A DNA stretch of 64,000 nt, from the NCBI RefSeq assembly GCF_004570875.1, contig NZ_SPQK01000004.1:186001-250000 (forward strand), read 5' to 3'. Numbering within the stretch: the stretch's first letter is position 1; every line of letters begins with the position of its first letter. The position numbers and the translations under genes were made by a program. This document shows, piece after piece, positions 1-64,000 of this stretch. The notes below the pieces were generated by a model. It ran no database searches. It was not told the DNA's origin and saw only the letters and a list, made by a program, of their open reading frames with translations. This DNA comes from Blastococcus sp. CT_GayMR16 (lineage in GTDB: Bacteria; Actinomycetota; Actinomycetes; Mycobacteriales; Geodermatophilaceae).

Positions 1-2
1 TC

Positions 3-515
3 TACGAGGACTCCGGACGCCCCGTCACGGTGATCGGCTGGAGCCTGGGCGGGATCTTCGCCCGCGACCTGGCGCGCAGCGTCCCCGAGTCCGTACGCCA
101 GGTGGTCACCCTGGGCAGCCCGTTCCGCCTGGCGCGCAACAGCCAGAGCCGGGCCACCAAGGTGTTCGACCGGTTCTCCCACCTGCACGTGGAGCACCGC
201 ACCCTGCCGCTGGAGTCGGAGAACATCCCGCTGACGGTGCCGGCGACGTCGATCTACTCGCACTACGACGGGATCGTGCACTGGCAGACCTGCCTGGACA
301 CGCCCGGCGAGCGCTGCGAGAACATCGCCGTCATGGCCAGCCACCTGGGCCTGGGCCACCACCCGGCCTCGATCTGGGCGGTCGCCGACCGGCTGGCCCA
401 GCCCGAGGGCACGTGGAAGCCGTTCAAGGCTCCGCTGTTCCTGCGGCCGGCGTTCCCGAAGCCCGCACACCCGGCCCCGGCCGGCCCGCTCGCCGCCGAG
501 ACCTCTGCCGCCTGA
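3..515 (+). CDS. alpha/beta hydrolase, lipase-like (5'-truncated by window edge)
   Basis: C-terminal part (170 residues visible) of an alpha/beta-fold hydrolase. The reading frame is open from the first bases, so the gene starts before the window. The segment VIGWSLGG is a classic nucleophile elbow (G-x-S-x-G), with the serine as nucleophile. A later segment with SIYSHYDGIVHW fits the acid-residue region, and SHLGLGHHP fits the catalytic-histidine loop of triacylglycerol-lipase/esterase-type proteins. The C-terminal about 30 residues are Pro/Ala-rich and look disordered. The GTG near base 30 lies inside the conserved core, so it is not a start. Substrate is unknown; membrane or lipid esters are possible by family. 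Confidence 0.8.
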   Translation, partial: YEDSGRPVTVIGWSLGGIFARDLARSVPESVRQVVTLGSPFRLARNSQSRATKVFDRFSHLHVEHRTLPLESENIPLTVPATSIYSHYDGIVHWQTCLDTPGERCENIAVMASHLGLGHHPASIWAVADRLAQPEGTWKPFKAPLFLRPAFPKPAHPAPAGPLAAETSAA

Positions 516-659
516 ACTCGCGCGGCCCGTCGGATCCCGGTCGGCCGAGGGTGCAACGGTTCCGGCATGCCGGATCGTTGCAGTCGATCTAGTGTCGTAG
601 GCCTCAGTTGCCCCGGACCCCGGTGACGTCGTCAGGTCACGCGCGTCCGGGAGGTTGCC

Positions 660-932
660 ATGAGCGCACCGGAGCGCCCCGAGCCTTCGGACCCGGCGAG
701 GTCGGCCACGCCGGGACCGCTCCCGGACGGCTGGGAGAGCATCTACGGATGGCTGGTGGCGCTGACCCCCACGACAACGGCCGCTGAGGCGCTCACCGCC
801 GAGGTCTGTCGCCGACTGGCCTCCGGACCGCCACCGTGGTTGGCCGGCCGGCCGGCGTCGAAGCAGCATCAGTTCTTCGCCGTCCAGGTCGTCCTCGAGG
901 CGCGGGGAGTGCTCGCCGGCCGCCCCCGCTGA
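660..932 (+). CDS. small hypothetical protein, weakly like a sigma-factor helical region
   Basis: A 90-residue protein starting at ATG 660 behind a good Shine-Dalgarno (GGGAGG, about 7 bases upstream). The first about 25 residues are Pro-rich. The rest is helical, with a Y-x-W-L-x-x-L-T...A-E-x-L-T-x-E-V-x-R-R pattern that recalls region 2 of ECF sigma factors, but there is no region 4, so it cannot act as a complete sigma factor. It stands alone between a hydrolase and a tRNA facing the other way. A strong hairpin follows the stop codon. Function unknown; the sigma resemblance is inference from pattern only. Confidence 0.6.
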   Translation: MSAPERPEPSDPARSATPGPLPDGWESIYGWLVALTPTTTAAEALTAEVCRRLASGPPPWLAGRPASKQHQFFAVQVVLEARGVLAGRPR

Positions 933-933
933 C

Positions 934-982
934 TGTCGGGTCGTCGTCCCCTCGGGACCACTGAGACGACGACCGGCCGACA
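934..982. terminator. bidirectional hairpin terminator
   Basis: Inverted repeat TGTCGG/GTCGTCGTC (934-948) against GACGACGAC/CCGACA (965-982), with a small bulge. It sits just after the stop codon of the 660-932 gene and before the 3' end of the oppositely transcribed tRNA-Val. There is no clear U-tract, as is usual for high-GC actinobacterial terminators. Confidence 0.6.
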
Positions 983-1002
983 CTCGAGGACGACGACCAC
1001 GG

Positions 1003-1074
1003 TGGGCGCGGCAGGGTTCGAACCTGCGACCGCTCGCTTGTAAGGCGAGAGCTCTACCGCTGAGCTACGCGCCC
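1003..1074 (-). tRNA. tRNA-Val (anticodon UAC)
   Basis: On the minus strand the 72-nt sequence folds as a standard cloverleaf. The acceptor stem GGGCGCG pairs with CGCGCCC, the D-arm contains AGCTCAGCGGTAGAGC, the anticodon stem-loop is CTCGC-CTTACAA-GCGAG with anticodon TAC, and the T-arm is GCAGG-TTCGAAC-CCTGC. The discriminator base is A. No CCA is encoded. Confidence 0.97.
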
Positions 1075-1117
1075 GGCGCGCCCAGGGTAGGTGCCCCGGG
1101 CGGCGGATCCAGCCTGG

Positions 1118-1591
1118 TTACGCGGCTGCCTCGTCGGTCAGGTTCTCGACTGCCTGCTTCCATCCGGACTGCTCGCGCACGTCGCCGGGCGAGTTGACCT
1201 CGGCGAACGCGACCTTCCCCTCGGCGTCGACGAGGAACGTGGCGCGCAGGGCCATGCCGGCCTTCTCGTTGAAGGCGCCGTAGGCCTGGGCGGTCACCCC
1301 GTGCGGCCAGAAGTCCGAGAGCAGCGGGAAGTCGAAGCCCTCCTTCTCGCGGAAGGCCTTGAGGCTGAACGTCGGGTCGGTGCTGACGGCGAGCACGGTC
1401 ACCCCGGCGTCGGTGTAGACCGACAGCTCGTCGCGGAGCTGGCACAGCTCGCCGGTGCACAGACCGGAGAAGGCGAAGGGGTAGAAGACCAGCAGCACGG
1501 GGGTGCCCCGCAGGTCGGCGAGGGACACGACCTGCTTGTCCTGGTCGGAGAGCGAGAAGTCGGGAGCGGCGTCGCCGACGGAGAGCGTCAT
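1118..1591 (-). CDS. AhpE-like peroxiredoxin
   Basis: A 157-residue thioredoxin-fold peroxidase that would reduce hydrogen peroxide and organic hydroperoxides in the cytosol. The active-site segment FYPFAFSGLCTGELCQLRDE carries the peroxidatic Cys45 in the AhpE-type context (FYPxAFxGxCxGEL). A second cysteine five residues later (Cys50) could act as a resolving residue; mycobacterial AhpE lacks it. The protein ends shortly after the core fold with no C-terminal Cys extension, as in 1-Cys enzymes. In actinobacteria, AhpE next to a DUF3052 gene and aceE is a common arrangement, seen here with 15 bases separating it from DUF3052, so the two are probably co-transcribed. Confidence 0.88.
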   Translation of the reverse strand: MTLSVGDAAPDFSLSDQDKQVVSLADLRGTPVLLVFYPFAFSGLCTGELCQLRDELSVYTDAGVTVLAVSTDPTFSLKAFREKEGFDFPLLSDFWPHGVTAQAYGAFNEKAGMALRATFLVDAEGKVAFAEVNSPGDVREQSGWKQAVENLTDEAAA

Positions 1592-1606
1592 GTCCCCGAT
1601 CGTGCC

Positions 1607-2026
1607 TCAGCGGCGGGTGCGCGCCGCCTTGGGGGTCACCAGGCGGATGCCCGACCAGTCCTTGGCCGCCGAGATGCTGCTGGTCTGCGAGAGCCCCGCG
1701 GTGGGAGCGGCCTCGGTGACGTCGCCGGGCTCGACGTGGCCCGGGCGCCCCGACTTGGGCACCAGCAGCCAGACGACACCCTCGTCGGCCAGCGACGCGA
1801 TGGCGTCCACGAGGGCGTCGACCAGATCGCCGTCGTCCTCACGCCACCAGAGGATGACGACGTCGGCGACCTCATCGGTGTCCTCGTCGACCATCTCGCC
1901 ACCCGAGAGATCGATGATGGCGTCGCGCAGGTCCTCGTCGGCATCCTCGTCCCAGCCGAGCTCCTGCACGACCATGCCCGGCTTGATGCCCAGCCGGGCC
2001 GCCATGCCGGCGCTGTCGACGCTCAT
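1607..2026 (-). CDS. DUF3052 family protein
   Basis: A 139-residue acidic protein of the actinobacteria-restricted DUF3052 family. Features typical of the family are an N-terminal RLGIKPGMVVQELGW stretch, a very acidic middle (DEDADEDLRD), a hydrophobic VVILWWREDDGDLVD strand-helix segment, and a WLLVPKSGRPGHVEPGD segment. Its biochemical function is not established. It lies upstream of the peroxiredoxin on the same strand and is divergent from aceE, with which it is commonly neighboured in actinobacteria. The RBS before ATG 2026 is GGAGCAGCAGGG-like on the minus strand. Confidence 0.88.
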   Translation of the reverse strand: MSVDSAGMAARLGIKPGMVVQELGWDEDADEDLRDAIIDLSGGEMVDEDTDEVADVVILWWREDDGDLVDALVDAIASLADEGVVWLLVPKSGRPGHVEPGDVTEAAPTAGLSQTSSISAAKDWSGIRLVTPKAARTRR

Positions 2027-2432
2027 CCCTGCTGCTCCTCCATGGGTGACTGTGCTGACTGATAGTGGGGTGGATGCTGCCTTGTCCGGGCGTCCGACGC
2101 GCGCGGAGGCGTCACGGACGTCCGCTGACGTGGCCTGGGACGGGTGGACTGCATCGGCTGCTGATGACGGACACGACCAGCGGGAGGGAGACCCGCACCC
2201 CGGTCATGTCACCCCTCTCGCCTCGCTGCGACCGCCGCCCAGCGGCGGCCGTCCCGGTACGGAACCCGTCACACCGAGCCACCGCTGGCGGAAGCGTAGG
2301 GCATGGCGCGCGTGACGCAAGCGCGCAGGAGCAGGGCATTCGGCCGGCGAGCCCCGCGCGAGACCAATGACTCCCCGCACAACACGGCAGGCCCACGTGA
2401 CGTCGGTTACCCGGAGGGGAGACGATGGGGGC
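2027..2432. promoter_or_regulatory. divergent intergenic region between DUF3052 and aceE
   Basis: About 400 bases without a supported gene; it must hold both divergent promoters. Open frames here on either strand are extensions or shadows with no family resemblance. I see no convincing -35/-10 pair or operator palindrome. A purine-rich GGAGGGGA lies 13 bases upstream of the chosen aceE start. Confidence 0.4.
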
Positions 2433-5261
2433 ATGAGCGCACCGCAGCAGAAGGACGGCGATCCCGTCCAGGAGTCCGGCGCCCCCCGCGCGGTCATCAC
2501 CGACGGGCTGCCCAGCCAGCTCCCCGACATCGATCCGGACGAGACCCAGGAGTGGCTCGACTCGCTCGACGCGGTCGTCGGGCACGCGGGCCGTGACCGT
2601 GCCCGCTATCTGATGCTCCGGCTGCTCGAGCGCAGCCGTGAGCAGCAGGTCGGCGTGCCGTCGCTGCGCAGCACCGACTACATCAACACCATCCCGCCCC
2701 AGCGCGAGCCGTGGTTCCCCGGCAACGAGGACGTCGAGCGCCGCATCCGCGCCTACATCCGCTGGAACGCCGCGATCATGGTCCACCGCGCCCAGCGGCC
2801 CGGGATCGCCGTCGGCGGGCACATCTCCTCCTACGCGAGCTCGGCTTCCCTCTACGAGGTCGGCTTCAACCACTTCTTCCGCGGCAAGGACCACCCCGGC
2901 GGCGGCGACCAGATCTGGTTCCAGGGCCACGCCTCCCCCGGCATCTACGCGCGCGCCTACCTCGAGGGCCGGCTGACCGAGAACCAGCTCGACGGCTTCC
3001 GCCAGGAGGTCAGCCACCCCGGCGGCGGCCTGTCGTCCTACCCCCACCCGCGGCTGATGCCGGAGTTCTGGGAGTTCCCGACCGTCTCGATGGGCCTGGG
3101 TCCCCTCAACGCGATCTACCAGGCGCGGTTCAACCGCTACCTGCACGGCCGCGGCATCAAGGACACCTCCGACCAGCACGTGTGGGCCTTCCTCGGCGAC
3201 GGCGAGATGGACGAGCCGGAGTCGCTCGGCGCCATCGGCCTGGCCGCCCGGGAGGAACTGGACAACCTCACGTTCGTCGTCAACTGCAACCTGCAGCGCC
3301 TCGACGGCCCGGTACGCGGCAACGGCAAGATCATCCAGGAGCTGGAGTCCTTCTTCCGCGGCGCCGGCTGGAACGTCATCAAGGTGATCTGGGGCCGCGA
3401 GTGGGACGCGCTGCTGGCCGCCGACCGCGACGGCGCCCTGGTCAACCTGATGAACCAGACGCCGGACGGTGACTACCAGACCTACAAGGCCGAGGACGGC
3501 GCCTTCGTCCGCGAGCACTTCTTCGGCCGTGACCCGCGCACCCGCAAGCTCGTCGAGGGCATGAGCGACAAGGAGATCTGGAACCTCTCCCGCGGCGGCC
3601 ACGACTACCGGAAGATGTACGCGGCCTACAAAGCAGCGATGGAGCACAAGGGCCAGCCCACGGTCATCCTCGCCAAGACCATCAAGGGCTGGACGCTGGG
3701 CAGCCACTTCGAGGGCCGCAACTCCACGCACCAGATGAAGAAGCTGACCGCCGAGGACCTCGCCGGGTTCCGCGACCGGCTTTACCTGGACATCCCCGAC
3801 GAGGCGCTCGACAAGACGCTGCCGCCCTACTACAAGCCGGAGCCCGGCTCCGACGAGCTCGAGTACATGCTCGAGCGGCGCCGGCAGCTCGGTGGCGCCG
3901 TCCCGCGCCGGCGGTCGGAGTTCAAGCAGCTCAAGGCGCCGGAGGAGAAGGCGCTCGACATCCTCAAGAAGGGGTCGGGCAAGCAGGAGGTGGCGACGAC
4001 GATGGCGTTCGTCCGCCTGCTGAAGGAGCTGCTGAAGGACAAGGAGCTCGGTCCGCGCTTCGTGCCGATCATCCCCGACGAGGCGCGCACGTTCGGCCTG
4101 GACGCCCTGTTCTCCTCGCACAAGATCTACAACCCGGCGGGGCAGCGGTACACCTCGGTCGACCGCGAACTGATGCTGGCGTACAAGGAATCCGAGTCGG
4201 GCGTGATCCTGCACGAGGGCATCAACGAGGCCGGCTCCACGGCGTCGTTCACCGCCGTCGGCAGCTCCTACGCCACGCACGGCGAGCCGATGATCCCGAT
4301 CTACATCTTCTACTCGATGTTCGGGTTCCAGCGGACCGGCGACGGCTTCTGGGCCGCCGCAGACCAGATGGCCCGCGGCTTCGTCCTCGGCGCCACTGCC
4401 GGTCGGACGACGCTGAACGGCGAGGGCCTCCAGCACGAGGACGGCCATTCGCTGCTCCTCGCGCACACCAACCCCGCGGTGGTGTCCTACGACCCGGCGT
4501 TCTCCTACGAGGTCGCCCACATCACCAAGGACGCGCTGCTCCGAATGTACGGCGAGGACCCGGGCGGCCCGCTGGGCGGGAGCCGCTCGGCCGACGTCAT
4601 GTACTACCTGACCGTCTACAACGAGCCGATCAGCCAGCCGGCCGAACCGGAGGACCTCGACGTCCAGGGCCTGCTCGCCGGCATGTACCGGTACGCCGAG
4701 GGGCCGCAGCTGGACGGTCCGGACGGCGGGGCGGGTGGGGGCATCAAGGCGCAGGTGCTCGCCTCGGGCGTCGCCCTGCCGTGGGCCATGCGTGCCCAGG
4801 AGCTGCTGGCGAACGACTGGAACGTCTCGGCCGACGTGTGGTCGGTGACCTCGTGGGGCCAATTGCGCCGGCAGGCCGACGAGGTGACCGAGCACAACCT
4901 GCTGCACCCGGAGGAGGAGGCACAGGTTCCCTACGTGACCTCGCGGCTGCAGGACGCGCACGGCCCCGTGATCGCGGTCTCGGACTGGATGCGCGCGGTC
5001 CCCGACCTCATCGCCCCGTACGCACCGCACGGGATGCAGTCGCTCGGCACCGACGGGTTCGGTCTGTCCGACACCCGGCCGGCGCTGCGGCGGCACTTCC
5101 ACGTGGACGCCGAGTCGATCGTCGTCCGCACGCTGGCCTCGCTCGCCGACTGGAACCAGCTCGACCGCGAGGTCGTCCGTCAGGCGGTGGAGAAGTACCA
5201 GATCCGCGACGTGCAGGCCGCACCCGCGGAGGAGCGGTCCGACGAGAGCCCCGCCACCTGA
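2433..5261 (+). CDS. aceE: pyruvate dehydrogenase E1 component, homodimeric type
   Basis: A 942-residue thiamine-diphosphate enzyme that decarboxylates pyruvate and acetylates the E2 lipoyl group, feeding acetyl-CoA to the TCA cycle and to the fatty-acid genes downstream. The length and single-chain architecture match the homodimeric AceE class, not the alpha2beta2 class. The diphosphate/Mg site is visible as [10 protein letters not shown] followed about 26 residues later by the Asn of [10 protein letters not shown]. The N-terminal [18 protein letters not shown] and the later [11 protein letters not shown] segments are AceE signatures. The in-frame frame extends upstream to 2367, but ATG 2433 gives the conserved N-terminus and has a purine-rich region upstream. 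E2 and E3 are not nearby, as is normal in actinobacteria. Confidence 0.97.
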
Positions 5262-5290
5262 CAAGGGACCCGCGCGACGGTGACCCGGGC

Positions 5291-6226
5291 CTGCGGGTCA
5301 CTGTCGTCGGCGGCGGGGTCGTCGGGCTGACCTGCGCGCTGGAGCTCTCGCGGGCCGGGCATCCGGTCGAGGTGCACACCGCCGACCCGGTCGGGGACAC
5401 GACGTCCGCGGTGGCGGCGGCGCTGTGGTTCCCCTACCGGGCGGCGCCGGTGGACGCCGTCCTCCGCTGGGCGGCGACCTCGCTGGAGGTCTTCGCCGCC
5501 CTCGCGGAGGACCCGGCGAGCGGGGTCGCCCTGCGCCCGGGAACCGTGGTGCACCGCTCGCCCGAGCCCGACCTCTGGTGGTCCCCGGCCGTCCCCGGAC
5601 ACCGGCCGGCGACGGCCGGGGAGCTTCCGCCCGGAGCGACCGCGGGCACTCGGTGCACGCTGCCCGTGGTGGACATGGGCCGGTACCTGCCGTTCCTGCT
5701 CGACACCTGCCGCGCGACCGGCGTGACCGTCGTGCCGGGCGTGGTCGACCGGCTCGCCGACGTGCCCGGGGGCCTCCTCGTGGTCGCCGCCGGCCTGCGG
5801 TCGGGGCCGCTGCTCGACGACGACACCGGCGTCCCGGTGCAGGGGCAGGTCGTCCGGCTGGCCGATCCGGGCCTGACCGGCTGGCTGCTGGACGAGGACA
5901 ACCCGGCCGGGCTGACCTACGTGGTGCCCCGCGGGGACGACGTCGTGGTGGGCGGCACCGCGGTCGAGGGCGCGACCGGCACCCAGCCCGACCCCGTCGT
6001 CGAGGCCGCGCTGCTGGAGCGGGCGTGGGCGCTGGTGCCCGCGCTGCGCGGCGCGCGGGTGCTGTCGCGGGCGGTCGGGCTGCGGCCCGGCCGGCCCACC
6101 GTGCGCCTGGACCGCACGCTGGTGGACGGCCGGCCGGTGATCGCCTGCTACGGGCACGGCGGCGCCGGGGTCACGCTCTCGTGGGGCTGCGCACGGGACG
6201 TCGTCGCGCTGGCCGGAGCCGGCTAG
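5291..6226 (+). CDS. FAD-dependent D-amino-acid oxidase family protein (probable CTG start)
   Basis: An approximately 311-residue DAO-fold flavoenzyme that would oxidatively deaminate a D-amino acid to the 2-oxo acid, with ammonia and peroxide. Visible are the N-terminal dinucleotide-binding motif RVTVVGGGVVGLTCALEL, the AAALWFPYRA segment, VVRLADPG...YVVPRGDDVVVGGT and the C-terminal CYGHGGAGVTLSWG motif that closes over FAD. The frame has no ATG, GTG or TTG near the conserved N-terminus. CTG 5291 would give M-RVTVVGG, exactly where DAO proteins begin, so a CTG start is proposed. It begins 30 bases after aceE, with which it may be co-transcribed. Its stop shares the bases CTAG with the convergent gene at 6223. 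Confidence 0.85.
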   Translation: MRVTVVGGGVVGLTCALELSRAGHPVEVHTADPVGDTTSAVAAALWFPYRAAPVDAVLRWAATSLEVFAALAEDPASGVALRPGTVVHRSPEPDLWWSPAVPGHRPATAGELPPGATAGTRCTLPVVDMGRYLPFLLDTCRATGVTVVPGVVDRLADVPGGLLVVAAGLRSGPLLDDDTGVPVQGQVVRLADPGLTGWLLDEDNPAGLTYVVPRGDDVVVGGTAVEGATGTQPDPVVEAALLERAWALVPALRGARVLSRAVGLRPGRPTVRLDRTLVDGRPVIACYGHGGAGVTLSWGCARDVVALAGAG

Positions 6227-6696
6227 CGGTCGGTCGCGGTCTGGACGACGCCTTGCCAGGTCGCCTTGGCCCCGGCGTGCCCGACCCGGACCACCTGCTG
6301 GACGGTGCCGACGACGGCGACGACCGCGAGGACGCCCGCCACGATCGGCAGCCAGCGCGGGCGCCCGCCACCGGACGGCCGGTCGAGGAGCCACAGCCCC
6401 ACGGCGACGGCGAACAGCCCGATGGCCCACGGCAGCATCCCGTCGGCCAGCTCGGCGTGCCGCTCGACGAGCGCGCTCCGCCCGACCGAGTGCTCCAGGC
6501 TCTCCCCGCTCTGGGTGGACAGCGGGACCAGCACCAGCGCGACGCCGGCCAGGAGCGGCGTCACGATCCCGAGGCGGCGGCGGGCGGTCGGCCAGAACGC
6601 GTGCAGCAGCACCAGGAGCGCGGCCAATGGGAGCAGGACCACGGTCGCGTGGACGACGATCGCGTGGGTGGGCAGTCCGAAGACGGTCTCGGGCAC
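6223..6696 (-). CDS. DUF2231-like membrane protein
   Basis: A 157-residue integral membrane protein with four hydrophobic segments (roughly residues 13-34, 43-60, 88-105 and 115-133). The N-terminus MPETVFGLPTHAIVVHATVVLLPLAAL resembles the DUF2231 family (a His-containing first helix, PxHPxxVHxPxxLLP-like). DUF2231 members are proposed heme- or redox-associated membrane proteins, but no function is established here. Convergent with, and overlapping by four bases, the D-amino-acid-oxidase gene. The quoted segment is family-like rather than diagnostic. Confidence 0.7.
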   Translation of the reverse strand: MPETVFGLPTHAIVVHATVVLLPLAALLVLLHAFWPTARRRLGIVTPLLAGVALVLVPLSTQSGESLEHSVGRSALVERHAELADGMLPWAIGLFAVAVGLWLLDRPSGGGRPRWLPIVAGVLAVVAVVGTVQQVVRVGHAGAKATWQGVVQTATDR

Positions 6697-6774
6697 GGGT
6701 TCCTCCGGCTGGCAGTGGCGCGGTCGCCGGACAGTGACGCACGGCTTCCTGGGACGACCCTGTGAATGGCTCCG

Positions 6775-7980
6775 TCAGGCGGCCAGCGCCTGCAGCGCCA
6801 TCAAGGCGTAGAGCGCGACCCCGGCCGGCAGCGGCTCCTCGTCGAAGACCACCAGGTTCGAGTGGTTGCCGGGCGCGGTCCCCGGCTCGAGGCCGGGCGG
6901 GCACGCCCCGAGGAACGCCATCGCGCCGGGCACCCGCTGCAGGACGTAGGAGAAGTCCTCGGCGCCCATCAGCGGCGCCCGCATCGGCACGCTGGCCGGC
7001 TCGCCCAGCATGACGGCGGCCGTCTCCAGTACGCACGCCGCGACCCCGGCGTCGTTCACCGTGACCGGGTAGCCCTCCTCGTGCACGAAGTCGACCTCGA
7101 GCCCGTGGGCCGCGGCGATGTGGGTGGCGACGCGCTCCACCGACGCCACGACGTCGGCGCGGCGTCCGGCCGAGAGCGTGCGGATCGTCCCCTCCATGAG
7201 CACCGAGTCGGGGATGACGTTGTTCGTCGAGCCTGCCTCGATGTGCGCGACGGTCACGACCGCCGGGTCGAACACGTCGACCCTGCGGGTCACCATCGAC
7301 TGGAGCGCCAGGACGATCTCGGCGGCCACCGGGATGGGGTCGGCGGCGGTGTGCGGCATGGAGGCGTGCCCACCCCGGCCGTGGACCGTCATGCGCCACT
7401 GGTCCGCCGCTGCCATCAGCGGCCCGGGCCGGACGTTGATGGTGCCGCTGGCCATGTTCGCGATGCTGTGCAGCGCGAAGGCACCGCTGACCGGCGCCTC
7501 CGGGACGACGTCCAGCAGCCCCTCCTCGAGCATGTACCGGGCGCCGTGGAAGCCCTCCTCCCCCGGCTGCGCCATGAAGACGACCTGCCCGGCGAGCTCG
7601 TCGCGGCGCTCGGCCAAGAGCCGGGCCGCACCGAGCAGCATCGCCACGTGGGTGTCGTGCCCGCAGGCGTGCATGGCGCCGGGCACCTCCGAGGCGAACG
7701 GCAGGCCGGTGTCCTCGTGCACCGGCAGCGCGTCCATGTCGCCGCGCAGCAGGTAGGTGGGGCCGGGCCGGGCGCCGCGCAGGACCCCGACCACCGAGCT
7801 GGTCGACGTCCCCGTCGTCACCTCGACGGGCAGCTCGGCGAAGGCCTCCAGGACCAGCTCCTGGGTGTGCGGCAGGTGGAGCCCGATCTCCGGGTGCCGG
7901 TGCAGGCGCCGGCGCAGGTCGATCGTCCGGTCGGCGTCGCTGTAGGCGGCGGAGAGCAGATCGGCAGCGCTGGTCGGCAT
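6775..7980 (-). CDS. M20 family amidohydrolase (metal-dependent amino acid amide hydrolase)
   Basis: A 401-residue M20D-type amidohydrolase, a cytosolic zinc/manganese enzyme that cleaves amide bonds of N-acyl amino acids or related conjugates. Motifs in order: RRRLHRHPEIGLHLPHTQ near the N-terminus, LLRGDMDALPVHEDTG, ACGHDTHVAMLLGAARLL and FMAQPGEEGFHGARYMLEEG (the catalytic Glu pair). A lid domain follows, and the C-terminal MGAEDFSYVLQRVPGAMAFLG carries a further metal/substrate His region. ATG 7980 is preferred, with GTGGAGG directly upstream; an in-frame GTG at 7998 is the alternative. Substrate not predictable: hippurate, IAA-amino acid and N-acetyl amino acid hydrolases share these motifs. 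Confidence 0.9.
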   Translation of the reverse strand: MPTSAADLLSAAYSDADRTIDLRRRLHRHPEIGLHLPHTQELVLEAFAELPVEVTTGTSTSSVVGVLRGARPGPTYLLRGDMDALPVHEDTGLPFASEVPGAMHACGHDTHVAMLLGAARLLAERRDELAGQVVFMAQPGEEGFHGARYMLEEGLLDVVPEAPVSGAFALHSIANMASGTINVRPGPLMAAADQWRMTVHGRGGHASMPHTAADPIPVAAEIVLALQSMVTRRVDVFDPAVVTVAHIEAGSTNNVIPDSVLMEGTIRTLSAGRRADVVASVERVATHIAAAHGLEVDFVHEEGYPVTVNDAGVAACVLETAAVMLGEPASVPMRAPLMGAEDFSYVLQRVPGAMAFLGACPPGLEPGTAPGNHSNLVVFDEEPLPAGVALYALMALQALAA

Positions 7981-8005
7981 GCCTCCACTCTGGCCCACGG
8001 GTCAG

Positions 8006-8548
8006 TCAGTCGCGTGCCCAGGCAGGACGCGCGACGTCCAGCTGCCACACCAGCGCCATGCCCGCCTCCTCGACCTGCCGACCGTCCTGCTGCTCGACGA
8101 GCACGCCGTCGGCGCCGCGCAGCAGGAGCAGGCCGGCCGGTACGGCGTCACCCGGCGTGACGCGCGACCGCCACAGCCGTGCGTCCGGACGGCGCAGGTC
8201 GACCCAGCCGTCCTCGACGCGATGGACCCCATACGACGGCGGCGCCCCGGGGTCGGCGCTGCGCAGGTAGCACTGCAGCGCCCGCGCGCCGTCGTCCCCG
8301 GCCACCTCGTCGTGGGTCAGCCCCGAGCCCGCCCGCAGGACACCGACGTCGCCCGCGGCGAGGTCGACGCCGTCGCCCCAGCCGTGATGCAGCGAGCCGG
8401 CGAGGACCACCGCCACGACGTCGACGTCGCGGTGCTCGTGCCGGCCGTACCCGGTGCCCGGCGCCAGCCGGTCGTCGGCGATGCGCAGCAGGGGGCCGAG
8501 CGAGCCGTCGGTGGGCGCCAGCACGATGCGCTGCTCGAGCCCACTCAC
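8006..8548 (-). CDS. pirin family protein (cupin)
   Basis: A 180-residue cupin of the pirin/YhaK kind. The N-terminal cupin has the metal-binding pattern RHEHRDVDVVAVVLAGSLHH, then GDVGVLRAGSGLTHDE, which is the typical pirin second motif. These proteins bind one Fe or Ni, and some show quercetin 2,3-dioxygenase activity; others act as redox-sensing cofactors. The GTG start at 8548 overlaps the stop of the PAP2 phosphatase by four bases (GTGA), so the two are translationally coupled. The C-terminal half (VPAGLLLLRGADGVLVEQQDG) fits the second cupin barrel of short pirins. Confidence 0.85.
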   Translation of the reverse strand: MSGLEQRIVLAPTDGSLGPLLRIADDRLAPGTGYGRHEHRDVDVVAVVLAGSLHHGWGDGVDLAAGDVGVLRAGSGLTHDEVAGDDGARALQCYLRSADPGAPPSYGVHRVEDGWVDLRRPDARLWRSRVTPGDAVPAGLLLLRGADGVLVEQQDGRQVEEAGMALVWQLDVARPAWARD

Positions 8549-9249
8549 GACGTCGGCCGCAGCGAGGCCCGGCCCTCGGCGAGGGCACCGAAGACCAGGG
8601 CGGTCAGCAGCGACCAGCCGACGCCGAACGCCCAGCCGCCGACGACGTCGGACAGGAAGTGGACGCCGAGCCACATGCGCGTCAGGCCGACCAGCAGGAC
8701 CAGTGCGATGCCCCCGGCGAGCGCCCACCGCCGCGGGCGGGCCGCGAGCAGCGGCCACGCGAGGATCAGGCCCACGGTCACGAGCGTGGCGATGCCCGAC
8801 GCGTGGCCACTCGGGTAGCTCAGGGAGTCCAGCCGCGCGCCGCCCTCGGAGAAGTCGGGACGCACGCGCCCGAAGTACTCCTTCAGCAGCGACGTCACCG
8901 GGCCGACGAGGACCACCGCCGTGGCCAGCCATGCCGACGTCCACCAGAGCCGCCGGCGCAGGAGCAGGACGAGCACCGGGAGGAAGACGACGGCGCGGAA
9001 CCACGACGTCCCGGGAGCCGTGAGGACCTCCAGCAGGACGTGCAGGGCCGCCGCGCTGTCGTCGCCCACGTACAGCGCCTCACTGACGGCGGCGTCCAGG
9101 CGCAGCTGCGGGCCGAAGTCCGCGCGCACCCCCGCGCCGAGCAGTGCCAGCACCACCAGGCAGACGGCGGTGCTGACGACGGCGGCGGGGACCGCCCGCA
9201 CCGCACGCGTACGGGTGAGCGCGGCATTGCCGTCCGGGGGAACGTTCAC
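8545..9249 (-). CDS. PAP2 family phosphatase, membrane-bound
   Basis: A 234-residue integral membrane phosphatase with about six transmembrane helices. All three PAP2 motifs are present: KEYFGRVRPDF (K-x6-RP), SYPSGHASG (PSGH) and TRMWLGVHFLSDVVGG (R-x5-H-x3-D, with Thr in place of the usual Ser before the Arg). Such enzymes dephosphorylate lipid phosphates (phosphatidic acid, undecaprenyl diphosphate, phosphatidylglycerophosphate) at the outer membrane face. It heads a two-gene unit with the pirin. The start at 9249 is 44 bases from the divergent fasR gene. Confidence 0.9.
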   Translation of the reverse strand: MNVPPDGNAALTRTRAVRAVPAAVVSTAVCLVVLALLGAGVRADFGPQLRLDAAVSEALYVGDDSAAALHVLLEVLTAPGTSWFRAVVFLPVLVLLLRRRLWWTSAWLATAVVLVGPVTSLLKEYFGRVRPDFSEGGARLDSLSYPSGHASGIATLVTVGLILAWPLLAARPRRWALAGGIALVLLVGLTRMWLGVHFLSDVVGGWAFGVGWSLLTALVFGALAEGRASLRPTS

Positions 9250-9293
9250 CGCTCCACTCTCCCCGACCGCGATCCGCGTGACACGCTGGCGAG

Positions 9294-10475
9294 GTGGGCA
9301 GCCGGGTGAGCAACCGCCCGCCGAGCGAAGCGACGCTCCGGCGGCTGGAGCGCTCGTCCGGTGCCCTGGCCACCCGGGCCGTGGCCCGGATGGACGACGA
9401 GCTCCCCTGGTTCCGCGACATGCCGGCCGACCGGCGGTCCTGGGTCACCCTCGTCGCGCAGAACGGCATCGCCTCGCTCGTGGAGTGGTGCCGCGACCCG
9501 GGACGGCCACCGCGGCTGACCGGCGACGTGTTCGGCGCGGCTCCCCGGGAACTGGTCCGGGTGGTGGCCCTCAAGCAGACCGTCGACCTCATCAAGATCG
9601 TCGTGGACGTCCTGGAGGACCACGTCCCCTCCGTCGCGGAGCCGGGCGACGAGGACGCGCTGCACGTCGCCGTCCTCCAGTTCAGCCGCGAGGTCGCCTT
9701 CGCCACGGCCCACGTCTACGCGAGCTTCGCCGAGAACCGCGGGGCGTGGGACGCGCGGCTGGAGGCGCTCGTCGTCGACGCCCTGGTGCGCGGCGAGCGG
9801 TCCGACGAGCTGTCGGGGCGGGCGGCGGCTCTGGGCTGGGCGACGAGCACGCCGGTCGTCGTCCTGGTCGGTGCCACCCCGGAGGACGTCGAGGACCCGC
9901 ACGCGGCGGTCCGCCGGACGGCCCGCTCGATGCGCAGCGAGGTGCTCGTGGGTGTGCACGCCGACCAGCTCGTCGTCGTCCTCGGCCGGGACGGGGGCCT
10001 GGAGGACGTCGCCGAGCGGGTCAGCGACCACTTCGGGAAGGGCCCGGTCGTCACCGGGCCGATCGTCGACGGCCTCGGCCACGCGGGTGAGTCCGCAGCC
10101 GCGGCCCTCGCGGGCCTGCGCGCCGCGCCCGCCTGGCCGGACGCGCCCCGGCCGGTGGCCGCCGACGCCCTGCTCGCCGAGCGCGCCCTGGACGGCGATC
10201 CGCTGGCCCGCACCCGACTGCACGACCAGGTGGCCGCGCCGCTGCAGGCGGCGGGCGGGGAGGTGCTGGAGACGGTGCGCGCCGTGCTCAACAGCGGCGG
10301 CAACCTGGAGGCCAGTGCGCGGGCGATCTTCGTCCACCCCAACACCATCCGGTACCGCCTCAAGCGGGCCGCCGACCTGACCGGGCTGTCGGCCACCGAC
10401 GCCCGTGGCAGCTGGACGTTGCAGGTCGCCCTGGCCCTCGCCCAGCTGGACCAGGATCGCTCTCTCTGGCACTGA
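9294..10475 (+). CDS. fasR: PucR/CdaR-family regulator of fatty-acid synthesis (FasR-like)
   Basis: A 393-residue regulator whose C-terminus carries the PucR helix-turn-helix: LNSGGNLEASARAIFVHPNTIRYRLKRAADLTG. The middle about 230 residues match the GGDEF-like sensory region of the CdaR/PucR group, without a catalytic motif. Its position immediately upstream of fabD matches FasR of Streptomyces, which activates the fabD-fabH-acpP-fabF operon; the same job is inferred here. The GTG at 9294 has GCGAGG just upstream; GTG 9306 is a plausible alternative start that would remove four residues. The 150-base gap to fabD contains a 24-bp dyad that may be its binding site. Confidence 0.85.
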   Translation: MGSRVSNRPPSEATLRRLERSSGALATRAVARMDDELPWFRDMPADRRSWVTLVAQNGIASLVEWCRDPGRPPRLTGDVFGAAPRELVRVVALKQTVDLIKIVVDVLEDHVPSVAEPGDEDALHVAVLQFSREVAFATAHVYASFAENRGAWDARLEALVVDALVRGERSDELSGRAAALGWATSTPVVVLVGATPEDVEDPHAAVRRTARSMRSEVLVGVHADQLVVVLGRDGGLEDVAERVSDHFGKGPVVTGPIVDGLGHAGESAAAALAGLRAAPAWPDAPRPVAADALLAERALDGDPLARTRLHDQVAAPLQAAGGEVLETVRAVLNSGGNLEASARAIFVHPNTIRYRLKRAADLTGLSATDARGSWTLQVALALAQLDQDRSLWH

Positions 10476-10531
10476 GCTCCCCCAGCAGACGTGTGTTCCC
10501 CACCACCGGACGTGCCTGAACCGGCCTTCCA

Positions 10532-10555
10532 GGGCACCCTTTTTGGAGGGTTCCC
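10532..10555. promoter_or_regulatory. dyad in the fabD promoter region, candidate FasR operator
   Basis: GGGCACCCT (10532-10540) and AGGGTTCCC (10547-10555) form a 9-bp inverted repeat with one mismatch around a 6-base spacer, in the only gap between fasR and fabD. A PucR-type regulator bound at such a site is plausible; a leader hairpin is the alternative. The FasR consensus cannot be recalled exactly, so the assignment is inference. Confidence 0.4.
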
Positions 10556-10627
10556 ACAAAGATCAGCGGTGTGCTTTCGTGCCGCTCTGCGTCCCCACGC
10601 ACCGAAGATCACTGGCACGGTGAACGG

Positions 10628-11830
10628 GTGCTCGCCGTCCTCGCCCCCGGACAGGGCGCGCAGAAGCCCGGAATGCTCACCGATTGGCTCGATCTGCCCG
10701 GAGCCGAATCCTTCTTCCGCTGGGCCGGCGCGATCGCCGACGCGGACCTCCTGACGCTCGGCACCACCGGCGACGCCGAGGCGATCAAGGACACCGCGGT
10801 CACCCAGCCGCTCGTCGTCGCCATGAGCCTGTTCATCGCCCGCGAGCTCGGCGGGCTGCCCGGCCCGGTCAGCCACACGCCGCACGCCGGCCGGGACGTC
10901 GTCATCGCCGGGCACAGCGTCGGGGAGCTCACCGCCGCCGCACTGGCCGGGGTCCTCTCGGTGGAGGCGGCGATCGCGCTCACCGCCGTCCGCGGTCGGG
11001 CCATGGCCGCCGCCTGCGCACAGACGCCGACCGGCATGTCCGCCGTCCTGGGGGGCGATCCCGACGAGGTGCTCGCCGCGATCGCGAAGCACGGCCTGAC
11101 CCCGGCCAACATGAACGGCGCCGGGCAGATCGTCGCCGCCGGGTCGCTGGACGGCCTGGACGCGCTGAAGGCCGACCCGCCGGCCAAGGCCAGGATCATG
11201 CCGCTGTCGGTGGCCGGCGCCTTCCACACCGACTACATGGCCTCGGCCCGCGCGGAACTGCAGGGCCTGATCGGCGGGCTCCGCCCCGCCCAGCCCAGCC
11301 GCCTGCTGCTCTCCAACGCCGACGGCCACGCCGTCGACTCCGGCGCCGAGACGGTGTCCCGGCTGGTCAGCCAGGTCACCAGCCCGGTGCGCTTCGACGC
11401 ATGTCTCGCCACCATGCGCGAGCTCGGCGTCACCGCCGTCCTCGAGCTGCCGCCCGCCGGGGCGCTGGCCGGCCTCGCCAAGCGGGAGTGGAAGGGCGCG
11501 GGCATCGACATCCTGGCGATCAACAGCCCCGGCGACCTCGACCGCGCCCGCGCGCTGATCGACGCCGAGCGCGGACGGGCCGAGGCCGAGCACCTCCCCG
11601 ACTGGCGGGTGGTCGTTTCCCCCGTCCGCGGCACGGTCAGCCCAGCCGAGGTCGCCGAGGGCACCCGCGTCCCCGCCGGCTCCCCGCTCGGCTGCATCCG
11701 CAGCCGCCGCGAGGAGGTCAACGTCTCAGCCGCCTACGACGGGGTACTGGCCGAGTGGCTCGTCCACGACGGCGACCTCGTCGATGCAGGAGACCCGATC
11801 GCCCGTCTCTACCCGGAGGTCAGCGCGTGA
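10628..11830 (+). CDS. fabD: malonyl-CoA:ACP transacylase with C-terminal lipoyl-like domain
   Basis: Transfers malonyl groups from CoA to acyl carrier protein, the entry to chain elongation. Residues 1-315 are a complete FabD: GQGAQ at 8-12, the nucleophile Ser97 in GHSVGE, Arg122 in VRGR, and His200 in GAFHTDYM. Residues about 325-397 are an added domain (VVSPVRGTV...GTRVPAGSPLGCI...YDGVLAEWLVHDGDLVDAGDPIARLYP) with the hammerhead pattern of biotinyl/lipoyl domains. The modified lysine is absent: the hairpin turn reads RSRREEVNVSA. The total of 400 residues is about 90 longer than typical FabD. GTG 10628 gives the usual VLAPGQG start. The stop overlaps fabH by four bases. Confidence 0.93.
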   Translation: MLAVLAPGQGAQKPGMLTDWLDLPGAESFFRWAGAIADADLLTLGTTGDAEAIKDTAVTQPLVVAMSLFIARELGGLPGPVSHTPHAGRDVVIAGHSVGELTAAALAGVLSVEAAIALTAVRGRAMAAACAQTPTGMSAVLGGDPDEVLAAIAKHGLTPANMNGAGQIVAAGSLDGLDALKADPPAKARIMPLSVAGAFHTDYMASARAELQGLIGGLRPAQPSRLLLSNADGHAVDSGAETVSRLVSQVTSPVRFDACLATMRELGVTAVLELPPAGALAGLAKREWKGAGIDILAINSPGDLDRARALIDAERGRAEAEHLPDWRVVVSPVRGTVSPAEVAEGTRVPAGSPLGCIRSRREEVNVSAAYDGVLAEWLVHDGDLVDAGDPIARLYPEVSA

Positions 11831-12795
11831 CAGACATCCAGCTGCCGGCCGTCGCCCCGGGGGCCCGCATCCTCGGGCTGGGCGCCTACCGTCCCCGTCG
11901 CCGGGTCACCAACGACGACCTCGCCCAGATGATGGACACCAACGACGAGTGGATCCAGAGCCGGGTCGGCATCGCCGAGCGCCGCTGGGCGAGCGAGGAC
12001 GAGACCCTCGTCGAGATGGCCGTCGCAGCCGGCGGCAAGGCGATCGCGGCCAGCGGTCTGGCGCCCGACCAGATCGACCTCGTCATCGTGGCCAGCGCGA
12101 GCCTCCGGGTGCCGATCCCGGGCATCGGCCCGCAGGTCGGCCACCGGCTGGGCATCCCCCGCCCGGGCTCGTTCGACCTCAATGCCGGCTGCGCGGGCTT
12201 CTGCTACGCGCTCGGCGTGGCGTCCGACAGCATCCGCGCCGGTTCGTCGCGCAACGCCCTCGTCGTCGGCGTGGAGCGGCTCACCGACGTCACCAACCTC
12301 GAGGACCGGACGACGGCGGTCATCTTCGCCGACGGTGCGGGTGCGGCCCTGGTCGGCGCCTCCGAGGAACCGGGCATCGGACCCGCAGTCTGGGGCAGCG
12401 ACGGCGACCAGTTCAACGCCATCGAGATCGCCGCCGGCAGCTCGACGATGACCATGGCGGGCCAGGCGGTCTACCGGTGGGCGACGACCAAGCTCACCGA
12501 GACGCTCGTGGCGGCCATGGAGCGGGCCGGCGTCACCCCCGCCGACATCGACGTGTTCGCGCCGCACCAGGCCAACCTGCGCATCGTCGAGTCCATGACC
12601 AAGCGGCTCGGCTTCGGCGAGGACGTCGTCGTCGCCCGCGACATCGTCCAGTCGGGCAACACCTCCGCCGCCTCCATCCCCTTGGCGCTCACCGCGCTGA
12701 TGGAGTCGGGCGAGGCGAAGTCCGGCGATCTCGCCCTCGTGCTCGGCTACGGCGCCGGGCTGACCTTCGCCGGCCAGGTGCTCGTCCTGCCATGA
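11827..12795 (+). CDS. fabH: beta-ketoacyl-ACP synthase III
   Basis: A 322-residue condensing enzyme that joins an acyl-CoA primer to malonyl-ACP. The catalytic triad is visible: Cys in NAGCAGFCYA, His in FAPHQANLRI and Asn in QSGNTSAASIP. The N-terminus ILGLGAYRPRRRVTNDDLAQ and DEWIQSRVGIAERRW are FabH signatures. In actinobacteria FabH often accepts branched primers; no residue here settles that. GTG 11827 overlaps the fabD stop (GTGA), so the two are translationally coupled. Confidence 0.96.
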   Translation: MTDIQLPAVAPGARILGLGAYRPRRRVTNDDLAQMMDTNDEWIQSRVGIAERRWASEDETLVEMAVAAGGKAIAASGLAPDQIDLVIVASASLRVPIPGIGPQVGHRLGIPRPGSFDLNAGCAGFCYALGVASDSIRAGSSRNALVVGVERLTDVTNLEDRTTAVIFADGAGAALVGASEEPGIGPAVWGSDGDQFNAIEIAAGSSTMTMAGQAVYRWATTKLTETLVAAMERAGVTPADIDVFAPHQANLRIVESMTKRLGFGEDVVVARDIVQSGNTSAASIPLALTALMESGEAKSGDLALVLGYGAGLTFAGQVLVLP

Positions 12796-12972
12796 GCGCA
12801 GTGAGCAGCTCCACCCCAGATCCCCGGGACATTCCGTCCCGGCCGACGGCGGCATTCCCCGCTCGTCGCAGAGCCCCCTTCGAGAGAGAGGACCCTTCGT
12901 GAGCGAGCTTGCGAGCGAACCGAGGAACACAGCAGCCCGGCGAACGGCAACGAGCGCCAGCGAGGAGCTGAA
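12796..12972 (+). repeat. intergenic spacer with GAGCGAGC...GCGAGCGAA repeat-like sequence
   Basis: This 177-base gap separates fabH from acpP in an otherwise compact operon. From 12898 it holds a near-palindromic GAGCGAGCTTGCGAGCGAA followed by a GAGCG/CGAGG-rich stretch up to the acpP ribosome-binding site (GAGGAGC). The composition is unlike a coding region and resembles the dispersed intergenic repeat sequences of some high-GC actinobacteria. Only one copy occurs in this window. Confidence 0.35.
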
Positions 12973-13215
12973 GTGAGCCGCGAGGACATCCAGACCGGTC
13001 TGGCCGAGATCCTGGAGGAGGTCGCCGGCGTCACGCCCGCCGACGCCACCCCCGAGAAGTCGTTCACCGACGACCTCGACGTCGACTCGCTGTCGATGGT
13101 CGAGATCGCCACCGCCGTCGAGGACAAGTTCGGCGTCGCCATCCCCGACGACGAGCTCGCCAACATCAAGACCGTCGGCGACGCGATCAGCTTCATCGAG
13201 AAGAACCAGGGCTGA
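12973..13215 (+). CDS. acpP: acyl carrier protein
   Basis: An 80-residue acidic carrier protein that shuttles growing acyl chains between the FAS II enzymes. The phosphopantetheine site is Ser39 in the DVDSLSMVE motif. The four-helix pattern and the C-terminal FGVAIPDDELANIKTVGDAI segment are standard. It starts at GTG 12973 behind GGAGCTGAA. It lies between fabH and fabF, the conserved actinobacterial order. Confidence 0.97.
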   Translation: MSREDIQTGLAEILEEVAGVTPADATPEKSFTDDLDVDSLSMVEIATAVEDKFGVAIPDDELANIKTVGDAISFIEKNQG

Positions 13216-13222
13216 CCAAGGA

Positions 13223-13265
13223 CCCCCCTGCCCCCCACCGCTCGCGGCGGGACCTTGCAGGGGGG
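13223..13265 (+). terminator. intra-operon hairpin between acpP and fabF
   Basis: CCCCCCTGC (13223-13231) pairs perfectly with GCAGGGGGG (13257-13265), starting eight bases after the acpP stop and ending 41 bases before fabF. Such a structure can act as a partial terminator or an mRNA 3'-end stabiliser that keeps ACP levels above those of FabF. The regulatory role is inference. Confidence 0.5.
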
Positions 13266-13306
13266 CCTCACCCCGGCCGCCCGGCCACCATTCCAGGAGG
13301 AAGTCC

Positions 13307-14545
13307 ATGAGCACGTCCACCGACGTCGTCGTCACCGGGCTCGGCGCCACCACACCCCTGGGTGGCGACGTCACCAGCACCTGGGAGGCGCTGCTGGCCG
13401 GGCGTTCGGGGGTCTCCCGGATCACCGAGGACTGGATCAAGGAGTTCCCGGCACAGCTCGTCGCCCGCCTCGCCCAGGAGCCCGCGGACCAGATCGACCG
13501 CGTCCGGGCCCGGCGCCTGGACCGCAGCCAGCAGGTGGCGGTCATCGCGGCCGAGGAGGCCTGGCGTCACTCCGGCGCCGGCGACGCCGGCGTCGACCCG
13601 CTGCGCATCGCCGTCGTCATCGGCACCGGCATCGGCGGCGCGCTCACCCTCCTCGGTCAGGACGACGTCCTCGAGGAGAAGGGGCCCAAGCGGGTCTCCC
13701 CCTTCACCATCCCGATGCTCATGCCCAACGGCCCGGCCGCCGCCGTCGGCCTCGCGATCGGCGCGAAGGGCGGCGTGCACGCACCCGTCAGCGCCTGCGC
13801 CTCCGGCGCCGAGGCGATCCGGTGGGGCCTGGACCTGATCCGCTTCGACCGCGCCGACGTCGTCCTCGTCGGTGGCACCGAGGCCTGCGTGCACCCGCTG
13901 CCGATGGCCGGCTTCGCCGCCATGCGCGCGATGAGCACCCGCAACGACGAGCCCGAGCGGGCCTCCCGCCCGTTCGACAAGGGCCGGGACGGTTTCGTGC
14001 TGGGTGAGGGCGCGGCGTGCATCGTGCTCGAGCGCGGCGATGCCGCCCGGGCGCGCGGCGCCCGCATCCACGCCCGGCTGGCCGGTGCCGCCGGCACCGC
14101 CGACGGCTACGACCTGGTCGCGCCGCACCCCGAGGGCGAAGGCGCTGCCCGCGCCATCACCGCGGCGCTCCGCGACGCCGGGCTCAGCCCCTCCGACATC
14201 CAGCACGTCAACGCCCACGCCACCTCGACCCCGGTGGGCGACACGGCGGAGGCCGCGGCGATCCGCTCCTCCCTCGGCGAGCACGTGCTGGTGAGCGCCA
14301 CCAAGAGCCAGACCGGCCACCTGCTCGGCGCCGCCGGCGCCCTGGAGTCGGTGTTCACGATCCTCGCCCTCCGCGAGCAGATCGTGCCCGCCACGGCCAA
14401 CCTCGAGGACCCGGACGACGACGCGGCCGTCCAGGCGCTCGACATCGTGCGCAACGAACCTCGCCGCACGTCCCTCACGGCCGCCGTCAACGACTCCTTC
14501 GGCTTCGGCGGCCACAACATCGCGCTGGTCTTCACCACGGCCTGA
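13307..14545 (+). CDS. fabF: beta-ketoacyl-ACP synthase II
   Basis: A 412-residue elongation condensing enzyme. The Cys-His-His triad is visible: Cys in PVSACASGAEAIRWG, His in VNAHATSTPVGD and His in KSQTGHLLGAAGA. The C-terminal NDSFGFGGHNIALVF is the standard KAS glycine-rich loop. ATG 13307 follows a strong AGGAGGAA. In mycobacteria the equivalents KasA/KasB serve mycolate synthesis; here the simple one-copy operon points to ordinary membrane fatty acids. Confidence 0.96.
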   Translation: MSTSTDVVVTGLGATTPLGGDVTSTWEALLAGRSGVSRITEDWIKEFPAQLVARLAQEPADQIDRVRARRLDRSQQVAVIAAEEAWRHSGAGDAGVDPLRIAVVIGTGIGGALTLLGQDDVLEEKGPKRVSPFTIPMLMPNGPAAAVGLAIGAKGGVHAPVSACASGAEAIRWGLDLIRFDRADVVLVGGTEACVHPLPMAGFAAMRAMSTRNDEPERASRPFDKGRDGFVLGEGAACIVLERGDAARARGARIHARLAGAAGTADGYDLVAPHPEGEGAARAITAALRDAGLSPSDIQHVNAHATSTPVGDTAEAAAIRSSLGEHVLVSATKSQTGHLLGAAGALESVFTILALREQIVPATANLEDPDDDAAVQALDIVRNEPRRTSLTAAVNDSFGFGGHNIALVFTTA

Positions 14546-14585
14546 GCGACCGAATCCGCCTCTCCGAGGGCCTGGAGGTCCTGAG

Positions 14586-15998
14586 TTGACGACCGTTCAA
14601 GCCGCTCCACTCGTCCCCGCGCCGGACCCCCGCGACCCGGAGGACCGCCTGCAGCGGTTCTTCGACGCCGGGTCCATGCGCCCATTGGCCGCGCGCGACA
14701 CGTCCGGGGTGCTGGCTGCCCGGGGCAGCGTCGAGGGCAGCCCGGTGATCGCCTTCTGCACCGACGCCACCGTCATGGGCGGCGCGATGGGCATCGACGG
14801 GTGCAAGCACATCGTCGATGCGATCGACACGGCGCTGCGGGAGCGGGTGCCGGTCGTCGGCATCTGGCACTCCGGCGGCGCCCGGCTGGCCGAGGGCGTC
14901 ACGGCCCTGCACGCGGTCGGCGAGGTCTTCGCGGCCATGGTCCGGTCCTCCGGCCGCATCCCGCAGATCTCCGTGGTGCTCGGCCCCGCCGCGGGTGGCG
15001 CCGCCTACGGACCCGCGCTCACCGACCTGGTGATCATGGGACCGGCGGGGCGCGTCTTCGTCACCGGGCCGGACGTCGTCCGGTCGGTGACCGGTGAGGA
15101 CGTCGACATGGAGAGCCTCGGTGGCCCCGACACCCACGGCCGGCGCAGCGGCGTCGTCCACGTCGTGACCGACTCCGAGCCCGCGGCGCTCGAGACCGCG
15201 CGGATGGCGGTCGACCTGCTGGCCGCCCAGGGCACGTTCGCCCCGGCCGAGGGGGAGCACGACGTCGACCTCGGGGCGATGCTGCCCGAGCAGCGCAACC
15301 GCGCCTACGACGTCAAGCCGGTGGTCGCTGCCCTGCTCGACAGCCCAGGCCTCGAGCTGCACCCGCGGTTCGCGCCGAACGTCGTCACGACGCTGGGCCG
15401 CCTGGCCGGCCGAACCGTCGGGGTGATCGCGAACAACCCGCTGCGGCTCGGCGGCTGCCTGGACTCGGCCTCGGCGGAGAAGGCGGCCCGGTTCGTGCGC
15501 ATGTGCGACGCGTTCGGGGTGCCGCTGGTCGTCCTGGTCGACGTCCCGGGGTACCTGCCCGGCGTCGGGCAGGAGTGGGACGGCGTGGTCCGGCGCGGGG
15601 CGAAGCTGCTGCACGCCTTCGCCGAGGCCGTGGTGCCGCGGGTGACGCTGGTGACCCGCAAGTCCTATGGCGGCGCCTACATCGCGATGAACGCGCGGTC
15701 CCTCGGGGCCACCACCGTGTTCGCCTGGCCGGGGGCCGAGGTCGCCGTCATGGGCGCGAAGGCCGCCGTCGGCATCCTGCACCGGAAGAAGCTCGCCGCG
15801 GTCCCGCCGCACGAGCGCGAGGCCCTGCACGCGCAGCTCGCCGAGGAGCACGAGCGGATCGCCGGCGGGGTGAACCGGGCCCTGGAGATCGGCGTCGTGG
15901 ACGAGGTCGTGGAGCCGAGCCAGACCAAGCGCCGGCTGGTCGAGGCGCTGGCGGCCGCACCTCCCGGACGCGGGGCGCACGGCAACATCCCGCTGTGA
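14586..15998 (+). CDS. accD: acyl-CoA carboxylase carboxyltransferase (beta) subunit
   Basis: A 470-residue carboxyltransferase that moves CO2 from biotin on the alpha subunit to acetyl- or propionyl-CoA, supplying (methyl)malonyl-CoA to FabD. The crotonase-like N- and C-halves are clear, with oxyanion-loop glycines in WHSGGARLAEG and GPAAGGAAYGPA, and later KSYGGAYIAMNARSLGA and AVMGAKAAVGI. The start is TTG 14586 behind GGAGG; no ATG or GTG lies near. Position at the end of the FAS operon matches the actinobacterial AccD6-type arrangement. A biotin-carrying alpha subunit is not in this window. Confidence 0.93.
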   Translation: MTTVQAAPLVPAPDPRDPEDRLQRFFDAGSMRPLAARDTSGVLAARGSVEGSPVIAFCTDATVMGGAMGIDGCKHIVDAIDTALRERVPVVGIWHSGGARLAEGVTALHAVGEVFAAMVRSSGRIPQISVVLGPAAGGAAYGPALTDLVIMGPAGRVFVTGPDVVRSVTGEDVDMESLGGPDTHGRRSGVVHVVTDSEPAALETARMAVDLLAAQGTFAPAEGEHDVDLGAMLPEQRNRAYDVKPVVAALLDSPGLELHPRFAPNVVTTLGRLAGRTVGVIANNPLRLGGCLDSASAEKAARFVRMCDAFGVPLVVLVDVPGYLPGVGQEWDGVVRRGAKLLHAFAEAVVPRVTLVTRKSYGGAYIAMNARSLGATTVFAWPGAEVAVMGAKAAVGILHRKKLAAVPPHEREALHAQLAEEHERIAGGVNRALEIGVVDEVVEPSQTKRRLVEALAAAPPGRGAHGNIPL

Positions 15999-16006
15999 CC
16001 CTCGAT

Positions 16007-16093
16007 GATCAGGTGACCTGATCATTAAGGGTCCTGGCTCACGGTCGATGCTGAGCCAGGACCCCTGACGATCAGGTCACCTGATCATCATGC
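16007..16093. terminator. triple-palindrome terminator after the FAS operon
   Basis: A central 13-bp perfect stem (GGGTCCTGGCTCA / TGAGCCAGGACCC) with a 10-base loop is flanked on both sides by a palindrome of the form TGATCAGGT-S-ACCTGATCA (the right copy begins CGATCAGG). Each flank is its own hairpin with one central base (G on the left, C on the right), so the two flanks are also inverted copies of each other. The array begins a few bases after the accD stop. It is certainly able to terminate transcription; the doubled outer palindromes may be a protein site or a mobile intergenic repeat. Confidence 0.75.
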
Positions 16094-16218
16094 GAGCCAT
16101 GAAGTAGGTCGTTCGGACGCCGCTTCCCCGACGGCGCCCGAACGACCGGCCTCAGATTACGACGACTCCGCGGGTCTGGCGGGAGTGCGTAGTGGATCTG
16201 TTATCTGGGACGACGGCC

Positions 16219-16719
16219 TCAGACGACCTGGTGCAGCCAGGTGACGGGGCTGCCGTCGCCGGCATGCCGGTAAACCTCCAGGTCGGCGTCCCAGGCCGCA
16301 CCGAGGAGCTCGTCCACGCCGTGCCGGAACGCCTCGATGGAGGACGTCGTGGCCGCGAGGTGCCGCAACTGCTGCTCGCTGATCATGATGTCGCCGTTGG
16401 CGCTGGTCGGGGCGCGGAAGACGCCCTGGCCCGGCACGTACGACATGCGCTCGCCGTCGTTGCCGTGGCTGGCTTCCTCGGTCACCTCGAAGCGCAGCAT
16501 CGGCCACGCGCGCAGCGCAGCCACCAGCTTGGCGCCGGTACCGGGCGAACCGGTCCAGGCCACCTCGGACCGGTAGGAACCATGTGCCGCGGGCTGTTCG
16601 GCCCACGACAGGGAAACCGGCGCGCCGACGACGCGTTCGAGCGCCCATTCGACGTGCTGGCAGAGCGCCTTCGGGCACGCGTGCACGAAGACGACACCCT
16701 GGGTAGACCGTCGCTGCAC
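16219..16719 (-). CDS. DUF3145 family protein
   Basis: A 166-residue protein of DUF3145, an actinobacteria-only family usually encoded beside the FAS/accD genes, as here. Conserved pieces are GVVFVHACPKALCQHVEWAL near the N-terminus, GKxGT-like SPGTGAKLVAALRAW, RFEVTEEAS and the C-terminal GSPVTWLHQVV. GTG 16719 is chosen because GGAGGTG lies just upstream and the family starts directly before the GVxxVH strand; the longer open frame upstream lacks similarity. No biochemical function is established. Confidence 0.88.
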   Translation of the reverse strand: MQRRSTQGVVFVHACPKALCQHVEWALERVVGAPVSLSWAEQPAAHGSYRSEVAWTGSPGTGAKLVAALRAWPMLRFEVTEEASHGNDGERMSYVPGQGVFRAPTSANGDIMISEQQLRHLAATTSSIEAFRHGVDELLGAAWDADLEVYRHAGDGSPVTWLHQVV

Positions 16720-17103
16720 GGGGCACCTCCATCGACTCGATTGGTCTCGTCTTCCCCTACGGACCATCGATTCGGTGACGCGCTGTATTCGGCAGTGACG
16801 GAGCAGGGCTCCTGCAGACAGTGTGCACGATGAGGGCCGCATCGCGCCAGCCCGGCTGCGACAGTTGGGACGAATGTGACAGAAGGTCACTGCTGGTGCG
16901 TCTTACTGCTGGTCAAACGCACTACCATGGAGTACGGCACCGCGTCCACCGGATCTGGCGCGTCTCCGTGGACTCTCCACGAAGCACCGGAAGGGCTGCT
17001 CAGGAGCGTGTTCGAGAACATGCCGAGGTGGGGCTCCCCGATCACGGAGAGTGATAGTCGCCCGATCGACGCCGGTGGAGGCGCGCGGTGCGTGGCGACG
17101 TCC
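16720..17103. other. gene-poor intergenic region
   Basis: About 380 bases between the divergent DUF3145 promoter side and the 3' end of the cold-shock-like gene. Plus-strand frames cross it but have no RBS, no family resemblance and mixed codon use. The lower-GC stretch at roughly 16880-16960 is the likely promoter region of DUF3145. I see no RNA gene or strong dyad. Confidence 0.4.
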
Positions 17104-17361
17104 TCACCCTCCGACGGTCGCCTGCAGGTCGCTGCGCGGCACGACCCGGACGGCGGAGAACGCCAGGTCCTGCGCGGGGACGTCGGTCCAGTCCAGCTCC
17201 ACCACCTGGCCGGCCCGGAGCACCCCGCCGGAGTGGCTGTGCTCGATGACCGATGCGTCGGCCCAACAGCCGCCGGGGGTCTCGGTGGCCTCGATGACCG
17301 CTCCCCCACGTGCGTCGTCCCAGCGGATGACGGTGCCGAGGGTCGTGCCGGAACGGGTCAT
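17104..17361 (-). CDS. divergent cold-shock-domain-like protein
   Basis: An 85-residue protein aligned by eye with the cold-shock fold: GTVIRWDDARGGAVIEA corresponds to GTVKWFNxxKGFGFI, then WADASVIEHS to VFVHxSxI, then LRAGQVVELDW to LxEGQxVxFE. The aromatic RNA-binding residues of RNP1 and RNP2 are lost (KGFGFI becomes RGGAVI; VFVH becomes CWADA), so classic single-stranded nucleic-acid binding is doubtful. ATG 17361 is the first start compatible with the domain. It lies upstream of no clear partner; the diguanylate cyclase gene on the same strand ends 52 bases beyond its start. Confidence 0.6.
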   Translation of the reverse strand: MTRSGTTLGTVIRWDDARGGAVIEATETPGGCWADASVIEHSHSGGVLRAGQVVELDWTDVPAQDLAFSAVRVVPRSDLQATVGG

Positions 17362-17413
17362 GCCCGTCAGGCTGACCGCTCCGGCACGCCGGATCAAGCG
17401 GTAGGGACGTCGC

Positions 17414-18559
17414 TCAGGGGGCGAGCATCGTGACGCAGTTGCCGCCCACGCTCTTCGAGCGGTACATGGCGGCGTCCGCGCGGTGCATGAGGTCCTGGAC
17501 GTCGTCGCCGGGCTCGACCTCGGCGACACCGACGCTGGCGGTCACCCCGGAGGCGGCGCCGACCGCCGCGACGGCCTGACGGAGCCGCTCGGCGAGCATC
17601 TCGCCGGAGAAGGTCACCGAGACGTCGGCCAGGACGGCGAACTCGTCCCCGCCGAGGCGCGCGACGGTGTCGGTCTCCCGGACCGCGCCGCCCAGCGCCG
17701 TCGCCACCGACCGCAGCATGTAGTCACCGGCCGCGTGACCGCCGGCGTCGTTGACGGCCTTGAACCGGTCGAGGTCGACCAGGCACACCACGGTCTGGTG
17801 GCCCCAGGCTGCGGCGTCGACGGCGGAGGCGACGCGCTCGAGGTAGGCACGCCGGTTCGGGATGCCGGTGAGCGGGTCGGTCGCAGCCAGCGTCTCCTGG
17901 GTGCGGATCAGCATCACCTGGCGGTCGTAGGCCGCCCACGAGTTGGCCGAGGCCATCGCGCAGATCATCGTGAAGGACACCATGACCGCCAGGAAGAACA
18001 GCCCGGACGTCGTCACGTGCGGCAGCTCGATGATGAGGAAGTAGGCGACGGTCATGGTGGCGCCCATGGCGACCACCCCGTAGGGGGAGTACGCCACCGC
18101 CATGTAGGTGAGCGTCAGGAACAGCAGGGCGTCCAGCGGGCTGGACGCTCCCCCGTCGAGGTGGGTGCCGAGGATGACCAGGGCGCTCGTCCCGAGCGTC
18201 CACGCGTAGAACATCGTCGGACCACGGCTGTCGCGCATCATGGCCTGCAGCGGCAGGAGGAGCAGGAACGGGACGCCGACGATGACCAGCCCGGTGAGGG
18301 CGAGGAGCAGGCGGTTGTGCCGCCCGGGGCTGTCGGTGATCAGCACGTATCCGACGACCGACCAGGCAGCGACCTCGCTGAGCAGCACGCCGTTGCGTAC
18401 GTGGCGGATCCAGTAGGCGACCCGGTCGTCGTCGCCGGCCAAGGGCCGGTACAGCCCAGCGCGCAGCGCCGCACCCAGCCGGCGGAGGAAGCCCGCTCGG
18501 GCCGAGGCGCGCAGGGGCGCACTGGTGGCACGGCGGTCGCCGGCCGGAATCTCGTCCAC
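17414..18559 (-). CDS. membrane diguanylate cyclase (GGDEF)
   Basis: A 381-residue inner-membrane enzyme predicted to make cyclic di-GMP from two GTP. Residues about 45-205 contain six hydrophobic helices with short loops (for example LLLALTGLVIVGVPFLLLLPL) and a DSRGPTMF loop. The GGDEF domain begins at TDPLTGIPNRRAYL; the active loop RLGGDEF is intact, and RETD five residues before RLGGDEF-adjacent TVARL is an intact I-site, so product inhibition is expected. The best-supported start is GTG 18559; the open frame continues far upstream without likeness. No EAL domain. The sensed signal is unknown. Confidence 0.85.
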   Translation of the reverse strand: MDEIPAGDRRATSAPLRASARAGFLRRLGAALRAGLYRPLAGDDDRVAYWIRHVRNGVLLSEVAAWSVVGYVLITDSPGRHNRLLLALTGLVIVGVPFLLLLPLQAMMRDSRGPTMFYAWTLGTSALVILGTHLDGGASSPLDALLFLTLTYMAVAYSPYGVVAMGATMTVAYFLIIELPHVTTSGLFFLAVMVSFTMICAMASANSWAAYDRQVMLIRTQETLAATDPLTGIPNRRAYLERVASAVDAAAWGHQTVVCLVDLDRFKAVNDAGGHAAGDYMLRSVATALGGAVRETDTVARLGGDEFAVLADVSVTFSGEMLAERLRQAVAAVGAASGVTASVGVAEVEPGDDVQDLMHRADAAMYRSKSVGGNCVTMLAP

Positions 18560-18706
18560 GGTCCAGCGATCGACCGGCCCGGGGCACTCCTTGACCGTCC
18601 CCTCACCCCACGGGGGGAGAGCAGTTGCCGCCGGGGCGTGGCGCGTGCCACGTCCCTGAACGCGGGATCGATGCCTGCCCGGGCCCGGGAGGGGTAGGGC
18701 GCATCC

Positions 18707-19600
18707 GTGGGCATTTCCCAGGGAATGGCGGACGCCGGCCGCGAACAGGTCGGCAGCATGGTGCTGGGCGCGTGGGACGCCTTTCTCGAGCAGGCGGAGA
18801 CGGTCGACCTGACCCGCCGGTCCCGACTCGACGGATGGCGTGCGCAGGAGATCTGCGTGCACCTGGGCTGCTGGGACGACCACACGGCGATGGCCGACCT
18901 GATCGCCTCCGCGCGGGCGGACGGCACCGGCACACCCCCTGACGTCGACGCGGTCAACGCGCGGGTCACCGCCGCGCACCGGGACGCCTCCCGAGAGGAG
19001 GTGCTCGCCGCCCTGCGCCGCAACCGCGAGGCGACCGCCCGCTACCTGGCCGAGGAGCCGGTCGAGCTCGACACCGCGCCCACCGTCTCGGTGGTCGGCC
19101 GGATCCCGCTGCTCAGCGTCGTCCTGGGGCAGGCCTACGAGCTCGCCGTCCACGGGCTGGACCTGGTGTCCTGCGGTGCCGCTCCCCCGCCCCCGGCGGT
19201 GCTGCAGTCGGGTCTCGCCGCCCTGGTCGACGTGACGGGCGCCCTGGCCGCGTCGCTGGACATCACCGGCGGGGTGACGCTGGCGACGCCGGACGGCGGG
19301 TGGGCCTTCGCTGCCGACCCGCACGGCTGGACGGTGCACCGGGTCGCCGCCGGCGAGCACGAGGGCCCTGCCGTCGAGGCGCCGGCCGACCTGCTGCTCG
19401 AGGCGGCGTCCGGCCGGATCAACCCGGTCCCCGCCGTGGCCCGCCGCCGGCTGAAGGTGCACGAGGTCGGCGGCCTGCTGAAGCTGGCGCCGATCGTCCA
19501 GGCGGTCCCGGGCATCCCGGGCGGGCCGATCCTGCAGCTGGCTGCCAAGACCGTCGGCGGCGCCGGCGGCATGCTCGGCCGGCTGTTCGGCAGGGGCTAG
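18707..19600 (+). CDS. maleylpyruvate isomerase family (DinB-like, mycothiol-dependent) protein
   Basis: A 297-residue protein with the MDMPI N-terminal four-helix DinB-like fold: RSRLDGWRAQEICVHLGCWDDH gives the W-x-x-x-x-x-x-H type metal motif, and AYELAVHGLDLVSC supplies the second His cluster. The C-terminal part resembles the SCP2-like half of the family. Members use mycothiol for isomerisation or thiol-transfer reactions, though most homologs are uncharacterised. GTG 18707 follows a GGGAGGGG tract; ATG 18725 is an alternative. It converges with the ferredoxin gene, their ends overlapping by four bases. Confidence 0.78.
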   Translation: MGISQGMADAGREQVGSMVLGAWDAFLEQAETVDLTRRSRLDGWRAQEICVHLGCWDDHTAMADLIASARADGTGTPPDVDAVNARVTAAHRDASREEVLAALRRNREATARYLAEEPVELDTAPTVSVVGRIPLLSVVLGQAYELAVHGLDLVSCGAAPPPPAVLQSGLAALVDVTGALAASLDITGGVTLATPDGGWAFAADPHGWTVHRVAAGEHEGPAVEAPADLLLEAASGRINPVPAVARRRLKVHEVGGLLKLAPIVQAVPGIPGGPILQLAAKTVGGAGGMLGRLFGRG

Positions 19601-19800
19601 CCGCCCCCGTCCCGGAGCTGCAGGGCCCGGGTCGGGCAGGCGGCGGCCACCCGTCTCGCGGTCCGGACCAGGTCCGGAGGCAGCTCGCCGCGGACGAGCA
19701 ACGGATAGCCCCACTCGTCGAGGCGAATGCCCTCGGGCAGCAGTTCGGCGCACAGGCCGTGGCCCGTGCACCGGATCGGGTCCACCCCGAGCCGGGTCAC
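19597..19800 (-). CDS. small ferredoxin with Cys-to-His cluster ligand change
   Basis: A 67-residue ferredoxin. Cluster residues are Cys11-x2-His14-x2-Cys17 and Cys55-Pro56: the second Cys of the usual C-x2-C-x2-C...CP pattern is His. Such actinobacterial ferredoxins carry a 3Fe-4S or an atypical 4Fe-4S cluster and often serve P450s, but here the neighbours are a NuoF-like and a ferric-reductase-like protein. GTG 19800 overlaps the upstream stop (GTGA). It is the last gene of a five-gene operon. Confidence 0.85.
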   Translation of the reverse strand: MTRLGVDPIRCTGHGLCAELLPEGIRLDEWGYPLLVRGELPPDLVRTARRVAAACPTRALQLRDGGG

Positions 19801-21008
19801 CGCGTGCTCCCGGGCACCGGGAGGAACGGCTGTGCGGTGCGGGCGGTGCAGCGGCCGGTCCGGTGGAGGGCCAGTTCGGGTTCGAAGACCCGCAGCGCGC
19901 TGGCGACGAGCCGCACGCTCGAGTCGGGATGGGAGCAGGCACCGCGCCCGGGCAGGAGCCCCGACCAGCGGTGCACGTCGGCGAGCAGCCCGGACGGCGG
20001 AGGCGTCGGGCGGGCCAGCACATCCAGCGCGGCGGCGATGCGCGGCAGCCCGTTGAGACACGGCCCGCACTGCCCGGCGGACTGCGCGGCGAGGTAGCCG
20101 ACCACGCGCGCCGTCTCCCGCAGGCCGCAGCGGTCGGCGGGGAGGGCAGCGAGCACGCCCGCCCCCAGGGCGGCGTCCGCCTGCGCGAGGCCGACCGGGT
20201 CGAGGGTCAGGTGCGCGGCGCGACCGGCCTCGACCCAGGTTCCCGCGTACCCGCCGATCAGCACCGCCTGCACTCCGTCGCCCAGGCGCAGGACGTCGCC
20301 CAGCCGCGAGCTGAGGGCGACGTCGACGACGTCCACCCAGGAGGTGCCGGCTATCTCCATCCGCCGCGTGACCAGCAGGGAGGATGCGGCGGCATCGTTC
20401 CCGCGGGCGACCAGGGCCAGCCGCGCGAGGGTCTCGACGTTCAGGACGAGCGTCGGGCGGCCGTCGACGCCTCTCTCCCGGACAGGGGGGAACTTGCTGC
20501 GCGGCAGCGGGGCCTTCCCGTCCAAGGCGGCGCAGAGCGCGGACTCCTCCCCCGCCAGGAACGTGCCCGCCACCGGGCGCAGGCGGACCCCCAGCCGATC
20601 CCCGCGATCGCCGAGGAGGCGGGCCAGGCCTGGGAGCAGCGCCGGATCGGCCGCCAGGTAGGCGCTCGTCGCCCCCACTGCGGCGGCCGCGAGCGCGAGG
20701 CCGTCGAACACGAGGTGCGGCGCGCGGACGAGCAGGACGGCGTCCTTGGCCGCGGCCGGCTCCCCCTCGGAGCCGTTGGCGACGACGACCGGCGCCCGCC
20801 CGGTCGCGGCGGCAGCCGCGGCCACGCTCCGCAGCTTCGCTGCCGTAGGGAACCCGGCGCCACCCCGACCGGTCAGGGCGGCCCGCTCGACGAGCCCGTG
20901 CAGGTCGACCACGGGCAGCGCGCCGTGCGCGCCCAGGTGGTCGGCCATCTCAGGGCCCGGCACGTCGAGCGGGCCGCGGATCAGGAGAGGTGCGGTCATG
21001 GCGGTCAT
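19797..21008 (-). CDS. NuoF-like NADH-binding/SLBB iron-sulfur protein
   Basis: A 403-residue relative of the complex I 51-kDa subunit, which takes hydride from NAD(P)H to FMN and passes electrons to an iron-sulfur cluster. Visible are the FMN/NADH loops GRGGAGFPTAAKL and NGSEGEPAAAKD, an AGEESALCAAL segment, an SLBB-like middle, and the cluster site SAGQCGPCLNG with GRGACSHPD downstream. The first cysteine of the NuoF C-x2-C-x2-C motif is Ala here, leaving three cysteines. No NuoE or NuoG partner is present. ATG 21008 overlaps the previous stop (ATGA). It probably hands electrons to the small ferredoxin. Confidence 0.83.
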   Translation of the reverse strand: MTAMTAPLLIRGPLDVPGPEMADHLGAHGALPVVDLHGLVERAALTGRGGAGFPTAAKLRSVAAAAAATGRAPVVVANGSEGEPAAAKDAVLLVRAPHLVFDGLALAAAAVGATSAYLAADPALLPGLARLLGDRGDRLGVRLRPVAGTFLAGEESALCAALDGKAPLPRSKFPPVRERGVDGRPTLVLNVETLARLALVARGNDAAASSLLVTRRMEIAGTSWVDVVDVALSSRLGDVLRLGDGVQAVLIGGYAGTWVEAGRAAHLTLDPVGLAQADAALGAGVLAALPADRCGLRETARVVGYLAAQSAGQCGPCLNGLPRIAAALDVLARPTPPPSGLLADVHRWSGLLPGRGACSHPDSSVRLVASALRVFEPELALHRTGRCTARTAQPFLPVPGSTR

Positions 21009-21625
21009 CCGTTCCGGAAGACGCCCACCGGGCGTCCGGTCGACAGGGCGGCGGAGGTGCTGGCAAGGGCGGCGGCTGCCCGTTCGAAGGGGGGTGGCGT
21101 TGTGCGCCGGGCCCGCAGAGCGGCGGCCGAGGCCCAGGTCGTGGCGACCGCGCAGGCCAGGACGACGGCGAGCAGCCACCCCCCGCCGAGGTCGGTGCCG
21201 GCGGTGAGGCCGTGCACGAAGGCCAGCGGCCAGAGCACATATGTCGTCAGGTGCACGGCCTTCCAGACCCGCTGCGGCAGCCGCTCGCGCAGCAGGCTGG
21301 TGACGACCACCAGCAGGAGCAGGTCCGCCGCGAGGGTGCCGAGGCCGATCGCGAGCGGCCGGTACCCGGCGGTGAACGGGACGAGGACGTCGGCGGTCCC
21401 GATGTCGACGTAGGAGTCGACGACGGCGGTGAGCACGTGGGTGACGAGCAGCAGCGCCGTGAGGAGCCCGACGTTGCGGTGCAGGCCGGTGACGGCGAAG
21501 CGCGGCAGCCCTGGCACCCGTCCGTGCCGGCGGACGACCGTGCCCAGGACGACGGTGACCGTCATCAGCACCAGCGTGACGATGCCCGTGGCCCGGTTGA
21601 GGTACCAGAGCACCTCGCCGGTCAC
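21005..21625 (-). CDS. ferric-reductase-like transmembrane protein
   Basis: A 206-residue membrane protein with about six helices and the histidine-bearing helices of the ferric reductase/MsrQ/YedZ heme-b group: TGLHRNVGLLTALLLVTHVLTAVVD and RVWKAVHLTTYVLWPLAFVHG each contribute His pairs across the bilayer. It would carry electrons through the membrane via one or two hemes. GTG 21625 is coupled to the ApbE stop by GTGA. No NAD/FAD domain is fused; that role could be taken by the NuoF-like protein encoded next. Confidence 0.83.
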   Translation of the reverse strand: MTGEVLWYLNRATGIVTLVLMTVTVVLGTVVRRHGRVPGLPRFAVTGLHRNVGLLTALLLVTHVLTAVVDSYVDIGTADVLVPFTAGYRPLAIGLGTLAADLLLLVVVTSLLRERLPQRVWKAVHLTTYVLWPLAFVHGLTAGTDLGGGWLLAVVLACAVATTWASAAALRARRTTPPPFERAAAALASTSAALSTGRPVGVFRNG

Positions 21626-22542
21626 GCGGCCTGCTCCACGGGCCAGCCGCCGGCGGTGAGCACCTGACCGTCGGGAGTCACGAGGCGGACGGGCAGGTGC
21701 GCCGCACGAAGCAGCGACCAGATCCGGTGACCACGGACGACGGCTGCGGTGCTCAGCACGTTCGCGTCGACGCAGGTGCCCGCGGCCGCGGAGACGGTCC
21801 GCCAGGCCGGCACCGGCGGCAAACCGGTGCGGGGGTCGATGAGGTGGTTGAGCCACAGCCCGTCGCGCTGCCAGCGACGCGCGCGGACCGACGAGGTGGC
21901 CAGGCCACCGTCGTGGAGGGTGACGACTGCGGCGGGCCCGGCCGGCTCGGCGTCCGGATTGCCGGTGACGTCCTCGACCCGGATCCGCCAGCCACCCTCG
22001 GGAGCCGGGCCGGCGACGGCGATGTCGCCGCCGATCGAGACCAGGCAGCCGCTGCCGGTCGCTGCGGTGACGGCACCGGCCGCGGTGTCGGCGGTCCACG
22101 CCTTGGCAGTGGCGCCGAGGTCCAGCCGGACGCCGGGGGCGACGCGGACGCGGCCGGCGTCCTCGTCGAGCTCGATGGTGCGCCAGCCGGGTGCGGGGGT
22201 GGCGACGACGATCCCGTCCGCGGAGATCTCGGAGACGTCGCGGTCGTAGCCGAGCCCGGAGAGGGCGGCGCCGACGGTCGGGTCGACGTCCCCGTCGGTG
22301 AGCCGGGCGGCGCGGAGGGCGACGGCGATCAGTTCGGTGAACAGCGGGCTGATCGTCGTCCATTCGCCGTGGGCCGTGTCGACCGCGGCGAGCTCGGAGT
22401 CCTCGCGGAAGCGGCTGGCGGCGAGGTCGACGTCGGCCAGCAGGTCGGTCACCAGCTCGCGGGCGTCGTCCAGCGCGGCGGGGTCGGTGACGGCGACGCG
22501 GACGCGACAGGTCCACGCCGTCCAGTCGGCGGCGGCGATCAC
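21622..22542 (-). CDS. apbE: FAD:protein FMN transferase
   Basis: A 306-residue ApbE-family enzyme that attaches FMN from FAD to a Thr/Ser of target proteins, using Mg. The N-terminal core RFREDSELAAVDTAHGEWTTISP and VDPTVGAALSGLGYD match the family, as do LDLGATAKAWTAD (the L-D-x-G-x-x-x-K-G-x-x-x-D motif, with Ala for the second Gly) and the C-terminal LIDPRTGLPPVPAWRTVSAAA. GTG 22542 overlaps the previous stop. No protein with an evident FMN-binding domain lies in the operon, so its target is open; the membrane protein next to it or the anchored small protein is a candidate. Confidence 0.9.
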   Translation of the reverse strand: MIAAADWTAWTCRVRVAVTDPAALDDARELVTDLLADVDLAASRFREDSELAAVDTAHGEWTTISPLFTELIAVALRAARLTDGDVDPTVGAALSGLGYDRDVSEISADGIVVATPAPGWRTIELDEDAGRVRVAPGVRLDLGATAKAWTADTAAGAVTAATGSGCLVSIGGDIAVAGPAPEGGWRIRVEDVTGNPDAEPAGPAAVVTLHDGGLATSSVRARRWQRDGLWLNHLIDPRTGLPPVPAWRTVSAAAGTCVDANVLSTAAVVRGHRIWSLLRAAHLPVRLVTPDGQVLTAGGWPVEQAA

Positions 22543-22802
22543 GATCCACCGCTCGAGGCGTGCGAGCCGCTGGAACCGGTGGTCCCCAGCGACTGCGAGG
22601 GCGCGGTGAACTGATCCGTGCCGGTGGTCGTGCCCGAGTCGTCGGACGAAGCCTCGTCGGTCGTCGCGGCCGAGGCGGTGTCAGCGGCCACGTACCAGGC
22701 GAGTCCGCCGGTGCCGACGACGGCGGCGGCACCCAGGGCGGCGGTCGTGACGCGGAGCCGGTGGACTCCGGTACGGCGGGCCGTGAAGGGGTCGTTCTGC
22801 AT
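22539..22802 (-). CDS. small membrane-anchored Ser/Thr-rich protein
   Basis: An 87-residue protein with one transmembrane segment (about residues 20-40, TTAALGAAAVVGTGGLAWYVA) and a 45-residue Ser/Thr/Gly-rich outside tail. First gene of the redox operon: its stop overlaps apbE by four bases. No domain is recognised. The low-complexity tail contains several Ser/Thr that could in principle be modified, but no canonical FMN-transfer motif (D-x3-S/T-G-A/S-T) is seen. Confidence 0.7.
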   Translation of the reverse strand: MQNDPFTARRTGVHRLRVTTAALGAAAVVGTGGLAWYVAADTASAATTDEASSDDSGTTTGTDQFTAPSQSLGTTGSSGSHASSGGS

Positions 22803-22942
22803 GGCGGGCTCCTCAGGTCGTCAGTGACGACGGTGAGGGCTCGACCTCCGCCCAGCCGGTGTACCGGCTGTGCGCCGGCTGTGAACGTGGGAGCGGCAGG
22901 CTCCGGTCGAGCGAGGAGCATCTGGCAGGCTGGCGGCACTCC

Positions 22943-23019
22943 GGGGCGGTAGCTCAGCTGGTCAGAGCATGGGACTCATAATCCCTGGGTCGTGGGTTCG
23001 AGCCCCACCCGCCCCACCA
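22943..23019 (+). tRNA. tRNA-Met (anticodon CAU), integration target
   Basis: Acceptor GGGGCGG pairs with CCGCCCC, followed by encoded ACCA. The D-arm is AGCTCAGCTGGTCAGAGC, the anticodon loop is CTCATAA (anticodon CAT), and the T-arm is GTGGG-TTCGAGC-CCCAC. The closing pair of the anticodon stem is a T-T mismatch. Elongator Met is most likely; a lysidine-modified Ile2 tRNA is the alternative since both read CAT. Its 3' 42 bases lie within the 44-bp attL repeat. Confidence 0.93.
22975..23018 (+). repeat. attL, 44-bp core direct repeat
   Basis: Identical over 44 bases to 35690-35733 in the same orientation. It spans the anticodon loop to the acceptor end of tRNA-Met, the classic tyrosine-integrase crossover zone. 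Confidence 0.95.
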
Positions 23020-23086
23020 TGAATCGCCTGGTCAGCGGCTTGCTGGCCCGGCTCGGACGTTGGTAGTTCCACCGTTGCCCCACCGG

Positions 23087-23097
23087 TTGACCCAACT
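23087..23097 (+). repeat. candidate integrase arm site, left end
   Basis: TTGACCCAACT, found again in the same orientation at 35559-35569 near attR. Both copies lie inside the element within about 130 bases of the core repeat, as arm-type sites do. Confidence 0.5.
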
Positions 23098-23100
23098 AGC

Positions 23101-23109
23101 TGTGGATAA
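23101..23109 (-). promoter_or_regulatory. DnaA-box-like site
   Basis: TGTGGATAA, the exact complement of the DnaA consensus TTATCCACA, just inside attL. A single box does not make an origin; it could recruit DnaA or be chance. Confidence 0.35.
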
Positions 23110-23210
23110 CTGTGCGCAGCACAGCTCGTCCAATCCCCCGCGCTCCCTTGGCCGATCTGTATGTCCGTGTACGGTGGCCGGGCAACTGGCGCAGTACCTC
23201 GTAAACGTCA

Positions 23211-23273
23211 CCCCGCATCGAGCGGGGTCGCTAAAGGCCCACACGGAGCCCCTGCCCCGCCATCGAGCGGGCG
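23211..23273. repeat. paired hairpins upstream of the excisionase gene
   Basis: CCCCGC-ATCGA-GCGGGG (23211-23227) and the similar CCCGCC-ATCGA-GCGGG (from 23256) form two stem-loops sharing the ATCGAGCGGG core, 45 bases apart. Repeated structured sites beside attL suit operator or excisionase binding sites. The rest of 23020-23407 shows no gene. Confidence 0.45.
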
Positions 23274-23407
23274 AGCAAACCGTGGACCCGCGCTGCACGG
23301 ACTGGCGCGCAAGTCGGGCGAACTCAGATGACACCCCCTCTGGGTTCGGTCCGGCTTCTTTTCGTTCTCGGGCGGAACCCTCCACTTCTTCTGGAGGACG
23401 ACCCACC

Positions 23408-23611
23408 ATGCCCACCACCAAGCTCAGCCCATCGGACCAGATGTGGTCCGACAAGGAGGCCGCCGCCTTCCTCGGCGTCTCCTGTGTGACCGTTCGCCGG
23501 CTCCGCTACCGAGGCGTACTGCCGTACCGCAAGGTCGGCGCCGCCGTGCGCATCCCGCGTAGCGCTGTGCTCGCCTACGGGGCGCCCCAGACCAACGACG
23601 GTGCGGCATGA
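23408..23611 (+). CDS. excisionase-like HTH protein
   Basis: A 67-residue protein with a MerR/HTH_17-type winged helix: WSDKEAAAFLGVSCVTVRRLRYRGVLPYRKVGAAVRIPRSAVLAY. Such proteins next to attL act as recombination directionality factors (Xis) or as small repressors. ATG 23408 is set by GGAGGAC upstream and by where the HTH starts; the longer open frame has no similarity. Its stop overlaps the next start (ATGA). Confidence 0.85.
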   Translation: MPTTKLSPSDQMWSDKEAAAFLGVSCVTVRRLRYRGVLPYRKVGAAVRIPRSAVLAYGAPQTNDGAA

Positions 23612-24012
23612 CCCGCGCCGTGGTCATCCGGGTGCTGGATCGCCAATGGATCCCGCTTCAGGTTGCGGAGCGCGCCATGAGGCAACAGGCGGAAGAGCTG
23701 CGAGCCGAGCGAGAGACGCAGGACGTCAGTCTGCGACCGGCCGTCAACGCGGACATCGCGCAGGTTCTCGCAGCGGCTACTCAGGTTCGCGCCATGTGGA
23801 CAGCGCAGGAGCGGGAAGTTGACCTTGACGACATCGACGGTCTGTGGGACCCGATGATCGACCAGTTCGGCTCTCTACCCCCGTTGGCCGAGGTGCTGCC
23901 CGAGCAGGGCTTCCGGCTGTGCGGCACGAGAGTCGCCGTGTTCCTGCGGTTCGCGGACAGCACCTCCACTGAGGACCCCGAAGTGGTCTGGGTGGACGAG
24001 TTCTCGGCGTAG
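23608..24012 (+). CDS. hypothetical element protein
   Basis: A 134-residue protein with no recognised family. The first half is helical and charged (AERAMRQQAEELRAERETQ), the second half mixed (LWDPMIDQFGSLPPLAEVLPEQGFRL, then a strand pair RVAVFLRFAD...VVWVDEF). Translationally coupled to the excisionase gene and followed by a strong terminator, so the two form a short operon at the left end of the element. Confidence 0.65.
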   Translation: MTRAVVIRVLDRQWIPLQVAERAMRQQAEELRAERETQDVSLRPAVNADIAQVLAAATQVRAMWTAQEREVDLDDIDGLWDPMIDQFGSLPPLAEVLPEQGFRLCGTRVAVFLRFADSTSTEDPEVVWVDEFSA

Positions 24013-24037
24013 TTCAGTTCGGCTGACCCGCCCCTCT

Positions 24038-24087
24038 GTCACCCCACGCCACGCCCCTTCTCGTCTTGAGGAGTGGCGTGGGGTGAC
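24038..24087 (+). terminator. 15-bp perfect hairpin terminator
   Basis: GTCACCCCACGCCAC (24038-24052) pairs perfectly with GTGGCGTGGGGTGAC (24073-24087) across a 20-base loop, 26 bases after the previous stop codon. The region 24088-24273 that follows is AT-richer and probably holds the promoter for the next operon. Confidence 0.75.
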
Positions 24088-24273
24088 CCGCGCGGATGGG
24101 CTGTTCCGTACTGCCCGGATGCTCTTTGCCAACTCAACAGCGGTATTTCTGAACGCAAGTTCCACTTCCCGTCGACTAGCGGGCTGAAAGATTCCCACGC
24201 GGCTCCGTCCAGCCGCTGTTTAGTGGTTGTTGCGGCCGCATAAAGCCGCCACCACCGACCACCGGAGGCAATC

Positions 24274-24450
24274 TTGTTTCGACCACGAGGTAGGCCGACC
24301 ATCGCGGGCAGCGAACTGCGTGTACGGCTCACCGACAGTGACCGTCGATACGTCGAGTCGATGAGTCGCGTCATGAACGTCAGCTACTCCGAATTCTTTC
24401 GAATGGTGCTGAAGACCATCCGCGAAGAGAACAGGGAGATTGTCCGATGA
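24274..24450 (+). CDS. small ribbon-helix-helix-like protein (TTG start)
   Basis: A 58-residue protein with an RHH pattern: a beta strand GSELRVRLTDSDRRYVE, helix A, a turn MNVSYSEF, then helix B FFRMVLKTIREE. RHH proteins are dimeric DNA binders, used as plasmid copy or partition regulators and antitoxins. It starts at TTG 24274, placed by GGAGGCAATC directly upstream; no ATG/GTG gives the N-terminal basic tail FRPRGRPTIA. The stop overlaps the next start (ATGA at 24447), coupling the two genes. No toxin is recognised next to it. Confidence 0.65.
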   Translation: MFRPRGRPTIAGSELRVRLTDSDRRYVESMSRVMNVSYSEFFRMVLKTIREENREIVR

Positions 24451-24623
24451 GTTACACGCCGAACCTTCGAGCACTGGAGACGGCTATCGGCCACTTGCGC
24501 GAAGGACTGACCGCCGTCGACGACGACGTGTTGGTGCTGCGGGACCGCGAGAAGCGCCTGGCCGCCATGGAAGCCGAAGACGACGGCGACCTGGCCGCGC
24601 AGTACGGATTGGAGGCGAACTGA
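24447..24623 (+). CDS. small acidic hypothetical protein
   Basis: A 58-residue, mostly helical protein (LRALETAIGHLREGLTAVDD, then VLRDREKRLAAMEAE), possibly a short coiled coil. No family recognised. It lies between the RHH gene, which it overlaps by four bases, and the coiled-coil protein at 24625, so it is part of one operon. Confidence 0.55.
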   Translation: MSYTPNLRALETAIGHLREGLTAVDDDVLVLRDREKRLAAMEAEDDGDLAAQYGLEAN

Positions 24624-24624
24624 C

Positions 24625-25077
24625 GTGGGCGTCTTGGACGTGGGCGTGTCCCGCACCCCAGCTCAGGCGCGGGCCGCACTTCAGGAGCTGAACGCTCCGA
24701 ACCCGGTCGTGTTCGAGCAGGTCAAGAAGGAAGTGGAACGCCGCATCGGGGAGTTGACCGGCCCTGTCGTGCAGGGCGCTCAGGACAGCCTCGCCGCGAT
24801 GAACGAGGAAGCAGCCGAGCTGATCCAGGCGGCTGCCGAACACGACGAGGCGCTGGAAGCTCTGCGCCGCCGGATCAAGCGCCGCGAGATCACTGCGAAG
24901 GACGCCCGCAAGGAGCGCGACCGCATCCGTCGCGAGGAGATGAAGCTCAGCCAGCTTCTGGACTCCATCACGGCTGCGCACGAGCGCGAGGTCTATGTGC
25001 GTGACCACCCGGAGGACGTGCTCAACGTTCTCTACGAGCGGTATCCGGCACTTCCCCGGCCGCAGTTCCCGATCTGA
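24625..25077 (+). CDS. coiled-coil hypothetical protein
   Basis: A 150-residue protein with a long helical heptad region (about residues 30-125, rich in Glu, Arg and Lys) and a C-terminal YVRDHPEDVLNVLYERYPALPRPQF tail. GTG 24625 starts one base after the previous stop. Tail- and head-associated phage proteins and replication accessory proteins can look like this; no assignment is possible. A strong terminator follows. Confidence 0.6.
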   Translation: MGVLDVGVSRTPAQARAALQELNAPNPVVFEQVKKEVERRIGELTGPVVQGAQDSLAAMNEEAAELIQAAAEHDEALEALRRRIKRREITAKDARKERDRIRREEMKLSQLLDSITAAHEREVYVRDHPEDVLNVLYERYPALPRPQFPI

Positions 25078-25087
25078 CCCAGATAGT

Positions 25088-25146
25088 CGAAAGAGCCGGG
25101 GCGGCAGCAGTTGCTCGACACGGCTTCTGCTACCCCGGCTCTTTCG
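25088..25146 (+). terminator. 14-bp perfect hairpin terminator
   Basis: CGAAAGAGCCGGGG (25088-25101) pairs perfectly with CCCCGGCTCTTTCG (25133-25146). The downstream arm ends in CTTTCGG, giving a short U-containing tail. It ends the operon that begins at 24274. Confidence 0.8.
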
Positions 25147-25173
25147 GCCAACACATCCACCAAGGAGGCCCGA

Positions 25174-25518
25174 ATGGGCACTACCACACTAACCCAGGCA
25201 CGCACCCTGCGGTCATCCGGTTCCCCGCTGAGTGGTCGAGAAATTTTGATGCTCCGTGGATCACACGAGGTCGCTCTAGCGCCGAATGGAACGCCGTCGA
25301 CCGTTAGTGATCTGGTTGAGCGGTGGCTCGAAATAAGTCACGATCCGACAATGCCGATTGACGTTCTCCGCAGAGAACTGCGGCTGGCCCTGTACGGCGA
25401 GGCGCCGGACTTCCGAACTGAGTGCGCGTGGCAGCGGCTTGCCGACCAAGACCTCGCGGACGCCGTGAGCGACGACGTGGTGCGGCTCGTCCGCCGCAGC
25501 AGCCGGGGTCGTCGGTGA
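25174..25518 (+). CDS. hypothetical protein preceding the primase gene
   Basis: A 114-residue protein with no recognised family. The middle carries a helix-rich VSDLVERWLEISHDPTMPIDVLRREL segment and the C-terminus is basic (VVRLVRRSSRGRR). ATG 25174 follows AAGGAGG. Its stop overlaps the primase start (GTGA), so it may assist replication initiation. Confidence 0.6.
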   Translation: MGTTTLTQARTLRSSGSPLSGREILMLRGSHEVALAPNGTPSTVSDLVERWLEISHDPTMPIDVLRRELRLALYGEAPDFRTECAWQRLADQDLADAVSDDVVRLVRRSSRGRR

Positions 25519-27449
25519 CGACATTCCGACACAACGGAGGCGGGCTCGCCGATCCGAAGGCGGTCGCTGCCCAGGGGTGGGCCCGCAAGGGCTGGCCGGT
25601 GTTCCCGCTCGACGGCAAGCATCCCCTCGTGAAGTGGCAGGACGCGGCCACCACGGACCCGGCCCGCGTTCGAGCGCTCTGGCGGAAGCATCCCGGCGCC
25701 AACGTCGGTGTCGTGACGGGGGTTCGCTCGGGCGTGTTCGTCCTCGACGTGGACGGCGATGAAGGGCGCGCCAGTCTGGCGAGCCTGGAACGCCAGCACG
25801 GCCGAATTCCGAAGACGTACCGGGTGCGCAGTGGCCGGGGCGAGCACATCTACTTCCGCGCCGTCGAGGGGTTGCGCAACCGGGCAGCCGTGCGGACGGG
25901 GCTGGATGTTCGCGGCGAAGGCGGTCTCGTCGTCGCGGCTGGTTCGGTGCATGCCAGTGGCAGCACCTACGACGCCGTGGACGAGTGCGCGTCGGTGACC
26001 ACCGCCCCTGAGTGGCTGCTGGCTGCCCTGGCGAGCCCCAACGGCGGGGCAACGGCCACCACCCGGTCTGTTGGGGTGCCGGTGGCCGACTACGTGGCTG
26101 GTGCCGTCGCCGCCGAGGTAGAGACGCTGGCGACTACCCGAGCCGGCGGACGCAACGACCAGCTGAATCGAAGCGCCTGCGCTCTCGGGCACTACGTCGG
26201 CAGCGGCCAGGCCGACGAGGCCGAGGTCTTCGACGCGCTGTTGGGCGCCGCGCTGGACATCGACCTGCCGGAAGCGGAGGCCCGCGCCACGATCCGCAGC
26301 GGGCTGAACGCGGGCAAGGCCGAACCGGTGCGCCTCGTCAGCGCGGCGAAGAGGAAGCCAGGCGACGACGAAGACGTCGACGACGTGCTGGCCCTGGTCC
26401 GGGCCACCTTCCTCTCCAACCAGGCTGATGAGTCCGACCATCTCGACGGGCTGATGGACGACGACCAGCTCGCCAGCCTGCCGCCGGTCGAGTGGGTCAT
26501 CGACGGCTGGGTTCCCCGTGGGGCGTACTCGGTTCTGTACGGGCCGCCCGGCGCCGGGAAGACCATCGCGCTGACCGGTATGGGCCTGGCGGTGCGTCGC
26601 GGCACACGCTGGCAGAACGGCGCCCGCAACACGACGCAGACCGGCGTTCTCTTCTACCAAGGCGAGGGCTTGCGGAAGGTCAAGGACCACGTCGACGCCT
26701 GGAAGCTGCGTTACCCCAGCGACCGGCACATGGCCCCGGTCCGCTATCGGGACAAGACCTTCGACGTCACCACCGAGAGTGGCGTAGCGGCTGTCATCCG
26801 CACGGTGCAGAAGCTCGAAGCCGACACCGGCGAACCGGTGGGCATGGTGATTATCGACCCGCTGGTGGAGTTCATGACCGGCGAAGAGAACGGCGAAGGG
26901 ATGTTGCTCGCCGCCCGAGGGCTACGGGCGCTGGCACAAATTCTCGACTGCGCCGTGGTGGTCGGGCACCACACCAACGCCAACGAGAGCCGAGAGCGCG
27001 GTGCGGCCTTCCTCCGGATGGGCGCCGGACTGTTCATGCGGCTCAGTGAAACGGATGAAGGCGGCACCGGTCGCGGCCTGGTTCAGGACAAGAACCGGTT
27101 CGAGGAAAGGCAGGCCATCGAGCTGGACATGGTTCGCACGGGGCCGTCCGTCGTTCTCGAATGGCAGGGCGTCGTGAGCGCCCGAGAGTTCGCGGCCGAG
27201 CAGAAGTCGAAGGCCGTCGAGAAGGCCGCGGAGAAGAAGGTGGAGCAGAAGCGGGCGGGCAATGACCAGCTTCGGCGCAGGGTTCTCTCCTATTTGCGCG
27301 AGCACCCTCGCGCCTCGAAGAACACGGTGGCCGCTGGCATCGGCGGTAATCGGAGCGAAGTGCTCTTCATGCTCGATTTGCTGACGGAGGAGGGAGTCGT
27401 CATTCGAGAACAGGGAGCCGGAAAAGCACAGTTCCACTCGCTGGCTTGA
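25515..27449 (+). CDS. bifunctional primase-polymerase/AAA ATPase (replication initiator)
   Basis: A 644-residue replication protein. Residues about 10-175 are a Prim-Pol domain: KGWPVFPLDGKHPLVKW, the metal-binding pair Asp78-x-Asp80 in FVLDVDG, and the His of GRGEHIYFR (His111). Residues about 320-540 are a RecA/AAA_25-type ATPase with Walker A GPPGAGKT (343-350) and Walker B MVIIDPL (444-450). The C-terminal 60 residues resemble a winged helix (NTVAAGIGGNRSEVLFMLDLLTEEG). Such proteins start replication of plasmids, phage satellites and integrative elements after excision. The start GTG 25515 is coupled to the previous gene. Confidence 0.92.
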   Translation: MTTFRHNGGGLADPKAVAAQGWARKGWPVFPLDGKHPLVKWQDAATTDPARVRALWRKHPGANVGVVTGVRSGVFVLDVDGDEGRASLASLERQHGRIPKTYRVRSGRGEHIYFRAVEGLRNRAAVRTGLDVRGEGGLVVAAGSVHASGSTYDAVDECASVTTAPEWLLAALASPNGGATATTRSVGVPVADYVAGAVAAEVETLATTRAGGRNDQLNRSACALGHYVGSGQADEAEVFDALLGAALDIDLPEAEARATIRSGLNAGKAEPVRLVSAAKRKPGDDEDVDDVLALVRATFLSNQADESDHLDGLMDDDQLASLPPVEWVIDGWVPRGAYSVLYGPPGAGKTIALTGMGLAVRRGTRWQNGARNTTQTGVLFYQGEGLRKVKDHVDAWKLRYPSDRHMAPVRYRDKTFDVTTESGVAAVIRTVQKLEADTGEPVGMVIIDPLVEFMTGEENGEGMLLAARGLRALAQILDCAVVVGHHTNANESRERGAAFLRMGAGLFMRLSETDEGGTGRGLVQDKNRFEERQAIELDMVRTGPSVVLEWQGVVSAREFAAEQKSKAVEKAAEKKVEQKRAGNDQLRRRVLSYLREHPRASKNTVAAGIGGNRSEVLFMLDLLTEEGVVIREQGAGKAQFHSLA

Positions 27450-27465
27450 CGCGCAGAAGGGCAGT

Positions 27466-27570
27466 GGTACCGGTGGTACCGGACCAGTACCGGTACCGGT
27501 GCGCGGTGGGCGGTACTGGTACCAGTTCCGGCCCCCCTACGGGGTGGCCGGGAACCGGTGACCAGCTACC
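27466..27570. repeat. GTACC-rich palindromic repeat cluster, candidate origin
   Basis: Six GTAC palindromes in about 60 bases, arranged as overlapping GGTACCGG and CCGGTACC units with a diverged right part (GGTACTGGTACCAGTTCC, then GGAACCGGTGACC). It lies directly after the primase-polymerase gene and before the next RBS, in the element's longest noncoding gap beside a replication gene. Iteron-like binding sites for the initiator are the likely role. Confidence 0.5.
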
Positions 27571-27626
27571 ACCACTCCCACTAGGCGGCCTGGAACCACT
27601 CAATGCAAGAGAAGGAGGAACACAGG

Positions 27627-28334
27627 ATGAGCAAGAAGAAGAGGCGGGTTCGAACTGACGACCCGGTGAAGTGCATCGCGCACTCGTCGCGGACGGGCAA
27701 TCCATGCAAGAACCCACCCATGCAAGGCGGGAACGTCTGCCGGATGCACGGTGGGGCCGCCGCCCAGGTGCGTCGTCGGGCGGCTGAGCGCATCGCCCTG
27801 GCCAGTGATCCAGCCGCCGCGAAGCTGATCGCCTTCATGAATGACGAGAGCGTTCCGCACAACGTTCGACTCGCGGCCGCGAAGGATCTTCTCGACCGAG
27901 CGCAGGTCTCCGGCAAGACGACCGTTGAGATCGAGGTGCCCGCGTGGCAGCAGATCCTCGAAGGGGTGGTTGCAAGCGTCGAGCCCGGCGTGCAGATGCG
28001 CCCGTTCGCGGAAGCGCAGGGCGCCCCGGACCCGCTGGTGGTCGCGGCGGAACGTGTCGAAGCGGAGCGCGAACTGGCCCGCTACCAGGCCGAGCCCCAC
28101 GACGCCGACTGGTCGGACGCCTTCGCCTACGGCTCCGAACCGCCCCGGCCCGCCCCGGTGCAGGAGCCGGCGACGCCTATGAGGAACGGAGCCGACCGAC
28201 CGCCGCCCGAGCACCCGCTGCCGGAACGGCGCCGCATCGAGCCGGACGACCCTGACTACTGGGCCGTGCCCCGGACCTACCGGCCCACCCCACGACAGCC
28301 CAGCAAGGGCCGCATCGCCGGGCGCCGCCGCTGA
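27627..28334 (+). CDS. HGG-motif zinc-binding phage/element protein
   Basis: A 235-residue protein. Its N-terminus is a small zinc-knuckle-like region, VKCIAHSSRTGNPCKNP then GGNVCRMHGGAAAQVRRRAAER: three Cys and a His followed by the HGG motif, common in phage and satellite proteins and in some terminase small subunits. A helical middle (SVPHNVRLAAAKDLLDRAQ) resembles the small-terminase helical bundle, and the last 80 residues are Pro-rich and probably disordered. ATG 27627 is favoured by AAGGAGGAAC upstream; ATG 27603 is too close upstream of this RBS to use it. If it is a small terminase it could redirect packaging, but no large subunit is present. Confidence 0.65.
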   Translation: MSKKKRRVRTDDPVKCIAHSSRTGNPCKNPPMQGGNVCRMHGGAAAQVRRRAAERIALASDPAAAKLIAFMNDESVPHNVRLAAAKDLLDRAQVSGKTTVEIEVPAWQQILEGVVASVEPGVQMRPFAEAQGAPDPLVVAAERVEAERELARYQAEPHDADWSDAFAYGSEPPRPAPVQEPATPMRNGADRPPPEHPLPERRRIEPDDPDYWAVPRTYRPTPRQPSKGRIAGRRR

Positions 28335-28580
28335 CGCCGACGCCAGCGCCCTGGGCGCCGACGTGCGCCGATGGACTGGTGCCGGTCGGGTGCTGGCACA
28401 CCCTCCCCAAGGACGCCGCCTGGCGGGCCGCCAGCGGTCGCCGGCGACGCCGAACGGGACGTATCGGCGTCGCGGCCGGGTCCACAGAGAGTGGAGGTCA
28501 GAAAGTCCTGAACTTTCGGGGCCGGGTTCTGTGAGCTGAGTGGGTCCGCACCACACGAGTCACCGCCCAGGAGGCACCCC
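28335..28580. other. noncoding gap within the element
   Basis: About 245 bases without a supported gene. Near 28500 a short dyad (GAAAGT-cctga-ACTTTC) lies ahead of the next RBS (AGGAGGCACCCC), probably part of the promoter or leader of the gene at 28581. Otherwise nothing is seen. Confidence 0.3.
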
Positions 28581-29051
28581 GTGACCAGCACCAAGACCAC
28601 CACCACCCCGGCCACCGTCGACACCGAGGAGTCGGCCACTCGCGTCGGCCCCATGCACCAGGCGTTCGCCGACTTCCTGAACGGTCAGCACGGCGCAAAC
28701 GGCATCACCGCCGAGCAGGTGTTCCTCGTGACCAGCAAGCGCAAGGCGTTCCGCAGCACCGACACGTACCGGGTCGAGGTGAAGGCCGCACAGGAGCAGG
28801 CCAAGGCCGCCGACCTGGCCGCCAAGGAGCAGCGGGCGCAGGAGCGGGCCGCCGACCGCCAGCGCAAGGCGGAGGAGAAGGCGGCAGCCGCTGCGGCGGC
28901 CAAGGCCAAGGCCGATGCGGAGAAGGTGGCTGCCAAGGCTCCCGAGCCCGCCCCGGTCGAGAAGAAGGCCCCGGCTGCCAAGGCTCCGGCCGCGAAGCCC
29001 GCGCCGAAGAAGGCCGCCGCCGCCAAGGCGAACCCTGCCAAGACCGCCTGA
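28581..29051 (+). CDS. basic protein with histone-like Lys/Ala/Pro tail
   Basis: A 156-residue protein starting at GTG 28581. Residues 1-65 hold a compact region (GPMHQAFADFLNGQHGANGITAEQVFLVTSKRKAFR), residues 70-115 form a charged helix with Ala/Lys/Glu heptads, and the rest is a KAP/KKA-rich tail like those of H1-like and mycobacterial HupB proteins. Non-specific DNA binding is a reasonable inference. It follows a strong RBS and is followed by a gene of unknown function 32 bases downstream. Confidence 0.6.
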   Translation: MTSTKTTTTPATVDTEESATRVGPMHQAFADFLNGQHGANGITAEQVFLVTSKRKAFRSTDTYRVEVKAAQEQAKAADLAAKEQRAQERAADRQRKAEEKAAAAAAAKAKADAEKVAAKAPEPAPVEKKAPAAKAPAAKPAPKKAAAAKANPAKTA

Positions 29052-29082
29052 CAGACCCGGCTACGAGCCCCAGGAGGCCACC

Positions 29083-29355
29083 ATGATCGAGATCGTTGGG
29101 CTGTACAGCCTCACGGAGACGCCAACCGGCAAGCCGGTGGAGGAGTTGTTGGCCGCGTTCGCTGCGGCTGGCATCTCTGCCACGCAAGAGGGCGCCGGAA
29201 CGAGCGTCGGCAGTGGCGAGCGGGACGTGGAGGTGTGGGCCGACTGCACCGAAGCCCGCGCGTGGGAGGTCATCGAGCCGCTGCGGTACGCCAAGGCATG
29301 GGACATCGAAGGCGAGATGCCCGAGGGCTACCAGCCCGGTGACAAGCGTGTGTGA
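29083..29355 (+). CDS. hypothetical element protein
   Basis: A 90-residue acidic protein (starts MIEIVGLYSLTETPTG, ends GEMPEGYQPGDKRV), unrecognised. Alternating strands and helices (VEELLAAFAAAGIS, then DVEVWADCTEARAWEVIEPL) suggest a small ferredoxin-like alpha/beta fold. AGGAGG precedes ATG 29083. It overlaps the next gene by eight bases. Confidence 0.6.
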   Translation: MIEIVGLYSLTETPTGKPVEELLAAFAAAGISATQEGAGTSVGSGERDVEVWADCTEARAWEVIEPLRYAKAWDIEGEMPEGYQPGDKRV

Positions 29356-29728
29356 GCCCACGCCACCCGGCCCACCCGGTGCCGACGTGCCCGCCACCAT
29401 CCCGACCCAGACCGACCAGAACGGCCCGGCCGGTGCCCAGGAGGGCACCGGCCTTCGGGCTGACGCACAGCGCCGACCGTGGCGCGCCCTGCTGGCCTGC
29501 GGTCACCGCGTCGAAGTGGTGCAGGTGTCCCCCGGCCCCGCCGAGCCACCCACGACCGTCGAGTGCCCGCGCTGCGGTGCGCGGCAGGCGGTCGACGTCT
29601 ACCCGCTGACCGCACTCAGCGACCCGGAGAACGTGGGTTGGCTGCCAGTGGAGGACGGCGAGGACGACGCCTCCACGCAGTGGCACCCGTGCGAGGTCGA
29701 GCTGTGGGAGGGGGAGTACGACCGATGA
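29348..29728 (+). CDS. zinc-ribbon-like hypothetical protein
   Basis: A 126-residue protein with a Cys pair motif ACGHRVEVV...VECPRCGARQAVDV (C-x-H and C-x2-C), likely a zinc ribbon that stabilises the fold or binds nucleic acid. The N-terminal 40 residues are Pro/Thr-rich. GTG 29348 starts within the previous gene; the stop overlaps the resolvase start (ATGA). Confidence 0.6.
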   Translation: MCEPTPPGPPGADVPATIPTQTDQNGPAGAQEGTGLRADAQRRPWRALLACGHRVEVVQVSPGPAEPPTTVECPRCGARQAVDVYPLTALSDPENVGWLPVEDGEDDASTQWHPCEVELWEGEYDR

Positions 29729-30399
29729 ACGTCGTCGCGTACCTGCGGGTCAGCACCGACGAACAGGTGCAGAGCGGGCTCGGTCTGGAAGCGCAGCGGG
29801 CGGCCGTCGAGCAGGAGGCCGCTCGGCGCGGCTGGTCGGTCGTGTGGGAGGTCGACGAAGGGGTCAGCGGCAAGCTGCGCAACCGCCCCGCACTCGACCG
29901 CGCCCTGGGATGGCTGAGAGCCGGCGAGGCGCAGGCGCTCGTCGTGGCGAAGATGGACCGCCTCGGCCGCAGCGTCATCCAAGCCAGCGACGTGCTCGAG
30001 ACGGCCCGCCGCCAGAAGTGGGACCTCATCGTCCTCGACCTGGGCATGGACCTGACCACCCCGCACGGCAAGGCGATGGCGCAGATGCTCGCGGTCTTCG
30101 CCGAGCTGGAACGCGAGATGATCAGCGCCCGGACGAAGGCCGCTCTCGGAGCTGCCAAGGCGCGAGGCACCCGCCTGGGTCGCCCACGCCAAATCGACCC
30201 GGCGCTGCTGACTCGCATCGTCGCCATGCACGCGGCCGGGTCGAGCCACCGCTGCATCGCCGCCGCTCTCACGGCTGAGCGCGTCCCCACGCCCACCGGC
30301 CGCGCGCGGTGGAACCCCGGCAGCATCGGCGGCTATCTCACCAGCGCCGCCCTGGACCCCGTCGAACCCACCCTTTCGGCATCGGAGGCCGTCGCATGA
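29725..30399 (+). CDS. small serine recombinase (resolvase/invertase family)
   Basis: A 224-residue serine recombinase. The catalytic Ser10 lies in VVAYLRVSTDEQ; the conserved core continues with KMDRLGRSVIQASDVLE, GKAMAQMLAVFAELEREMISARTKAAL and a C-terminal helix-turn-helix GSSHRCIAAALTAERVPTPTG. The size and lack of a long zinc domain place it with small resolvases/invertases, not large phage integrases. ATG 29725 is coupled to the previous gene, and its own stop overlaps the tyrosine integrase start. It may resolve cointegrates or dimers of the element. Confidence 0.95.
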   Translation: MNVVAYLRVSTDEQVQSGLGLEAQRAAVEQEAARRGWSVVWEVDEGVSGKLRNRPALDRALGWLRAGEAQALVVAKMDRLGRSVIQASDVLETARRQKWDLIVLDLGMDLTTPHGKAMAQMLAVFAELEREMISARTKAALGAAKARGTRLGRPRQIDPALLTRIVAMHAAGSSHRCIAAALTAERVPTPTGRARWNPGSIGGYLTSAALDPVEPTLSASEAVA

Positions 30400-31622
30400 G
30401 CACCCGCATCCCCACCCGCACGCCCGGCGTCTACAAGATCCACCGGGGCAAGGGCACTGTCTACGTGGCCCGCTGGCGCGAGGTTGACCCGACGACCGGC
30501 AAGGCCCGCGTCCGCGACAAGACCTTCCTGAGCGAGACCGCCGCCCGGCAGTACCGGGCGAGAGTGGAGCACACCCAGGCGACCGGGACCTACGTCGACC
30601 CGCAGGCCGGGAAGGTCACCTTCGCGGACGTCGCGGACCAGTGGCTCGCCACCGCATCGACCAGCGACATTCGACCGCAGACGCTAGAGAAGTACCGACG
30701 GAACCTCGCGAACTACGCGCTACCCGCGTTCGGCCGTCGCCGGCTCGACAGCATCACGAGCCGGGACGTCGAGCTGTGGCTTCGCGGACTGCGCACCACC
30801 CACGGCCAACCGCTGATGCCTGCGACCGTTCGACGGGCGTACTTTCCGCTGCAAGCGACCTTCCGCTACGCCCGGCAGCACAACGTCATCGCGATCAACC
30901 CGTGCGAGGGCCAGACCGTGAAGGTGCCCAAGGCGTTGCCCACCGGCCGGGAAGAGGTCGAAGGGCACTTCCTCAGCCTGACGCAAGTCGCCGCCCTGGC
31001 GAGCAAGTGCGCCGAGACAGATCCGGTCGACGGGCTCCTCGTCCGATTCGCTGGGGGCGTAGGGCTGCGGGCGAGCGAAATCGCTGGGCTGCGGGTGCGG
31101 GACCTGCGACTGGCTCGCCGAGAGGTGCACGTCGAGCGAACTGCGAAGAACGTGCCCGGTACCGGCTGGGTCTTCGAGGAACCGAAGTCTAAGAAGAGCC
31201 GGCGACGGGTGCCCATCCTCGATGACGAGCTGCTGCACGACCTGGGTCTCTACCTGGCAGGCCACCCACGGCGCGACGAACTGGATGCGCCCTTCTGGCC
31301 GGGGCGGGGCCGCACCGGGCCGGACTATGGCCAGACGGGTGCCGACCACCTGTGGAATCAGCAGGCGTTCTACCGCAACGTCTACCGCCCGGCCGTGGCC
31401 GCCGTGGGGTTGCCCGCCGACCCGCACACCGGGGTCCGCTTCCACGATCTGCGACACACCTGCGGCAGCCAGTGGCTCGCGGACGGACACGAGATGTTCT
31501 CGGTGTCTCGCTGGCTCGGGCACAGCAGCGTCGCCTTCACCGCCGACGTCTACGGCCACGTCGCCAAGGAGCCGGACTACACCGCCGCCATCGAACGTAC
31601 GCGGCTAGCGCGAGGACTGTAG
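30396..31622 (+). CDS. int: tyrosine-type site-specific integrase
   Basis: A 408-residue integrase. The N-terminal arm-binding region (about 1-70, YVARWREVDPTTGKARVRDKTF) is followed by a SAM-like core-binding domain (TFADVADQWLATAS to NPCEGQ). The catalytic set is complete: Arg225 in GLRASEIAGL, Lys264 in EEPKSKKSRR, His350 and Arg353 in FHDLRHTCG, His376 in LGHSS and Tyr386 in DVYGHV. It should catalyse integration between attP and the tRNA-Met 3' end, with the excisionase-like protein setting direction. ATG 30396 overlaps the resolvase stop. Confidence 0.96.
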   Translation: MSTRIPTRTPGVYKIHRGKGTVYVARWREVDPTTGKARVRDKTFLSETAARQYRARVEHTQATGTYVDPQAGKVTFADVADQWLATASTSDIRPQTLEKYRRNLANYALPAFGRRRLDSITSRDVELWLRGLRTTHGQPLMPATVRRAYFPLQATFRYARQHNVIAINPCEGQTVKVPKALPTGREEVEGHFLSLTQVAALASKCAETDPVDGLLVRFAGGVGLRASEIAGLRVRDLRLARREVHVERTAKNVPGTGWVFEEPKSKKSRRRVPILDDELLHDLGLYLAGHPRRDELDAPFWPGRGRTGPDYGQTGADHLWNQQAFYRNVYRPAVAAVGLPADPHTGVRFHDLRHTCGSQWLADGHEMFSVSRWLGHSSVAFTADVYGHVAKEPDYTAAIERTRLARGL

Positions 31623-31665
31623 CTGCACGCGACCCCTGCTACGTGGATGCGTAGTCACGTCGTGT

Positions 31666-31694
31666 TTGACAGCACGTAGTACGTAGTGCATTCT
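31666..31694 (+). promoter_or_regulatory. candidate promoter with ACGTAGT repeats
   Basis: TTGACA (31666-31671) is a perfect -35; 17 bases on, CATTCT is a weak -10. Between them lie two copies of ACGTAGT (CACGTAGTACGTAGTG), with further GCGTAGTCACGT just upstream, so a repressor or activator site overlaps the promoter. It would drive the gene at 31731. Confidence 0.45.
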
Positions 31695-31730
31695 CGACCC
31701 GTCGCAACACTTCGACGAGTGGAGACGCCA

Positions 31731-32324
31731 GTGAGCGAGGCCATCGGTAGCGGAACGGGAGCTGGACTGCTCGCTTTCCTGGACTGGACCATCGAGAAGA
31801 ACGAGCTGAACAAGGCGACGGCGTCAGCCCTGAAGACAGGCGTCAGGAACGTGCTGTCCGTAGAGGACGATGCCGACGGGGTTGACCTCCGCTCCCTCGA
31901 TGAAGGAGCGATGGAGAACTTCCTTCTGCGCTTCACGAACAAGACGCGCGGCCAGTTCAAGGACAAGAGCCAGGAGGTCTACCGCCAGCGATTCCGCCAG
32001 TCGGTGGCCATGTACTTGACCTGGCTGGACGGCGGAGATTGGCGACCCGCGCGTCTGCGGCCAACCGCAAGCGGAAACGGGAACGGCACGGCGCAGCGGC
32101 GCCCCACGAAACCCTCAGCGACGCCTCCGGTGGCGCCCGCCGTAGAGCCGGCTGAAGCCCCGCGCTCGACGACGCCCATCGTGGGCCTGATCGAGTACCC
32201 CTTCCCGCTACGGCCTGGGCTACGCGCACGGCTGATGCTCCCCGAAGACCTCTCTGCGGCAGAAGCGGGTCGTATCGCCGCCTTCGTTCGGACGCTGGCA
32301 TTCGAGGACACAACCGAGGATTGA
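31731..32324 (+). CDS. core-binding-domain-like protein of unknown function
   Basis: A 197-residue protein. Residues about 10-100 look like a SAM-like core-binding domain of tyrosine recombinases without the catalytic part (LDWTIEKNELNKATASALKTGVRNVL, QEVYRQRFRQSVAMYLTWL). A linker rich in Pro/Ala follows, then a C-terminal module IEYPFPLRPGLRARLMLPEDLSAAEAGRIAAFVRTLAFE, a strand-strand-helix motif shared by many small regulatory proteins. GTG 31731 has GGAG upstream; GTG 31686 is alternative. It is encoded opposite the methyltransferase-nuclease gene, which suggests, but does not show, a joint role. Confidence 0.6.
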   Translation: MSEAIGSGTGAGLLAFLDWTIEKNELNKATASALKTGVRNVLSVEDDADGVDLRSLDEGAMENFLLRFTNKTRGQFKDKSQEVYRQRFRQSVAMYLTWLDGGDWRPARLRPTASGNGNGTAQRRPTKPSATPPVAPAVEPAEAPRSTTPIVGLIEYPFPLRPGLRARLMLPEDLSAAEAGRIAAFVRTLAFEDTTED

Positions 32325-32351
32325 TGTGCTGAGGGGGCGCGGGGTTTCGAG

Positions 32352-32552
32352 ATGAGCCATTGGCTGCTGCTAGTTCCTGCAGTGCTCCCCGTATGCGCCC
32401 TCATCCGCTGGCTCGCCGTATTGCGCTTCGGCCGTTGGCTGGTCCGAGAGACCGGTGACCCCGCCGCGCTTGGCCATGCCGCAGCCCTCGCGGACGCCAT
32501 GCGGGGTCGTAGGTCCTTGCCTCCCACGGATACGTCCACGGAGCGCAGTTAG
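32352..32552 (+). CDS. small possible membrane protein
   Basis: A 66-residue frame with an N-terminal hydrophobic helix (WLLLVPAVLPVCALIRWLAVL) and a polar tail. It starts 28 bases after the previous stop, with a GGGGGCGCGGGG tract upstream at poor spacing. No family. It may be a real small membrane protein or a chance frame. Confidence 0.35.
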   Translation: MSHWLLLVPAVLPVCALIRWLAVLRFGRWLVRETGDPAALGHAAALADAMRGRRSLPPTDTSTERS

Positions 32553-32588
32553 ACCAGCGGAGTCAATGCCCTGGATTCGGCTCCGTCC

Positions 32589-34154
32589 TCAGGCGTCGAA
32601 CAGCGCTCCCTGATGTTCGGAGATGTGCTTCCGCTGAGCCTGGATGTACGGCAGCATCGTCGGCGGCATCATCGGGCGCTTACCCGCGAGAAGCTCGTCG
32701 ACGGTGATGATCTGAATCCTCGGAAACGCCTGCGGGTAGTTCGGGTGGTGGTACACACCGGCATGATTTGCCTCATCGACCATGCCGCGCGTGGGCGGTG
32801 CATTGGTGATGAGAACGCCCATCTCGGCCTTCTGCGTGGTCACCGTGCCGCCTAGATCTCGAACCATCGACGGGTTGAGCTGCTTGCCGCCCTTGACGGA
32901 GATCAGCACCCTGCCGAAGTTGGCGCGCCCGAGAGGGAAGCGCGCCACTCCGTCGATGCCCTTGTCTCCGACCTGCTTCTGATTCGGCTGACCGCTGATT
33001 AGAGAGACGGCCCAACGCTCGAAGTCGAACGGAGAATGGGAGAACAGCGCGAGCGCAGCGGCCTTGTCTCGCGGGATACCGAGAACGTCGTATGTCTGCT
33101 TGATCGACGGGGTGTAAGTGTGCTCTAGGCGTTTTTCGATGAGATCCACGGCCAGATACGTAATGTCGACGCCGATCCATCGGCGCTTCAGCTTGATAGC
33201 CGCGTCGATCGTCGTACCGCACCCGCAAAACGGGTCGAGAACGACGTCACCTTCGTTGCTGCTTGCAGCAAGGATGCGCTCCAGCAGCGCGACCGGCTTC
33301 TGCGTGGGGTACCCGAGACGCTCCTTGGCCACAGGGTTCAGCATGTTGATGTCCGTCCAGACATCATCGATCTGCGAGGTACCGGGGCTCTCGGCTAGGT
33401 ATTGCTTGTAGCTGTACCCGGCACCAGCCCTCTTGGGCTCGATCAGTCGGTTGTCGTCCCGCAATCGCTCTAGGGTCTCTTGGCTGTAGGTCTTGAGGCT
33501 CGTCTTTCGATATGGGCCTCGCCCGTCGTTGTCATCCCACTTGAAGCGAGCCAGGTACTCGTTCGAGTAGGCAGTCGACGGCGAATGCCAAGTCCAGGTC
33601 TCGCCTTTGCTGTAGAAGAGGATGACATCGTGGCTCTTAGGGAGCTGCTGTGCCCGCGATTTGCTGCTGCCCTTGAAGGGTGTGCGACGCCACGTAATCT
33701 CGTTCCGAAAGCTAGTTGCGCCGAAGATCGCGTCGAGCAAGATCTTCAAGTAGTGGCTCATCGTCGGGTCGCAGTGCAGGTAGAGCGACCCGGTGTCCTT
33801 GAGGACGCGATGCAGCTCCACCAAGCGCGGGGCCATGTTGACGAGGTAGGCCATTGCATCGTTCTCGCCGAGCAATGTGCGGAAGGCTGTCAGCGCGTCT
33901 GCGACGGGCTGCGGAAGTTCGCCCGTCACGTAGTCCGAATACTGCTGATCCGTTACTGGTGTCCATCGCCAGGTGTCATCGAACGCCTGAATCTGTGCGC
34001 GCTCATCGTTGGCCGCCGTCTCATGGCGCGCGAAGATGACGTTGAAGCTGCGATTCGAGTTGAACGGCGGGTCCAGGTAGACCAAGTCGACGCTCTCCGC
34101 AGGGATGCGCTGCCGCAGAACTTCGAGGTTGTCCCCGTAGAAGAGTCGGTCCAC
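32589..34154 (-). CDS. DNA methyltransferase fused to an Mrr-like nuclease domain
   Basis: A 521-residue two-domain protein. Residues 1-350 are an amino-group DNA methyltransferase of the beta class: catalytic DPPF at 28-31 precedes the SAM-binding DPFCGCGT at 307-314, separated by a TRD (about 150-270). It would make N6-methyladenine or N4-methylcytosine. Residues 375-490 are a restriction-endonuclease-like domain: FERWAVSLI, DKGIDG (397-402), and ISVKGGK (418-424), where Ser419 replaces the usual Glu/Gln of the E/Q-x-K site. Such methyltransferase-nuclease fusions could form one-gene restriction-modification or be orphan methylases. It is convergent with the small gene at 32352. Confidence 0.88.
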   Translation of the reverse strand: MDRLFYGDNLEVLRQRIPAESVDLVYLDPPFNSNRSFNVIFARHETAANDERAQIQAFDDTWRWTPVTDQQYSDYVTGELPQPVADALTAFRTLLGENDAMAYLVNMAPRLVELHRVLKDTGSLYLHCDPTMSHYLKILLDAIFGATSFRNEITWRRTPFKGSSKSRAQQLPKSHDVILFYSKGETWTWHSPSTAYSNEYLARFKWDDNDGRGPYRKTSLKTYSQETLERLRDDNRLIEPKRAGAGYSYKQYLAESPGTSQIDDVWTDINMLNPVAKERLGYPTQKPVALLERILAASSNEGDVVLDPFCGCGTTIDAAIKLKRRWIGVDITYLAVDLIEKRLEHTYTPSIKQTYDVLGIPRDKAAALALFSHSPFDFERWAVSLISGQPNQKQVGDKGIDGVARFPLGRANFGRVLISVKGGKQLNPSMVRDLGGTVTTQKAEMGVLITNAPPTRGMVDEANHAGVYHHPNYPQAFPRIQIITVDELLAGKRPMMPPTMLPYIQAQRKHISEHQGALFDA

Positions 34155-34214
34155 GTGTCGAAGCTACCGAGTGCGTGAGACAGATTCTGCACAGACACCC
34201 GGCTGGGCTCTGCA

Positions 34215-34236
34215 CCGTGGTCAGTACCGACCACGG
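34215..34236. promoter_or_regulatory. dyad in the divergent promoter region
   Basis: CCGTGGTC (34215-34222) and GACCACGG (34229-34236) form an 8-bp perfect inverted repeat with a 6-base centre, 14 bases before the start of the WhiB operon and 60 bases from the methyltransferase start. It suits a dimeric repressor. Confidence 0.45.
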
Positions 34237-34250
34237 AAGGGGGTTGGCGC

Positions 34251-34535
34251 ATGCGACGGCGCCGGGCAACTACGCACCTGATCAGGTCGCAGCTCACCGA
34301 CGAGAACGGGCAGCCGGTCACCTTCGCCACTCCTGGCGCGCCCACCTTGGACGAACGACGCCGCTACGCGCTGGCGGTGCAGCGGGCGACCACCCCGACA
34401 CCGCTGACCCCCGAACAGCAAGCGGAGGTCGACGCGATCCATCGGCGCAACCTCGAACTCTTCCCGCATCGCTACAACGCCGATGACTATCGACCCCGAC
34501 CCCGCCGCGAGCCGTTCCCTCACCTGCTCTCGTGA
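34251..34535 (+). CDS. hypothetical protein upstream of WhiB
   Basis: A 94-residue basic protein (MRRRRATTHLIRSQL...) with a helix LTPEQQAEVDAIHRRNLELFPHRYN. No family recognised; its size and location suggest a regulator. The stop overlaps the WhiB start (GTGA at 34532), so they are coupled. Confidence 0.5.
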   Translation: MRRRRATTHLIRSQLTDENGQPVTFATPGAPTLDERRRYALAVQRATTPTPLTPEQQAEVDAIHRRNLELFPHRYNADDYRPRPRREPFPHLLS

Positions 34536-34897
34536 AGGCTGTCACCAAAGAGCTGCAACGCCTGCGTCGGCGACCGCAGCCGTGGATTCCTCGGATGCCC
34601 TGGTCCGCCCGCGCCGCCTGTAAGGGCCACGACCCCGAGGACTGGATGGACGGCCGACCCGGTCTGCCGACCGCTGCCGCTAGGGCCGTCTGTGCGGCCT
34701 GCCCCGTCCGCGCAGCCTGCCTCGCCCACGCCCTGGTCTACGACGAGCCCTGGGGCATGTGGGGCGGGCTAAGCACTCGGGAGCGCATCGCCGGCCGACT
34801 GGGGCTGCCAGCGCAGGACCACGGGGGCGAGCGCCCGTACATCGGAGCGAACGGCCCCCGGAAGACCAAGCCGCCGCCCACTCAGCGGGTCAGCTAG
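34532..34897 (+). CDS. WhiB-family iron-sulfur regulator
   Basis: A 121-residue Wbl protein. The four cluster cysteines are Cys30 (RAACKGHDPEDW) and those of VCAACPVRAACLAH (C-x2-C-x5-C); after them comes the Wbl G-x-W-G-G motif (PWGMWGGLSTRER) and a basic C-terminal region. Wbl proteins bind sigma-factor region 4 and DNA, sensing oxygen or NO through the 4Fe-4S cluster. Phage and plasmid Wbl proteins can repress host whiB2-type genes. On the element this is the probable host-interaction regulator. Confidence 0.93.
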   Translation: MKAVTKELQRLRRRPQPWIPRMPWSARAACKGHDPEDWMDGRPGLPTAAARAVCAACPVRAACLAHALVYDEPWGMWGGLSTRERIAGRLGLPAQDHGGERPYIGANGPRKTKPPPTQRVS

Positions 34898-34912
34898 GTC
34901 GACACAAGCCAG

Positions 34913-34953
34913 GTGCCCCTGGGGAGAGACCTGGCGGCTCATCCCAGGGGCAC
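34913..34953 (+). terminator. 11-bp perfect hairpin terminator
   Basis: GTGCCCCTGGG (34913-34923) and CCCAGGGGCAC (34943-34953) pair perfectly, 15 bases after the WhiB stop. It also rules out the GTG at 34913 as a start of the next gene. Confidence 0.75.
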
Positions 34954-34978
34954 CCTTCTATCTGCGAAGCTACTCGGC

Positions 34979-35530
34979 GTGACGGAGGCACCGACGGTCG
35001 CGAAGAACCTGTGCGGGTCGCCGGCGACCGCCGAGGAAGCGGTTGAACAGGCACCGCGTGAATCCGGTCTCTACGCCTGGTGGGCTCCCCCTGGGCTGCT
35101 ACCGCGAGTGTCCGGCCCCGCACATCCGAGCGCCGACGGACTGGAACTGCTCTACATCGGCTTGGCTCAGAACTTGCGCGCCAGGGTGGTCGGCAACCAC
35201 TTCCGAGGTCCAACCGGCTCGTCCACGTTGCGCCGCGCCTTGGTGGCGCTGCTGATGACCTCCGAGAGCTACACCACCCGATGGACCCGGACCCGTGTCG
35301 TCCCGGTCGACGCGGACGAGGCGCGGTTGTCCGAATGGATGCGCGAGCACCTGCGGGTGACGTGGGCTCCGCATCCGGAGCCACAGACGGTGGAGAGCGC
35401 GGTTATCAAGGCACTCGGGCCGCCACTCAACCAGCGGGACAACAAGGCGCATCCGCTGTACGAGACGATCAGCGCAGCGCGTGCCGCCTATCGGGCGTCA
35501 GCCGGTCCTCGTCCGCAACCCACGGAGTAG
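34979..35530 (+). CDS. GIY-YIG nuclease family protein
   Basis: A 183-residue nuclease-fold protein. The motif set is complete: G30-L-Y (SGLYAWW), Y59-I-G (LLYIGLAQNL), Arg67/Arg69 (LRARVVG), the metal-binding Glu139 (TVESAVIKAL) and Asn151 (PLNQRDN). The catalytic residues are all kept, so DNA cleavage is expected. It is the last gene before attR, downstream of a terminator, in a usual cargo position. GTG 34979 is chosen since the upstream part of the frame lies inside the WhiB terminator. Target unknown; repair, homing or anti-phage roles are open. Confidence 0.83.
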   Translation: MTEAPTVAKNLCGSPATAEEAVEQAPRESGLYAWWAPPGLLPRVSGPAHPSADGLELLYIGLAQNLRARVVGNHFRGPTGSSTLRRALVALLMTSESYTTRWTRTRVVPVDADEARLSEWMREHLRVTWAPHPEPQTVESAVIKALGPPLNQRDNKAHPLYETISAARAAYRASAGPRPQPTE

Positions 35531-35558
35531 GTGTCCGCCACCGCTTCTAACCCAACGT

Positions 35559-35569
35559 TTGACCCAACT
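35559..35569 (+). repeat. candidate integrase arm site, right end
   Basis: Second TTGACCCAACT, same orientation as at 23087-23097; a further related AACCCAAC lies just upstream (35549-35556). Confidence 0.5.
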
Positions 35570-35689
35570 GAGCCCCCGCGATCAGGGGTGATCAGGGGCT
35601 CCCTGGTGAGCATCGAGCCGATGCCGTTTCCGCAGGTGAAGGGCCGAATCCCCAGGCAAGCGGCGTGCGCCGCCAGCCGCCTGAGCGCC

Positions 35690-35733
35690 CTCATAATCCC
35701 TGGGTCGTGGGTTCGAGCCCCACCCGCCCCACC
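35690..35733 (+). repeat. attR, 44-bp core direct repeat (tRNA-Met 3' remnant)
   Basis: Exact copy of 22975-23018. The sequence upstream has no tRNA 5' half, so it is not a functional tRNA gene. Confidence 0.95.
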
Positions 35734-35903
35734 GCGCATGTTGTTGTGTCGGCTGTGGGGCGAACCGTGGCCCATCGCGGCGGACCTACCGCGGGAGGTG
35801 TCGACGGCGCTAACGTGCGCCACCTCTTCGGCGCATGTCACGGGGGACCCATGTCTCGTTCGTGCCGCACATCGGACGTCGAACGCGCGGGGACGGTGCC
35901 GCC

Positions 35904-38900
35904 GTGACAGGCCTGGTCGGCTGGCTGGAGACCCCTGTCGGTGGACAGCAGAAGGCGCCCGCGACCCAGGAGATCCGCCTCGCCGTCGTCCTCAACGGCG
36001 GCGTGAGCCTCGCCGTCTGGATCAGCGGCGTGACGCACGAGCTGAACCGCCTGGTGCAGGCGAGCCGGCGCCGCGGCACGCCCGGCGCGCCGCCGGACGC
36101 CTACGCCGACCTGCTCGGCGTGCTGGAGGCCGACGCCCGCATCGACGTCATCGCCGGCACCAGCGCCGGGGGCATCAACGGCGGCTTCCTGGCGCTCGGC
36201 CTCGTGCACGGCTGCGACCTCACCGAGCTCCGCACGCTCTGGCAGGACGCGGGGTCGCTGAGCACGCTGCTGCGCCACCCCCGGCAGAAGGACCAGCCGT
36301 CGCTGCTGCGCGGGACGTACTTCCACGAGTCGCTGAAGAAGGCCTACGCCGAGGTCTGGCCGAAACGACCGGGGATCGCGGCCGCTCCGGACGAGGACGT
36401 CGACCTGTTCCTCACCGGCACGCTGTGGGAAGGCCGGCAGAGCTTCTTCGCCGACGACATGGGGCGGCGCATCACCGAGATCGACTACGACGCCACCTTC
36501 CACTTCACCTCCGATGCCGAGACGTTCGACGGCGCCGCACCCGGTTCCGGCCGCGGTGACCTGCGCAGCGAGGGCGTGACCGAGCAGCTGGCGGTGGCCT
36601 CGCGGTGCACTGCGTCCTTCCCCGCGGCATTCGAGCCGTTCATGGTCACGGTGGATGACCCCCTCCAGGTGGTCGACGGCCGGTGGAACTCCGCGGCAGG
36701 GCGGGCCAACTTCCAGCGCTCGCAGTACGTCATCGACGGCGGCATCCTGCGCAACAAACCGATCCGGCCGGCGATCGACGCCGTCTACAAACAGCCGGCG
36801 GACCAGCAGGTGCGGCGGATCCTCGCCTACGTCGTCCCGGATCCCGGGGAAGCCGCGACCGGTCCGGGAGAGACCAGGGTGACCGAGCTCCCGGACGCGG
36901 CCGGTGTCCTGCTCGGCGTGATGACCCGCCTGCGGTCCACCGACTCGGTCGCGGAGGAACTGGGTGAGATCGAGCAGCGCAACCAGCTGACGGCCCACCG
37001 ACGGCGCGCCCGCGACCGGCTCGCCCAGACCCTGGTCGAGGCCGCGGCCGCTCCGCTGTCCCCCGGCGCGGTCGACCTGGTGCAGTCGGCCTATCCCGGG
37101 TACCTGGAGGTCCGGCGCGCCGACACCGCGCAGTCGGTGGCGCGACGGCTGCTCGCCGCTCCCCAGGAGTACCCGTGGAGCCACCGGGAGGTCGCCTCGG
37201 AGCTGCGCGACCTCGCCGGCGACAACGCCGCCGAGGACGACGACTTCCCGTTCATCCCGCAGCGGAACCTGGCCGCGGCGCTGGACGCCGGACCGCAGGA
37301 ATGGAGGTGGGGTCAGGCGACCGTCCGGCGGCTCGGTGACGTCGTCCTCGACGTCCTGAAGCGCGCGGTCTGGCTGGCCCCGCTCACCGACGACGACCGG
37401 GCGAGGATCGTCGGCCACCGGGAACGTGCTCACGAGATCATTCGCGCCGTTCGGCGGGAGCGGGCCAGGCTCGACGCCTACTGGCGGGATGCGCGGCTGC
37501 CGGAACGCAGGGACCGGCTGACGGCCAGCCGCGACGAACTCGACCTGCTCCGGGCGACGCTGCAGAAGCTCACCACCGAGTGGGGCCGGACCGGTCAGCA
37601 GACGGGCATGGCCACCCGCCTCTACGAGCTGGCGCTCGAGCTCGCGGGCTGCCTGCGGACCGCAGGGGCTTCGTTGCGCAGCATCAGCACCGGCGAGACC
37701 GCGCCCGTGGACCGGGACGGCACGGAACAGAAACGACTCCAGTCGCTGGTCGCCCTCCTCGTTCCCTCCGAGGACACCATGGCGGACGACGTCCTGCGCA
37801 ACATGCTCCGGCTGGAGGTCGTGCACGTCGCGTTCACCGGCGTGACCGACCTGCCCGAGCAGGGCGTCGAGCTGGTGCAGGTGAGCGCGCTCCGGGACGA
37901 CCTGGTCACGGGCGTCCAGTTGCACCACTTCGGGGCGTTCTACCGGGAGTCCTGGCGGGCCAACGACTGGCTGCGCGGCCGCGTCGACGGCTGCGAGCAG
38001 CTCGTGCAGATGCTCCTGGCCCCCGAACGGCTCCGGCAGCTCGGCCGGACGGTGGCCGAGACGCAACAGCTCCTGCGCGCCGTCGCCGCGGGGCCGACCG
38101 GGACCACCCGGCACACCGAACTGGCCGCCGCCTGGGACGGGCAGGCATCCCGCCTGACCGCGGAGCTGCGGGTCCTGGAGGGGAACGGCCCGCTCCCCCG
38201 CACGTTCCCGGTGACCGCGCGCCTGATCGCCGATCGGCTCCGGACGGATTTCCTGTCGGAGGAGCTCGAGTCCCTGGCCACCGTCGTCGCCGACGAACCC
38301 GATCCGGTGACGCTGGCCGTCCAGTGGGCCGGACCCGTGAAGGCCCGCCTCCTCGGTCACAAGGACGGCGGAACGCAGGCCGGTCCTGCCGAGCTCGACG
38401 CATTCCTGACCGGAGCCGAGGTGGTCGGGAGCCAGACCATCACCGCGGAGGCCGAACGCGGCTCGGACACGTTCGCCCGGACGGTGACCCACGCGACCGC
38501 CACGCTCTCCGCTGCAGCCTCCTCGGTGCAGAAGCCGCGGGCCGCCGTCGCCCTGCTCAAGGTCCTGCGGGGCTACGCACTCCTGCTCTGGGTGCTCGTG
38601 AACTACCTCGTCGAGAGAAGCCACCTCGGCCGGAACCTGACCAGCCTGGTCGTGGGGGTCGGCGGCGCCCTCGTCGCGCTGGCGTTGGTGGTTCCGGGCG
38701 TGCCGATGGCGGTGCCCCTGACCGGCGTCGTCCTGATCCTGGCAACGGCCGGCGCCGCCGCCCTCCGGCAGAAGGGGTTCATCGCCCGGCCGTTCGGCTG
38801 GCGCGTGATCCTCGCGGGCGCGGTCGCGTTCCTGGCTCTGGTGGCGATCGTGATCCAGACCGCCAGGGAGAACGAGCAGAGCATCTGGGAGCAGTTGCTC

Positions 38901-38999
38901 GACACGCTGCTGCCGCTCGCCCTCGTCCTGGTCGTGCTCGGCGTCGGCTGGTTCCTCGGCCGGCCCGACAAGGAGGAGCCCGCACGGACCCGCAGATGA
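35904..38999 (+). CDS. large patatin-like phospholipase family protein with C-terminal membrane region
   Basis: About 1031 residues of the actinobacterial patatin-related family (TIGR03607, DUF3376). The N-terminal patatin domain has the oxyanion loop VVLNGGVSLAVWISGV, the nucleophile Ser in GTSAGG and the Asp of DGGILRN, so the Ser-Asp dyad is complete. A long helical middle follows, and the last about 110 residues contain four hydrophobic segments (VGVGGALVALALVV, GVVLILATAGAAAL, ILAGAVAFLALVAIVI, LLPLALVLVVLGVG), placing it at the membrane as a lipid acyl hydrolase. GTG 35904 gives the usual short lead before QEIRLAVV; ATG 35835 is the alternative but has no RBS. It stands alone. Confidence 0.88.
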   Translation: MTGLVGWLETPVGGQQKAPATQEIRLAVVLNGGVSLAVWISGVTHELNRLVQASRRRGTPGAPPDAYADLLGVLEADARIDVIAGTSAGGINGGFLALGLVHGCDLTELRTLWQDAGSLSTLLRHPRQKDQPSLLRGTYFHESLKKAYAEVWPKRPGIAAAPDEDVDLFLTGTLWEGRQSFFADDMGRRITEIDYDATFHFTSDAETFDGAAPGSGRGDLRSEGVTEQLAVASRCTASFPAAFEPFMVTVDDPLQVVDGRWNSAAGRANFQRSQYVIDGGILRNKPIRPAIDAVYKQPADQQVRRILAYVVPDPGEAATGPGETRVTELPDAAGVLLGVMTRLRSTDSVAEELGEIEQRNQLTAHRRRARDRLAQTLVEAAAAPLSPGAVDLVQSAYPGYLEVRRADTAQSVARRLLAAPQEYPWSHREVASELRDLAGDNAAEDDDFPFIPQRNLAAALDAGPQEWRWGQATVRRLGDVVLDVLKRAVWLAPLTDDDRARIVGHRERAHEIIRAVRRERARLDAYWRDARLPERRDRLTASRDELDLLRATLQKLTTEWGRTGQQTGMATRLYELALELAGCLRTAGASLRSISTGETAPVDRDGTEQKRLQSLVALLVPSEDTMADDVLRNMLRLEVVHVAFTGVTDLPEQGVELVQVSALRDDLVTGVQLHHFGAFYRESWRANDWLRGRVDGCEQLVQMLLAPERLRQLGRTVAETQQLLRAVAAGPTGTTRHTELAAAWDGQASRLTAELRVLEGNGPLPRTFPVTARLIADRLRTDFLSEELESLATVVADEPDPVTLAVQWAGPVKARLLGHKDGGTQAGPAELDAFLTGAEVVGSQTITAEAERGSDTFARTVTHATATLSAAASSVQKPRAAVALLKVLRGYALLLWVLVNYLVERSHLGRNLTSLVVGVGGALVALALVVPGVPMAVPLTGVVLILATAGAAALRQKGFIARPFGWRVILAGAVAFLALVAIVIQTARENEQSIWEQLLDTLLPLALVLVVLGVGWFLGRPDKEEPARTRR

Positions 39000-39061
39000 A
39001 TGTCGGTGGCTCCCCCTAGCGTGGTCCTCCAGTAAACAGCCCACGAGCAGGGGACATCGTC

Positions 39062-39619
39062 ATGACCACGTTGCCCGACCGGCCGAACTCCGCCCTCGTG
39101 GTGATCGACGTGCAGAACGGCAACACCGCCCAGGCGCACGAGCGCGACGAGGTGGTCGCCAACATCGGCACGCTCGTCGACCGGGCCCGGAGCGAAGGCG
39201 TGCCCGTCGTGTGGGTCCAGCACTCCGACGAGGAGAACCTGGTGAAGGGCAGCGACGCCTGGCAGTACGTGCCGGAGCTGGTGCGTCAGGAGCCCGAACC
39301 GGTGGTGCACAAGTCGTTCGGCGACGCCTTCGAGGACACCGACCTGGAGGGCGTGCTCGCGGACGCGGGGGTCGGGCGCCTGGTCGTGACCGGCGCGTCC
39401 ACGGACGCATGCATCCGGAGCACCATCCACGGCGCGTTCACCCGTGGCTACGACGTCACGCTCGTCGCCGACGCGCACACCACGGAGGACCTGAGCGAGT
39501 GGGGTGCCCCACCGCCGGGCCAGGTCATCGCACACACGAACCTCTACTGGCAGTACCACGCCGCACCGGGCCGCACCGCCGGCGTCTCGGACACCCAGGA
39601 CGTGTCGTTCGGCAGCTGA
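39062..39619 (+). CDS. isochorismatase/cysteine hydrolase family protein
   Basis: A 185-residue cysteine hydrolase. The catalytic triad is visible as Asp17 in LVVIDVQNG, Lys84 in VHKSFGDAF and Cys118 in GASTDACIRST. Family members hydrolyse amide or ester bonds (nicotinamide, N-carbamoyl amines, isochorismate). The C-terminal segment with the paired Trp/His region follows normally. The RBS is AGGGGACATC before ATG 39062. No context indicates the substrate. Confidence 0.9.
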   Translation: MTTLPDRPNSALVVIDVQNGNTAQAHERDEVVANIGTLVDRARSEGVPVVWVQHSDEENLVKGSDAWQYVPELVRQEPEPVVHKSFGDAFEDTDLEGVLADAGVGRLVVTGASTDACIRSTIHGAFTRGYDVTLVADAHTTEDLSEWGAPPPGQVIAHTNLYWQYHAAPGRTAGVSDTQDVSFGS

Positions 39620-39645
39620 CGCCGTGGCGTGACCTCAGCCCCCGC

Positions 39646-40005
39646 TCATCGGGAATCAGGCGGCTCGGCCCCGGACCCGTCTCGCACCGGGATGAACACC
39701 AGGGCCCCGCCGGGGTCACGGGCGGGGAGGCCGGTGCGGGGATGACGCACGAGTCGGTAGCGACGCGTGCCTGTCGGCACCGGAAACTCCAGGTACTGCG
39801 GAGGCTGCTCGCCATGGACGGCGCACTCCCGGTGGTGGGCCTCCCCTCCGTAGCCCCGCGCCCGCTGGGCCCTGGGTTGCGGCAACGGCGATCCCACGGG
39901 GTCGGGGCGCGGCGACGCGTGCACCTCGGCCACCTCCTGACGCGGCCGGATCATCGCCATCGCGTCTGGCCGGCCACCGTTCATCGACGGATGGTTCTCA
40001 GCCAT
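39646..40005 (-). CDS. hypothetical protein
   Basis: A 119-residue protein, unrecognised. It is polar, with an N-terminal MAENHPSMNGGR, a GYGGEAHHRECAVH stretch and a C-terminal GGALVFIPVRDGSG. The third codon positions are strongly GC-biased and AGGA lies upstream of ATG 40005, which argues for a real gene. Confidence 0.5.
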   Translation of the reverse strand: MAENHPSMNGGRPDAMAMIRPRQEVAEVHASPRPDPVGSPLPQPRAQRARGYGGEAHHRECAVHGEQPPQYLEFPVPTGTRRYRLVRHPRTGLPARDPGGALVFIPVRDGSGAEPPDSR

Positions 40006-40379
40006 GATCGGTCCTGGGAATGTGGTTCGCCGGGTCCCGGGCGAGGAAACGCGCCCACTCCATGAGCGACGAAACCAGCCTATCCGGGGGCCATTCGGCG
40101 CACCAGACGGCCGGTAACGGCGGTCCACCACACCATCGGCATGCCCGTCGCCTGCTCGAGGAGGATCCGGCTGTCCAGCGCGCCCCGACGCTGTTCGGCA
40201 AGTACGTCACGCGCCCCGGATCTGGCGTTCCTGGTGATGCTCGGGGCACGGGCCGGACGTGCCACCCCGCCCACCCCACCCTTGATCTCCTCGACGGGTG
40301 GCCGATGTGCTGCTGTGTGACGATGGCCGTCGGCGGAACGACCGCTTCCGTTCCCGCGGAGGCCGCGGAGGTGAGCGAC
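40006..40379. other. intergenic region between divergent genes
   Basis: About 370 bases. Reading frames cross it but lack RBSs, family likeness and consistent codon bias. It should carry the promoters of the hypothetical gene to the left and of the ATPase gene to the right. No dyad of note. Confidence 0.35.
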
Positions 40380-40859
40380 ATGACGCCCACCGCGTCCCCG
40401 AACCCGGACCGTGGGCGTCCCCGGGCCCTGAGCTGGGCCGCGTCGGCCACGCCGGCGGTGACCGCCGACGGCCGGCGCTGGCAGCTCTCCGGCCACCTCC
40501 AGCTGTCGGCGATGCGCCGGGATGCCCGCGGGCTGCTCGGGAGCAGCGTCGGTCCGGGCCCGTGGAACGACGCGCAGGACGAAGCGATCGAGCGAGCGGT
40601 CCTGGCGCTGGACGAGCTCGCCTCCAACGCATTGCGCCACGGCCGGTCGCCGATCTCCGCAGAGTTGTTCGATCGCGGCGAGACGTGGCTGATCGTCGTC
40701 ACCGACGGCGCGACCGCGGAGTTGCCTGTGCCGGCCGTGGGCCGCCCCGGCGACCTCGGCGGCTTCGGCCTCTACGTCGTGGCCGATCTCGCCGTCGCGC
40801 ACGGCATCGACGTCCGGGGGGACCACAAGTGCGTCTGGGCCGAACTCCCGAAGGGCTGA
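40380..40859 (+). CDS. RsbW-like ATP-binding protein (HATPase_c)
   Basis: A 159-residue GHKL-fold protein of the anti-sigma-factor/serine kinase group. The N-box ELASNALRHG (Asn-containing), G1-like DGA and G2 box GGFGLYVVADLA are clear; as in this group no phosphoacceptor His is present. Such proteins bind a sigma or anti-anti-sigma partner and regulate stress responses or differentiation, as in Streptomyces. ATG 40380 follows GGAGG by eight bases; the frame extends upstream without likeness. No sigma or antagonist gene is adjacent. Confidence 0.85.
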   Translation: MTPTASPNPDRGRPRALSWAASATPAVTADGRRWQLSGHLQLSAMRRDARGLLGSSVGPGPWNDAQDEAIERAVLALDELASNALRHGRSPISAELFDRGETWLIVVTDGATAELPVPAVGRPGDLGGFGLYVVADLAVAHGIDVRGDHKCVWAELPKG

Positions 40860-41061
40860 CCTCACCCCCCTGAGCACAGCCTGCCGGCCGAGGGCCGGCG
40901 ACGACTGCGAGTAACCGGCTGGTCAGGAATCGGGGAGTGCGCGCCGCACGGCGCCTCTCTGGACCGACGAACCTGCCCGCCGAGGGCCGGGTCGGTGGCA
41001 CGCGCGTCTCCTGCCCCCGCAGGATGGAGCCACTCCCGTTCCGGAAGAGGCACGAGGCTTC

Positions 41062-41973
41062 GTGACCAGATACAGCGCGCTCCACCGCTCCTCCTCCGCT
41101 GCCTTGGTGCTCGGCGCCGGCGCGACCGCGCTGACGCTCGCCTCGCTGCTCGCCATCGCGCAGACCACCGTCGTGGGGACGGCGAACGCGGGAGGCGCAC
41201 TGTCGGCCGCGAGGGAGTCCTCCCCCCTCGGGGCGCTCGACTTCGATCTCGTCGGCGGACCGCTGGAGATGCCCGCCATCGGCGTCGTCGCTCCCGGCTT
41301 CGACGACTGGTACACGACCGGCCCCGGGCTGGCGCTGTCCTCGGCGGCGCCTCCGTCACGGCTCCTCAGCAGCGTCGTCGGGTCCCTCGGCGCGGTGGTT
41401 CCGGCCCCGGCCACGGCCACGGTCGACGCGCCCGTCCTCCCCTCGCCCGACCCGGGGCCGGTGGACCCCGGCCCTCAGGTCCCCGCCCCGAGCGCTCCGG
41501 CGGTGGCCCCGGCCCCGGCCCCGAGCACCCCGACCGCGACGCCGCCGGCCGACCAGTCTCCCGATCCGGCGGTCCTAACGCCGACGCCCGCCGAGCCCGC
41601 TCCGACGGTTCCCTCGGAGACCCCGCCGGTCACCTGTGAGCCCGAAGCGCCACCACCTGCCGACGGGACGACGACGCCGGAAGATCCGACTGCGCCCGTG
41701 GATGCCGCCGACCCGGCGGCACCGGTCGATCCCGCGGCACCCGACGTGACGCCGTGCCCGCCCGACCCCTGCACACCGGCGGGGACGCCGTCCGGTGACG
41801 GCACCCCGCCCCCGACCGACGGCACCACCCCGCCGGCCGTCACCACCCCGCCCGAGGAGACCGCGACGGAAGGCGCCGGCGCCGAGGACGGGACCACGCC
41901 CACGACCTGCGTCCCCGACCCGGCGGAACCGACCGACCCGGCCACGGAGACCCCGGTCGCCGTGGAGCCGTGA
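41062..41973 (+). CDS. secreted proline/threonine-rich protein
   Basis: A 303-residue protein with an N-terminal signal or anchor (ALVLGAGATALTLASLLAIAQ, about residues 14-34). A 100-residue non-repetitive part is followed by about 190 residues of Pro/Ala/Thr/Asp-rich low-complexity sequence with five scattered Cys (CEPEAPPP, CPPDPCTP, CVPDPAEP). The tail is typical of a cell-wall spacer. GTG 41062 starts it. The unusual codon-level repeats are of PxxP/TPP type. Function unknown. Confidence 0.7.
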   Translation: MTRYSALHRSSSAALVLGAGATALTLASLLAIAQTTVVGTANAGGALSAARESSPLGALDFDLVGGPLEMPAIGVVAPGFDDWYTTGPGLALSSAAPPSRLLSSVVGSLGAVVPAPATATVDAPVLPSPDPGPVDPGPQVPAPSAPAVAPAPAPSTPTATPPADQSPDPAVLTPTPAEPAPTVPSETPPVTCEPEAPPPADGTTTPEDPTAPVDAADPAAPVDPAAPDVTPCPPDPCTPAGTPSGDGTPPPTDGTTPPAVTTPPEETATEGAGAEDGTTPTTCVPDPAEPTDPATETPVAVEP

Positions 41974-42018
41974 CGCGCCCCGAGTCCCGACGCCGGCGCG
42001 CGCTGACCCGGAGACCAC

Positions 42019-42053
42019 CGTGGGGGCCGGATCGACTCGATCAGGCCCCCACG
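42019..42053. terminator. bidirectional hairpin terminator between convergent genes
   Basis: CGTGGGGGCC (42019-42028) pairs perfectly with GGCCCCCACG (42044-42053), midway between the stop codons of the convergent genes at 41973 and 42068. Confidence 0.8.
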
Positions 42054-42067
42054 ACGTTCCGCTGGCG

Positions 42068-44203
42068 CTACTTGTTCCGCTTGACCACCGAGTAGTCGTA
42101 CGTGGCATCGAGGACGGCGATGTCACCGGTGGGCAGGTTGGACACCGACACCACGAAGTCCGGCTGGTTGCCGTTCGCGCACTTCGTGTTCAGCGTGGTC
42201 GTGCTGAACGAGTCGCCGGTGAACCGGTAGACGAAGTTGCCCGCACCGTCGGTGATCTCCCCCGCGCTGGTGGTGCCCGGCGTGAGGTCGCACGCCGAGA
42301 TCACCTGCACGGTCCAGTTGTTGTCCTGGACGCCGTCGGTCTCGATCCAGTTGCCCTCCTCCGAGGACAGGGTCGCCGGGGCGCCGTCGACGGTGACGTC
42401 GTCGATGAACCAGCCGGTGTCGAGGTAGGCCGCGTCGGTGGAGTAGCGCCACCGGACGTCGGTGGCACCCGCCGGAACGGTGACGGCGTACTGGCGGTAC
42501 ACCGGCTCGTCGACGAAGTACTCCCCGCCGGAGGTGCCGGTGATGCCGTTGCCCTCGGTGTTGCCACCGTGCGGGTCGTCGTCGGAGGACACGACCGTGT
42601 TGCTGGCGACGTCGGTCACCGGAACGGTCACCCACTCACCGTCGACGAAGGCCTCGACGAAGCCGTAGTCCCAGCCCTCCTCGATGAAGTGCCAGTTCCA
42701 GAAGGCCACGGTCTGCCCGGGGACCACGGGTGTGTCGAGTCCGAGGATCGTGTCCGACTGGCTGGTGTAGCCGCCCCACCAGTGGTTCGGCCCGGTGTGC
42801 GGCGCGACCTGGGTGATCGCGTCGCCGGTGAAGTCGATCGCGACCCGCGGGCCGGGGTTGCGGAACTTCTCGTAGGAGACGCCGAACGGCAGTGCGGTGC
42901 CGTCGGGGCGGTGGCCCGGACGGTTCCACTTCGAGTCCGGCTGGGAGCCCTTGTAGTCGCCCCGGTCGTCCCAGAACTCGCTGTTGGCGATGTCGACGGT
43001 GTAGCCGCCCGACGCCGGGCCGAGGTCGAAGTTCTCCAGGTCCCAGAGCGCCGAGTCCTCGTCGTCGAGGTACATCGTCACCGCCCAGTCCTGGAACAGC
43101 GCCGACGCCGAGCGCAGGTCGGGAGCGGCCCCGTTCTGGGTGTTGTACGTGTCGATGGCGTTCTGCACGCCCTCCATGCCGTCGGCCTGCTCCTCGAAGA
43201 TCCGCTTGATCAGCAGGTCACCCCCGGCGGCGTCGTACTCCTCGTCGGGAACGAGGGTGCCGTCCCCGTTGCCACCGGCCTGCTCCCACAGGTAGGCGAA
43301 GAAGCTGAACGAGGCGCCGTAGTTCTCCAGGCCGCCGCCCCAGCGGGTCAGCGACGTCTCGCGGTGGAACACCTGCTGGTAGGTCAGGTGGCTGCCGGTC
43401 ATGTCGTAGCCGTTGAGGAAGGCCGCGGTGTCGGCCAGGCCCTCGTCCACCCAGGACAGCTCGCCCGGGTCGGAGTAGTTCATCAGCAGGTGCTCGAGCT
43501 CGTGGGCGATGACGCCCTCGTACAGCTCGGGACTGTCGTTGGCGGCGTCGCCGTCGCTCCAGGGCGCGCTGCTCGGGTCCGGACCCACGCGGTTGGCCCA
43601 GTCGAAGGCGTCGAGCACGATGACGTTCATGCCGACGCTGTCGATGTAGTCGGGGGCGAAGTAGCCGGCGGTGTAGCTCGTGACCGAGCAGTCGTAGTAG
43701 TTCTCGTCCTGGACGTTGTAGACCAGGGTGACGAGGGAGTCGCTGGAGGGATCGGCCGGGTTCGCGGCGTCCATCGGCCCGAAGTGCGCCTCGTCGACGT
43801 CGACGATCTGGTCGCTCAGCTCGTCGCCGAGATAGTCGATCTGGGCCTGGGTGACGGTGTAGTCGGCGAGGGTGCCCTCGGAGCAGGGGACGAAGTCGTC
43901 GTCCGGGTTCGGGTCCCACTGCGGGTCCATGCTGTGGTTCGCACCGTCGTCGTTGGTCGGCACGTAGACGTAGACCGGGGTCCCGTCCGGCGTCGCGCCG
44001 GCGTAGGCCTGCCGGAACGGCTGGTAGTACGTCCCGCCGGCCGCGGAGTCGTTGATCGGAACGGTGATGATCAGGTCACCGGCGCTCCCGGGATCTGCCG
44101 GGGCATCGGCGGAGTGGTCCGCGAGAGCTGGTGTGGCCAGCCCCGCGACAGCGAGTACGCCGATGGCGGTGCCTGCCACCAGCGAGCGGATGGACGGTCG
44201 CAT
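42068..44203 (-). CDS. secreted zinc metalloprotease, M6/immune inhibitor A-like
   Basis: A 711-residue extracellular peptidase. The signal peptide ends at GLATPALA-DHS (about residue 28). The zincin site is HELEHLLMNYSDPGELSWVDEGLAD: HExxH followed by the third-ligand Glu in WVDEG. The region after residue about 430 is beta-rich with a WNWHFIEEGWDYGFVEAFVDG pattern like the MAM-type lectin fold of M6 peptidases, and a WRYSTDAAYLDTGWFIDDV segment. The C-terminus is not LPXTG-like, so the protein is free or bound through its beta domains. ATG 44203 is placed by GAGAAGGG and by the signal peptide; the frame runs on upstream without likeness. Confidence 0.88.
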   Translation of the reverse strand: MRPSIRSLVAGTAIGVLAVAGLATPALADHSADAPADPGSAGDLIITVPINDSAAGGTYYQPFRQAYAGATPDGTPVYVYVPTNDDGANHSMDPQWDPNPDDDFVPCSEGTLADYTVTQAQIDYLGDELSDQIVDVDEAHFGPMDAANPADPSSDSLVTLVYNVQDENYYDCSVTSYTAGYFAPDYIDSVGMNVIVLDAFDWANRVGPDPSSAPWSDGDAANDSPELYEGVIAHELEHLLMNYSDPGELSWVDEGLADTAAFLNGYDMTGSHLTYQQVFHRETSLTRWGGGLENYGASFSFFAYLWEQAGGNGDGTLVPDEEYDAAGGDLLIKRIFEEQADGMEGVQNAIDTYNTQNGAAPDLRSASALFQDWAVTMYLDDEDSALWDLENFDLGPASGGYTVDIANSEFWDDRGDYKGSQPDSKWNRPGHRPDGTALPFGVSYEKFRNPGPRVAIDFTGDAITQVAPHTGPNHWWGGYTSQSDTILGLDTPVVPGQTVAFWNWHFIEEGWDYGFVEAFVDGEWVTVPVTDVASNTVVSSDDDPHGGNTEGNGITGTSGGEYFVDEPVYRQYAVTVPAGATDVRWRYSTDAAYLDTGWFIDDVTVDGAPATLSSEEGNWIETDGVQDNNWTVQVISACDLTPGTTSAGEITDGAGNFVYRFTGDSFSTTTLNTKCANGNQPDFVVSVSNLPTGDIAVLDATYDYSVVKRNK

Positions 44204-44416
44204 GAACAACCCTTCTCGGGCCCGGCGCCCCGGACCCTTCCGGTGAGGAGGGGCGGCGTCATTGCCGGCCCCGACCCGGCACTGCCGGGTCCACACGCAC
44301 CGTAAACGAGCGGTTCCGTAATGAACATGGCCGAGAGGAAACTGTTCGGCCGAGCTTCCGGCAGGCCGTAGATCGACCTTCCGACCTGCACTTTCGACGC
44401 ATCTCTGGTATCCGGA
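44204..44416. other. intergenic region upstream of the metalloprotease
   Basis: About 210 bases with lower-GC parts around 44300-44400, the likely promoter of the metalloprotease gene. No dyad, RNA gene or further CDS is seen. Confidence 0.35.
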
Positions 44417-45634
44417 TCAGTCCGCGGGCTGTCGCGCGGCGGGCGTCAGGAGGGTCGTCACGATGACCACCGCGACGGTTCCCGCGATCGCCGAGACGAC
44501 CACGGCGAGCCCCACGAGACCCACCGTGAGAGGCAGCAGCAGCACGACGAGTGCGGCCGTGAGGATCACCACCGGCCGGATGACCGGGCGGGCCACGATC
44601 GGGGCGTGGACCGCCCACAGCAGGAGGAGGAAGCCGCCGACCGGTACCGCGACGGCGTAGCCGACGGTGATCGCCGCGACCTCGAGATGGTGCGCGGTCT
44701 GCTCGACGGCGACCTCCAGGCCGGCGCCGACAGCGGCCAGCGCCGCGAAGATGCCGTAGTGGCCGTAGCCCCAGACGTAGGACCGGTCGCGGTTGTCGGC
44801 CAGGCCGCTCGCGCTCGGCTCGAGGAAGTAGAGCCACCACAGGGCGAAGAGGAGGACCAGCCCTCCGACGGCGATCGTCACGAAGGCGCTGCCGAGACCA
44901 CCCGCCTCGAAGGCCGCCTGCACCCCGGTCGACGCGGCGAAGACGCTCTCCCCGAGCAGGATGATCGTGAACAGGCCGTACCGCTCCGCGATGTGGTGCG
45001 CGTGCCAGCTGGTCGACCTGGTCCGCTCCGCCCACGGCGGCACCGCGAGCTCGAGGACCACCAGGCAGGCGAAGACCGGGATCACCGAGGCCGCGGGGAG
45101 CACCCCCGCCTCGGTGAGGCCGAGGCGTAGCAGCCACAGGGCCTGGACGACGGTGATCCCGATCGCGTAGCGGACGGCCGTCACGCGGCCGGCGGGGTGC
45201 TCCATGCCGGCCCGCACCCACTGGGCGACCAGGCCGATCCGCATGACGAGATAGCCGAGGGTGACCGCCCGGAAGTCGGAGTTCTCGAACGCTGCCGGCA
45301 CACCCGCGGCGAGGACGAGGACGCCGGCCATCTGCACCATGGTCAGGAGCCGGTAGGGGACGTCGTCGGTGTCGTAGGACGAGGCGAACCAGGTGAAGTT
45401 CATCCAGGCCCACCAGATGGCGAAGAACACCATGAAGAACGGCGCCAGATCGCCGAGTGCGTGCCCCTCGGCGATGCCGTGGGCAAGCTGCACGGTCAGC
45501 GACGCGATCGCGACGACGAACGTCAGGTCGAACAGCAGTTCCAGCGGACTCGACACCCGATGCGGCTCGTCGGTCGCGCGCTCGCCCATCCGGACGCGGA
45601 TGCGGATGCCCGGCGGAGCTGCCTCGTGCGTCAC
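44417..45634 (-). CDS. low-temperature-requirement A (LtrA) family membrane protein
   Basis: A 405-residue polytopic membrane protein with about 10-12 helices. The LtrA signatures are SSPLELLFDLTFVVAIA near the N-terminus, ERYGLFTIILLGESVFA in the middle and a YGHYGIFAALAAVGAG segment. First described as needed for growth of Listeria at low temperature; the transport or signalling role is not known. The start at 45634 is 29 bases from the previous minus-strand stop. Confidence 0.9.
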   Translation of the reverse strand: MTHEAAPPGIRIRVRMGERATDEPHRVSSPLELLFDLTFVVAIASLTVQLAHGIAEGHALGDLAPFFMVFFAIWWAWMNFTWFASSYDTDDVPYRLLTMVQMAGVLVLAAGVPAAFENSDFRAVTLGYLVMRIGLVAQWVRAGMEHPAGRVTAVRYAIGITVVQALWLLRLGLTEAGVLPAASVIPVFACLVVLELAVPPWAERTRSTSWHAHHIAERYGLFTIILLGESVFAASTGVQAAFEAGGLGSAFVTIAVGGLVLLFALWWLYFLEPSASGLADNRDRSYVWGYGHYGIFAALAAVGAGLEVAVEQTAHHLEVAAITVGYAVAVPVGGFLLLLWAVHAPIVARPVIRPVVILTAALVVLLLPLTVGLVGLAVVVSAIAGTVAVVIVTTLLTPAARQPAD

Positions 45635-45663
45635 CAGGGCAGCCTAGGGAGCGGCAGGGCTCC

Positions 45664-47757
45664 TCAGCCCGCGTCCATCGCCGCGACGACGTTCGCGCTG
45701 GTCAGCGGCAGGGTGCGGACGCGAAGACCCGTCGCCGCATACAGGGCGTTGCCGATGGCCGCCGCGGTGGGCCCGATGGAGGCCTCGCCCGCGCCCAGCG
45801 AGGCCTCGGCCGGCCGGTCGAGCAGGACGACGTCGACGGGCGGCACCTCGCTGAAGGTGAGGATCGGATAGTCCTCCCACGTCCGGCTGGTCACCGTGCG
45901 CGCGTCGAAGCGGACCTGTTCCTTCGTCGTCCAGCTGAGCGCTTGCAGCGCCCCGCCCTCGATCTGGTTGACCACCCCGTCGGGGTTCACCACCAGGCCG
46001 ACGTCGACCGCGATCGTCAGCCGGCGCACACGCACCGACGTCTCCGCCTCGACCTCCGCGACGACGGCGCACCAGGCGCCGCGGTTCTTGTACCGGGCGA
46101 GGCCGACACCCAGGCCGACGTCCGGACCCCGGTCGCTCCCCCACCCGGCTCGCTCCGCGGCCGCCGTCAGCACCGCCCGTGCCCGCTCGTCGGACAGCAT
46201 GCCCAGCCGGTACCCGACCGGGTCCTCCCCGGCGAGGACGGCGAGCTCGTCGACCACTGACTCGATCGCGTAGACGTTGAGGTGCGCGCCGAGGGCCCGC
46301 AGCGCCGAGGTCCGCAGCGGCATGGTCTGCAGACGGTGCGTGCGCACCAGCTGTCGGGGCAGGTCGTACAGCGGGACGGCGTTGCGCCCGGATCCTCCGC
46401 CGTTCTGCAGCGGCGGGTCCGAGGCGGGCAGGTTCGGCACCGCGGCCTCGACGTGGGTGGCTGCCAGCAGCGGCGCCCCGGGCGGCCCGGGCCGGTGGGA
46501 GTGCCCGTTGCTCCACACGTCCTGCTGCCAGCGCTGGACGGCGCCGGCGTCGTCCAGGTGCACCGCGATGTCCACGACCATGGCCGGACCGAGCGGGCCC
46601 CAGCTCAGCTCGTCCTCACGCGTCCACACGACCCTCACCGGTCGACCCGGCACTGCCGGGGCGAGCAGCACCGCGTCGTAGGCGGCGTCGTCGGCCGCGT
46701 TGTGCCCGTAGCAGCCGGCGCCCTCCACGTGCTGGACGACGACGTCCTCCGGAGCCAGCTCGAGCAGCCGGCAGATCGCCGTCCGCAGCTTGTAGATGCC
46801 CTGCGAGTGCGACCACACCGACAGCCGCCCGCCCTCCCAGACGGCGAGACCGCACGACGGTGCGATCGAGGCGTGCGCCAGGTACGGGCGGGCGAACCGC
46901 GCGCGCACCGATCGCGCGGCGGAGGCGGCTGCCGTGTCGGTGTCGCTGAGCACCGTCTCCTCGGTGGGCGCGGACACGAGGAAATCGGCGAGAGCATGCT
47001 CCGGCGGCAGGGAGTCCTGTTCCTTCCAGGCGCACCCGGCCTGCAGCGCCGCGAGCGCCCGCAGGGCGTTCTCCTCGCGCTCGGCGACGACGCCGAGGAA
47101 CGAGCCGTCCCGGACGACTGCGACGACGCCCGGCACCCGCTGTGCGGCGCTCTCGTCGACCGAGAGCAGGACGGCGCCCCGCGACGGCGGCCGCACCACC
47201 CGCCCGTGGAGCAGCCCGGCCGGCTGGAGGTCGTGGATGAACCGCGGGCGGCCCGCGACCTTGTCCGGTACGTCCAGCCGGAGCGCCGACCGCCCGACGA
47301 CCGCGTGGTCGCCCGCGCCCTTCGGGGTCGAGCCGGGGACGACGTCCGCATCCAGCGGGACGGTCAGCTCCCAGTAGCTGGTCCGCCGACCGTCCGGCGC
47401 GACGAACTCGCCGTCGGCGACGGACAGGCTCCCCGCCGGGACCCGGAGCGCCTCGGCCGCCGCGGCCAGGTGGAGCGCCCGGACCTGGGCGCACACGGCC
47501 CGCAGCGCTCCGCCGGAGTGCTGCACGGAGAGGCTGCCCGCGGTGTAGGACTCGTCGGGGCTGGCGTCCGTGGACGCCGCGACCATGGCGACCCGGGCCA
47601 GGTCGACGTCGAGCTCGTCGGCCACGATCTGGGCCAGCGCGGTGAGCACGCCCTGCCCGAGTTCGACCTTCCCCGAGCGGACCAGCACCCGCCCGCCGGG
47701 CTCGATCGTCAGCCAGCTGTCCAGCCGCGGGTTGTTCTCCAGGCTCGGGCTGCTCAT
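45664..47757 (-). CDS. xanthine dehydrogenase-family molybdopterin-binding subunit (IorB/NicB-like)
   Basis: The 697-residue large subunit of a molybdenum hydroxylase that inserts water-derived oxygen into a heterocycle or oxidises an aldehyde. The catalytic Glu is Glu658 in GAGEASIGPTA; other MoCo-loop motifs are GVGLARYKNRGAWC and EGGALQALSWTTKEQ. The length and the lack of an FAD subunit gene place it with isoquinoline 1-oxidoreductase beta and nicotinate dehydrogenase large subunits, which pass electrons to a cytochrome. ATG 47757 overlaps the [2Fe-2S] gene (ATGA). It is the last gene of a four-gene unit. The substrate is unknown; aromatic N-heterocycles are the family prior. Confidence 0.87.
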   Translation of the reverse strand: MSSPSLENNPRLDSWLTIEPGGRVLVRSGKVELGQGVLTALAQIVADELDVDLARVAMVAASTDASPDESYTAGSLSVQHSGGALRAVCAQVRALHLAAAAEALRVPAGSLSVADGEFVAPDGRRTSYWELTVPLDADVVPGSTPKGAGDHAVVGRSALRLDVPDKVAGRPRFIHDLQPAGLLHGRVVRPPSRGAVLLSVDESAAQRVPGVVAVVRDGSFLGVVAEREENALRALAALQAGCAWKEQDSLPPEHALADFLVSAPTEETVLSDTDTAAASAARSVRARFARPYLAHASIAPSCGLAVWEGGRLSVWSHSQGIYKLRTAICRLLELAPEDVVVQHVEGAGCYGHNAADDAAYDAVLLAPAVPGRPVRVVWTREDELSWGPLGPAMVVDIAVHLDDAGAVQRWQQDVWSNGHSHRPGPPGAPLLAATHVEAAVPNLPASDPPLQNGGGSGRNAVPLYDLPRQLVRTHRLQTMPLRTSALRALGAHLNVYAIESVVDELAVLAGEDPVGYRLGMLSDERARAVLTAAAERAGWGSDRGPDVGLGVGLARYKNRGAWCAVVAEVEAETSVRVRRLTIAVDVGLVVNPDGVVNQIEGGALQALSWTTKEQVRFDARTVTSRTWEDYPILTFSEVPPVDVVLLDRPAEASLGAGEASIGPTAAAIGNALYAATGLRVRTLPLTSANVVAAMDAG

Positions 47758-48215
47758 CGCCCGCACGGCCTCGCGCCGAGCACCGCCCGGACGATCCGGT
47801 TGTGCGCCCCGCAGCGGCACAGGTTGCCGTCGAGCGCCCGCCGGACGCCGTCGTCGTCGACCTCGGGCTCGCGCTCGAGCAGTGCCGCGGCCGTGACGAG
47901 CATCCCGGACGTGCAGTAGCCGCACTGGAGGGCCTGCTCCTCGACGAACGTGCCCTGGAGGGGGTGTCCGCCCAGCCCTTCGACGGTCGTCACCTGCTTG
48001 CCGGCCACCGCCCAGACGGGGGTGTCGCACGAGTGCGTGGGGTGGCCGTCGACCAGCACGTTGCACGCGCCGCAGAGGCCGAGCCCGCAGCCGAACTTCG
48101 CCCCGACCAGCCCGAGGTCGTTGCGCAGCACGTAGAGGAGCGGGGTGTCCGGATCGCACGCGACCTCGTGCCGGGTGCCGTTGACGACGAGCTCCACCGG
48201 GCCGGCGTCCGTCAC
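47754..48215 (-). CDS. [2Fe-2S] small subunit of molybdenum hydroxylase (IorA/NicA-like)
   Basis: A 153-residue two-cluster subunit. The N-terminal plant-type cluster is FGCGLGLCGACNVLV with a later HSCDTP Cys. The C-terminal all-helical cluster has QCGYCTSGM and NLCRCGAH. It passes electrons from the molybdenum subunit onward. GTG 48215 overlaps the E2 stop (GTGA) and its own stop overlaps the large subunit start. With no CoxM/FAD subunit, the electron acceptor must be outside, for example a cytochrome or quinone. Confidence 0.92.
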   Translation of the reverse strand: MTDAGPVELVVNGTRHEVACDPDTPLLYVLRNDLGLVGAKFGCGLGLCGACNVLVDGHPTHSCDTPVWAVAGKQVTTVEGLGGHPLQGTFVEEQALQCGYCTSGMLVTAAALLEREPEVDDDGVRRALDGNLCRCGAHNRIVRAVLGARPCGR

Positions 48216-49537
48216 GACAGGATGCGGACGGGCCGGTCGAGCAGCGACACGAACGCGCTCATCCACCGGGCGGCGACGGCGCCGTCGACGGGCCGGTGGT
48301 CGACCGACAGCGTCACGCGGAGCACGGTCGCGGCCTCGACGCGGCCGTCGGTGACCACCGCCTCCTGCTTCGCGGCACCGACGGCCAGGATCGCCGACTG
48401 CGGCGGATTGATGATCGCGGCGAACTCCTCGACCCCGTACATCCCGAGGTTCGTGACCGTGACGCTGCCGCCCTCGAGCTCCGACTGCTGCAGTCGGCCC
48501 TCCCGCGCGCGGGCCACGAAGTCCTGGGTCGCACGGGCGACGTCGCTGATCGTCCGGCTCTCCACCGACGTCAGCACCGGGGTGACGAGGCCCTTGTCCG
48601 TGGCCACGGCGACGGACACGTCCACCCCGGAGAACGAGCGGATCGCCTCGCCGGTCCAGACGACGTTCATCTCCGGCACGAGCTGGTGCGCCCGGGCGAC
48701 GGCCTTGACGATCAGATCGTTGACCGAGATGCGCACGTCGGCGCCGTCGTTGAGGTCGGCCCGCATCTGCAGCAGGGCATCGACCCGGGCGACCCCGCGC
48801 ACGTAGAAGTGCGGGGCGGTGGCCTTGCTCTCGGTGAGCCGGGCCGCGACCGCCTTGCGCATCCGGCTCAGCGGCTGGTCGGTGTACCCGGACGGCTCCT
48901 GCGTCGAAGGCACCGGGACGGCCGCGCGCGGCTCCGGGGGCGCGACAGCGGTGGGCACCTCGAGCGCCGGGGCCGGAGCACCGAGCAGGGCGGGGCTGGC
49001 GTCGTGGACGTCGGCCTCCTCGTGCGCCACCCGCTGGGCGAGCGCCGCCTCGACGTCCCGGCGGACGATCCGGCCACCCGGACCGGTGCCGACCAGGTCG
49101 GTCACGAGCAGGCCCGACTCCGCAGCGAGCCGGCGGGCCAGCGGGCTGGCGAACCGGCGGGACCCGCCGTTGGAGGCCGGCGGAGCGGCCTCGGCGGAAG
49201 CGGCCTCGGCGGGAGCGGCCACCGGGGCGGGCGCCCCGCCGTTGCCGGAGCTCACCCCGAGTGCGGCGAGCGCGGCGTCGACGTCCTCGACCGTCTCGTC
49301 GGGCCGGGCCAGCAGGGCGATCGCGGTGCCCACCTCGACCTCGACGCCTTCGCCCACGAGCGTGCGGAGGATGACGCCGTCGGCTTCGGCCTCGACGTCG
49401 ACGACGGCCTTGTCGGTCTCGACCGTGGCGATGACGTCGGAGGCGGCGAACCGGGTATTGACGGCGACCGGCCACCCGGCGAGCACCGCCGACGTCGTGG
49501 CGGCGGCGATCTCGGGCATGAGCAGCAGCTCGGGCAT
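48212..49537 (-). CDS. 2-oxo acid dehydrogenase dihydrolipoamide acyltransferase (E2)
   Basis: A 441-residue E2. One lipoyl domain has Lys43 in ETDKAVVDVE; a Pro/Ala-rich linker follows, then a peripheral subunit-binding domain (SPLARRLAAESGLLVTDLVGTGPGGRIVRRDVEAAL), and the catalytic domain with DHRPVDG (His414, Asp418) near the end. It transfers the acyl group formed by the E1 encoded next to CoA. The gene lies one base beyond the E1 stop. Since the E1 fusion is of the acetoin/branched-chain type, the acid is likely small or branched; pyruvate is served by aceE elsewhere. Confidence 0.92.
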   Translation of the reverse strand: MPELLLMPEIAAATTSAVLAGWPVAVNTRFAASDVIATVETDKAVVDVEAEADGVILRTLVGEGVEVEVGTAIALLARPDETVEDVDAALAALGVSSGNGGAPAPVAAPAEAASAEAAPPASNGGSRRFASPLARRLAAESGLLVTDLVGTGPGGRIVRRDVEAALAQRVAHEEADVHDASPALLGAPAPALEVPTAVAPPEPRAAVPVPSTQEPSGYTDQPLSRMRKAVAARLTESKATAPHFYVRGVARVDALLQMRADLNDGADVRISVNDLIVKAVARAHQLVPEMNVVWTGEAIRSFSGVDVSVAVATDKGLVTPVLTSVESRTISDVARATQDFVARAREGRLQQSELEGGSVTVTNLGMYGVEEFAAIINPPQSAILAVGAAKQEAVVTDGRVEAATVLRVTLSVDHRPVDGAVAARWMSAFVSLLDRPVRILS

Positions 49538-49538
49538 G

Positions 49539-51719
49539 TCAGTACCGGACCCGGGTCTGGAGGGCCTCGACGACCTCTTCGCTCTTGGCGATGGCGGCCC
49601 GCTCCAGCACCTTGCTGATGCTGGGCGAGGCCTCGCCGCCGGTCACCCGCTGCACCGGGTGGTCGAGCCAGTCGAAGAAGCGGCGACCGATCTCGTCGGC
49701 GAGCCAGCCGCCGTACGACGTCCCCAGGGCGCCCTGCTCGGCGATGAGCACGTTGTTGGTCTTCTTGATGCTCTCGCCGATGGTGTCCCAGTCGATGCTG
49801 GCGCGGTCGAGCCAGCGCAGGTCGATCACCTCGGCGTCCACGTCGCCGACCTGCTCGACGGCCTCGAGCACGTACTTCGTCATCGCGAGGTAGGTCAGGA
49901 TCGTCAGCTCGCCGCCGGCCCGTCGGACGGCGGCCTTGCCCACCGGCAGGCAGTAGTCGAAGTCGTCGACCGGGCCCTCGCCGGTCGACCCGTAGAGGTC
50001 GACGTGCTCCAGCACCAGCACCGGGTCCTTGCAGCGCAGGGCGCTGTTCATCAACCCGACGTAGTCGAACGGCGTGGACGGCGCGACGATCCGCCAGCCG
50101 GGGGCGGTCGCGAAGATGCCGGCCGGGTCCATCGAGTGCTGGGAGCCGTAACCGGTGCCCATCGCGACCTTGCTGCGCAACACCAGGGGGACGTCGTCGT
50201 CACCGCCGAACATGTGGCGGGCCTTGGCGATCTGGTTGAACAGCTGGTCGGCCGCGACCCACATGAAGTCGGCGTACATGAACTCGACCACCGGCCGGAA
50301 CCGCCCGTCGAGGGCGATCCCGCCGCCCAGCCCGGTGAAGGCGTTCTCGCTGATCGGGGTGCCGAGGATGCGGTCCGGATAGGCGTCCTTGAGGCCCCGG
50401 GTGGCGCCGTTCGTGCCGCCGTTGAGGCGGTGCACGTCCTCGCCCATGACGACGATGCGATCGTCGGTGCCCATCCGCCGGTTCATCACCGCGGCGACCG
50501 CGTCGATGAACTTCGTCTCCGCGAGCTCGCCGTCGAACGTGTCCCGGTCGGCGAGCGGCGCGTCGTCGAACTCGCTCAGGTCGCCCCGGACGCCGACGTT
50601 GACGAAGGCCGGGTCCGGCCACTCCGCGGCCTTGATCTGGCGCTCCTTGGGCTTTCCGCCGGGCTTGGGCTCGAGCAGCACCGTGCCGACGTCGGCCATC
50701 AGTGCCTTGGCCGCGGCGATCGTGTCGTCGACGTCGGCGCTGCTGAGGATGCGGCGGCGGGCGAGGTGGGCGCGCAGCTGGTCGATCGGGTCGCGCTGCC
50801 GCCAGGCCGCCTCCTCCTCGCGGGTGCGGTAGCGGAAGGAGCTGCCGGGGAACGCGCCGTTCTGGTGGAAGTAGCGGTAGACGTCGGCCTCGATGACCGT
50901 GGGGCCGTTGCCGGCGCGCATGTGCGCCAGCGCCTCCTGCATCGCCAGGTAGACGGCGAGCGGGTCCATCCCGTCGACCTTCCAGCTGCGGATGCCGAAG
51001 CCGGGACCCCGCGCCGACAGCCGCGGCTCGCCGGTGGCCTCGTGCACGCTGGTGGAGACGGCGTACTGGTTGTTCTCGATGAAGAAGCAGAGCGGGAGCT
51101 TCCACGCGGCGGCGAGGTTGAACGACTCGAGAGTGGATCCGATGTTGGTCGCGCCGTCACCGAAGTAGGTCACGGCCACCGCGTCGGTGCCGGCCTGCCG
51201 GTGCGCCCAGGCCGAGCCCGCGGCCAGCGGTACGCCCCCGCCAACGATCGCGTTGGTGCCTATCGCCCCGGCGTCCTTCCACTGCAGGTGCATGCTGCCG
51301 CCGCGCCCGTGGCTGAAGCCCCGGTCGAGCCCGCAGATCTCGGCGAGGCTGCGCAGGACGACCGCCCGCACGTCCTCGGAGAACGGCTTGGTGGGGTCGA
51401 TGCCCTCCGGGTGGACGTGCGAGAGCACCTTGGCGAGGAACTGGTGGTGGCCGCGGTGGGAGCCGTTGACGGTGTCCTGGCTGGTGAGCCCGATGACCGA
51501 GCCGACCGCGCCACCCTCCTGGCCGATGCTCGAGTGCGCGGGCCCGTGGATCAGCCCCTCACCTGCCAGTTCGAGGACGAACTCCTCGAAGGTCCGGATC
51601 AGCACCAGCTGGCTGAGCATGCTGGTCAGCAGGTGCGGTTCGGCGGCATCCCAGTCGGCGTCGGTCGCTGCGAACTCGACCCATTCGACGGCCGGATCCA
51701 GGGGCGTGCGCTGCGGCAT
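49539..51719 (-). CDS. fused alpha-beta E1 of a 2-oxo acid dehydrogenase
   Basis: A 726-residue ThDP enzyme joining the alpha (about 1-350) and beta (about 385-726) E1 subunits, which are usually separate. The alpha half contains the ThDP site YFGDGATNIGSTLESFNLAAAWKLP...IENN and the phosphorylation-loop-like GRGGSMHLQWKDAG; the beta half has the GEDVHRLNGGTNGATRGL and PISENAFTGLGGGIALDG segments. Oxidatively decarboxylates a 2-oxo acid or cleaves acetoin-like substrates. ATG 51719 is set by GAAAGG and by family N-terminus. It leads the operon E1-E2-2Fe2S-Mo, which faces the VOC/GntR genes across 140 bases carrying two identical 14-bp sites. Confidence 0.9.
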   Translation of the reverse strand: MPQRTPLDPAVEWVEFAATDADWDAAEPHLLTSMLSQLVLIRTFEEFVLELAGEGLIHGPAHSSIGQEGGAVGSVIGLTSQDTVNGSHRGHHQFLAKVLSHVHPEGIDPTKPFSEDVRAVVLRSLAEICGLDRGFSHGRGGSMHLQWKDAGAIGTNAIVGGGVPLAAGSAWAHRQAGTDAVAVTYFGDGATNIGSTLESFNLAAAWKLPLCFFIENNQYAVSTSVHEATGEPRLSARGPGFGIRSWKVDGMDPLAVYLAMQEALAHMRAGNGPTVIEADVYRYFHQNGAFPGSSFRYRTREEEAAWRQRDPIDQLRAHLARRRILSSADVDDTIAAAKALMADVGTVLLEPKPGGKPKERQIKAAEWPDPAFVNVGVRGDLSEFDDAPLADRDTFDGELAETKFIDAVAAVMNRRMGTDDRIVVMGEDVHRLNGGTNGATRGLKDAYPDRILGTPISENAFTGLGGGIALDGRFRPVVEFMYADFMWVAADQLFNQIAKARHMFGGDDDVPLVLRSKVAMGTGYGSQHSMDPAGIFATAPGWRIVAPSTPFDYVGLMNSALRCKDPVLVLEHVDLYGSTGEGPVDDFDYCLPVGKAAVRRAGGELTILTYLAMTKYVLEAVEQVGDVDAEVIDLRWLDRASIDWDTIGESIKKTNNVLIAEQGALGTSYGGWLADEIGRRFFDWLDHPVQRVTGGEASPSISKVLERAAIAKSEEVVEALQTRVRY

Positions 51720-51764
51720 CGGAACGCCTTTCACAGAGGTGGTGGCCGTCACACGATCCCACGG

Positions 51765-51840
51765 ACTGGATCCAATCACAAGGAAGGACGACCTCTGGCG
51801 CCCTCACTACGGCAAGGTGTTCACTCACTGGATCCAATCA
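51765..51840. promoter_or_regulatory. two identical GntR-type operator candidates
   Basis: ACTGGATCCAATCA occurs at 51765-51778 and 51827-51840, 62 bp apart, or about six helical turns. Each has the palindromic core TGGATCCA with a near-palindromic surround (TTGGATCCAG), the style of FCD-type GntR operators. The pair lies between the divergent E1 and VOC/GntR operons, so one repressor could control both. Confidence 0.6.
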
Positions 51841-51859
51841 GCGGTCACCTGGAGGACAC

Positions 51860-52363
51860 GTGGCACTGCCCGGAATGACCGGCGTCGACCACATCGGGTT
51901 CACCGTGCCCGACCTGGAGGAGGCCCGCGCATTCCTCGTCGACGTGCTGGGCTGCGAGTACCTCTACTCCCTGGGGCCCTTCGTCCACGAGGACTCCGAC
52001 TGGATGGCGGAGCACCTGAACTGCCATCCCCGCACGGTCATGCGGCGCAACTCCTTCTTCCGGTGCGGCGGGCAGGCGATCTTCGAGGTCTTCCACTACG
52101 AGGCGCCCGACCAGAATCCGGTCCCGCCGCGCAACAGCGACGTCGGCGGCCACCACGTGGCCCTGTACGTCGACGACCTGGACTCGGCGGTGGCCTACCT
52201 TCACGAGCAGGGCGTGCGGGTGCTCGGCGAGCCGACGGCGAGCAGGGGCGCCCACGAGGGCCAGCGCTGGGTCTACTTCCTCGCGCCGTGGGGGATGCAG
52301 TTCGAGCTGGTCAGCTACCCCGACGGCAAGGCGTACTTCCGCGATCCGGAGGCGTTCGCATGA
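51860..52363 (+). CDS. VOC-superfamily (glyoxalase/dioxygenase-like) protein
   Basis: A 167-residue vicinal-oxygen-chelate protein. The metal residues are seen as His in VDHIGFTV, the second site in GGHHVALYVDDLDS and Glu in MQFELVSY. Members include glyoxalase I, methylmalonyl-CoA epimerase and extradiol dioxygenases; size fits a single-module isomerase or lyase. It is transcribed with the GntR regulator (ATGA overlap). The gene begins at GTG 51860 with GGAGG ahead. Confidence 0.8.
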   Translation: MALPGMTGVDHIGFTVPDLEEARAFLVDVLGCEYLYSLGPFVHEDSDWMAEHLNCHPRTVMRRNSFFRCGGQAIFEVFHYEAPDQNPVPPRNSDVGGHHVALYVDDLDSAVAYLHEQGVRVLGEPTASRGAHEGQRWVYFLAPWGMQFELVSYPDGKAYFRDPEAFA

Positions 52364-53031
52364 CCGAGCTCCAGGACGGCGTCGGCGCGGCGAGCGAGCG
52401 GATCGCCGCCTACCTGCGCGACGCGATCCTCTTCGGCGACCTGCTGCCCGGGCAGTGGATCCGGCAGGAGGAGGTCGCGGCCCGGCTCGGCACCAGCCGG
52501 CTGCCCGTCCGCGAGGCGCTGAGGATGCTCGAGGCCGAGGGGCTCACCGAGCACGAGGCCAACAAGGGCTCCCGCGTGCCGCTGCTCGACCAGCACGAGG
52601 TCGACGTCGTCTACCAGATGCGCGAGCGCCTCGAGCCCCTGGCGCTCACCGAGAGCCTGCCGCACCTGACCGCCGACCAGATCGAGCACATGGAGCACGT
52701 GCAGGCCCGCATCGAGGCCGACGTCCAGCTGACCGAGTTCCTGGTCCTGGACCGCGAGTTCCACCTGACGTCCTACACGGCGTGCCCGTCGGAGCAGCTG
52801 GTCACGACGATCAGCCGGCTGTGGAACTCCACGCAGCACTACCGCCGGGCGTTCATGCTCCTGAGCGGGCCCGACCGTCGTTGGGTGGTCAACAGCGAGC
52901 ACCGGCTGCTGCTCGACGCGATCCGCCGCAAGGACCCGGTGGACGGCGAGCGGTACCTGTCCGGCCACATCCGCCGCACCCGGATCGAGCTGGCGCAGCA
53001 CCCCGAGGTCTTCGCCGCCCCGCCGTCCTGA
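52360..53031 (+). CDS. GntR/FCD-family transcriptional regulator
   Basis: A 223-residue regulator. The winged HTH is IRQEEVAARLGTSRLPVREALRMLEAEGL (about residues 32-60); the FCD ligand domain follows with the Asp/His metal residues of EFLVLDREFHLTSY and SEHRLLLDAI...LSGHIRRT. FCD members respond to organic acids, often repressing until the acid appears. The likely target is the two identical sites in its own divergent promoter region. ATG 52360 overlaps the VOC stop. Confidence 0.92.
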   Translation: MTELQDGVGAASERIAAYLRDAILFGDLLPGQWIRQEEVAARLGTSRLPVREALRMLEAEGLTEHEANKGSRVPLLDQHEVDVVYQMRERLEPLALTESLPHLTADQIEHMEHVQARIEADVQLTEFLVLDREFHLTSYTACPSEQLVTTISRLWNSTQHYRRAFMLLSGPDRRWVVNSEHRLLLDAIRRKDPVDGERYLSGHIRRTRIELAQHPEVFAAPPS

Positions 53032-53060
53032 CCCCGTCCCGCGTTGGTCACATGATCAAC

Positions 53061-53108
53061 GCGGGGAAATCGGGGTCTGGACGGCCGTTGAGACCCCGAT
53101 TTCCCCGC
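53061..53108. terminator. 18-bp perfect hairpin between convergent genes
   Basis: GCGGGGAAATCGGGGTCT (53061-53078) pairs perfectly with its complement at 53091-53108; loop of 12 bases. A bidirectional terminator for the GntR and aldehyde-dehydrogenase operons. Just ahead, GCGTTG/CAACGC (53041-53062) is a second small dyad. Confidence 0.85.
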
Positions 53109-53137
53109 ACCCGCGGGGGCACGTCCCGCCGGCACCG

Positions 53138-54607
53138 TCACCAGTCGACGGCGATGTACTTGCTCTCCAGGTAGTCGAGCATGCCGTCGTGGCCGCCCTC
53201 GCGGCCGATCCCGCTCTGCTTGGTGCCCCCGAACGGCGCCGCCGGGTCGCTGACCAGGCCGCGGTTCAGCCCGACCATGCCCGAGTCGAGGGCCTCGCTG
53301 ACCCGCAGGCCGCGCGCGAGGTCGCCGGTGTAGACGTAGGAGACCAGGCCGAACTCGCTCGCGTTGGCCAACCGGATCGCCACGTCCTCGTCGTCGAAGG
53401 TGACGATCGGCGCGACCGGACCGAAGATCTCCTCGTCCAAGATCGGCGAGCCCGGCTCTACGCCGAGCAGCACGGTCGGCTCGTAGTAGAAGCCGGCGCT
53501 GTACTTCTCGTCCGCCGGACGACGGCCGCCCACCACTGCCTCCGCGCCGGCGTCGACGGCCCCGCGCACCAGTTCGTCCACCTTGTCGACGGCGTCGGGA
53601 TTGACCAGCGGTCCGAGCTGGACACCGTCGTCGAGACCCGGGCCCATGTGCAACGCCTGCATCCGCTCGGCCAGCCGACGGCCGAACTCCTCGGCGATCG
53701 AACCCTCGACGTAGAAGCGGTTGGCCGCGGTGCAGGCCTCGCCGCCGTTGCGCATCTTGGCGACCATCGCGCCCTCGACCGCGGCGTCGAGGTCGGCGTC
53801 GGCGAAGACGAGGAACGGGGCGTTGCCGCCGAGCTCCATCGAGCAGTTGATGACCTGGTCCGCGGCCTCCTTGAGGAGGACCCGGCCGACTTCGGTGCTG
53901 CCGGTGAACGAGAGCTTCCGCACCCGGGGGTCGTGCAGCATCGCCGAGACGACGGCGCCGGACCGCCGGGCCGGCAGCACGTTGACCACGCCCGCGGGAA
54001 CACCCGCCTCGTCGAGGATGCGGGCCATCGCCAGGGCCGTCAGCGGGGTGTCGCTCGCCGGCTTCAGGACGACGGTGCAGCCCGCGGCGAGGGCCGGACC
54101 GATCTTGCGGGTGGCCATCGCGGCGGGGAAGTTCCAGGGGGTCACCAGCACGCAGATGCCGACCGGCTGCTGCAGCACCATGATCTTGTTGGCTCCGGAC
54201 GGCGCCGTCATCAGCTGGCCGACCGCGCGCACCGCCTCCTCGGAGTACCAGCGGAAGAACTCGGCCGCGTAGGCGACCTCGCCCTTCGCGTCGACCAGCG
54301 CCTTGCCGTTCTCGAGCGTGACGAGCTTGGCGAGGTCCTCGGCCTGCTCGGTCATGAGCTCCCACGCACGCCGGAGGATCTCGGCCCGCTCCCGAGGGGA
54401 GGTCGCGGCCCAGGCCGCCGCGGCGCCGTCCGCTGCGTCGACGGCGGCGAGCGCGTCCTCGACGCTGCCGTCGGCGACCGTCGTCAGCACCTGACCGGTG
54501 GCCGGGTCGAGCACGTCGAACCGGCCACCCTCGGAGGCGGGGACCGCCTTGCCGCCGATCCAGAGATCGGTGAGCAGGTCCGGATTGCTGAGCTTGTCCA
54601 GCGACAT
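53138..54607 (-). CDS. aldehyde dehydrogenase, succinate-semialdehyde type
   Basis: A 489-residue NAD(P)-dependent aldehyde dehydrogenase. The catalytic Cys is in NGGEACTAANRFYV, the base Glu in MELGGNAPF, the coenzyme loop FTGSTEVGR and VTPWNFPAAMATRKIGPALAAG. Closest in pattern to GabD-like succinate-semialdehyde dehydrogenases. It is the last gene of the operon with 3-HIBDH-like and M24 genes and would oxidise the aldehyde end product of that pathway. Confidence 0.9.
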   Translation of the reverse strand: MSLDKLSNPDLLTDLWIGGKAVPASEGGRFDVLDPATGQVLTTVADGSVEDALAAVDAADGAAAAWAATSPRERAEILRRAWELMTEQAEDLAKLVTLENGKALVDAKGEVAYAAEFFRWYSEEAVRAVGQLMTAPSGANKIMVLQQPVGICVLVTPWNFPAAMATRKIGPALAAGCTVVLKPASDTPLTALAMARILDEAGVPAGVVNVLPARRSGAVVSAMLHDPRVRKLSFTGSTEVGRVLLKEAADQVINCSMELGGNAPFLVFADADLDAAVEGAMVAKMRNGGEACTAANRFYVEGSIAEEFGRRLAERMQALHMGPGLDDGVQLGPLVNPDAVDKVDELVRGAVDAGAEAVVGGRRPADEKYSAGFYYEPTVLLGVEPGSPILDEEIFGPVAPIVTFDDEDVAIRLANASEFGLVSYVYTGDLARGLRVSEALDSGMVGLNRGLVSDPAAPFGGTKQSGIGREGGHDGMLDYLESKYIAVDW

Positions 54608-54626
54608 GAGCAGGTCCTTCTCGAAC

Positions 54627-55865
54627 TCAGTAGGGGTTGGTGACGACGAGGTCCTGGGCCGGGAAGAGGGTAAGGATGCGCGGGCCGTCCTCGGTGACGA
54701 CGACCTCCTCCTCGATCCGCGCGGCCGAGAAGCCGTCGCTGGCCGGGCAGTAGGTCTCCAGGGCGAACACCATGCCGACCTGCAGCTCCACCGGCTCCTT
54801 CATCGAGTTGAGCCGCGAGATGATCGGCCGCTCGTGCAGTCCGAGCCCGAGGCCGTGGGCGAACTGCAGCCCGAAGGCCTCCATCTCGCTGCCGAACCCG
54901 AACTCCTCGGCCTTCGGCAGCAGCGCCGCGACCTCGTCCGTGCCGACGCCGGCCTTGATGCCGGCCAACCCGCGGTCCATCCACTCGCGAGCCTTGGTGT
55001 ACGCGTCGCGTTGGGCCGGGGTGGAGCTGCCCACCGCGAACGTGCGGTAGTAGCAGGTCCGGTAACCGTTGAACGAGTGGATGATGTCGAAGAACGCCTG
55101 GTCGCCGGGGCGGATGAGCCGGTCGGTGAAGTTGTGCGGGTGCGGGTTGCACCGTTCACCGGAGATCGCGTTGACCGCCTCGACCTGGTCGGAGCCCATC
55201 TCGTAGAGGCGCTTGTTGGCGTGCGCGACGATCTCGTTCTCGCGCACCCCGGGCTTCAGCATCTCGACGATGTCCTGGTAGACGCCGTCGACCATGGCCG
55301 CCGCCTGGTTGAGCAGGACGATCTCGTCGGGCGACTTGATCACCCGCGCGTCGAGCATGAGCTGCTGGCAGTCGACGACCGTCAGGCCCTGCCGCTGCAT
55401 CTCGAAGAGGAACGCCGGTTCGACGATGTCGACGCCCACGGGCATGTCGGCCACACCGGCCTCGACGAGCAGCGCCTTGATCTCCGTCACCGCGTCGGCC
55501 ATCAGACCGACCGTCGGTGCGACGGCTCCGCGGAAGCCGAGGAAGCCGGCACGGTAGTTCTCGGTCGGGACCCACTGGGAGTACTGCTGGTGGTGCTTGA
55601 CCGCCGAGCCGAAGTCCCACAGCACGGGGTCCTTGCCGCGCGCGAGCAGGGCGTACCGGATCATCTTGTCGCCGAGGGCGCCCCCGATCCACGTCTGCGT
55701 CGTGTACCGGATGTTGTAGAAGTCGAACAGCAGGAAGGCACCGCACTCGCTGGCCGCCAGGGACTCCTTCGCCCGGCCGAGCCGGTAGTCGCGCAGGCGG
55801 GCGAAGTCGACCCGTTGCTCGTAGTCGACGCCCATGTGCCCGGGCGCCGCCAACGGCCTCGGCAT
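54627..55865 (-). CDS. M24 (creatinase/Xaa-Pro peptidase-like) protein with altered metal site
   Basis: A 412-residue pita-bread-fold protein with a creatinase-like N-terminal domain and an M24 C-terminal domain. Of the usual metal ligands, Asp260 (FFDIIHSFNG), His337 (FAHGLGLGLHERP), Glu370 (VFALETYCPA) and Glu386 are present, but the second Asp is Cys271 (GYRTCYYRTF). Members of this fold include proline peptidases, creatinase, ectoine hydrolase and DMSP lyase DddP. The altered site argues against a simple aminopeptidase. The gene sits between the 3-HIBDH-like and aldehyde-dehydrogenase genes (gaps of 2 and 19 bases). Confidence 0.8.
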   Translation of the reverse strand: MPRPLAAPGHMGVDYEQRVDFARLRDYRLGRAKESLAASECGAFLLFDFYNIRYTTQTWIGGALGDKMIRYALLARGKDPVLWDFGSAVKHHQQYSQWVPTENYRAGFLGFRGAVAPTVGLMADAVTEIKALLVEAGVADMPVGVDIVEPAFLFEMQRQGLTVVDCQQLMLDARVIKSPDEIVLLNQAAAMVDGVYQDIVEMLKPGVRENEIVAHANKRLYEMGSDQVEAVNAISGERCNPHPHNFTDRLIRPGDQAFFDIIHSFNGYRTCYYRTFAVGSSTPAQRDAYTKAREWMDRGLAGIKAGVGTDEVAALLPKAEEFGFGSEMEAFGLQFAHGLGLGLHERPIISRLNSMKEPVELQVGMVFALETYCPASDGFSAARIEEEVVVTEDGPRILTLFPAQDLVVTNPY

Positions 55866-55867
55866 GC

Positions 55868-56812
55868 TCAGTGCTCCCCGAGGGGCGCGAGCCCGTCGTC
55901 GACCTCGACGTCCTCGGACACGAGCTCCAGACCCGAGTTGCGGGCCTGCAGCACCAGCAGGACGGCGAAGTCCTCGGTGGTGCGGCCCTGGGCGATCGCC
56001 GCCTGGACGGTCTCGCGGGCGGCGGAGGTCACGGGCATCGGGACGCCGAGCTCGTCGGCCGCCCGCAGGCCCAGGTCGAGGTCCTTGCGCAGCAGCACCG
56101 GGGTGAACGTGGGCGTGAAGTCGAGGTTCACGTACGCCGGCGACTTGTACTGCGTGAACATCGAGCCCATCACGCTGTTGTTGAGGAAGTCGAGCATCGC
56201 GGCCCGGGGCACGCCGCCCTTCTCCGCCAGCACGACGATCTCGGCCATGTTCTGGGCGACCACACCCAGCATGATGTTGTGGCAGATCTTCACGAGGCGG
56301 GCCTTCTCGCCGTCCCCGACGTAGGTGACGTGGCGGCCCAGCAGGTTGAGGATCGGCTCGACCTGGTCGTAGGCCTCACGCGGGCCGCTGCTGACCAGGC
56401 TCAGCTTGCCGGCGGACACGACCTTGCCGTTGCCGCTCACCGGCGAGGCGAGGAACGCGATCCCCCGCTCCTCGGCGACGGCCCGCACCCGCGCCGATGC
56501 CTCGGTGGAGACCGTCGAGCAGTCGACCAGGATCCGGGGCGCCCGGTCGGGATCGCTCAGCAGGCGCTCGACCACCTGCTCGAGGTCGGCGGAACTGGTC
56601 ACCATCGTGAACACCACGTCGCGGTCGGCCAGCTCGACCGGCTCGTCGGCCACCTTCGCGCCGGCGTCGACCAGGGGCTCGGCCTTGCTGCGCGTGCGGT
56701 TCCAGACCGTGAGATCCAAGCCCGCCCGGCCGATGCGCGCGGCCAGCGCCGCGCCCATGTGCCCGGTGCCGAGCCAACCGACGGTCAGCTCGGGGAGGTC
56801 CGTACGTGTCAT
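55868..56812 (-). CDS. 3-hydroxyisobutyrate dehydrogenase-family NAD(P)-dependent reductase
   Basis: A 314-residue beta-hydroxyacid dehydrogenase. The Rossmann motif is LTVGWLGTGHMGAALAARIGRAG; the substrate loop is DCSTVSTEASARV followed by FLASPVSGNGKV; the catalytic Lys lies in ARLVKICHNIML. Members oxidise 3-hydroxyisobutyrate, tartronate or related acids. It heads the operon with M24 and aldehyde dehydrogenase. A LacI-like operator lies 26 bases upstream. Confidence 0.9.
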   Translation of the reverse strand: MTRTDLPELTVGWLGTGHMGAALAARIGRAGLDLTVWNRTRSKAEPLVDAGAKVADEPVELADRDVVFTMVTSSADLEQVVERLLSDPDRAPRILVDCSTVSTEASARVRAVAEERGIAFLASPVSGNGKVVSAGKLSLVSSGPREAYDQVEPILNLLGRHVTYVGDGEKARLVKICHNIMLGVVAQNMAEIVVLAEKGGVPRAAMLDFLNNSVMGSMFTQYKSPAYVNLDFTPTFTPVLLRKDLDLGLRAADELGVPMPVTSAARETVQAAIAQGRTTEDFAVLLVLQARNSGLELVSEDVEVDDGLAPLGEH

Positions 56813-56837
56813 CGAGGTGCCCCATCCGGGTCGGTGA

Positions 56838-56851
56838 TGCAATCGTTTGTA
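56838..56851. promoter_or_regulatory. LacI-family operator candidate, operon of 3-HIBDH-like gene
   Basis: TGCAATCGTTTGTA, 13 of 14 bases of the form TGCAANCGNTTGCA, 26 bases before the start at 56812. Confidence 0.65.
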
Positions 56852-56882
56852 GGTTACTTGCGGAAGGGGCCATGTCAAGGCA

Positions 56883-56924
56883 CCGCTCGGAGGGCCTTTG
56901 TGGCAACAAAGGCCCTCCGAGCGG
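56883..56924 (-). terminator. 19-bp perfect hairpin terminator
   Basis: CCGCTCGGAGGGCCTTTGT (56883-56901) pairs perfectly with ACAAAGGCCCTCCGAGCGG (56906-56924), loop of four bases, immediately beyond the stop of the gene at 56926. It separates that transcript from the operon starting at 56812. Confidence 0.85.
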
Positions 56925-56925
56925 G

Positions 56926-57564
56926 TCAGCTGGGGGTGCCGGTGGCCCAGTAGTCCGCAGAGGCCTTGCTCTCGGCGAGCTCCTCGGCGGTGCGGAAGCC
57001 GGGCGCCATCGAGGCGTCCGTGCCGGGCATGTACTGGTGGTGATCGATGCCGAGCAGGCGGATCCAGCTCTGCTGGCCGAAGGTCAGGGCGATCGCGCAG
57101 CCGAGCTCCACCAGCTCCGGCTCGGAGAAGTTCTGGTGCAGGCGGGCCCAGAAGCCCTCCTCGTCGGCGGGCATCCCCCAGGCGATGGCTTCCGCGTAGG
57201 ACAGCGCCGCCTTCTGCCGCTCGTCGTACCGGTCGCTCTTCTCGAAGTTCAGCAGGTCGTCGTACTGCATCTCCTCGAGGCCGGCCTTGATCGCCTTCTC
57301 CGACCGCTGGTTTCCGCAGAACTCGCACTTCACGGTGCGGGAGATGTACACCCGGCAGAGATCCTTGATGGCGTGGTCGCACACCCCGCTGTGGAAGGTC
57401 GACTGCCAGGAGTCGGCGAACGCCCAGAACGCGTTCGGTGCGTGCGCCCGCACCGCGGAGCTCTCCGGCCGAGGCGTCCCCTCCCGCGCGCAGCGGTGCA
57501 TCTCCTCCTGCATGCGCTCGTCCATGTCCTCGAGCGGGACGTAGCTGATGTGCGGCTTGGGCAC
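56926..57564 (-). CDS. carboxymuconolactone decarboxylase-like (AhpD-fold) protein
   Basis: A 212-residue AhpD-fold helical protein. The active motif is RTVKCEFCGNQRSEKAI (C-x2-C without the usual following His). C-x2-C members act in alkylhydroperoxidase or decarboxylase reactions. GTG 57564 is set by GGAGGAAATC; the frame upstream is unlikely. A perfect LacI-type operator lies 70 bases upstream, and a strong terminator directly follows. Its role in the pathway is not clear. Confidence 0.83.
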   Translation of the reverse strand: MPKPHISYVPLEDMDERMQEEMHRCAREGTPRPESSAVRAHAPNAFWAFADSWQSTFHSGVCDHAIKDLCRVYISRTVKCEFCGNQRSEKAIKAGLEEMQYDDLLNFEKSDRYDERQKAALSYAEAIAWGMPADEEGFWARLHQNFSEPELVELGCAIALTFGQQSWIRLLGIDHHQYMPGTDASMAPGFRTAEELAESKASADYWATGTPS

Positions 57565-57633
57565 GATTTCCTCCGGGTGGCCGGCGCGGCGTTGCGCGGG
57601 TGGGGAACAGGCCGTCGACGCACCGCTCGGGCA

Positions 57634-57647
57634 CGCAAACGTTTGCC
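57634..57647. promoter_or_regulatory. LacI-family operator candidate, perfect palindrome
   Basis: CGCAAACGTTTGCC around the perfect palindrome GCAAACGTTTGC, 70 bases before the start at 57564. Confidence 0.7.
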
Positions 57648-57709
57648 TGGCGATGACGATCCGATCGCCGGAGATCGATGTCAAGACCCCGGGCTCGGTG
57701 CCCGGCGGT

Positions 57710-57742
57710 GCGGAGAGTCCGGGCATCCGCCGGACTCTCCGC
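57710..57742 (-). terminator. 13-bp perfect hairpin terminator
   Basis: GCGGAGAGTCCGG (57710-57722) pairs perfectly with CCGGACTCTCCGC (57730-57742), 14 bases beyond the hydrolase stop at 57757. Confidence 0.8.
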
Positions 57743-57756
57743 GCCGGAGGTCGGGG

Positions 57757-58815
57757 TCACGCGCCGAGCTGCGCGGCCATCCAGTCGGCGGTCTTGTAGC
57801 GGTGCTTGGCGGCCACGTTCATGTTCCCGTGGTTGCCGTCCTCGAGCATGATCAGCTCGGTCGGGCCGCCCGCCTCGGCGACCAGTCGCTCGGCGTGCTG
57901 CCACGGGATGAGCCGGTCCTGTTTGCCGGCGACGACGAGCAGCGGGACCCGGATCTTCCCGGCCGCATGGGTCAGGTCCAGTTCCAGCGCCCGCTTGCGG
58001 CCGGTCTCCTGGTCGCCACTGAACGAGCGCGCGGTGAACGCCGTCCGGGTGAGCGGCGGCAACTGGTCCCAGCACTCCCCGAAGTTGTACGGGCCGGCCA
58101 GGGCGACGCAGGCCCGCACCTGCTCGACACCGCTGGCCAGGCGTGGGGCGTAGTAGCCGCCGAGGCTTACGCCCCAGACGCCGATCCGCTCGGGATCGAT
58201 GCCCGGCTGGGCGGCGACCGCGTCGACGATGGCCTGGCCGGGGACCTCCCAGTCGCCGCGGATCGGCAGGTCGTACTCGGCCTCGCCCTGTCCCGGCCCG
58301 TCCACCGAGAACGTTGCGAGTCCGCGCTCGAGGAACAGCGCCTCGGTCGAGCGGAACTCCTCCTTGGTGGAGTCCAGCCCCGGGACCATGACCACCACCG
58401 GGTGCGGCCCCGGCCCGTTCGGGCGACGCAGGACGCCGACCATCCGGCTGCCCTCGAACGGGATCTCGATCCGCTCGCCCGCCGGGTCCAGGTACGGGAG
58501 TGCGTCGTTGAGGCAGGCGACCGCCCGACCGTGCGCCTCACGCATCTCGTCCGGGTGCTCGACGAAGAGGAACTTGCCGAAGTGGTAGTAGACCGCCGCG
58601 GTCGACAGGTGTGCGCCGGCAGAGCGGGTCCGTCCCTCGCGCATCGCCTCCCGGCCGAGGTCCTCGTGCACCTTCGCCGCCGACGACCACGCCGAGCACC
58701 AGTCGTCCCAGCGCTCGACACTCGCCGTGACCCGCTGGAAGTCGGCCACCGCCACGCCGTTCGTAGTGAAGCGCGGTGCCCAGTTCGACACCGCACTCGC
58801 AACTCTCTCGTCCAT
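57757..58815 (-). CDS. alpha/beta hydrolase of the 2,6-dihydroxypseudooxynicotine hydrolase type
   Basis: A 352-residue hydrolase with an N-terminal helical domain (about 1-115, WDDWCSAWSSAAKVHEDLGREA...YYHFGKFLFVEHPDEMREAH) in front of an alpha/beta core. The nucleophile elbow is VWGVSLGGYYAPR; the Asp in GKQDRLIPWQHAERL and the His of EDGNHGNMN complete the triad. This architecture is that of the C-C hydrolase acting on 2,6-dihydroxypseudooxynicotine in nicotine breakdown and of related esterases. ATG 58815 follows GGAGGGTGC. A LacI-like operator lies 24 bases upstream. Confidence 0.87.
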   Translation of the reverse strand: MDERVASAVSNWAPRFTTNGVAVADFQRVTASVERWDDWCSAWSSAAKVHEDLGREAMREGRTRSAGAHLSTAAVYYHFGKFLFVEHPDEMREAHGRAVACLNDALPYLDPAGERIEIPFEGSRMVGVLRRPNGPGPHPVVVMVPGLDSTKEEFRSTEALFLERGLATFSVDGPGQGEAEYDLPIRGDWEVPGQAIVDAVAAQPGIDPERIGVWGVSLGGYYAPRLASGVEQVRACVALAGPYNFGECWDQLPPLTRTAFTARSFSGDQETGRKRALELDLTHAAGKIRVPLLVVAGKQDRLIPWQHAERLVAEAGGPTELIMLEDGNHGNMNVAAKHRYKTADWMAAQLGA

Positions 58816-58838
58816 GCACCCTCCCGGCTGAGCGTCCT

Positions 58839-58852
58839 TGCAAACGACTGCA
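58839..58852. promoter_or_regulatory. LacI-family operator candidate, hydrolase promoter
   Basis: TGCAAACGACTGCA, 13 of 14 bases of TGCAANCGNTTGCA, 24 bases before the start at 58815, in the divergent region with the operon at 58954. Confidence 0.65.
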
Positions 58853-58865
58853 TGCTCGGGCAGCA

Positions 58866-58879
58866 TGCAACTGGTTGTC
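58866..58879. promoter_or_regulatory. weak LacI-like half site
   Basis: TGCAACTGGTTGTC, a degenerate form of the same palindrome, 27 bp from the 58839 site. Confidence 0.3.
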
Positions 58880-58953
58880 AATGACGACGGGCAGCTCCTC
58901 GGGGCCGGCCGCAGCACGGCCGGCGGCAGACGGCCCACACGAGGACAGGTGCG

Positions 58954-59853
58954 ATGCAGACCCTCCGGCTCGGCATCTTCAGCGCCAACGTGGTGGCCAG
59001 CTGGGCGCAGGAACACGGCGTCTTCGCCCAGCACGGACTGGTCGTCGAGCAGCTTCCGGTCGCGTCCTCGCCCGCCCAGTTCGCGTCCCTGACCGACGGC
59101 GAGTACGACGCCGTCCTCACCTCGCCGGACAACGTGGCCACCTACGTGCTGAACGAGCACAACCCCCTCGGCCGGCGGCTGGACCTGCAGATCCTGCGCG
59201 CGGTCGACCGCGGCAGCCGGCTCAGCCTGGTGGGCGCCCCGGGCATCGAGCGCGCGGCAGATCTCGGTGGCCGCCGGTTCGCCGTCGACGTCCCGACCTC
59301 AGGCTTCGCCTACGTCGGGTTCGCCCTGCTCCGCGCGGCCGGACTCGAGGCCGGGCGCGACTACGAGGTCGTGACCGCCGGCGCCACTCCCCGACGGCGG
59401 CAGCTGCTGGCCGACGGCGCGTTCGAGGCCACGCTGCTCAACGCCGGTCACGAGGCGCGGGCGGTCCGGGCCGGGGCGCACGTCCTGGGCGTGGTCAGCG
59501 ACGTCGTCCGCCCCTACCTCGGCTCGGTGCTTGCCACCCGCGCCGACGTAGACACCCCCGCCGTCCGCGCCCTGCTCGCCGCCTGGGACGACGCCGAGCG
59601 CGCGGTGCTCGCACCCGACCGGCGGGACGACGTGCTGGCCCTCCTCGAGAAGCAGCCGGACACCGACCCGGAGATCGCCGAGCAGATGTACGAGACGCTG
59701 CTCGACCCGCTGCACGGCATCTGCGCCGGCGGGGAGGTGGAGCCGGCCGCGTTCGAGGCGGTCCTGCGGCTGCGCGCGGAACAGGGCGGCTTCGAGCAGG
59801 TCCACGACCTCGCGGCGCTGTCCCGCCCCGGCGGCGGCCTGCTGCGGCCCTGA
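58954..59853 (+). CDS. NMT1/SsuA-like substrate-binding-fold protein without signal peptide
   Basis: A 299-residue type II periplasmic-binding-fold protein: LRLGIFSANVVASWAQEHGVFAQHGLVVEQL and the LTDGEYDAVLTSPDNVATYVL segment match the SBP/THI5 family. There is no signal peptide or lipobox: residue 1 leads directly into the first beta strand, and no ABC permease or ATPase follows. It could be a cytoplasmic sensor or an enzyme subunit. It is one base from the MFS gene and first of the operon with MFS and LacI. Confidence 0.75.
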   Translation: MQTLRLGIFSANVVASWAQEHGVFAQHGLVVEQLPVASSPAQFASLTDGEYDAVLTSPDNVATYVLNEHNPLGRRLDLQILRAVDRGSRLSLVGAPGIERAADLGGRRFAVDVPTSGFAYVGFALLRAAGLEAGRDYEVVTAGATPRRRQLLADGAFEATLLNAGHEARAVRAGAHVLGVVSDVVRPYLGSVLATRADVDTPAVRALLAAWDDAERAVLAPDRRDDVLALLEKQPDTDPEIAEQMYETLLDPLHGICAGGEVEPAAFEAVLRLRAEQGGFEQVHDLAALSRPGGGLLRP

Positions 59854-59854
59854 C

Positions 59855-61045
59855 ATGACCGACACCCAGGTCGTGGCGACCGACCTCTCGCGGGGACACC
59901 TGCGCGCGCTGCAGGCGGTCAACACCGTCAGCTCCCTCGACCGGTCGGCGATCGCGCCGATGCTGCTCGTGATGGCGGCGAGCCTGCACACGTCGGTCGG
60001 CACCGTGACCATCGCCGCGAGCGTCTACTTCCTCACGTACGGCCTCCTGCAGCCGGTGTGGGGCGTGGTCCTGGCCCGGCTCGGCACGATCCGCACGCTG
60101 CAGGTCGCCCTCGTCGGTGCGGCCGCGGCCGGCCTGCTGTCCGCGCTCGCGCCCGGCGTGGTGGTGCTCGTCGTCCTGCGCGGCATCGCCGGCGGGTTCT
60201 TCGGCGGCGCCATCCCGGCGACGCTGGTGTACGTCGGCGCCACCGTGCCGATCGAGCGGCGGCAGCAGCCCCTCACCGACCTGATGGCCGGTGTCGCGGT
60301 GGGCATGGCCGCCGCCACGGTCGCCGCCGGCTGGGCGGCCGAGCTCGTCAGCTGGCGCGTCATGTTCGGGGTGACCGCCACCGCGGCGGCCGTGCTCGCG
60401 CTCCTCATCCGCCGCCTCCCGGAGCCCCCGCGCGCCGAGCGGGAACGGCGCCCGGTGCGTGCCCTGGCCCGGGCCGCCGCCGACCGGTGGGTGCTCCTGG
60501 TGCTCGTGCTGGGGTTCGTCGAGGGCGCGGCGATCACCGGCACCTTCACGTTCGTGGCGCCGAGCGTCGAGCACGCCGCCGCCGCCGGGGCCGGCATCGC
60601 GGGGACGGTTGTCGCGGCGTACGGCGTCTCGGTCCTGGCGTTCAGCCGGGTCGTCCGCCCGCTCTCGGCCCGGGTGAGCACGCCGACGCTGCTGCTGATC
60701 GGCGGCGCCAGCGGCGGGCTGGGGTTCACCGTGCTCGCCGTGCAGCAGGGCGTGGTCGCCGGCGTCGTGGCCTGCGTGCTGCTCGGCGCGGCCTGGGCCT
60801 TCATGCACTCCACCCTGCAGACGTGGGCGACCTCGGTCGCGCCGCTGAAGCGGGCGCAGGTGGTGCCGCTGTTCGCGGCCAGCCTCTTCCTCGGGGGCTC
60901 GACCGGCGCGGCCCTCGGCGGGCTCCTGGCGGGCAACGGGCACTACGGCCTGCTCTTCACCGTGTCGGCCGCCCTGTTCGTGCCCCTGACGATCGCGTCT
61001 GCCGCGACCCGCCGCATCTACCTCCGCACCCGAAGGGGACGCTGA
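59855..61045 (+). CDS. MFS transporter
   Basis: A 396-residue major facilitator with about 12 helices. The MFS motif A is degenerate (GVVLARLGTIRTLQVAL after helix 2). Helices 1-6 and 7-12 are separated by a short basic loop (PPRAERERRPVRALAR). Drug:H+ antiporter-like in pattern, but in this context import of the pathway substrate is more likely. The stop overlaps the LacI start by one base. Confidence 0.85.
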   Translation: MTDTQVVATDLSRGHLRALQAVNTVSSLDRSAIAPMLLVMAASLHTSVGTVTIAASVYFLTYGLLQPVWGVVLARLGTIRTLQVALVGAAAAGLLSALAPGVVVLVVLRGIAGGFFGGAIPATLVYVGATVPIERRQQPLTDLMAGVAVGMAAATVAAGWAAELVSWRVMFGVTATAAAVLALLIRRLPEPPRAERERRPVRALARAAADRWVLLVLVLGFVEGAAITGTFTFVAPSVEHAAAAGAGIAGTVVAAYGVSVLAFSRVVRPLSARVSTPTLLLIGGASGGLGFTVLAVQQGVVAGVVACVLLGAAWAFMHSTLQTWATSVAPLKRAQVVPLFAASLFLGGSTGAALGGLLAGNGHYGLLFTVSAALFVPLTIASAATRRIYLRTRRGR

Positions 61046-62142
61046 TGACCGCTCGCCCCCCGGCCGGCTACGGGTACGTCTCCGCCGCTAGCCTTCCCAG
61101 CGTGGCTCCGCGCCCGACCCTCCGTGACGTCGCGACGCAGGCGGGGGTCCACCCGGCCACGGCCTCGCGCGCGCTGAACGAGGCGACCCGCAGCCTCGTC
61201 CGCCCCGCCACCGTCGCCCGCGTGCGCGAGGTGGCCGCCGCACTCGGCTACCAGGTCAACCCGATCGCCCGGAGCCTGAAGACCAGCCGATCGGAGACCG
61301 TGGGCGTGCTCGTCCCCGATCTGACCAACCCGCTGTTCCCCCCGATCGTCCGCGGCATCGAGGACGCGCTGGCCGACAGCGGCTACACCGTGCTGACGGC
61401 GAACACCGACAACGATCCGGCGCGGACGTCCTCCAACTTCGCCGCCATGCAGGCCCGCCAGGTCGACGGTTTCATCGTCGCGACCGCCCTGCTCGACGAC
61501 CCCCTCATGCACGACGCCGCCGAGCGCGGCGTGCCGATGGTCCTGGTGAACCGGCTCACCGAGCACCTGGACGTCTCGGCCGTCTCCGCCGACGACGCCA
61601 CCGGGATCGAGCGCACCGTCGCCCACCTGGTCGAGCTCGGGCACCGCGACATCGCCCACGTCGCCGGGCCGCTCCGGGTCTCCACCGGCGCCGTCCGGTT
61701 GCGCGCGTTCCGGGCGGCGATGCAGAGCCACGGGTTGCGCGACGACCGTGTCGTCGAGGCCGAGGCCTACTCGGAGGCGGCGGGGCGCACCGCACTCCTC
61801 CGACTGCTCGACGGCAACCGCCCGACCGCGATCGTCGCCGGCAACGACCTGCTGGCCCTCGGCTGCTACGACGCGCTGGCCGAGACCGGCCTCTCCTGCC
61901 CCGACGACGTCAGCATCGTCGGCTTCAACGACATGCCGTTCATCAACCGGCTGCAACCGCCGCTGACCTCGGTCCGGGTGCCGCAGTACGACCTCGGCGT
62001 CGAGGCGGCCCGCCTGCTGCTGGACCGGCTGAGCGGTCGCACCGTGACCCCGCGCGTCGTCCTGCTGCCGGTGCGGCTCGTCGTCCGTGGGTCGACCGCT
62101 CCCCCACCGACCGTCAAGCGCCCGGCGCGCGCCGCCGGCTGA
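61045..62142 (+). CDS. LacI-family transcriptional regulator
   Basis: A 365-residue regulator. The HTH is TLRDVATQAGVHPATASRALN (residues about 26-46) with hinge NPIARSLKTSRSETVGVLVPD. The sugar-binding-like core follows with SIVGFNDMPFINRLQPPLTSVRVP. LacI proteins bind TGNAANCGNTTNCA-type palindromes; four such sites lie in the promoters to the left. It is the last gene of the SBP-MFS-LacI operon. ATG 61045 is coupled to the MFS stop; GTG 61101 is an alternative that would start just before the HTH. Confidence 0.93.
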   Translation: MTARPPAGYGYVSAASLPSVAPRPTLRDVATQAGVHPATASRALNEATRSLVRPATVARVREVAAALGYQVNPIARSLKTSRSETVGVLVPDLTNPLFPPIVRGIEDALADSGYTVLTANTDNDPARTSSNFAAMQARQVDGFIVATALLDDPLMHDAAERGVPMVLVNRLTEHLDVSAVSADDATGIERTVAHLVELGHRDIAHVAGPLRVSTGAVRLRAFRAAMQSHGLRDDRVVEAEAYSEAAGRTALLRLLDGNRPTAIVAGNDLLALGCYDALAETGLSCPDDVSIVGFNDMPFINRLQPPLTSVRVPQYDLGVEAARLLLDRLSGRTVTPRVVLLPVRLVVRGSTAPPPTVKRPARAAG

Positions 62143-62151
62143 GCCGACCGG

Positions 62152-63702
62152 TCAGGCGCCGGCGCCCATGACGGTCGCCGGGTCGATCCCGAGGTCGGTC
62201 AGCAGCACGCGTGCGGCGTTCCGCCCGGCCCGTCCCGACACCGAGCCGCCCGGGTGGGCCGTCGCGCCGGTCTGGTAGAGCCCCTCGACCGGCAGCCGGT
62301 GCGAGGGCCACCCGACGAGCACCTCCCCGGACGACAGCTGGAACTCCCCACCGTGGCAGGAGCCGCCTACGTTGTGCCGGTTGCGTGCCTCCAGGTCGAC
62401 CGGCGCCTCGCCGCGCACCGCGAGCACGTGCTCCGGCCGCAGCCCGGGCACCCGCTCCGCCGTCCGCTCGACGATCTGGGCGGCGAAGCGGTCGCGCTCG
62501 ACCGCCCAGTCCCCGCCGTGGGCGAGGTCGCGCGGTGCGAAGGTCAGCAGCTTGCCCACGCCCTGACCGTCCGGTGCCCGGTCGGGATCGACCACGGTCT
62601 GGCAGACGACGAGCACCCAGGGGTCGACCGCGTAGGTCTCGCCACGGGCGAAGGCGTCCAGCTGGGCGTACAGACCGGCGGCCGAGCCGATCCCCCCGGC
62701 GACCGAGGCCACCGGTCCGTCGTGCGTCTCGTAGGTGAGGTTGGCGTCGGTGGCGAGGTGGACGGCGAACAGCGAGATGCCCGTCTGCCAGGTGTCGGCG
62801 GCGCGGCGGAGCTCCGCGGGGGCCTCGGCGCCGTCGAGCATCCCGGCCAGCTGGGTGATGTGCGCCGAGGACAGCACGGCCCGGCGCGCCTCCCAGCTCT
62901 CCCCGTCGGCGGTGACGACACCGACCGCCCGGCCGTGCCGTACCAGCACCCGCTCGACCGGCCGCCCCACGTGGACCCGGCCGCCGTTGGACTCGATCGA
63001 GGCGACCAGCGCGTCGGGCAGGGCGCCGGAGCCGCCCATCGGGGTCGCCCAGCCGAACGACGAACGACCGGCGGTGATCGAGAAGGGCAGGATGCCGGTG
63101 CCGGCGCGGCGGACGTCGATGATCGTGGCGAAGGACAGCCAGGTCAGCAGGTCGCGCGCCTGGTCGGAGGTGAACCGCTCGGCGATGACTTCATGGGCGC
63201 TGCGCGAGCGCAGGGCCTCGTACGCGGCGTCGTCGGTGGACGCGGCCGGGTCGAGCCGGCCGGCGTTCCAGCGGGCGTGCGCCCCGGCGAGGCCGCCCTC
63301 CCAGTCGGCGAGCAGCCGCAGGTACGCGTCGCCGTCGGCCGGGTTCCAGCGGGCCAGCTCCGCGGCCGTCGCCGCGCGGTCCCGGGACATGACGATCGCG
63401 TCCCCGTCGGCCAGCGGCAGGACCACCGCCGGGTCGGTGTGGACGTACCGCAACCCGTGCTTGGACAGCCCGAGCTCGTCGTCCCGGATGACCGGGTTGG
63501 TCTGGATGAGCACGTGCGCGCTGGAGCAGGAGTCGTGCCGGAAGCCGGGGAGGGTCAGCTCCTCGGTCACCGTGTTGCCGCCGACGTGCGGCTGCTCCTC
63601 CAGGACGACGACCTCGAGGCCTGCGGCGGCGAGATAGGCCGCACCGATCAGGCTGTTGTGACCGGCGCCGATGACGACGACGTCTGCGCTGTTCCCGCTC
63701 AT
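62152..63702 (-). CDS. phytoene-desaturase/PYROXD2-like FAD-dependent oxidoreductase
   Basis: A 516-residue flavoenzyme. The N-terminal dinucleotide motif is DVVVIGAGHNSLIGAAYLAAAGLEVVVLEEQ; C-terminal GLYQTGATAHPGGSVSGRAGRNAARVLL closes the FAD site, as in CrtI-like amine/carotenoid oxidoreductases. No carotenoid genes are adjacent, and the next gene on the same strand, overlapped by four bases (ATGA), codes for an M24 protein. Role unknown. Confidence 0.88.
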   Translation of the reverse strand: MSGNSADVVVIGAGHNSLIGAAYLAAAGLEVVVLEEQPHVGGNTVTEELTLPGFRHDSCSSAHVLIQTNPVIRDDELGLSKHGLRYVHTDPAVVLPLADGDAIVMSRDRAATAAELARWNPADGDAYLRLLADWEGGLAGAHARWNAGRLDPAASTDDAAYEALRSRSAHEVIAERFTSDQARDLLTWLSFATIIDVRRAGTGILPFSITAGRSSFGWATPMGGSGALPDALVASIESNGGRVHVGRPVERVLVRHGRAVGVVTADGESWEARRAVLSSAHITQLAGMLDGAEAPAELRRAADTWQTGISLFAVHLATDANLTYETHDGPVASVAGGIGSAAGLYAQLDAFARGETYAVDPWVLVVCQTVVDPDRAPDGQGVGKLLTFAPRDLAHGGDWAVERDRFAAQIVERTAERVPGLRPEHVLAVRGEAPVDLEARNRHNVGGSCHGGEFQLSSGEVLVGWPSHRLPVEGLYQTGATAHPGGSVSGRAGRNAARVLLTDLGIDPATVMGAGA

Positions 63703-64000
63703 GCGGCCCTCATCAGTCCTCTCGGGAAGCCGTGCAGGCGCTCGGCGCCGTCCTCGGTCACCAGCAGGAGCTCGCCGGTCTGCACGCCCAGCCGCCCGTC
63801 GGGAGTCGCGACGTTCGGCTGGACGACGAGCGTCATGCCTGCCTGCAGCGTCACGTCCGGGGTCGGCCGGATGGCTCGGCTCCGGGAGCCGATCACCGGT
63901 GGCAGGTATCCCCCGCCGAATCCGTGGACGAGGTCGTCCACGGTCGTGAAGCCGGCGTCCTCGATGACGCCCGCGGCCTCCACGAGCTCCCGCGCGTGCA
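63699..64000 (-). CDS. M24-family protein, C-terminal part (truncated by window edge)
   Basis: About 100 residues, C-terminal end only; the N-terminus lies beyond 64000. The M24 metal-site regions are HGFGGGYLPP (His), LVVQPNVATPDG where the first catalytic Glu of the ExE type is Gln, and GELLLVTEDGAERLHG (second Glu present). With one ligand changed the protein may have lost ordinary peptidase activity. Its stop overlaps the start of the flavoenzyme gene. Confidence 0.75.
   Translation of the reverse strand, partial: HARELVEAAGVIEDAGFTTVDDLVHGFGGGYLPPVIGSRSRAIRPTPDVTLQAGMTLVVQPNVATPDGRLGVQTGELLLVTEDGAERLHGFPRGLMRAA

Follow-up and report, generated by a model that had tools for sequence, protein, structure and literature searches.

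A PICI-like candidate phage satellite at a tRNA-Met gene of Blastococcus and its relatives in mycobacteria and their kin

Borders and gene content of the element

The window analysed here, 64,000 nucleotides of Blastococcus sp. CT_GayMR16 (contig NZ_SPQK01000004.1, positions 186,001 to 250,000), contains a 44-bp perfect direct repeat at 22975–23018 and 35690–35733, a spacing of 12,715 bp. Between 20000 and 40000, the direct repeats next in length are imperfect, at 24–31 bp. ARAGORN finds an intact tRNA-Met(CAT) gene at 22943–23019, of which the left copy forms the 3′ part. Searched with this tRNA, the organism's own genome returned two matches, the gene itself and the right repeat copy. The 44-bp repeat, the tRNA-Met target and the 12.7-kb unit proposed in an earlier sequence-only reading are thereby confirmed. 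Like a PICI, the unit combines an integrase with integration between att sites, and its length falls within the PICI size range (about 12–15 kb). The G+C content of 1-kb bins from 23001 to 36000 is 0.60–0.74, the two preceding bins being at 0.74 and the three following at 0.72–0.73. The features are as follows.

22943–23019, +: tRNA-Met(CAT) gene, integration target, its 3′ part forming attL (ARAGORN)
22975–23018, +: attL, 44 bp, perfect direct repeat
23408–23611, +: excisionase/AlpA-like helix-turn-helix protein (xis), 67 aa (TIGR01764 7.8e-9, above cut-off; PF12728 2.7e-10)
23608–24012, +: 134-aa protein, function not recognised, no Pfam, PHROGs or PADLOC match
24447–24623, +: 58-aa protein, also in sister element L088 (common cluster)
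24625–25077, +: 150-aa charged protein, probably helical (32% identity to L088; family matches weak only)
25174–25518, +: 114-aa protein, kept in L088 (41% identity)
25515–27449, +: primase-polymerase fused to an AAA/RepA-like helicase domain (PF09250 2.7e-44; PF13481 1.7e-29)
27627–28334, +: predicted small terminase subunit (TerS) homologue, HGGxSTG zinc-finger-like N-terminus followed by helices (PDB profile search)
28581–29051, +: 156-aa protein with Lys/Ala-rich tail (80% identity to L088 over 95 aa; PHROG of unknown function 2e-6)
29083–29355, +: 90-aa protein, without a match in Pfam, PHROGs or PADLOC
29387–29728, +: zinc-ribbon-like small protein (PF09723 5e-4, below cut-off)
29725–30399, +: small serine recombinase of the resolvase/invertase type, 224 aa (PF00239 2.7e-39; phrog_125 DNA invertase 2.6e-42)
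30396–31622, +: tyrosine integrase, 408 aa, catalytic motifs present (PF00589 2.5e-14; 70% identity to L088)
31731–32324, +: 197-aa cargo protein, longer frame from 31686 (phrog_2602 5e-5, function unknown)
32589–34154, −: cargo, N6/N4 DNA methyltransferase fused to an Mrr-like/inactive-restriction-endonuclease-like domain (PF01555 3.8e-47)
34251–34535, +: 94-aa protein, kept in L088 (71% identity over 75 aa)
34532–34897, +: WhiB-family regulator, kept in L088 (PF02467 4.5e-19; 67% identity)
34913–35530, +: cargo, GIY-YIG domain protein (PF20815 1.8e-23)
35690–35733, +: attR, 44 bp, perfect direct repeat

The integrase, excisionase-like protein and primase-polymerase named in the sequence-only reading are thus all supported by family matches. 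The excisionase-like protein is 60% identical to its L088 homologue and, given its TIGR01764/HTH_17 match, could be AlpA-like, a PICI master regulator type; no Stl-type master repressor was recognised in the element. The primase-polymerase starts at either 25515 or 25599, and PF09250 and PF13481 together supply the replication module found in PICIs. Its DVDG, GRGEHIYF and GPPGAGKT sequences, which we take to be primase-polymerase/helicase motifs, are all intact; the integrase motifs are presumed catalytic on the same footing. Throughout the element's enzymes, the tested motifs are intact and internal stops are absent. The serine recombinase shares 88% identity with its L088 counterpart, and the methyltransferase-Mrr protein is further matched by PF22722 (4e-10), PF04471 (1e-6) and PADLOC methyltransferase models. 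The integrase stop lies 4.07 kb from attR, with cargo between them as had been claimed.

When each of the element's 17 proposed proteins was compared with Pfam and PHROGs, no convincing match to a capsid protein, portal, TerL, FtsK or relaxase was found. The only matches with such names were weak: the 150-aa protein to a portal (E 0.07) and the excisionase helix-turn-helix to a terminase small subunit (E 0.004). A capsid profile built from relatives gave no match to the element, even at E≤10. By Pfam, PHROGs and this profile, the element has no recognised structural or lytic phage gene, as expected of a PICI; the set of capsid-forming PICIs (own capsid, portal, protease and TerL) was likewise not found. 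Its proteins also include no recognised FtsK/TraB-type or type IV transfer gene, the mark of an AICE or ICE, and no recognised relaxase, the mark of an IME. The earlier claim that FtsK, TraB and relaxase are missing agrees with these searches. The companion claim that capsid and terminase genes are both missing agrees with them for the capsid but is wrong for the terminase, given the TerS homologue at 27627–28334.

A predicted small terminase subunit

Several profile comparisons indicate that the 27627–28334 protein is a TerS homologue. Of all PDB sequences, two were matched at E≤0.1 by a profile built from 14 homologues (A1), both of them small terminases (7joq, 1.6e-7; 6w7t, 3.8e-6). The same two structures headed the list for a larger profile (A4; 4.4e-6 and 1.9e-5), the third match being at 0.018, and 7joq was also the top match for the single sequence (6.9e-5). 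Moreover, the HGG_STG model NF041373 matches the protein above its cut-off. For a first structure model, the best PDB match had E 4.8, none reaching E≤0.001, and its viral matches were phage proteins that are unnamed, uncharacterized or, once, called 'WRC protein'. With a second model, the best five Foldseek rows were chains of 7joq and 6w7t, at non-significant E values of 0.16–0.55.

Genomic context points to the same assignment. A homologue adjoins TerL in Microbacterium phage Carostasia and in the prophage-like locus L101, and at L098 it lies one gene away from TerL. In Onyinye and Cece the homologue is annotated as terminase small subunit, at about 8 kb from TerL in Onyinye; in phage LuckyBarnes 1.4 kb separate it from TerL, and a different gene there is annotated as TerS. 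Of 25 IMG/VR loci of non-element type that have a homologue, 7 carry a same-strand TerL no more than about 1.5 kb downstream, 15 had no phrog_38 match (many of these are fragments) and 2 had weak matches on the opposite strand. Some PICIs carry a TerS homologue of their own, as the element is predicted to do.

Relatives with a TerS-recombinase-integrase core

Sequence comparison through TerS indicates numerous related elements in mycobacteria and their kin. The order TerS-serine recombinase-integrase is found in 9/18 loci of a first set and 22/31 of a second. These 31 of 49 loci, minus the duplicates L110 (=L090) and L122 (=L095) and plus the window's own, give 30 distinct elements; IMG/VR loci L137 and L138 show the order but are excluded from the counts. 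A tRNA-linked repeat bounds 18 of the 30. The other 12 are L091, L093, L095, L108, L109, L111, L115, L116, L121, L124, L127 and L135; contig ends truncate at least L108, L109, L111 and L127. L099 was excluded (a 27-bp repeat 6.7 kb away, without the core), and for L125 the first of two candidate repeats (10,199 and 13,609 bp) was used. In L088 the repeat (25 bp) sits within the tRNA instead of at the 3′ end; in L119, L128 and L133 it is 29–30 bp long.

In all 18 att-bounded elements, counting the window's own, TerS is followed by a serine recombinase and a tyrosine integrase; in L096 the recombinase is split over two frames. The integrase lies 1.0–5.5 kb from the nearer element end in all 18, so that cargo beyond it is the rule in the family. 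Att spacing is 12,638 ± 1,229 bp, a constancy biased by the locus limit of about 20 kb. By single-linkage BLASTP clustering, a replication-protein cluster is present in 17/18; L119 has a 96-aa frame only, and L113 has an unassigned 463-aa frame at the replication-protein place. A phage major capsid protein is encoded in 14/18 elements, the window's being among those without, and in 34/49 TerS loci. The capsid gene runs opposite to int in 12/14 and in the same orientation in L112 and L123. Inversion of a capsid block by the serine recombinase was considered and is rejected for now, no common flanking inverted repeat having been found.

The primase-polymerase was tried and discarded as a family marker: it matched 4/112 family genomes at E≤1e-20 (own genome included), just its own among 394 class genomes at E≤1e-40, and no relatives in one further scan of genome contigs. 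Single-protein IMG/VR scans with TerS and integrase gave no relatives either. PICIs are marked by att sites that prophages do not use; in related genomes, second att copies occur 4.7 to 101.8 kb beyond the same tRNA-Met. An empty site with the element's own flanks was not found among those compared. G033 and G034 have right-flank homologues but differ upstream, the left-flank contig of G033 stopping inside the tRNA; G025, G028 and G030 have the tRNA and no second 44-bp copy, but lack the element's flanks. One element with both TerS and capsid genes occurs in Mycobacterium asiaticum and M. elephantis at 99.92% identity across 12,979 bp; the identity ends at the att sites, which speaks for its mobility. 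Because its gene order differs from that of the window element and no serine recombinase was found in the pair, we regard it as a cousin and not as the same type.

These relatives bear on whether the element is a prophage that has decayed to integration, replication and TerS genes. The complete lack of recognised phage structural genes and the phage relatives of TerS and the primase-polymerase would fit such a history, but elements of comparable length at genes for tRNA-Leu, Gly, Met, Arg and Lys carry the same compact set, the tested motifs and frames are intact, and the att sites are still perfect over 44 bp. We consider decay quite improbable.

Transfer by mating with the help of another element, as a mobilisable or conjugative relative of AICEs or IMEs in which the TerS-like gene is incidental, also appears unlikely. 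A tRNA target, Int/Xis and a Prim-Pol replicase occur in AICEs too, and a length of 12.7 kb fits; pSAM2-like AICEs, which combine a tRNA site, Int/Xis and a replication gene with an FtsK-like TraB, are of similar size. Related Prim-Pols also occur, at low identity, on actinobacterial plasmids (38 records). The window element differs from pSAM2-like AICEs in having a TerS homologue and no recognised FtsK-like TraB. We scanned 107 of 110 further ORFs of the 18 elements, omitting three doubtful window frames, and FtsK/TraB and relaxase are absent from all 25 Pfam families matched (for PHROGs, 25 of 55 matched families were listed). A capsid protein, present in 14/18, is needless for conjugation; TerS is present in 18/18 by selection. 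The suggestion of a mobilisable replicating island in the sequence-only reading thus finds no support.

The cargo raises a further alternative, a passively moving island that protects its host and in which TerS and the recombinases act only as anti-phage decoys or in stability. The methyltransferase-Mrr and GIY-YIG proteins plausibly protect host or element against phages, L088 encodes a ThsB-like TIR protein (PADLOC 1.4e-87), and the ORFs of other elements include GmrSD, Mrr, TIR and C5-methylase families. Defence cargo is common in satellites, however, so the cargo cannot separate the two readings, and such a role would not call for a dedicated replicase, an excisionase and two recombinases. 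We judge the passive island very unlikely.

A satellite model and its place among known systems

The element is probably an integrated PICI-like phage satellite, as the earlier reading had guessed: the TerS homologue and the relatives sharing its core, many with a capsid protein, support that guess. Since it has genes for insertion, copying and DNA selection but none recognised for a shell, a tail, a portal, TerL or conjugation, spread inside helper-virus particles is its most likely route. On infection by a tailed phage or induction of a prophage, Int and Xis would excise the element, its Prim-Pol-helicase would replicate it and the serine recombinase would resolve multimers. The element's TerS, together with helper TerL, would then choose its DNA for packaging into helper heads, and the particle would bring it to a new cell, where Int would insert it at tRNA-Met. 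Counting against the model, no helper was recognised in the host genome: TerL_ATPase (PF03354) has no match there, and the single phrog_38 TerL match is weak and partial (1.6e-4). When 18 relatives were searched, one gave a phrog_38 match at E≤1e-10, and that match contains a stop. If the model is true, soil actinobacteria and mycobacteria exchange defence genes by way of these islands, and the family lets one compare, in nature, elements that steal helper heads with elements that make their own.

PICIs with their own TerS, such as SaPIs, as described in excerpts of PMC6092414, resemble the element in integrase, excisionase, primase/replicase module and TerS homologue, in the lack of recognised structural or lysis genes, in size (12–15 kb), in being att-bounded and in having accessory genes at one end. 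In contrast to PICIs, the element has no recognised master repressor, its int does not adjoin att, a small serine recombinase lies between TerS and integrase, its TerS has an HGGxSTG N-terminus and its relatives carry a capsid gene; it is known from its genes, and helper, induction and particles are predicted. Capsid-forming PICIs and the Streptomyces satellites MulchRoom and MiniFlayer, treated in the relevant passages of deCarvalho et al. 2023 (PMC10690885), are phage satellites too, and relatives of the element likewise encode a major capsid protein. They differ in encoding all of the head and packaging proteins, TerL and portal among them, and MulchRoom and MiniFlayer lack a primase; the element has a Prim-Pol and no recognised head gene.

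The class had been called poorly described, which is only partly so. Experimental satellite biology in actinobacteria is described as lagging in portions of PMC10023795, where actinobacterial prophage-like elements under 15 kb are nevertheless already suspected satellites, and capsid-bearing mycobacterial elements with integrases were put forward as candidate PICIs in 2023. In the parts consulted of Abad et al. 2023 (PMC10654092), these Mycobacterium candidates are defined by an integrase and a major capsid protein; they are tRNA-integrated with a tyrosine integrase, and some have replication genes. Our capsid-bearing mycobacterial relatives fit that definition, a likeness by definition and not element by element. 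The window element lies outside Mycobacteriaceae and has no recognised capsid gene, so the definition would miss it, as a search by capsid gene would miss capsid-less satellites generally. What is new is this capsid-less form outside Mycobacteriaceae and the common TerS-recombinase-integrase core, a searchable marker uniting capsid-less and capsid-bearing elements. Tentatively, and against our own leaning, the family might form a separate actinobacterial satellite lineage (HGGxSTG-TerS, small serine recombinase, tyrosine integrase) in which a single capsid gene is gained or lost at roughly constant genome length. If so, capsid-bearing members would swap in their own major capsid protein to make small heads and borrow the helper's portal, scaffold, TerL and tails, and capsid-less members would use helper heads, defence cargo filling the freed space. 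Such one-gene capsid swapping would be unlike both the scaffold-based SaPIs and the fully equipped capsid-forming PICIs.

A small terminase subunit homologue

On checking the window, the repeat, tRNA, integrase, excisionase and primase-polymerase were found at the positions given by the sequence-only reading. That reading had also held that the element carries no terminase gene, a claim overturned by profile searches, which identify a 235-aa protein as a homologue of the small terminase subunit (TerS). The features of the window considered here are as follows.

22943-23019, tRNA-Met
22975-35733, the element, bounded by copies of its att repeat
25088-25146, a 23-bp inverted repeat with a 13-bp loop, between two genes of the element
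27627-28334, the 235-aa TerS homologue
32589-34154, a methyltransferase with a fused second domain
35771-39000, stretch holding a 1,054-aa, presumably patatin-like gene directly after attR

The first family matches of the 235-aa protein were weak: phrog_3678, of unknown function, gave 2.1e-12 and the terminase-small-subunit PHROGs 0.05-0.06. The protein has an HGGxSTG domain, which scores above cut-off (NF041373). When a profile of 14 homologues, including the window protein and one member from a prophage-like locus (L098), was searched against the PDB at E<=0.1, it matched two sequences, both small terminase subunits (7joq, 1.6e-7; 6w7t, 3.8e-6), both aligned over the helical region. The same two were again the top matches of a 41-row profile, with the third at 0.018, and the window protein as sole query placed 7joq first at 6.9e-5. 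Comparison of a first structure model (pLDDT 67.9) with the PDB yielded nothing useful; for a second (mean pLDDT 82.5), the five best Foldseek rows are the small terminases of NV1 (7joq) and PaP3 (6w7t), matches that at E 0.16-0.55 are not significant alone.

A profile built from element-type TerS homologues also matched phage proteins. Carostasia, a Microbacterium phage, has the homologue as gene 1, overlapping gene 2, the large terminase (TerL); at locus L101 the homologue adjoins a TerL (phrog_38, 1.9e-89), and at L098 a single gene separates the two. The annotations of Mycobacterium phage Onyinye and of Microbacterium phage Cece name it terminase small subunit. Against a simple rule count LuckyBarnes, where the TerS label sits on a different gene, the distances to TerL in SM23 (1.7 kb), Montesquieu (2.3 kb) and Onyinye (about 8 kb), and the first 8 kb of Cece, in which no TerL was seen. 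Among 27 IMG/VR loci with the homologue, two are of element type; 10 of the other 25 have phrog_38 matches, seven of them on the same strand within about 1.5 kb downstream of the homologue, one about 6 kb downstream, and two weak and on the opposite strand.

The element family and its capsid genes

TerS homologues were found in 18/298 genomes of the order at E<=1e-6 and in 7/396 genomes of the phylum when the profile cut-off was tightened, the window's own genome included in both counts. The one-strand order TerS, serine recombinase, tyrosine integrase is present at 9/18 loci of a first set and 22/31 of a second, in hosts that include Mycobacterium, Mycolicibacterium, Gordonia, Hoyosella, Lolliginicoccus, Nocardia and a Pseudonocardia MAG. 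Repeats linked to a tRNA were found to flank 18 of 30 distinct elements with this order, and the other 12 gave none; att spacing in the 18 is 10,199-15,331 bp (mean 12,638, s.d. 1,229). Larger elements could not have appeared because the loci spanned at most about 20 kb. The sister element L088, targeting tRNA-Leu, shares xis, WhiB and several small genes with the window's element and is 66-72% identical to it in TerS, 88% in the recombinase and 70% in the integrase; its replication protein differs. Near its right end L088 carries a ThsB-like TIR gene (17416-18099; PADLOC 1.4e-87), and the few L088 proteins scanned gave no ThsA match.

A major capsid protein of 369-411 aa is encoded by 14 of the 18 elements, usually at the left end and in 12 of the 14 opposite in direction to int. 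The capsid gene is co-directional with int in L112 and L123, and in L112 the entire capsid block plus neighbours is reversed. Two of the capsid proteins were tested against PHROG 3990 (major head protein), with matches of 7e-98 for one and 5e-108 for the other. Among phage capsid proteins, Sadboi's (a Gordonia phage) is 44% identical to an element capsid protein and Onyinye's 42%. A capsid profile found members in 34/49 TerS loci, duplicates and cut contigs counted, and none in the window's element. The capsid-less elements (the window's, L088, L092 and L096) average 12.4 kb, the capsid-bearing ones 12.7 kb.

For the window's element we regard as established where it begins and ends, which genes it holds, that frames and motifs are intact, that one protein is homologous to TerS, and that a family of such elements exists. 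Its right edge is variable, since homologues of the 1,054-aa gene in two related genomes (G033, G034) have different upstream sequence.

Host, insertion site and transfer

The host, of the same order as the Mycobacteriaceae but another family, has a 4.52-Mb genome in 47 contigs, the window lying in contig 42. With one weak partial match to phrog_38 (1.6e-4) and none to PF03354 in the host genome, these two TerL models reveal no resident helper prophage; phrog_38 matched at E<=1e-10 in one of 18 relatives. The tRNA-Met is an insertion hot spot: in several congeners a second att copy lies 4.7 to 101.8 kb from the same tRNA, with contents other than this element (loci L049-L054: G031, 14.4 kb; G026, 10.9 kb; G024, 101.8 kb; G029, 4.7 and 12.2 kb). 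Of the window element's genes, only the integrase has detectable relatives in these insertions, about 26-37% identical.

An element bearing TerS and capsid genes is identical at 12,969/12,979 positions (99.92%) between M. asiaticum (L130) and M. elephantis (L131), where it comes second at tRNA-Arg, after some 9 kb of other sequence next to the tRNA. The identity begins within the tRNA-Arg-derived att and stops at the second att copy, and the flanks do not match. The pattern fits recent site-specific transfer rather than a mixed-up contig. As no serine recombinase was found in this cousin and its tyrosine integrase lies at the far end, it supports the kind of element and not the exact type.

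Proposed working and known satellites

The element would excise and replicate, the serine recombinase would resolve multimers, TerS paired with a helper TerL would direct packaging, and the cargo would provide defence. Mrr_cat matches the second domain of the methyltransferase less well than does a family labelled "inactive restriction endonuclease", so this domain may bind DNA without cutting.

We use published definitions of satellites and PICIs (PMC10690885, PMC6092414; PMC11389934 is a review). The literature passages covered, with subscription papers mostly outside them, hold no description of the TerS-recombinase-integrase core or of a capsid-less member; novelty is not proven. In PMC10654092, candidate PICIs of Mycobacterium were proposed from an integrase plus a capsid gene, with induction and transduction still to be shown according to its authors, and in PMC10023795 satellites are suspected among actinobacterial elements under 15 kb.
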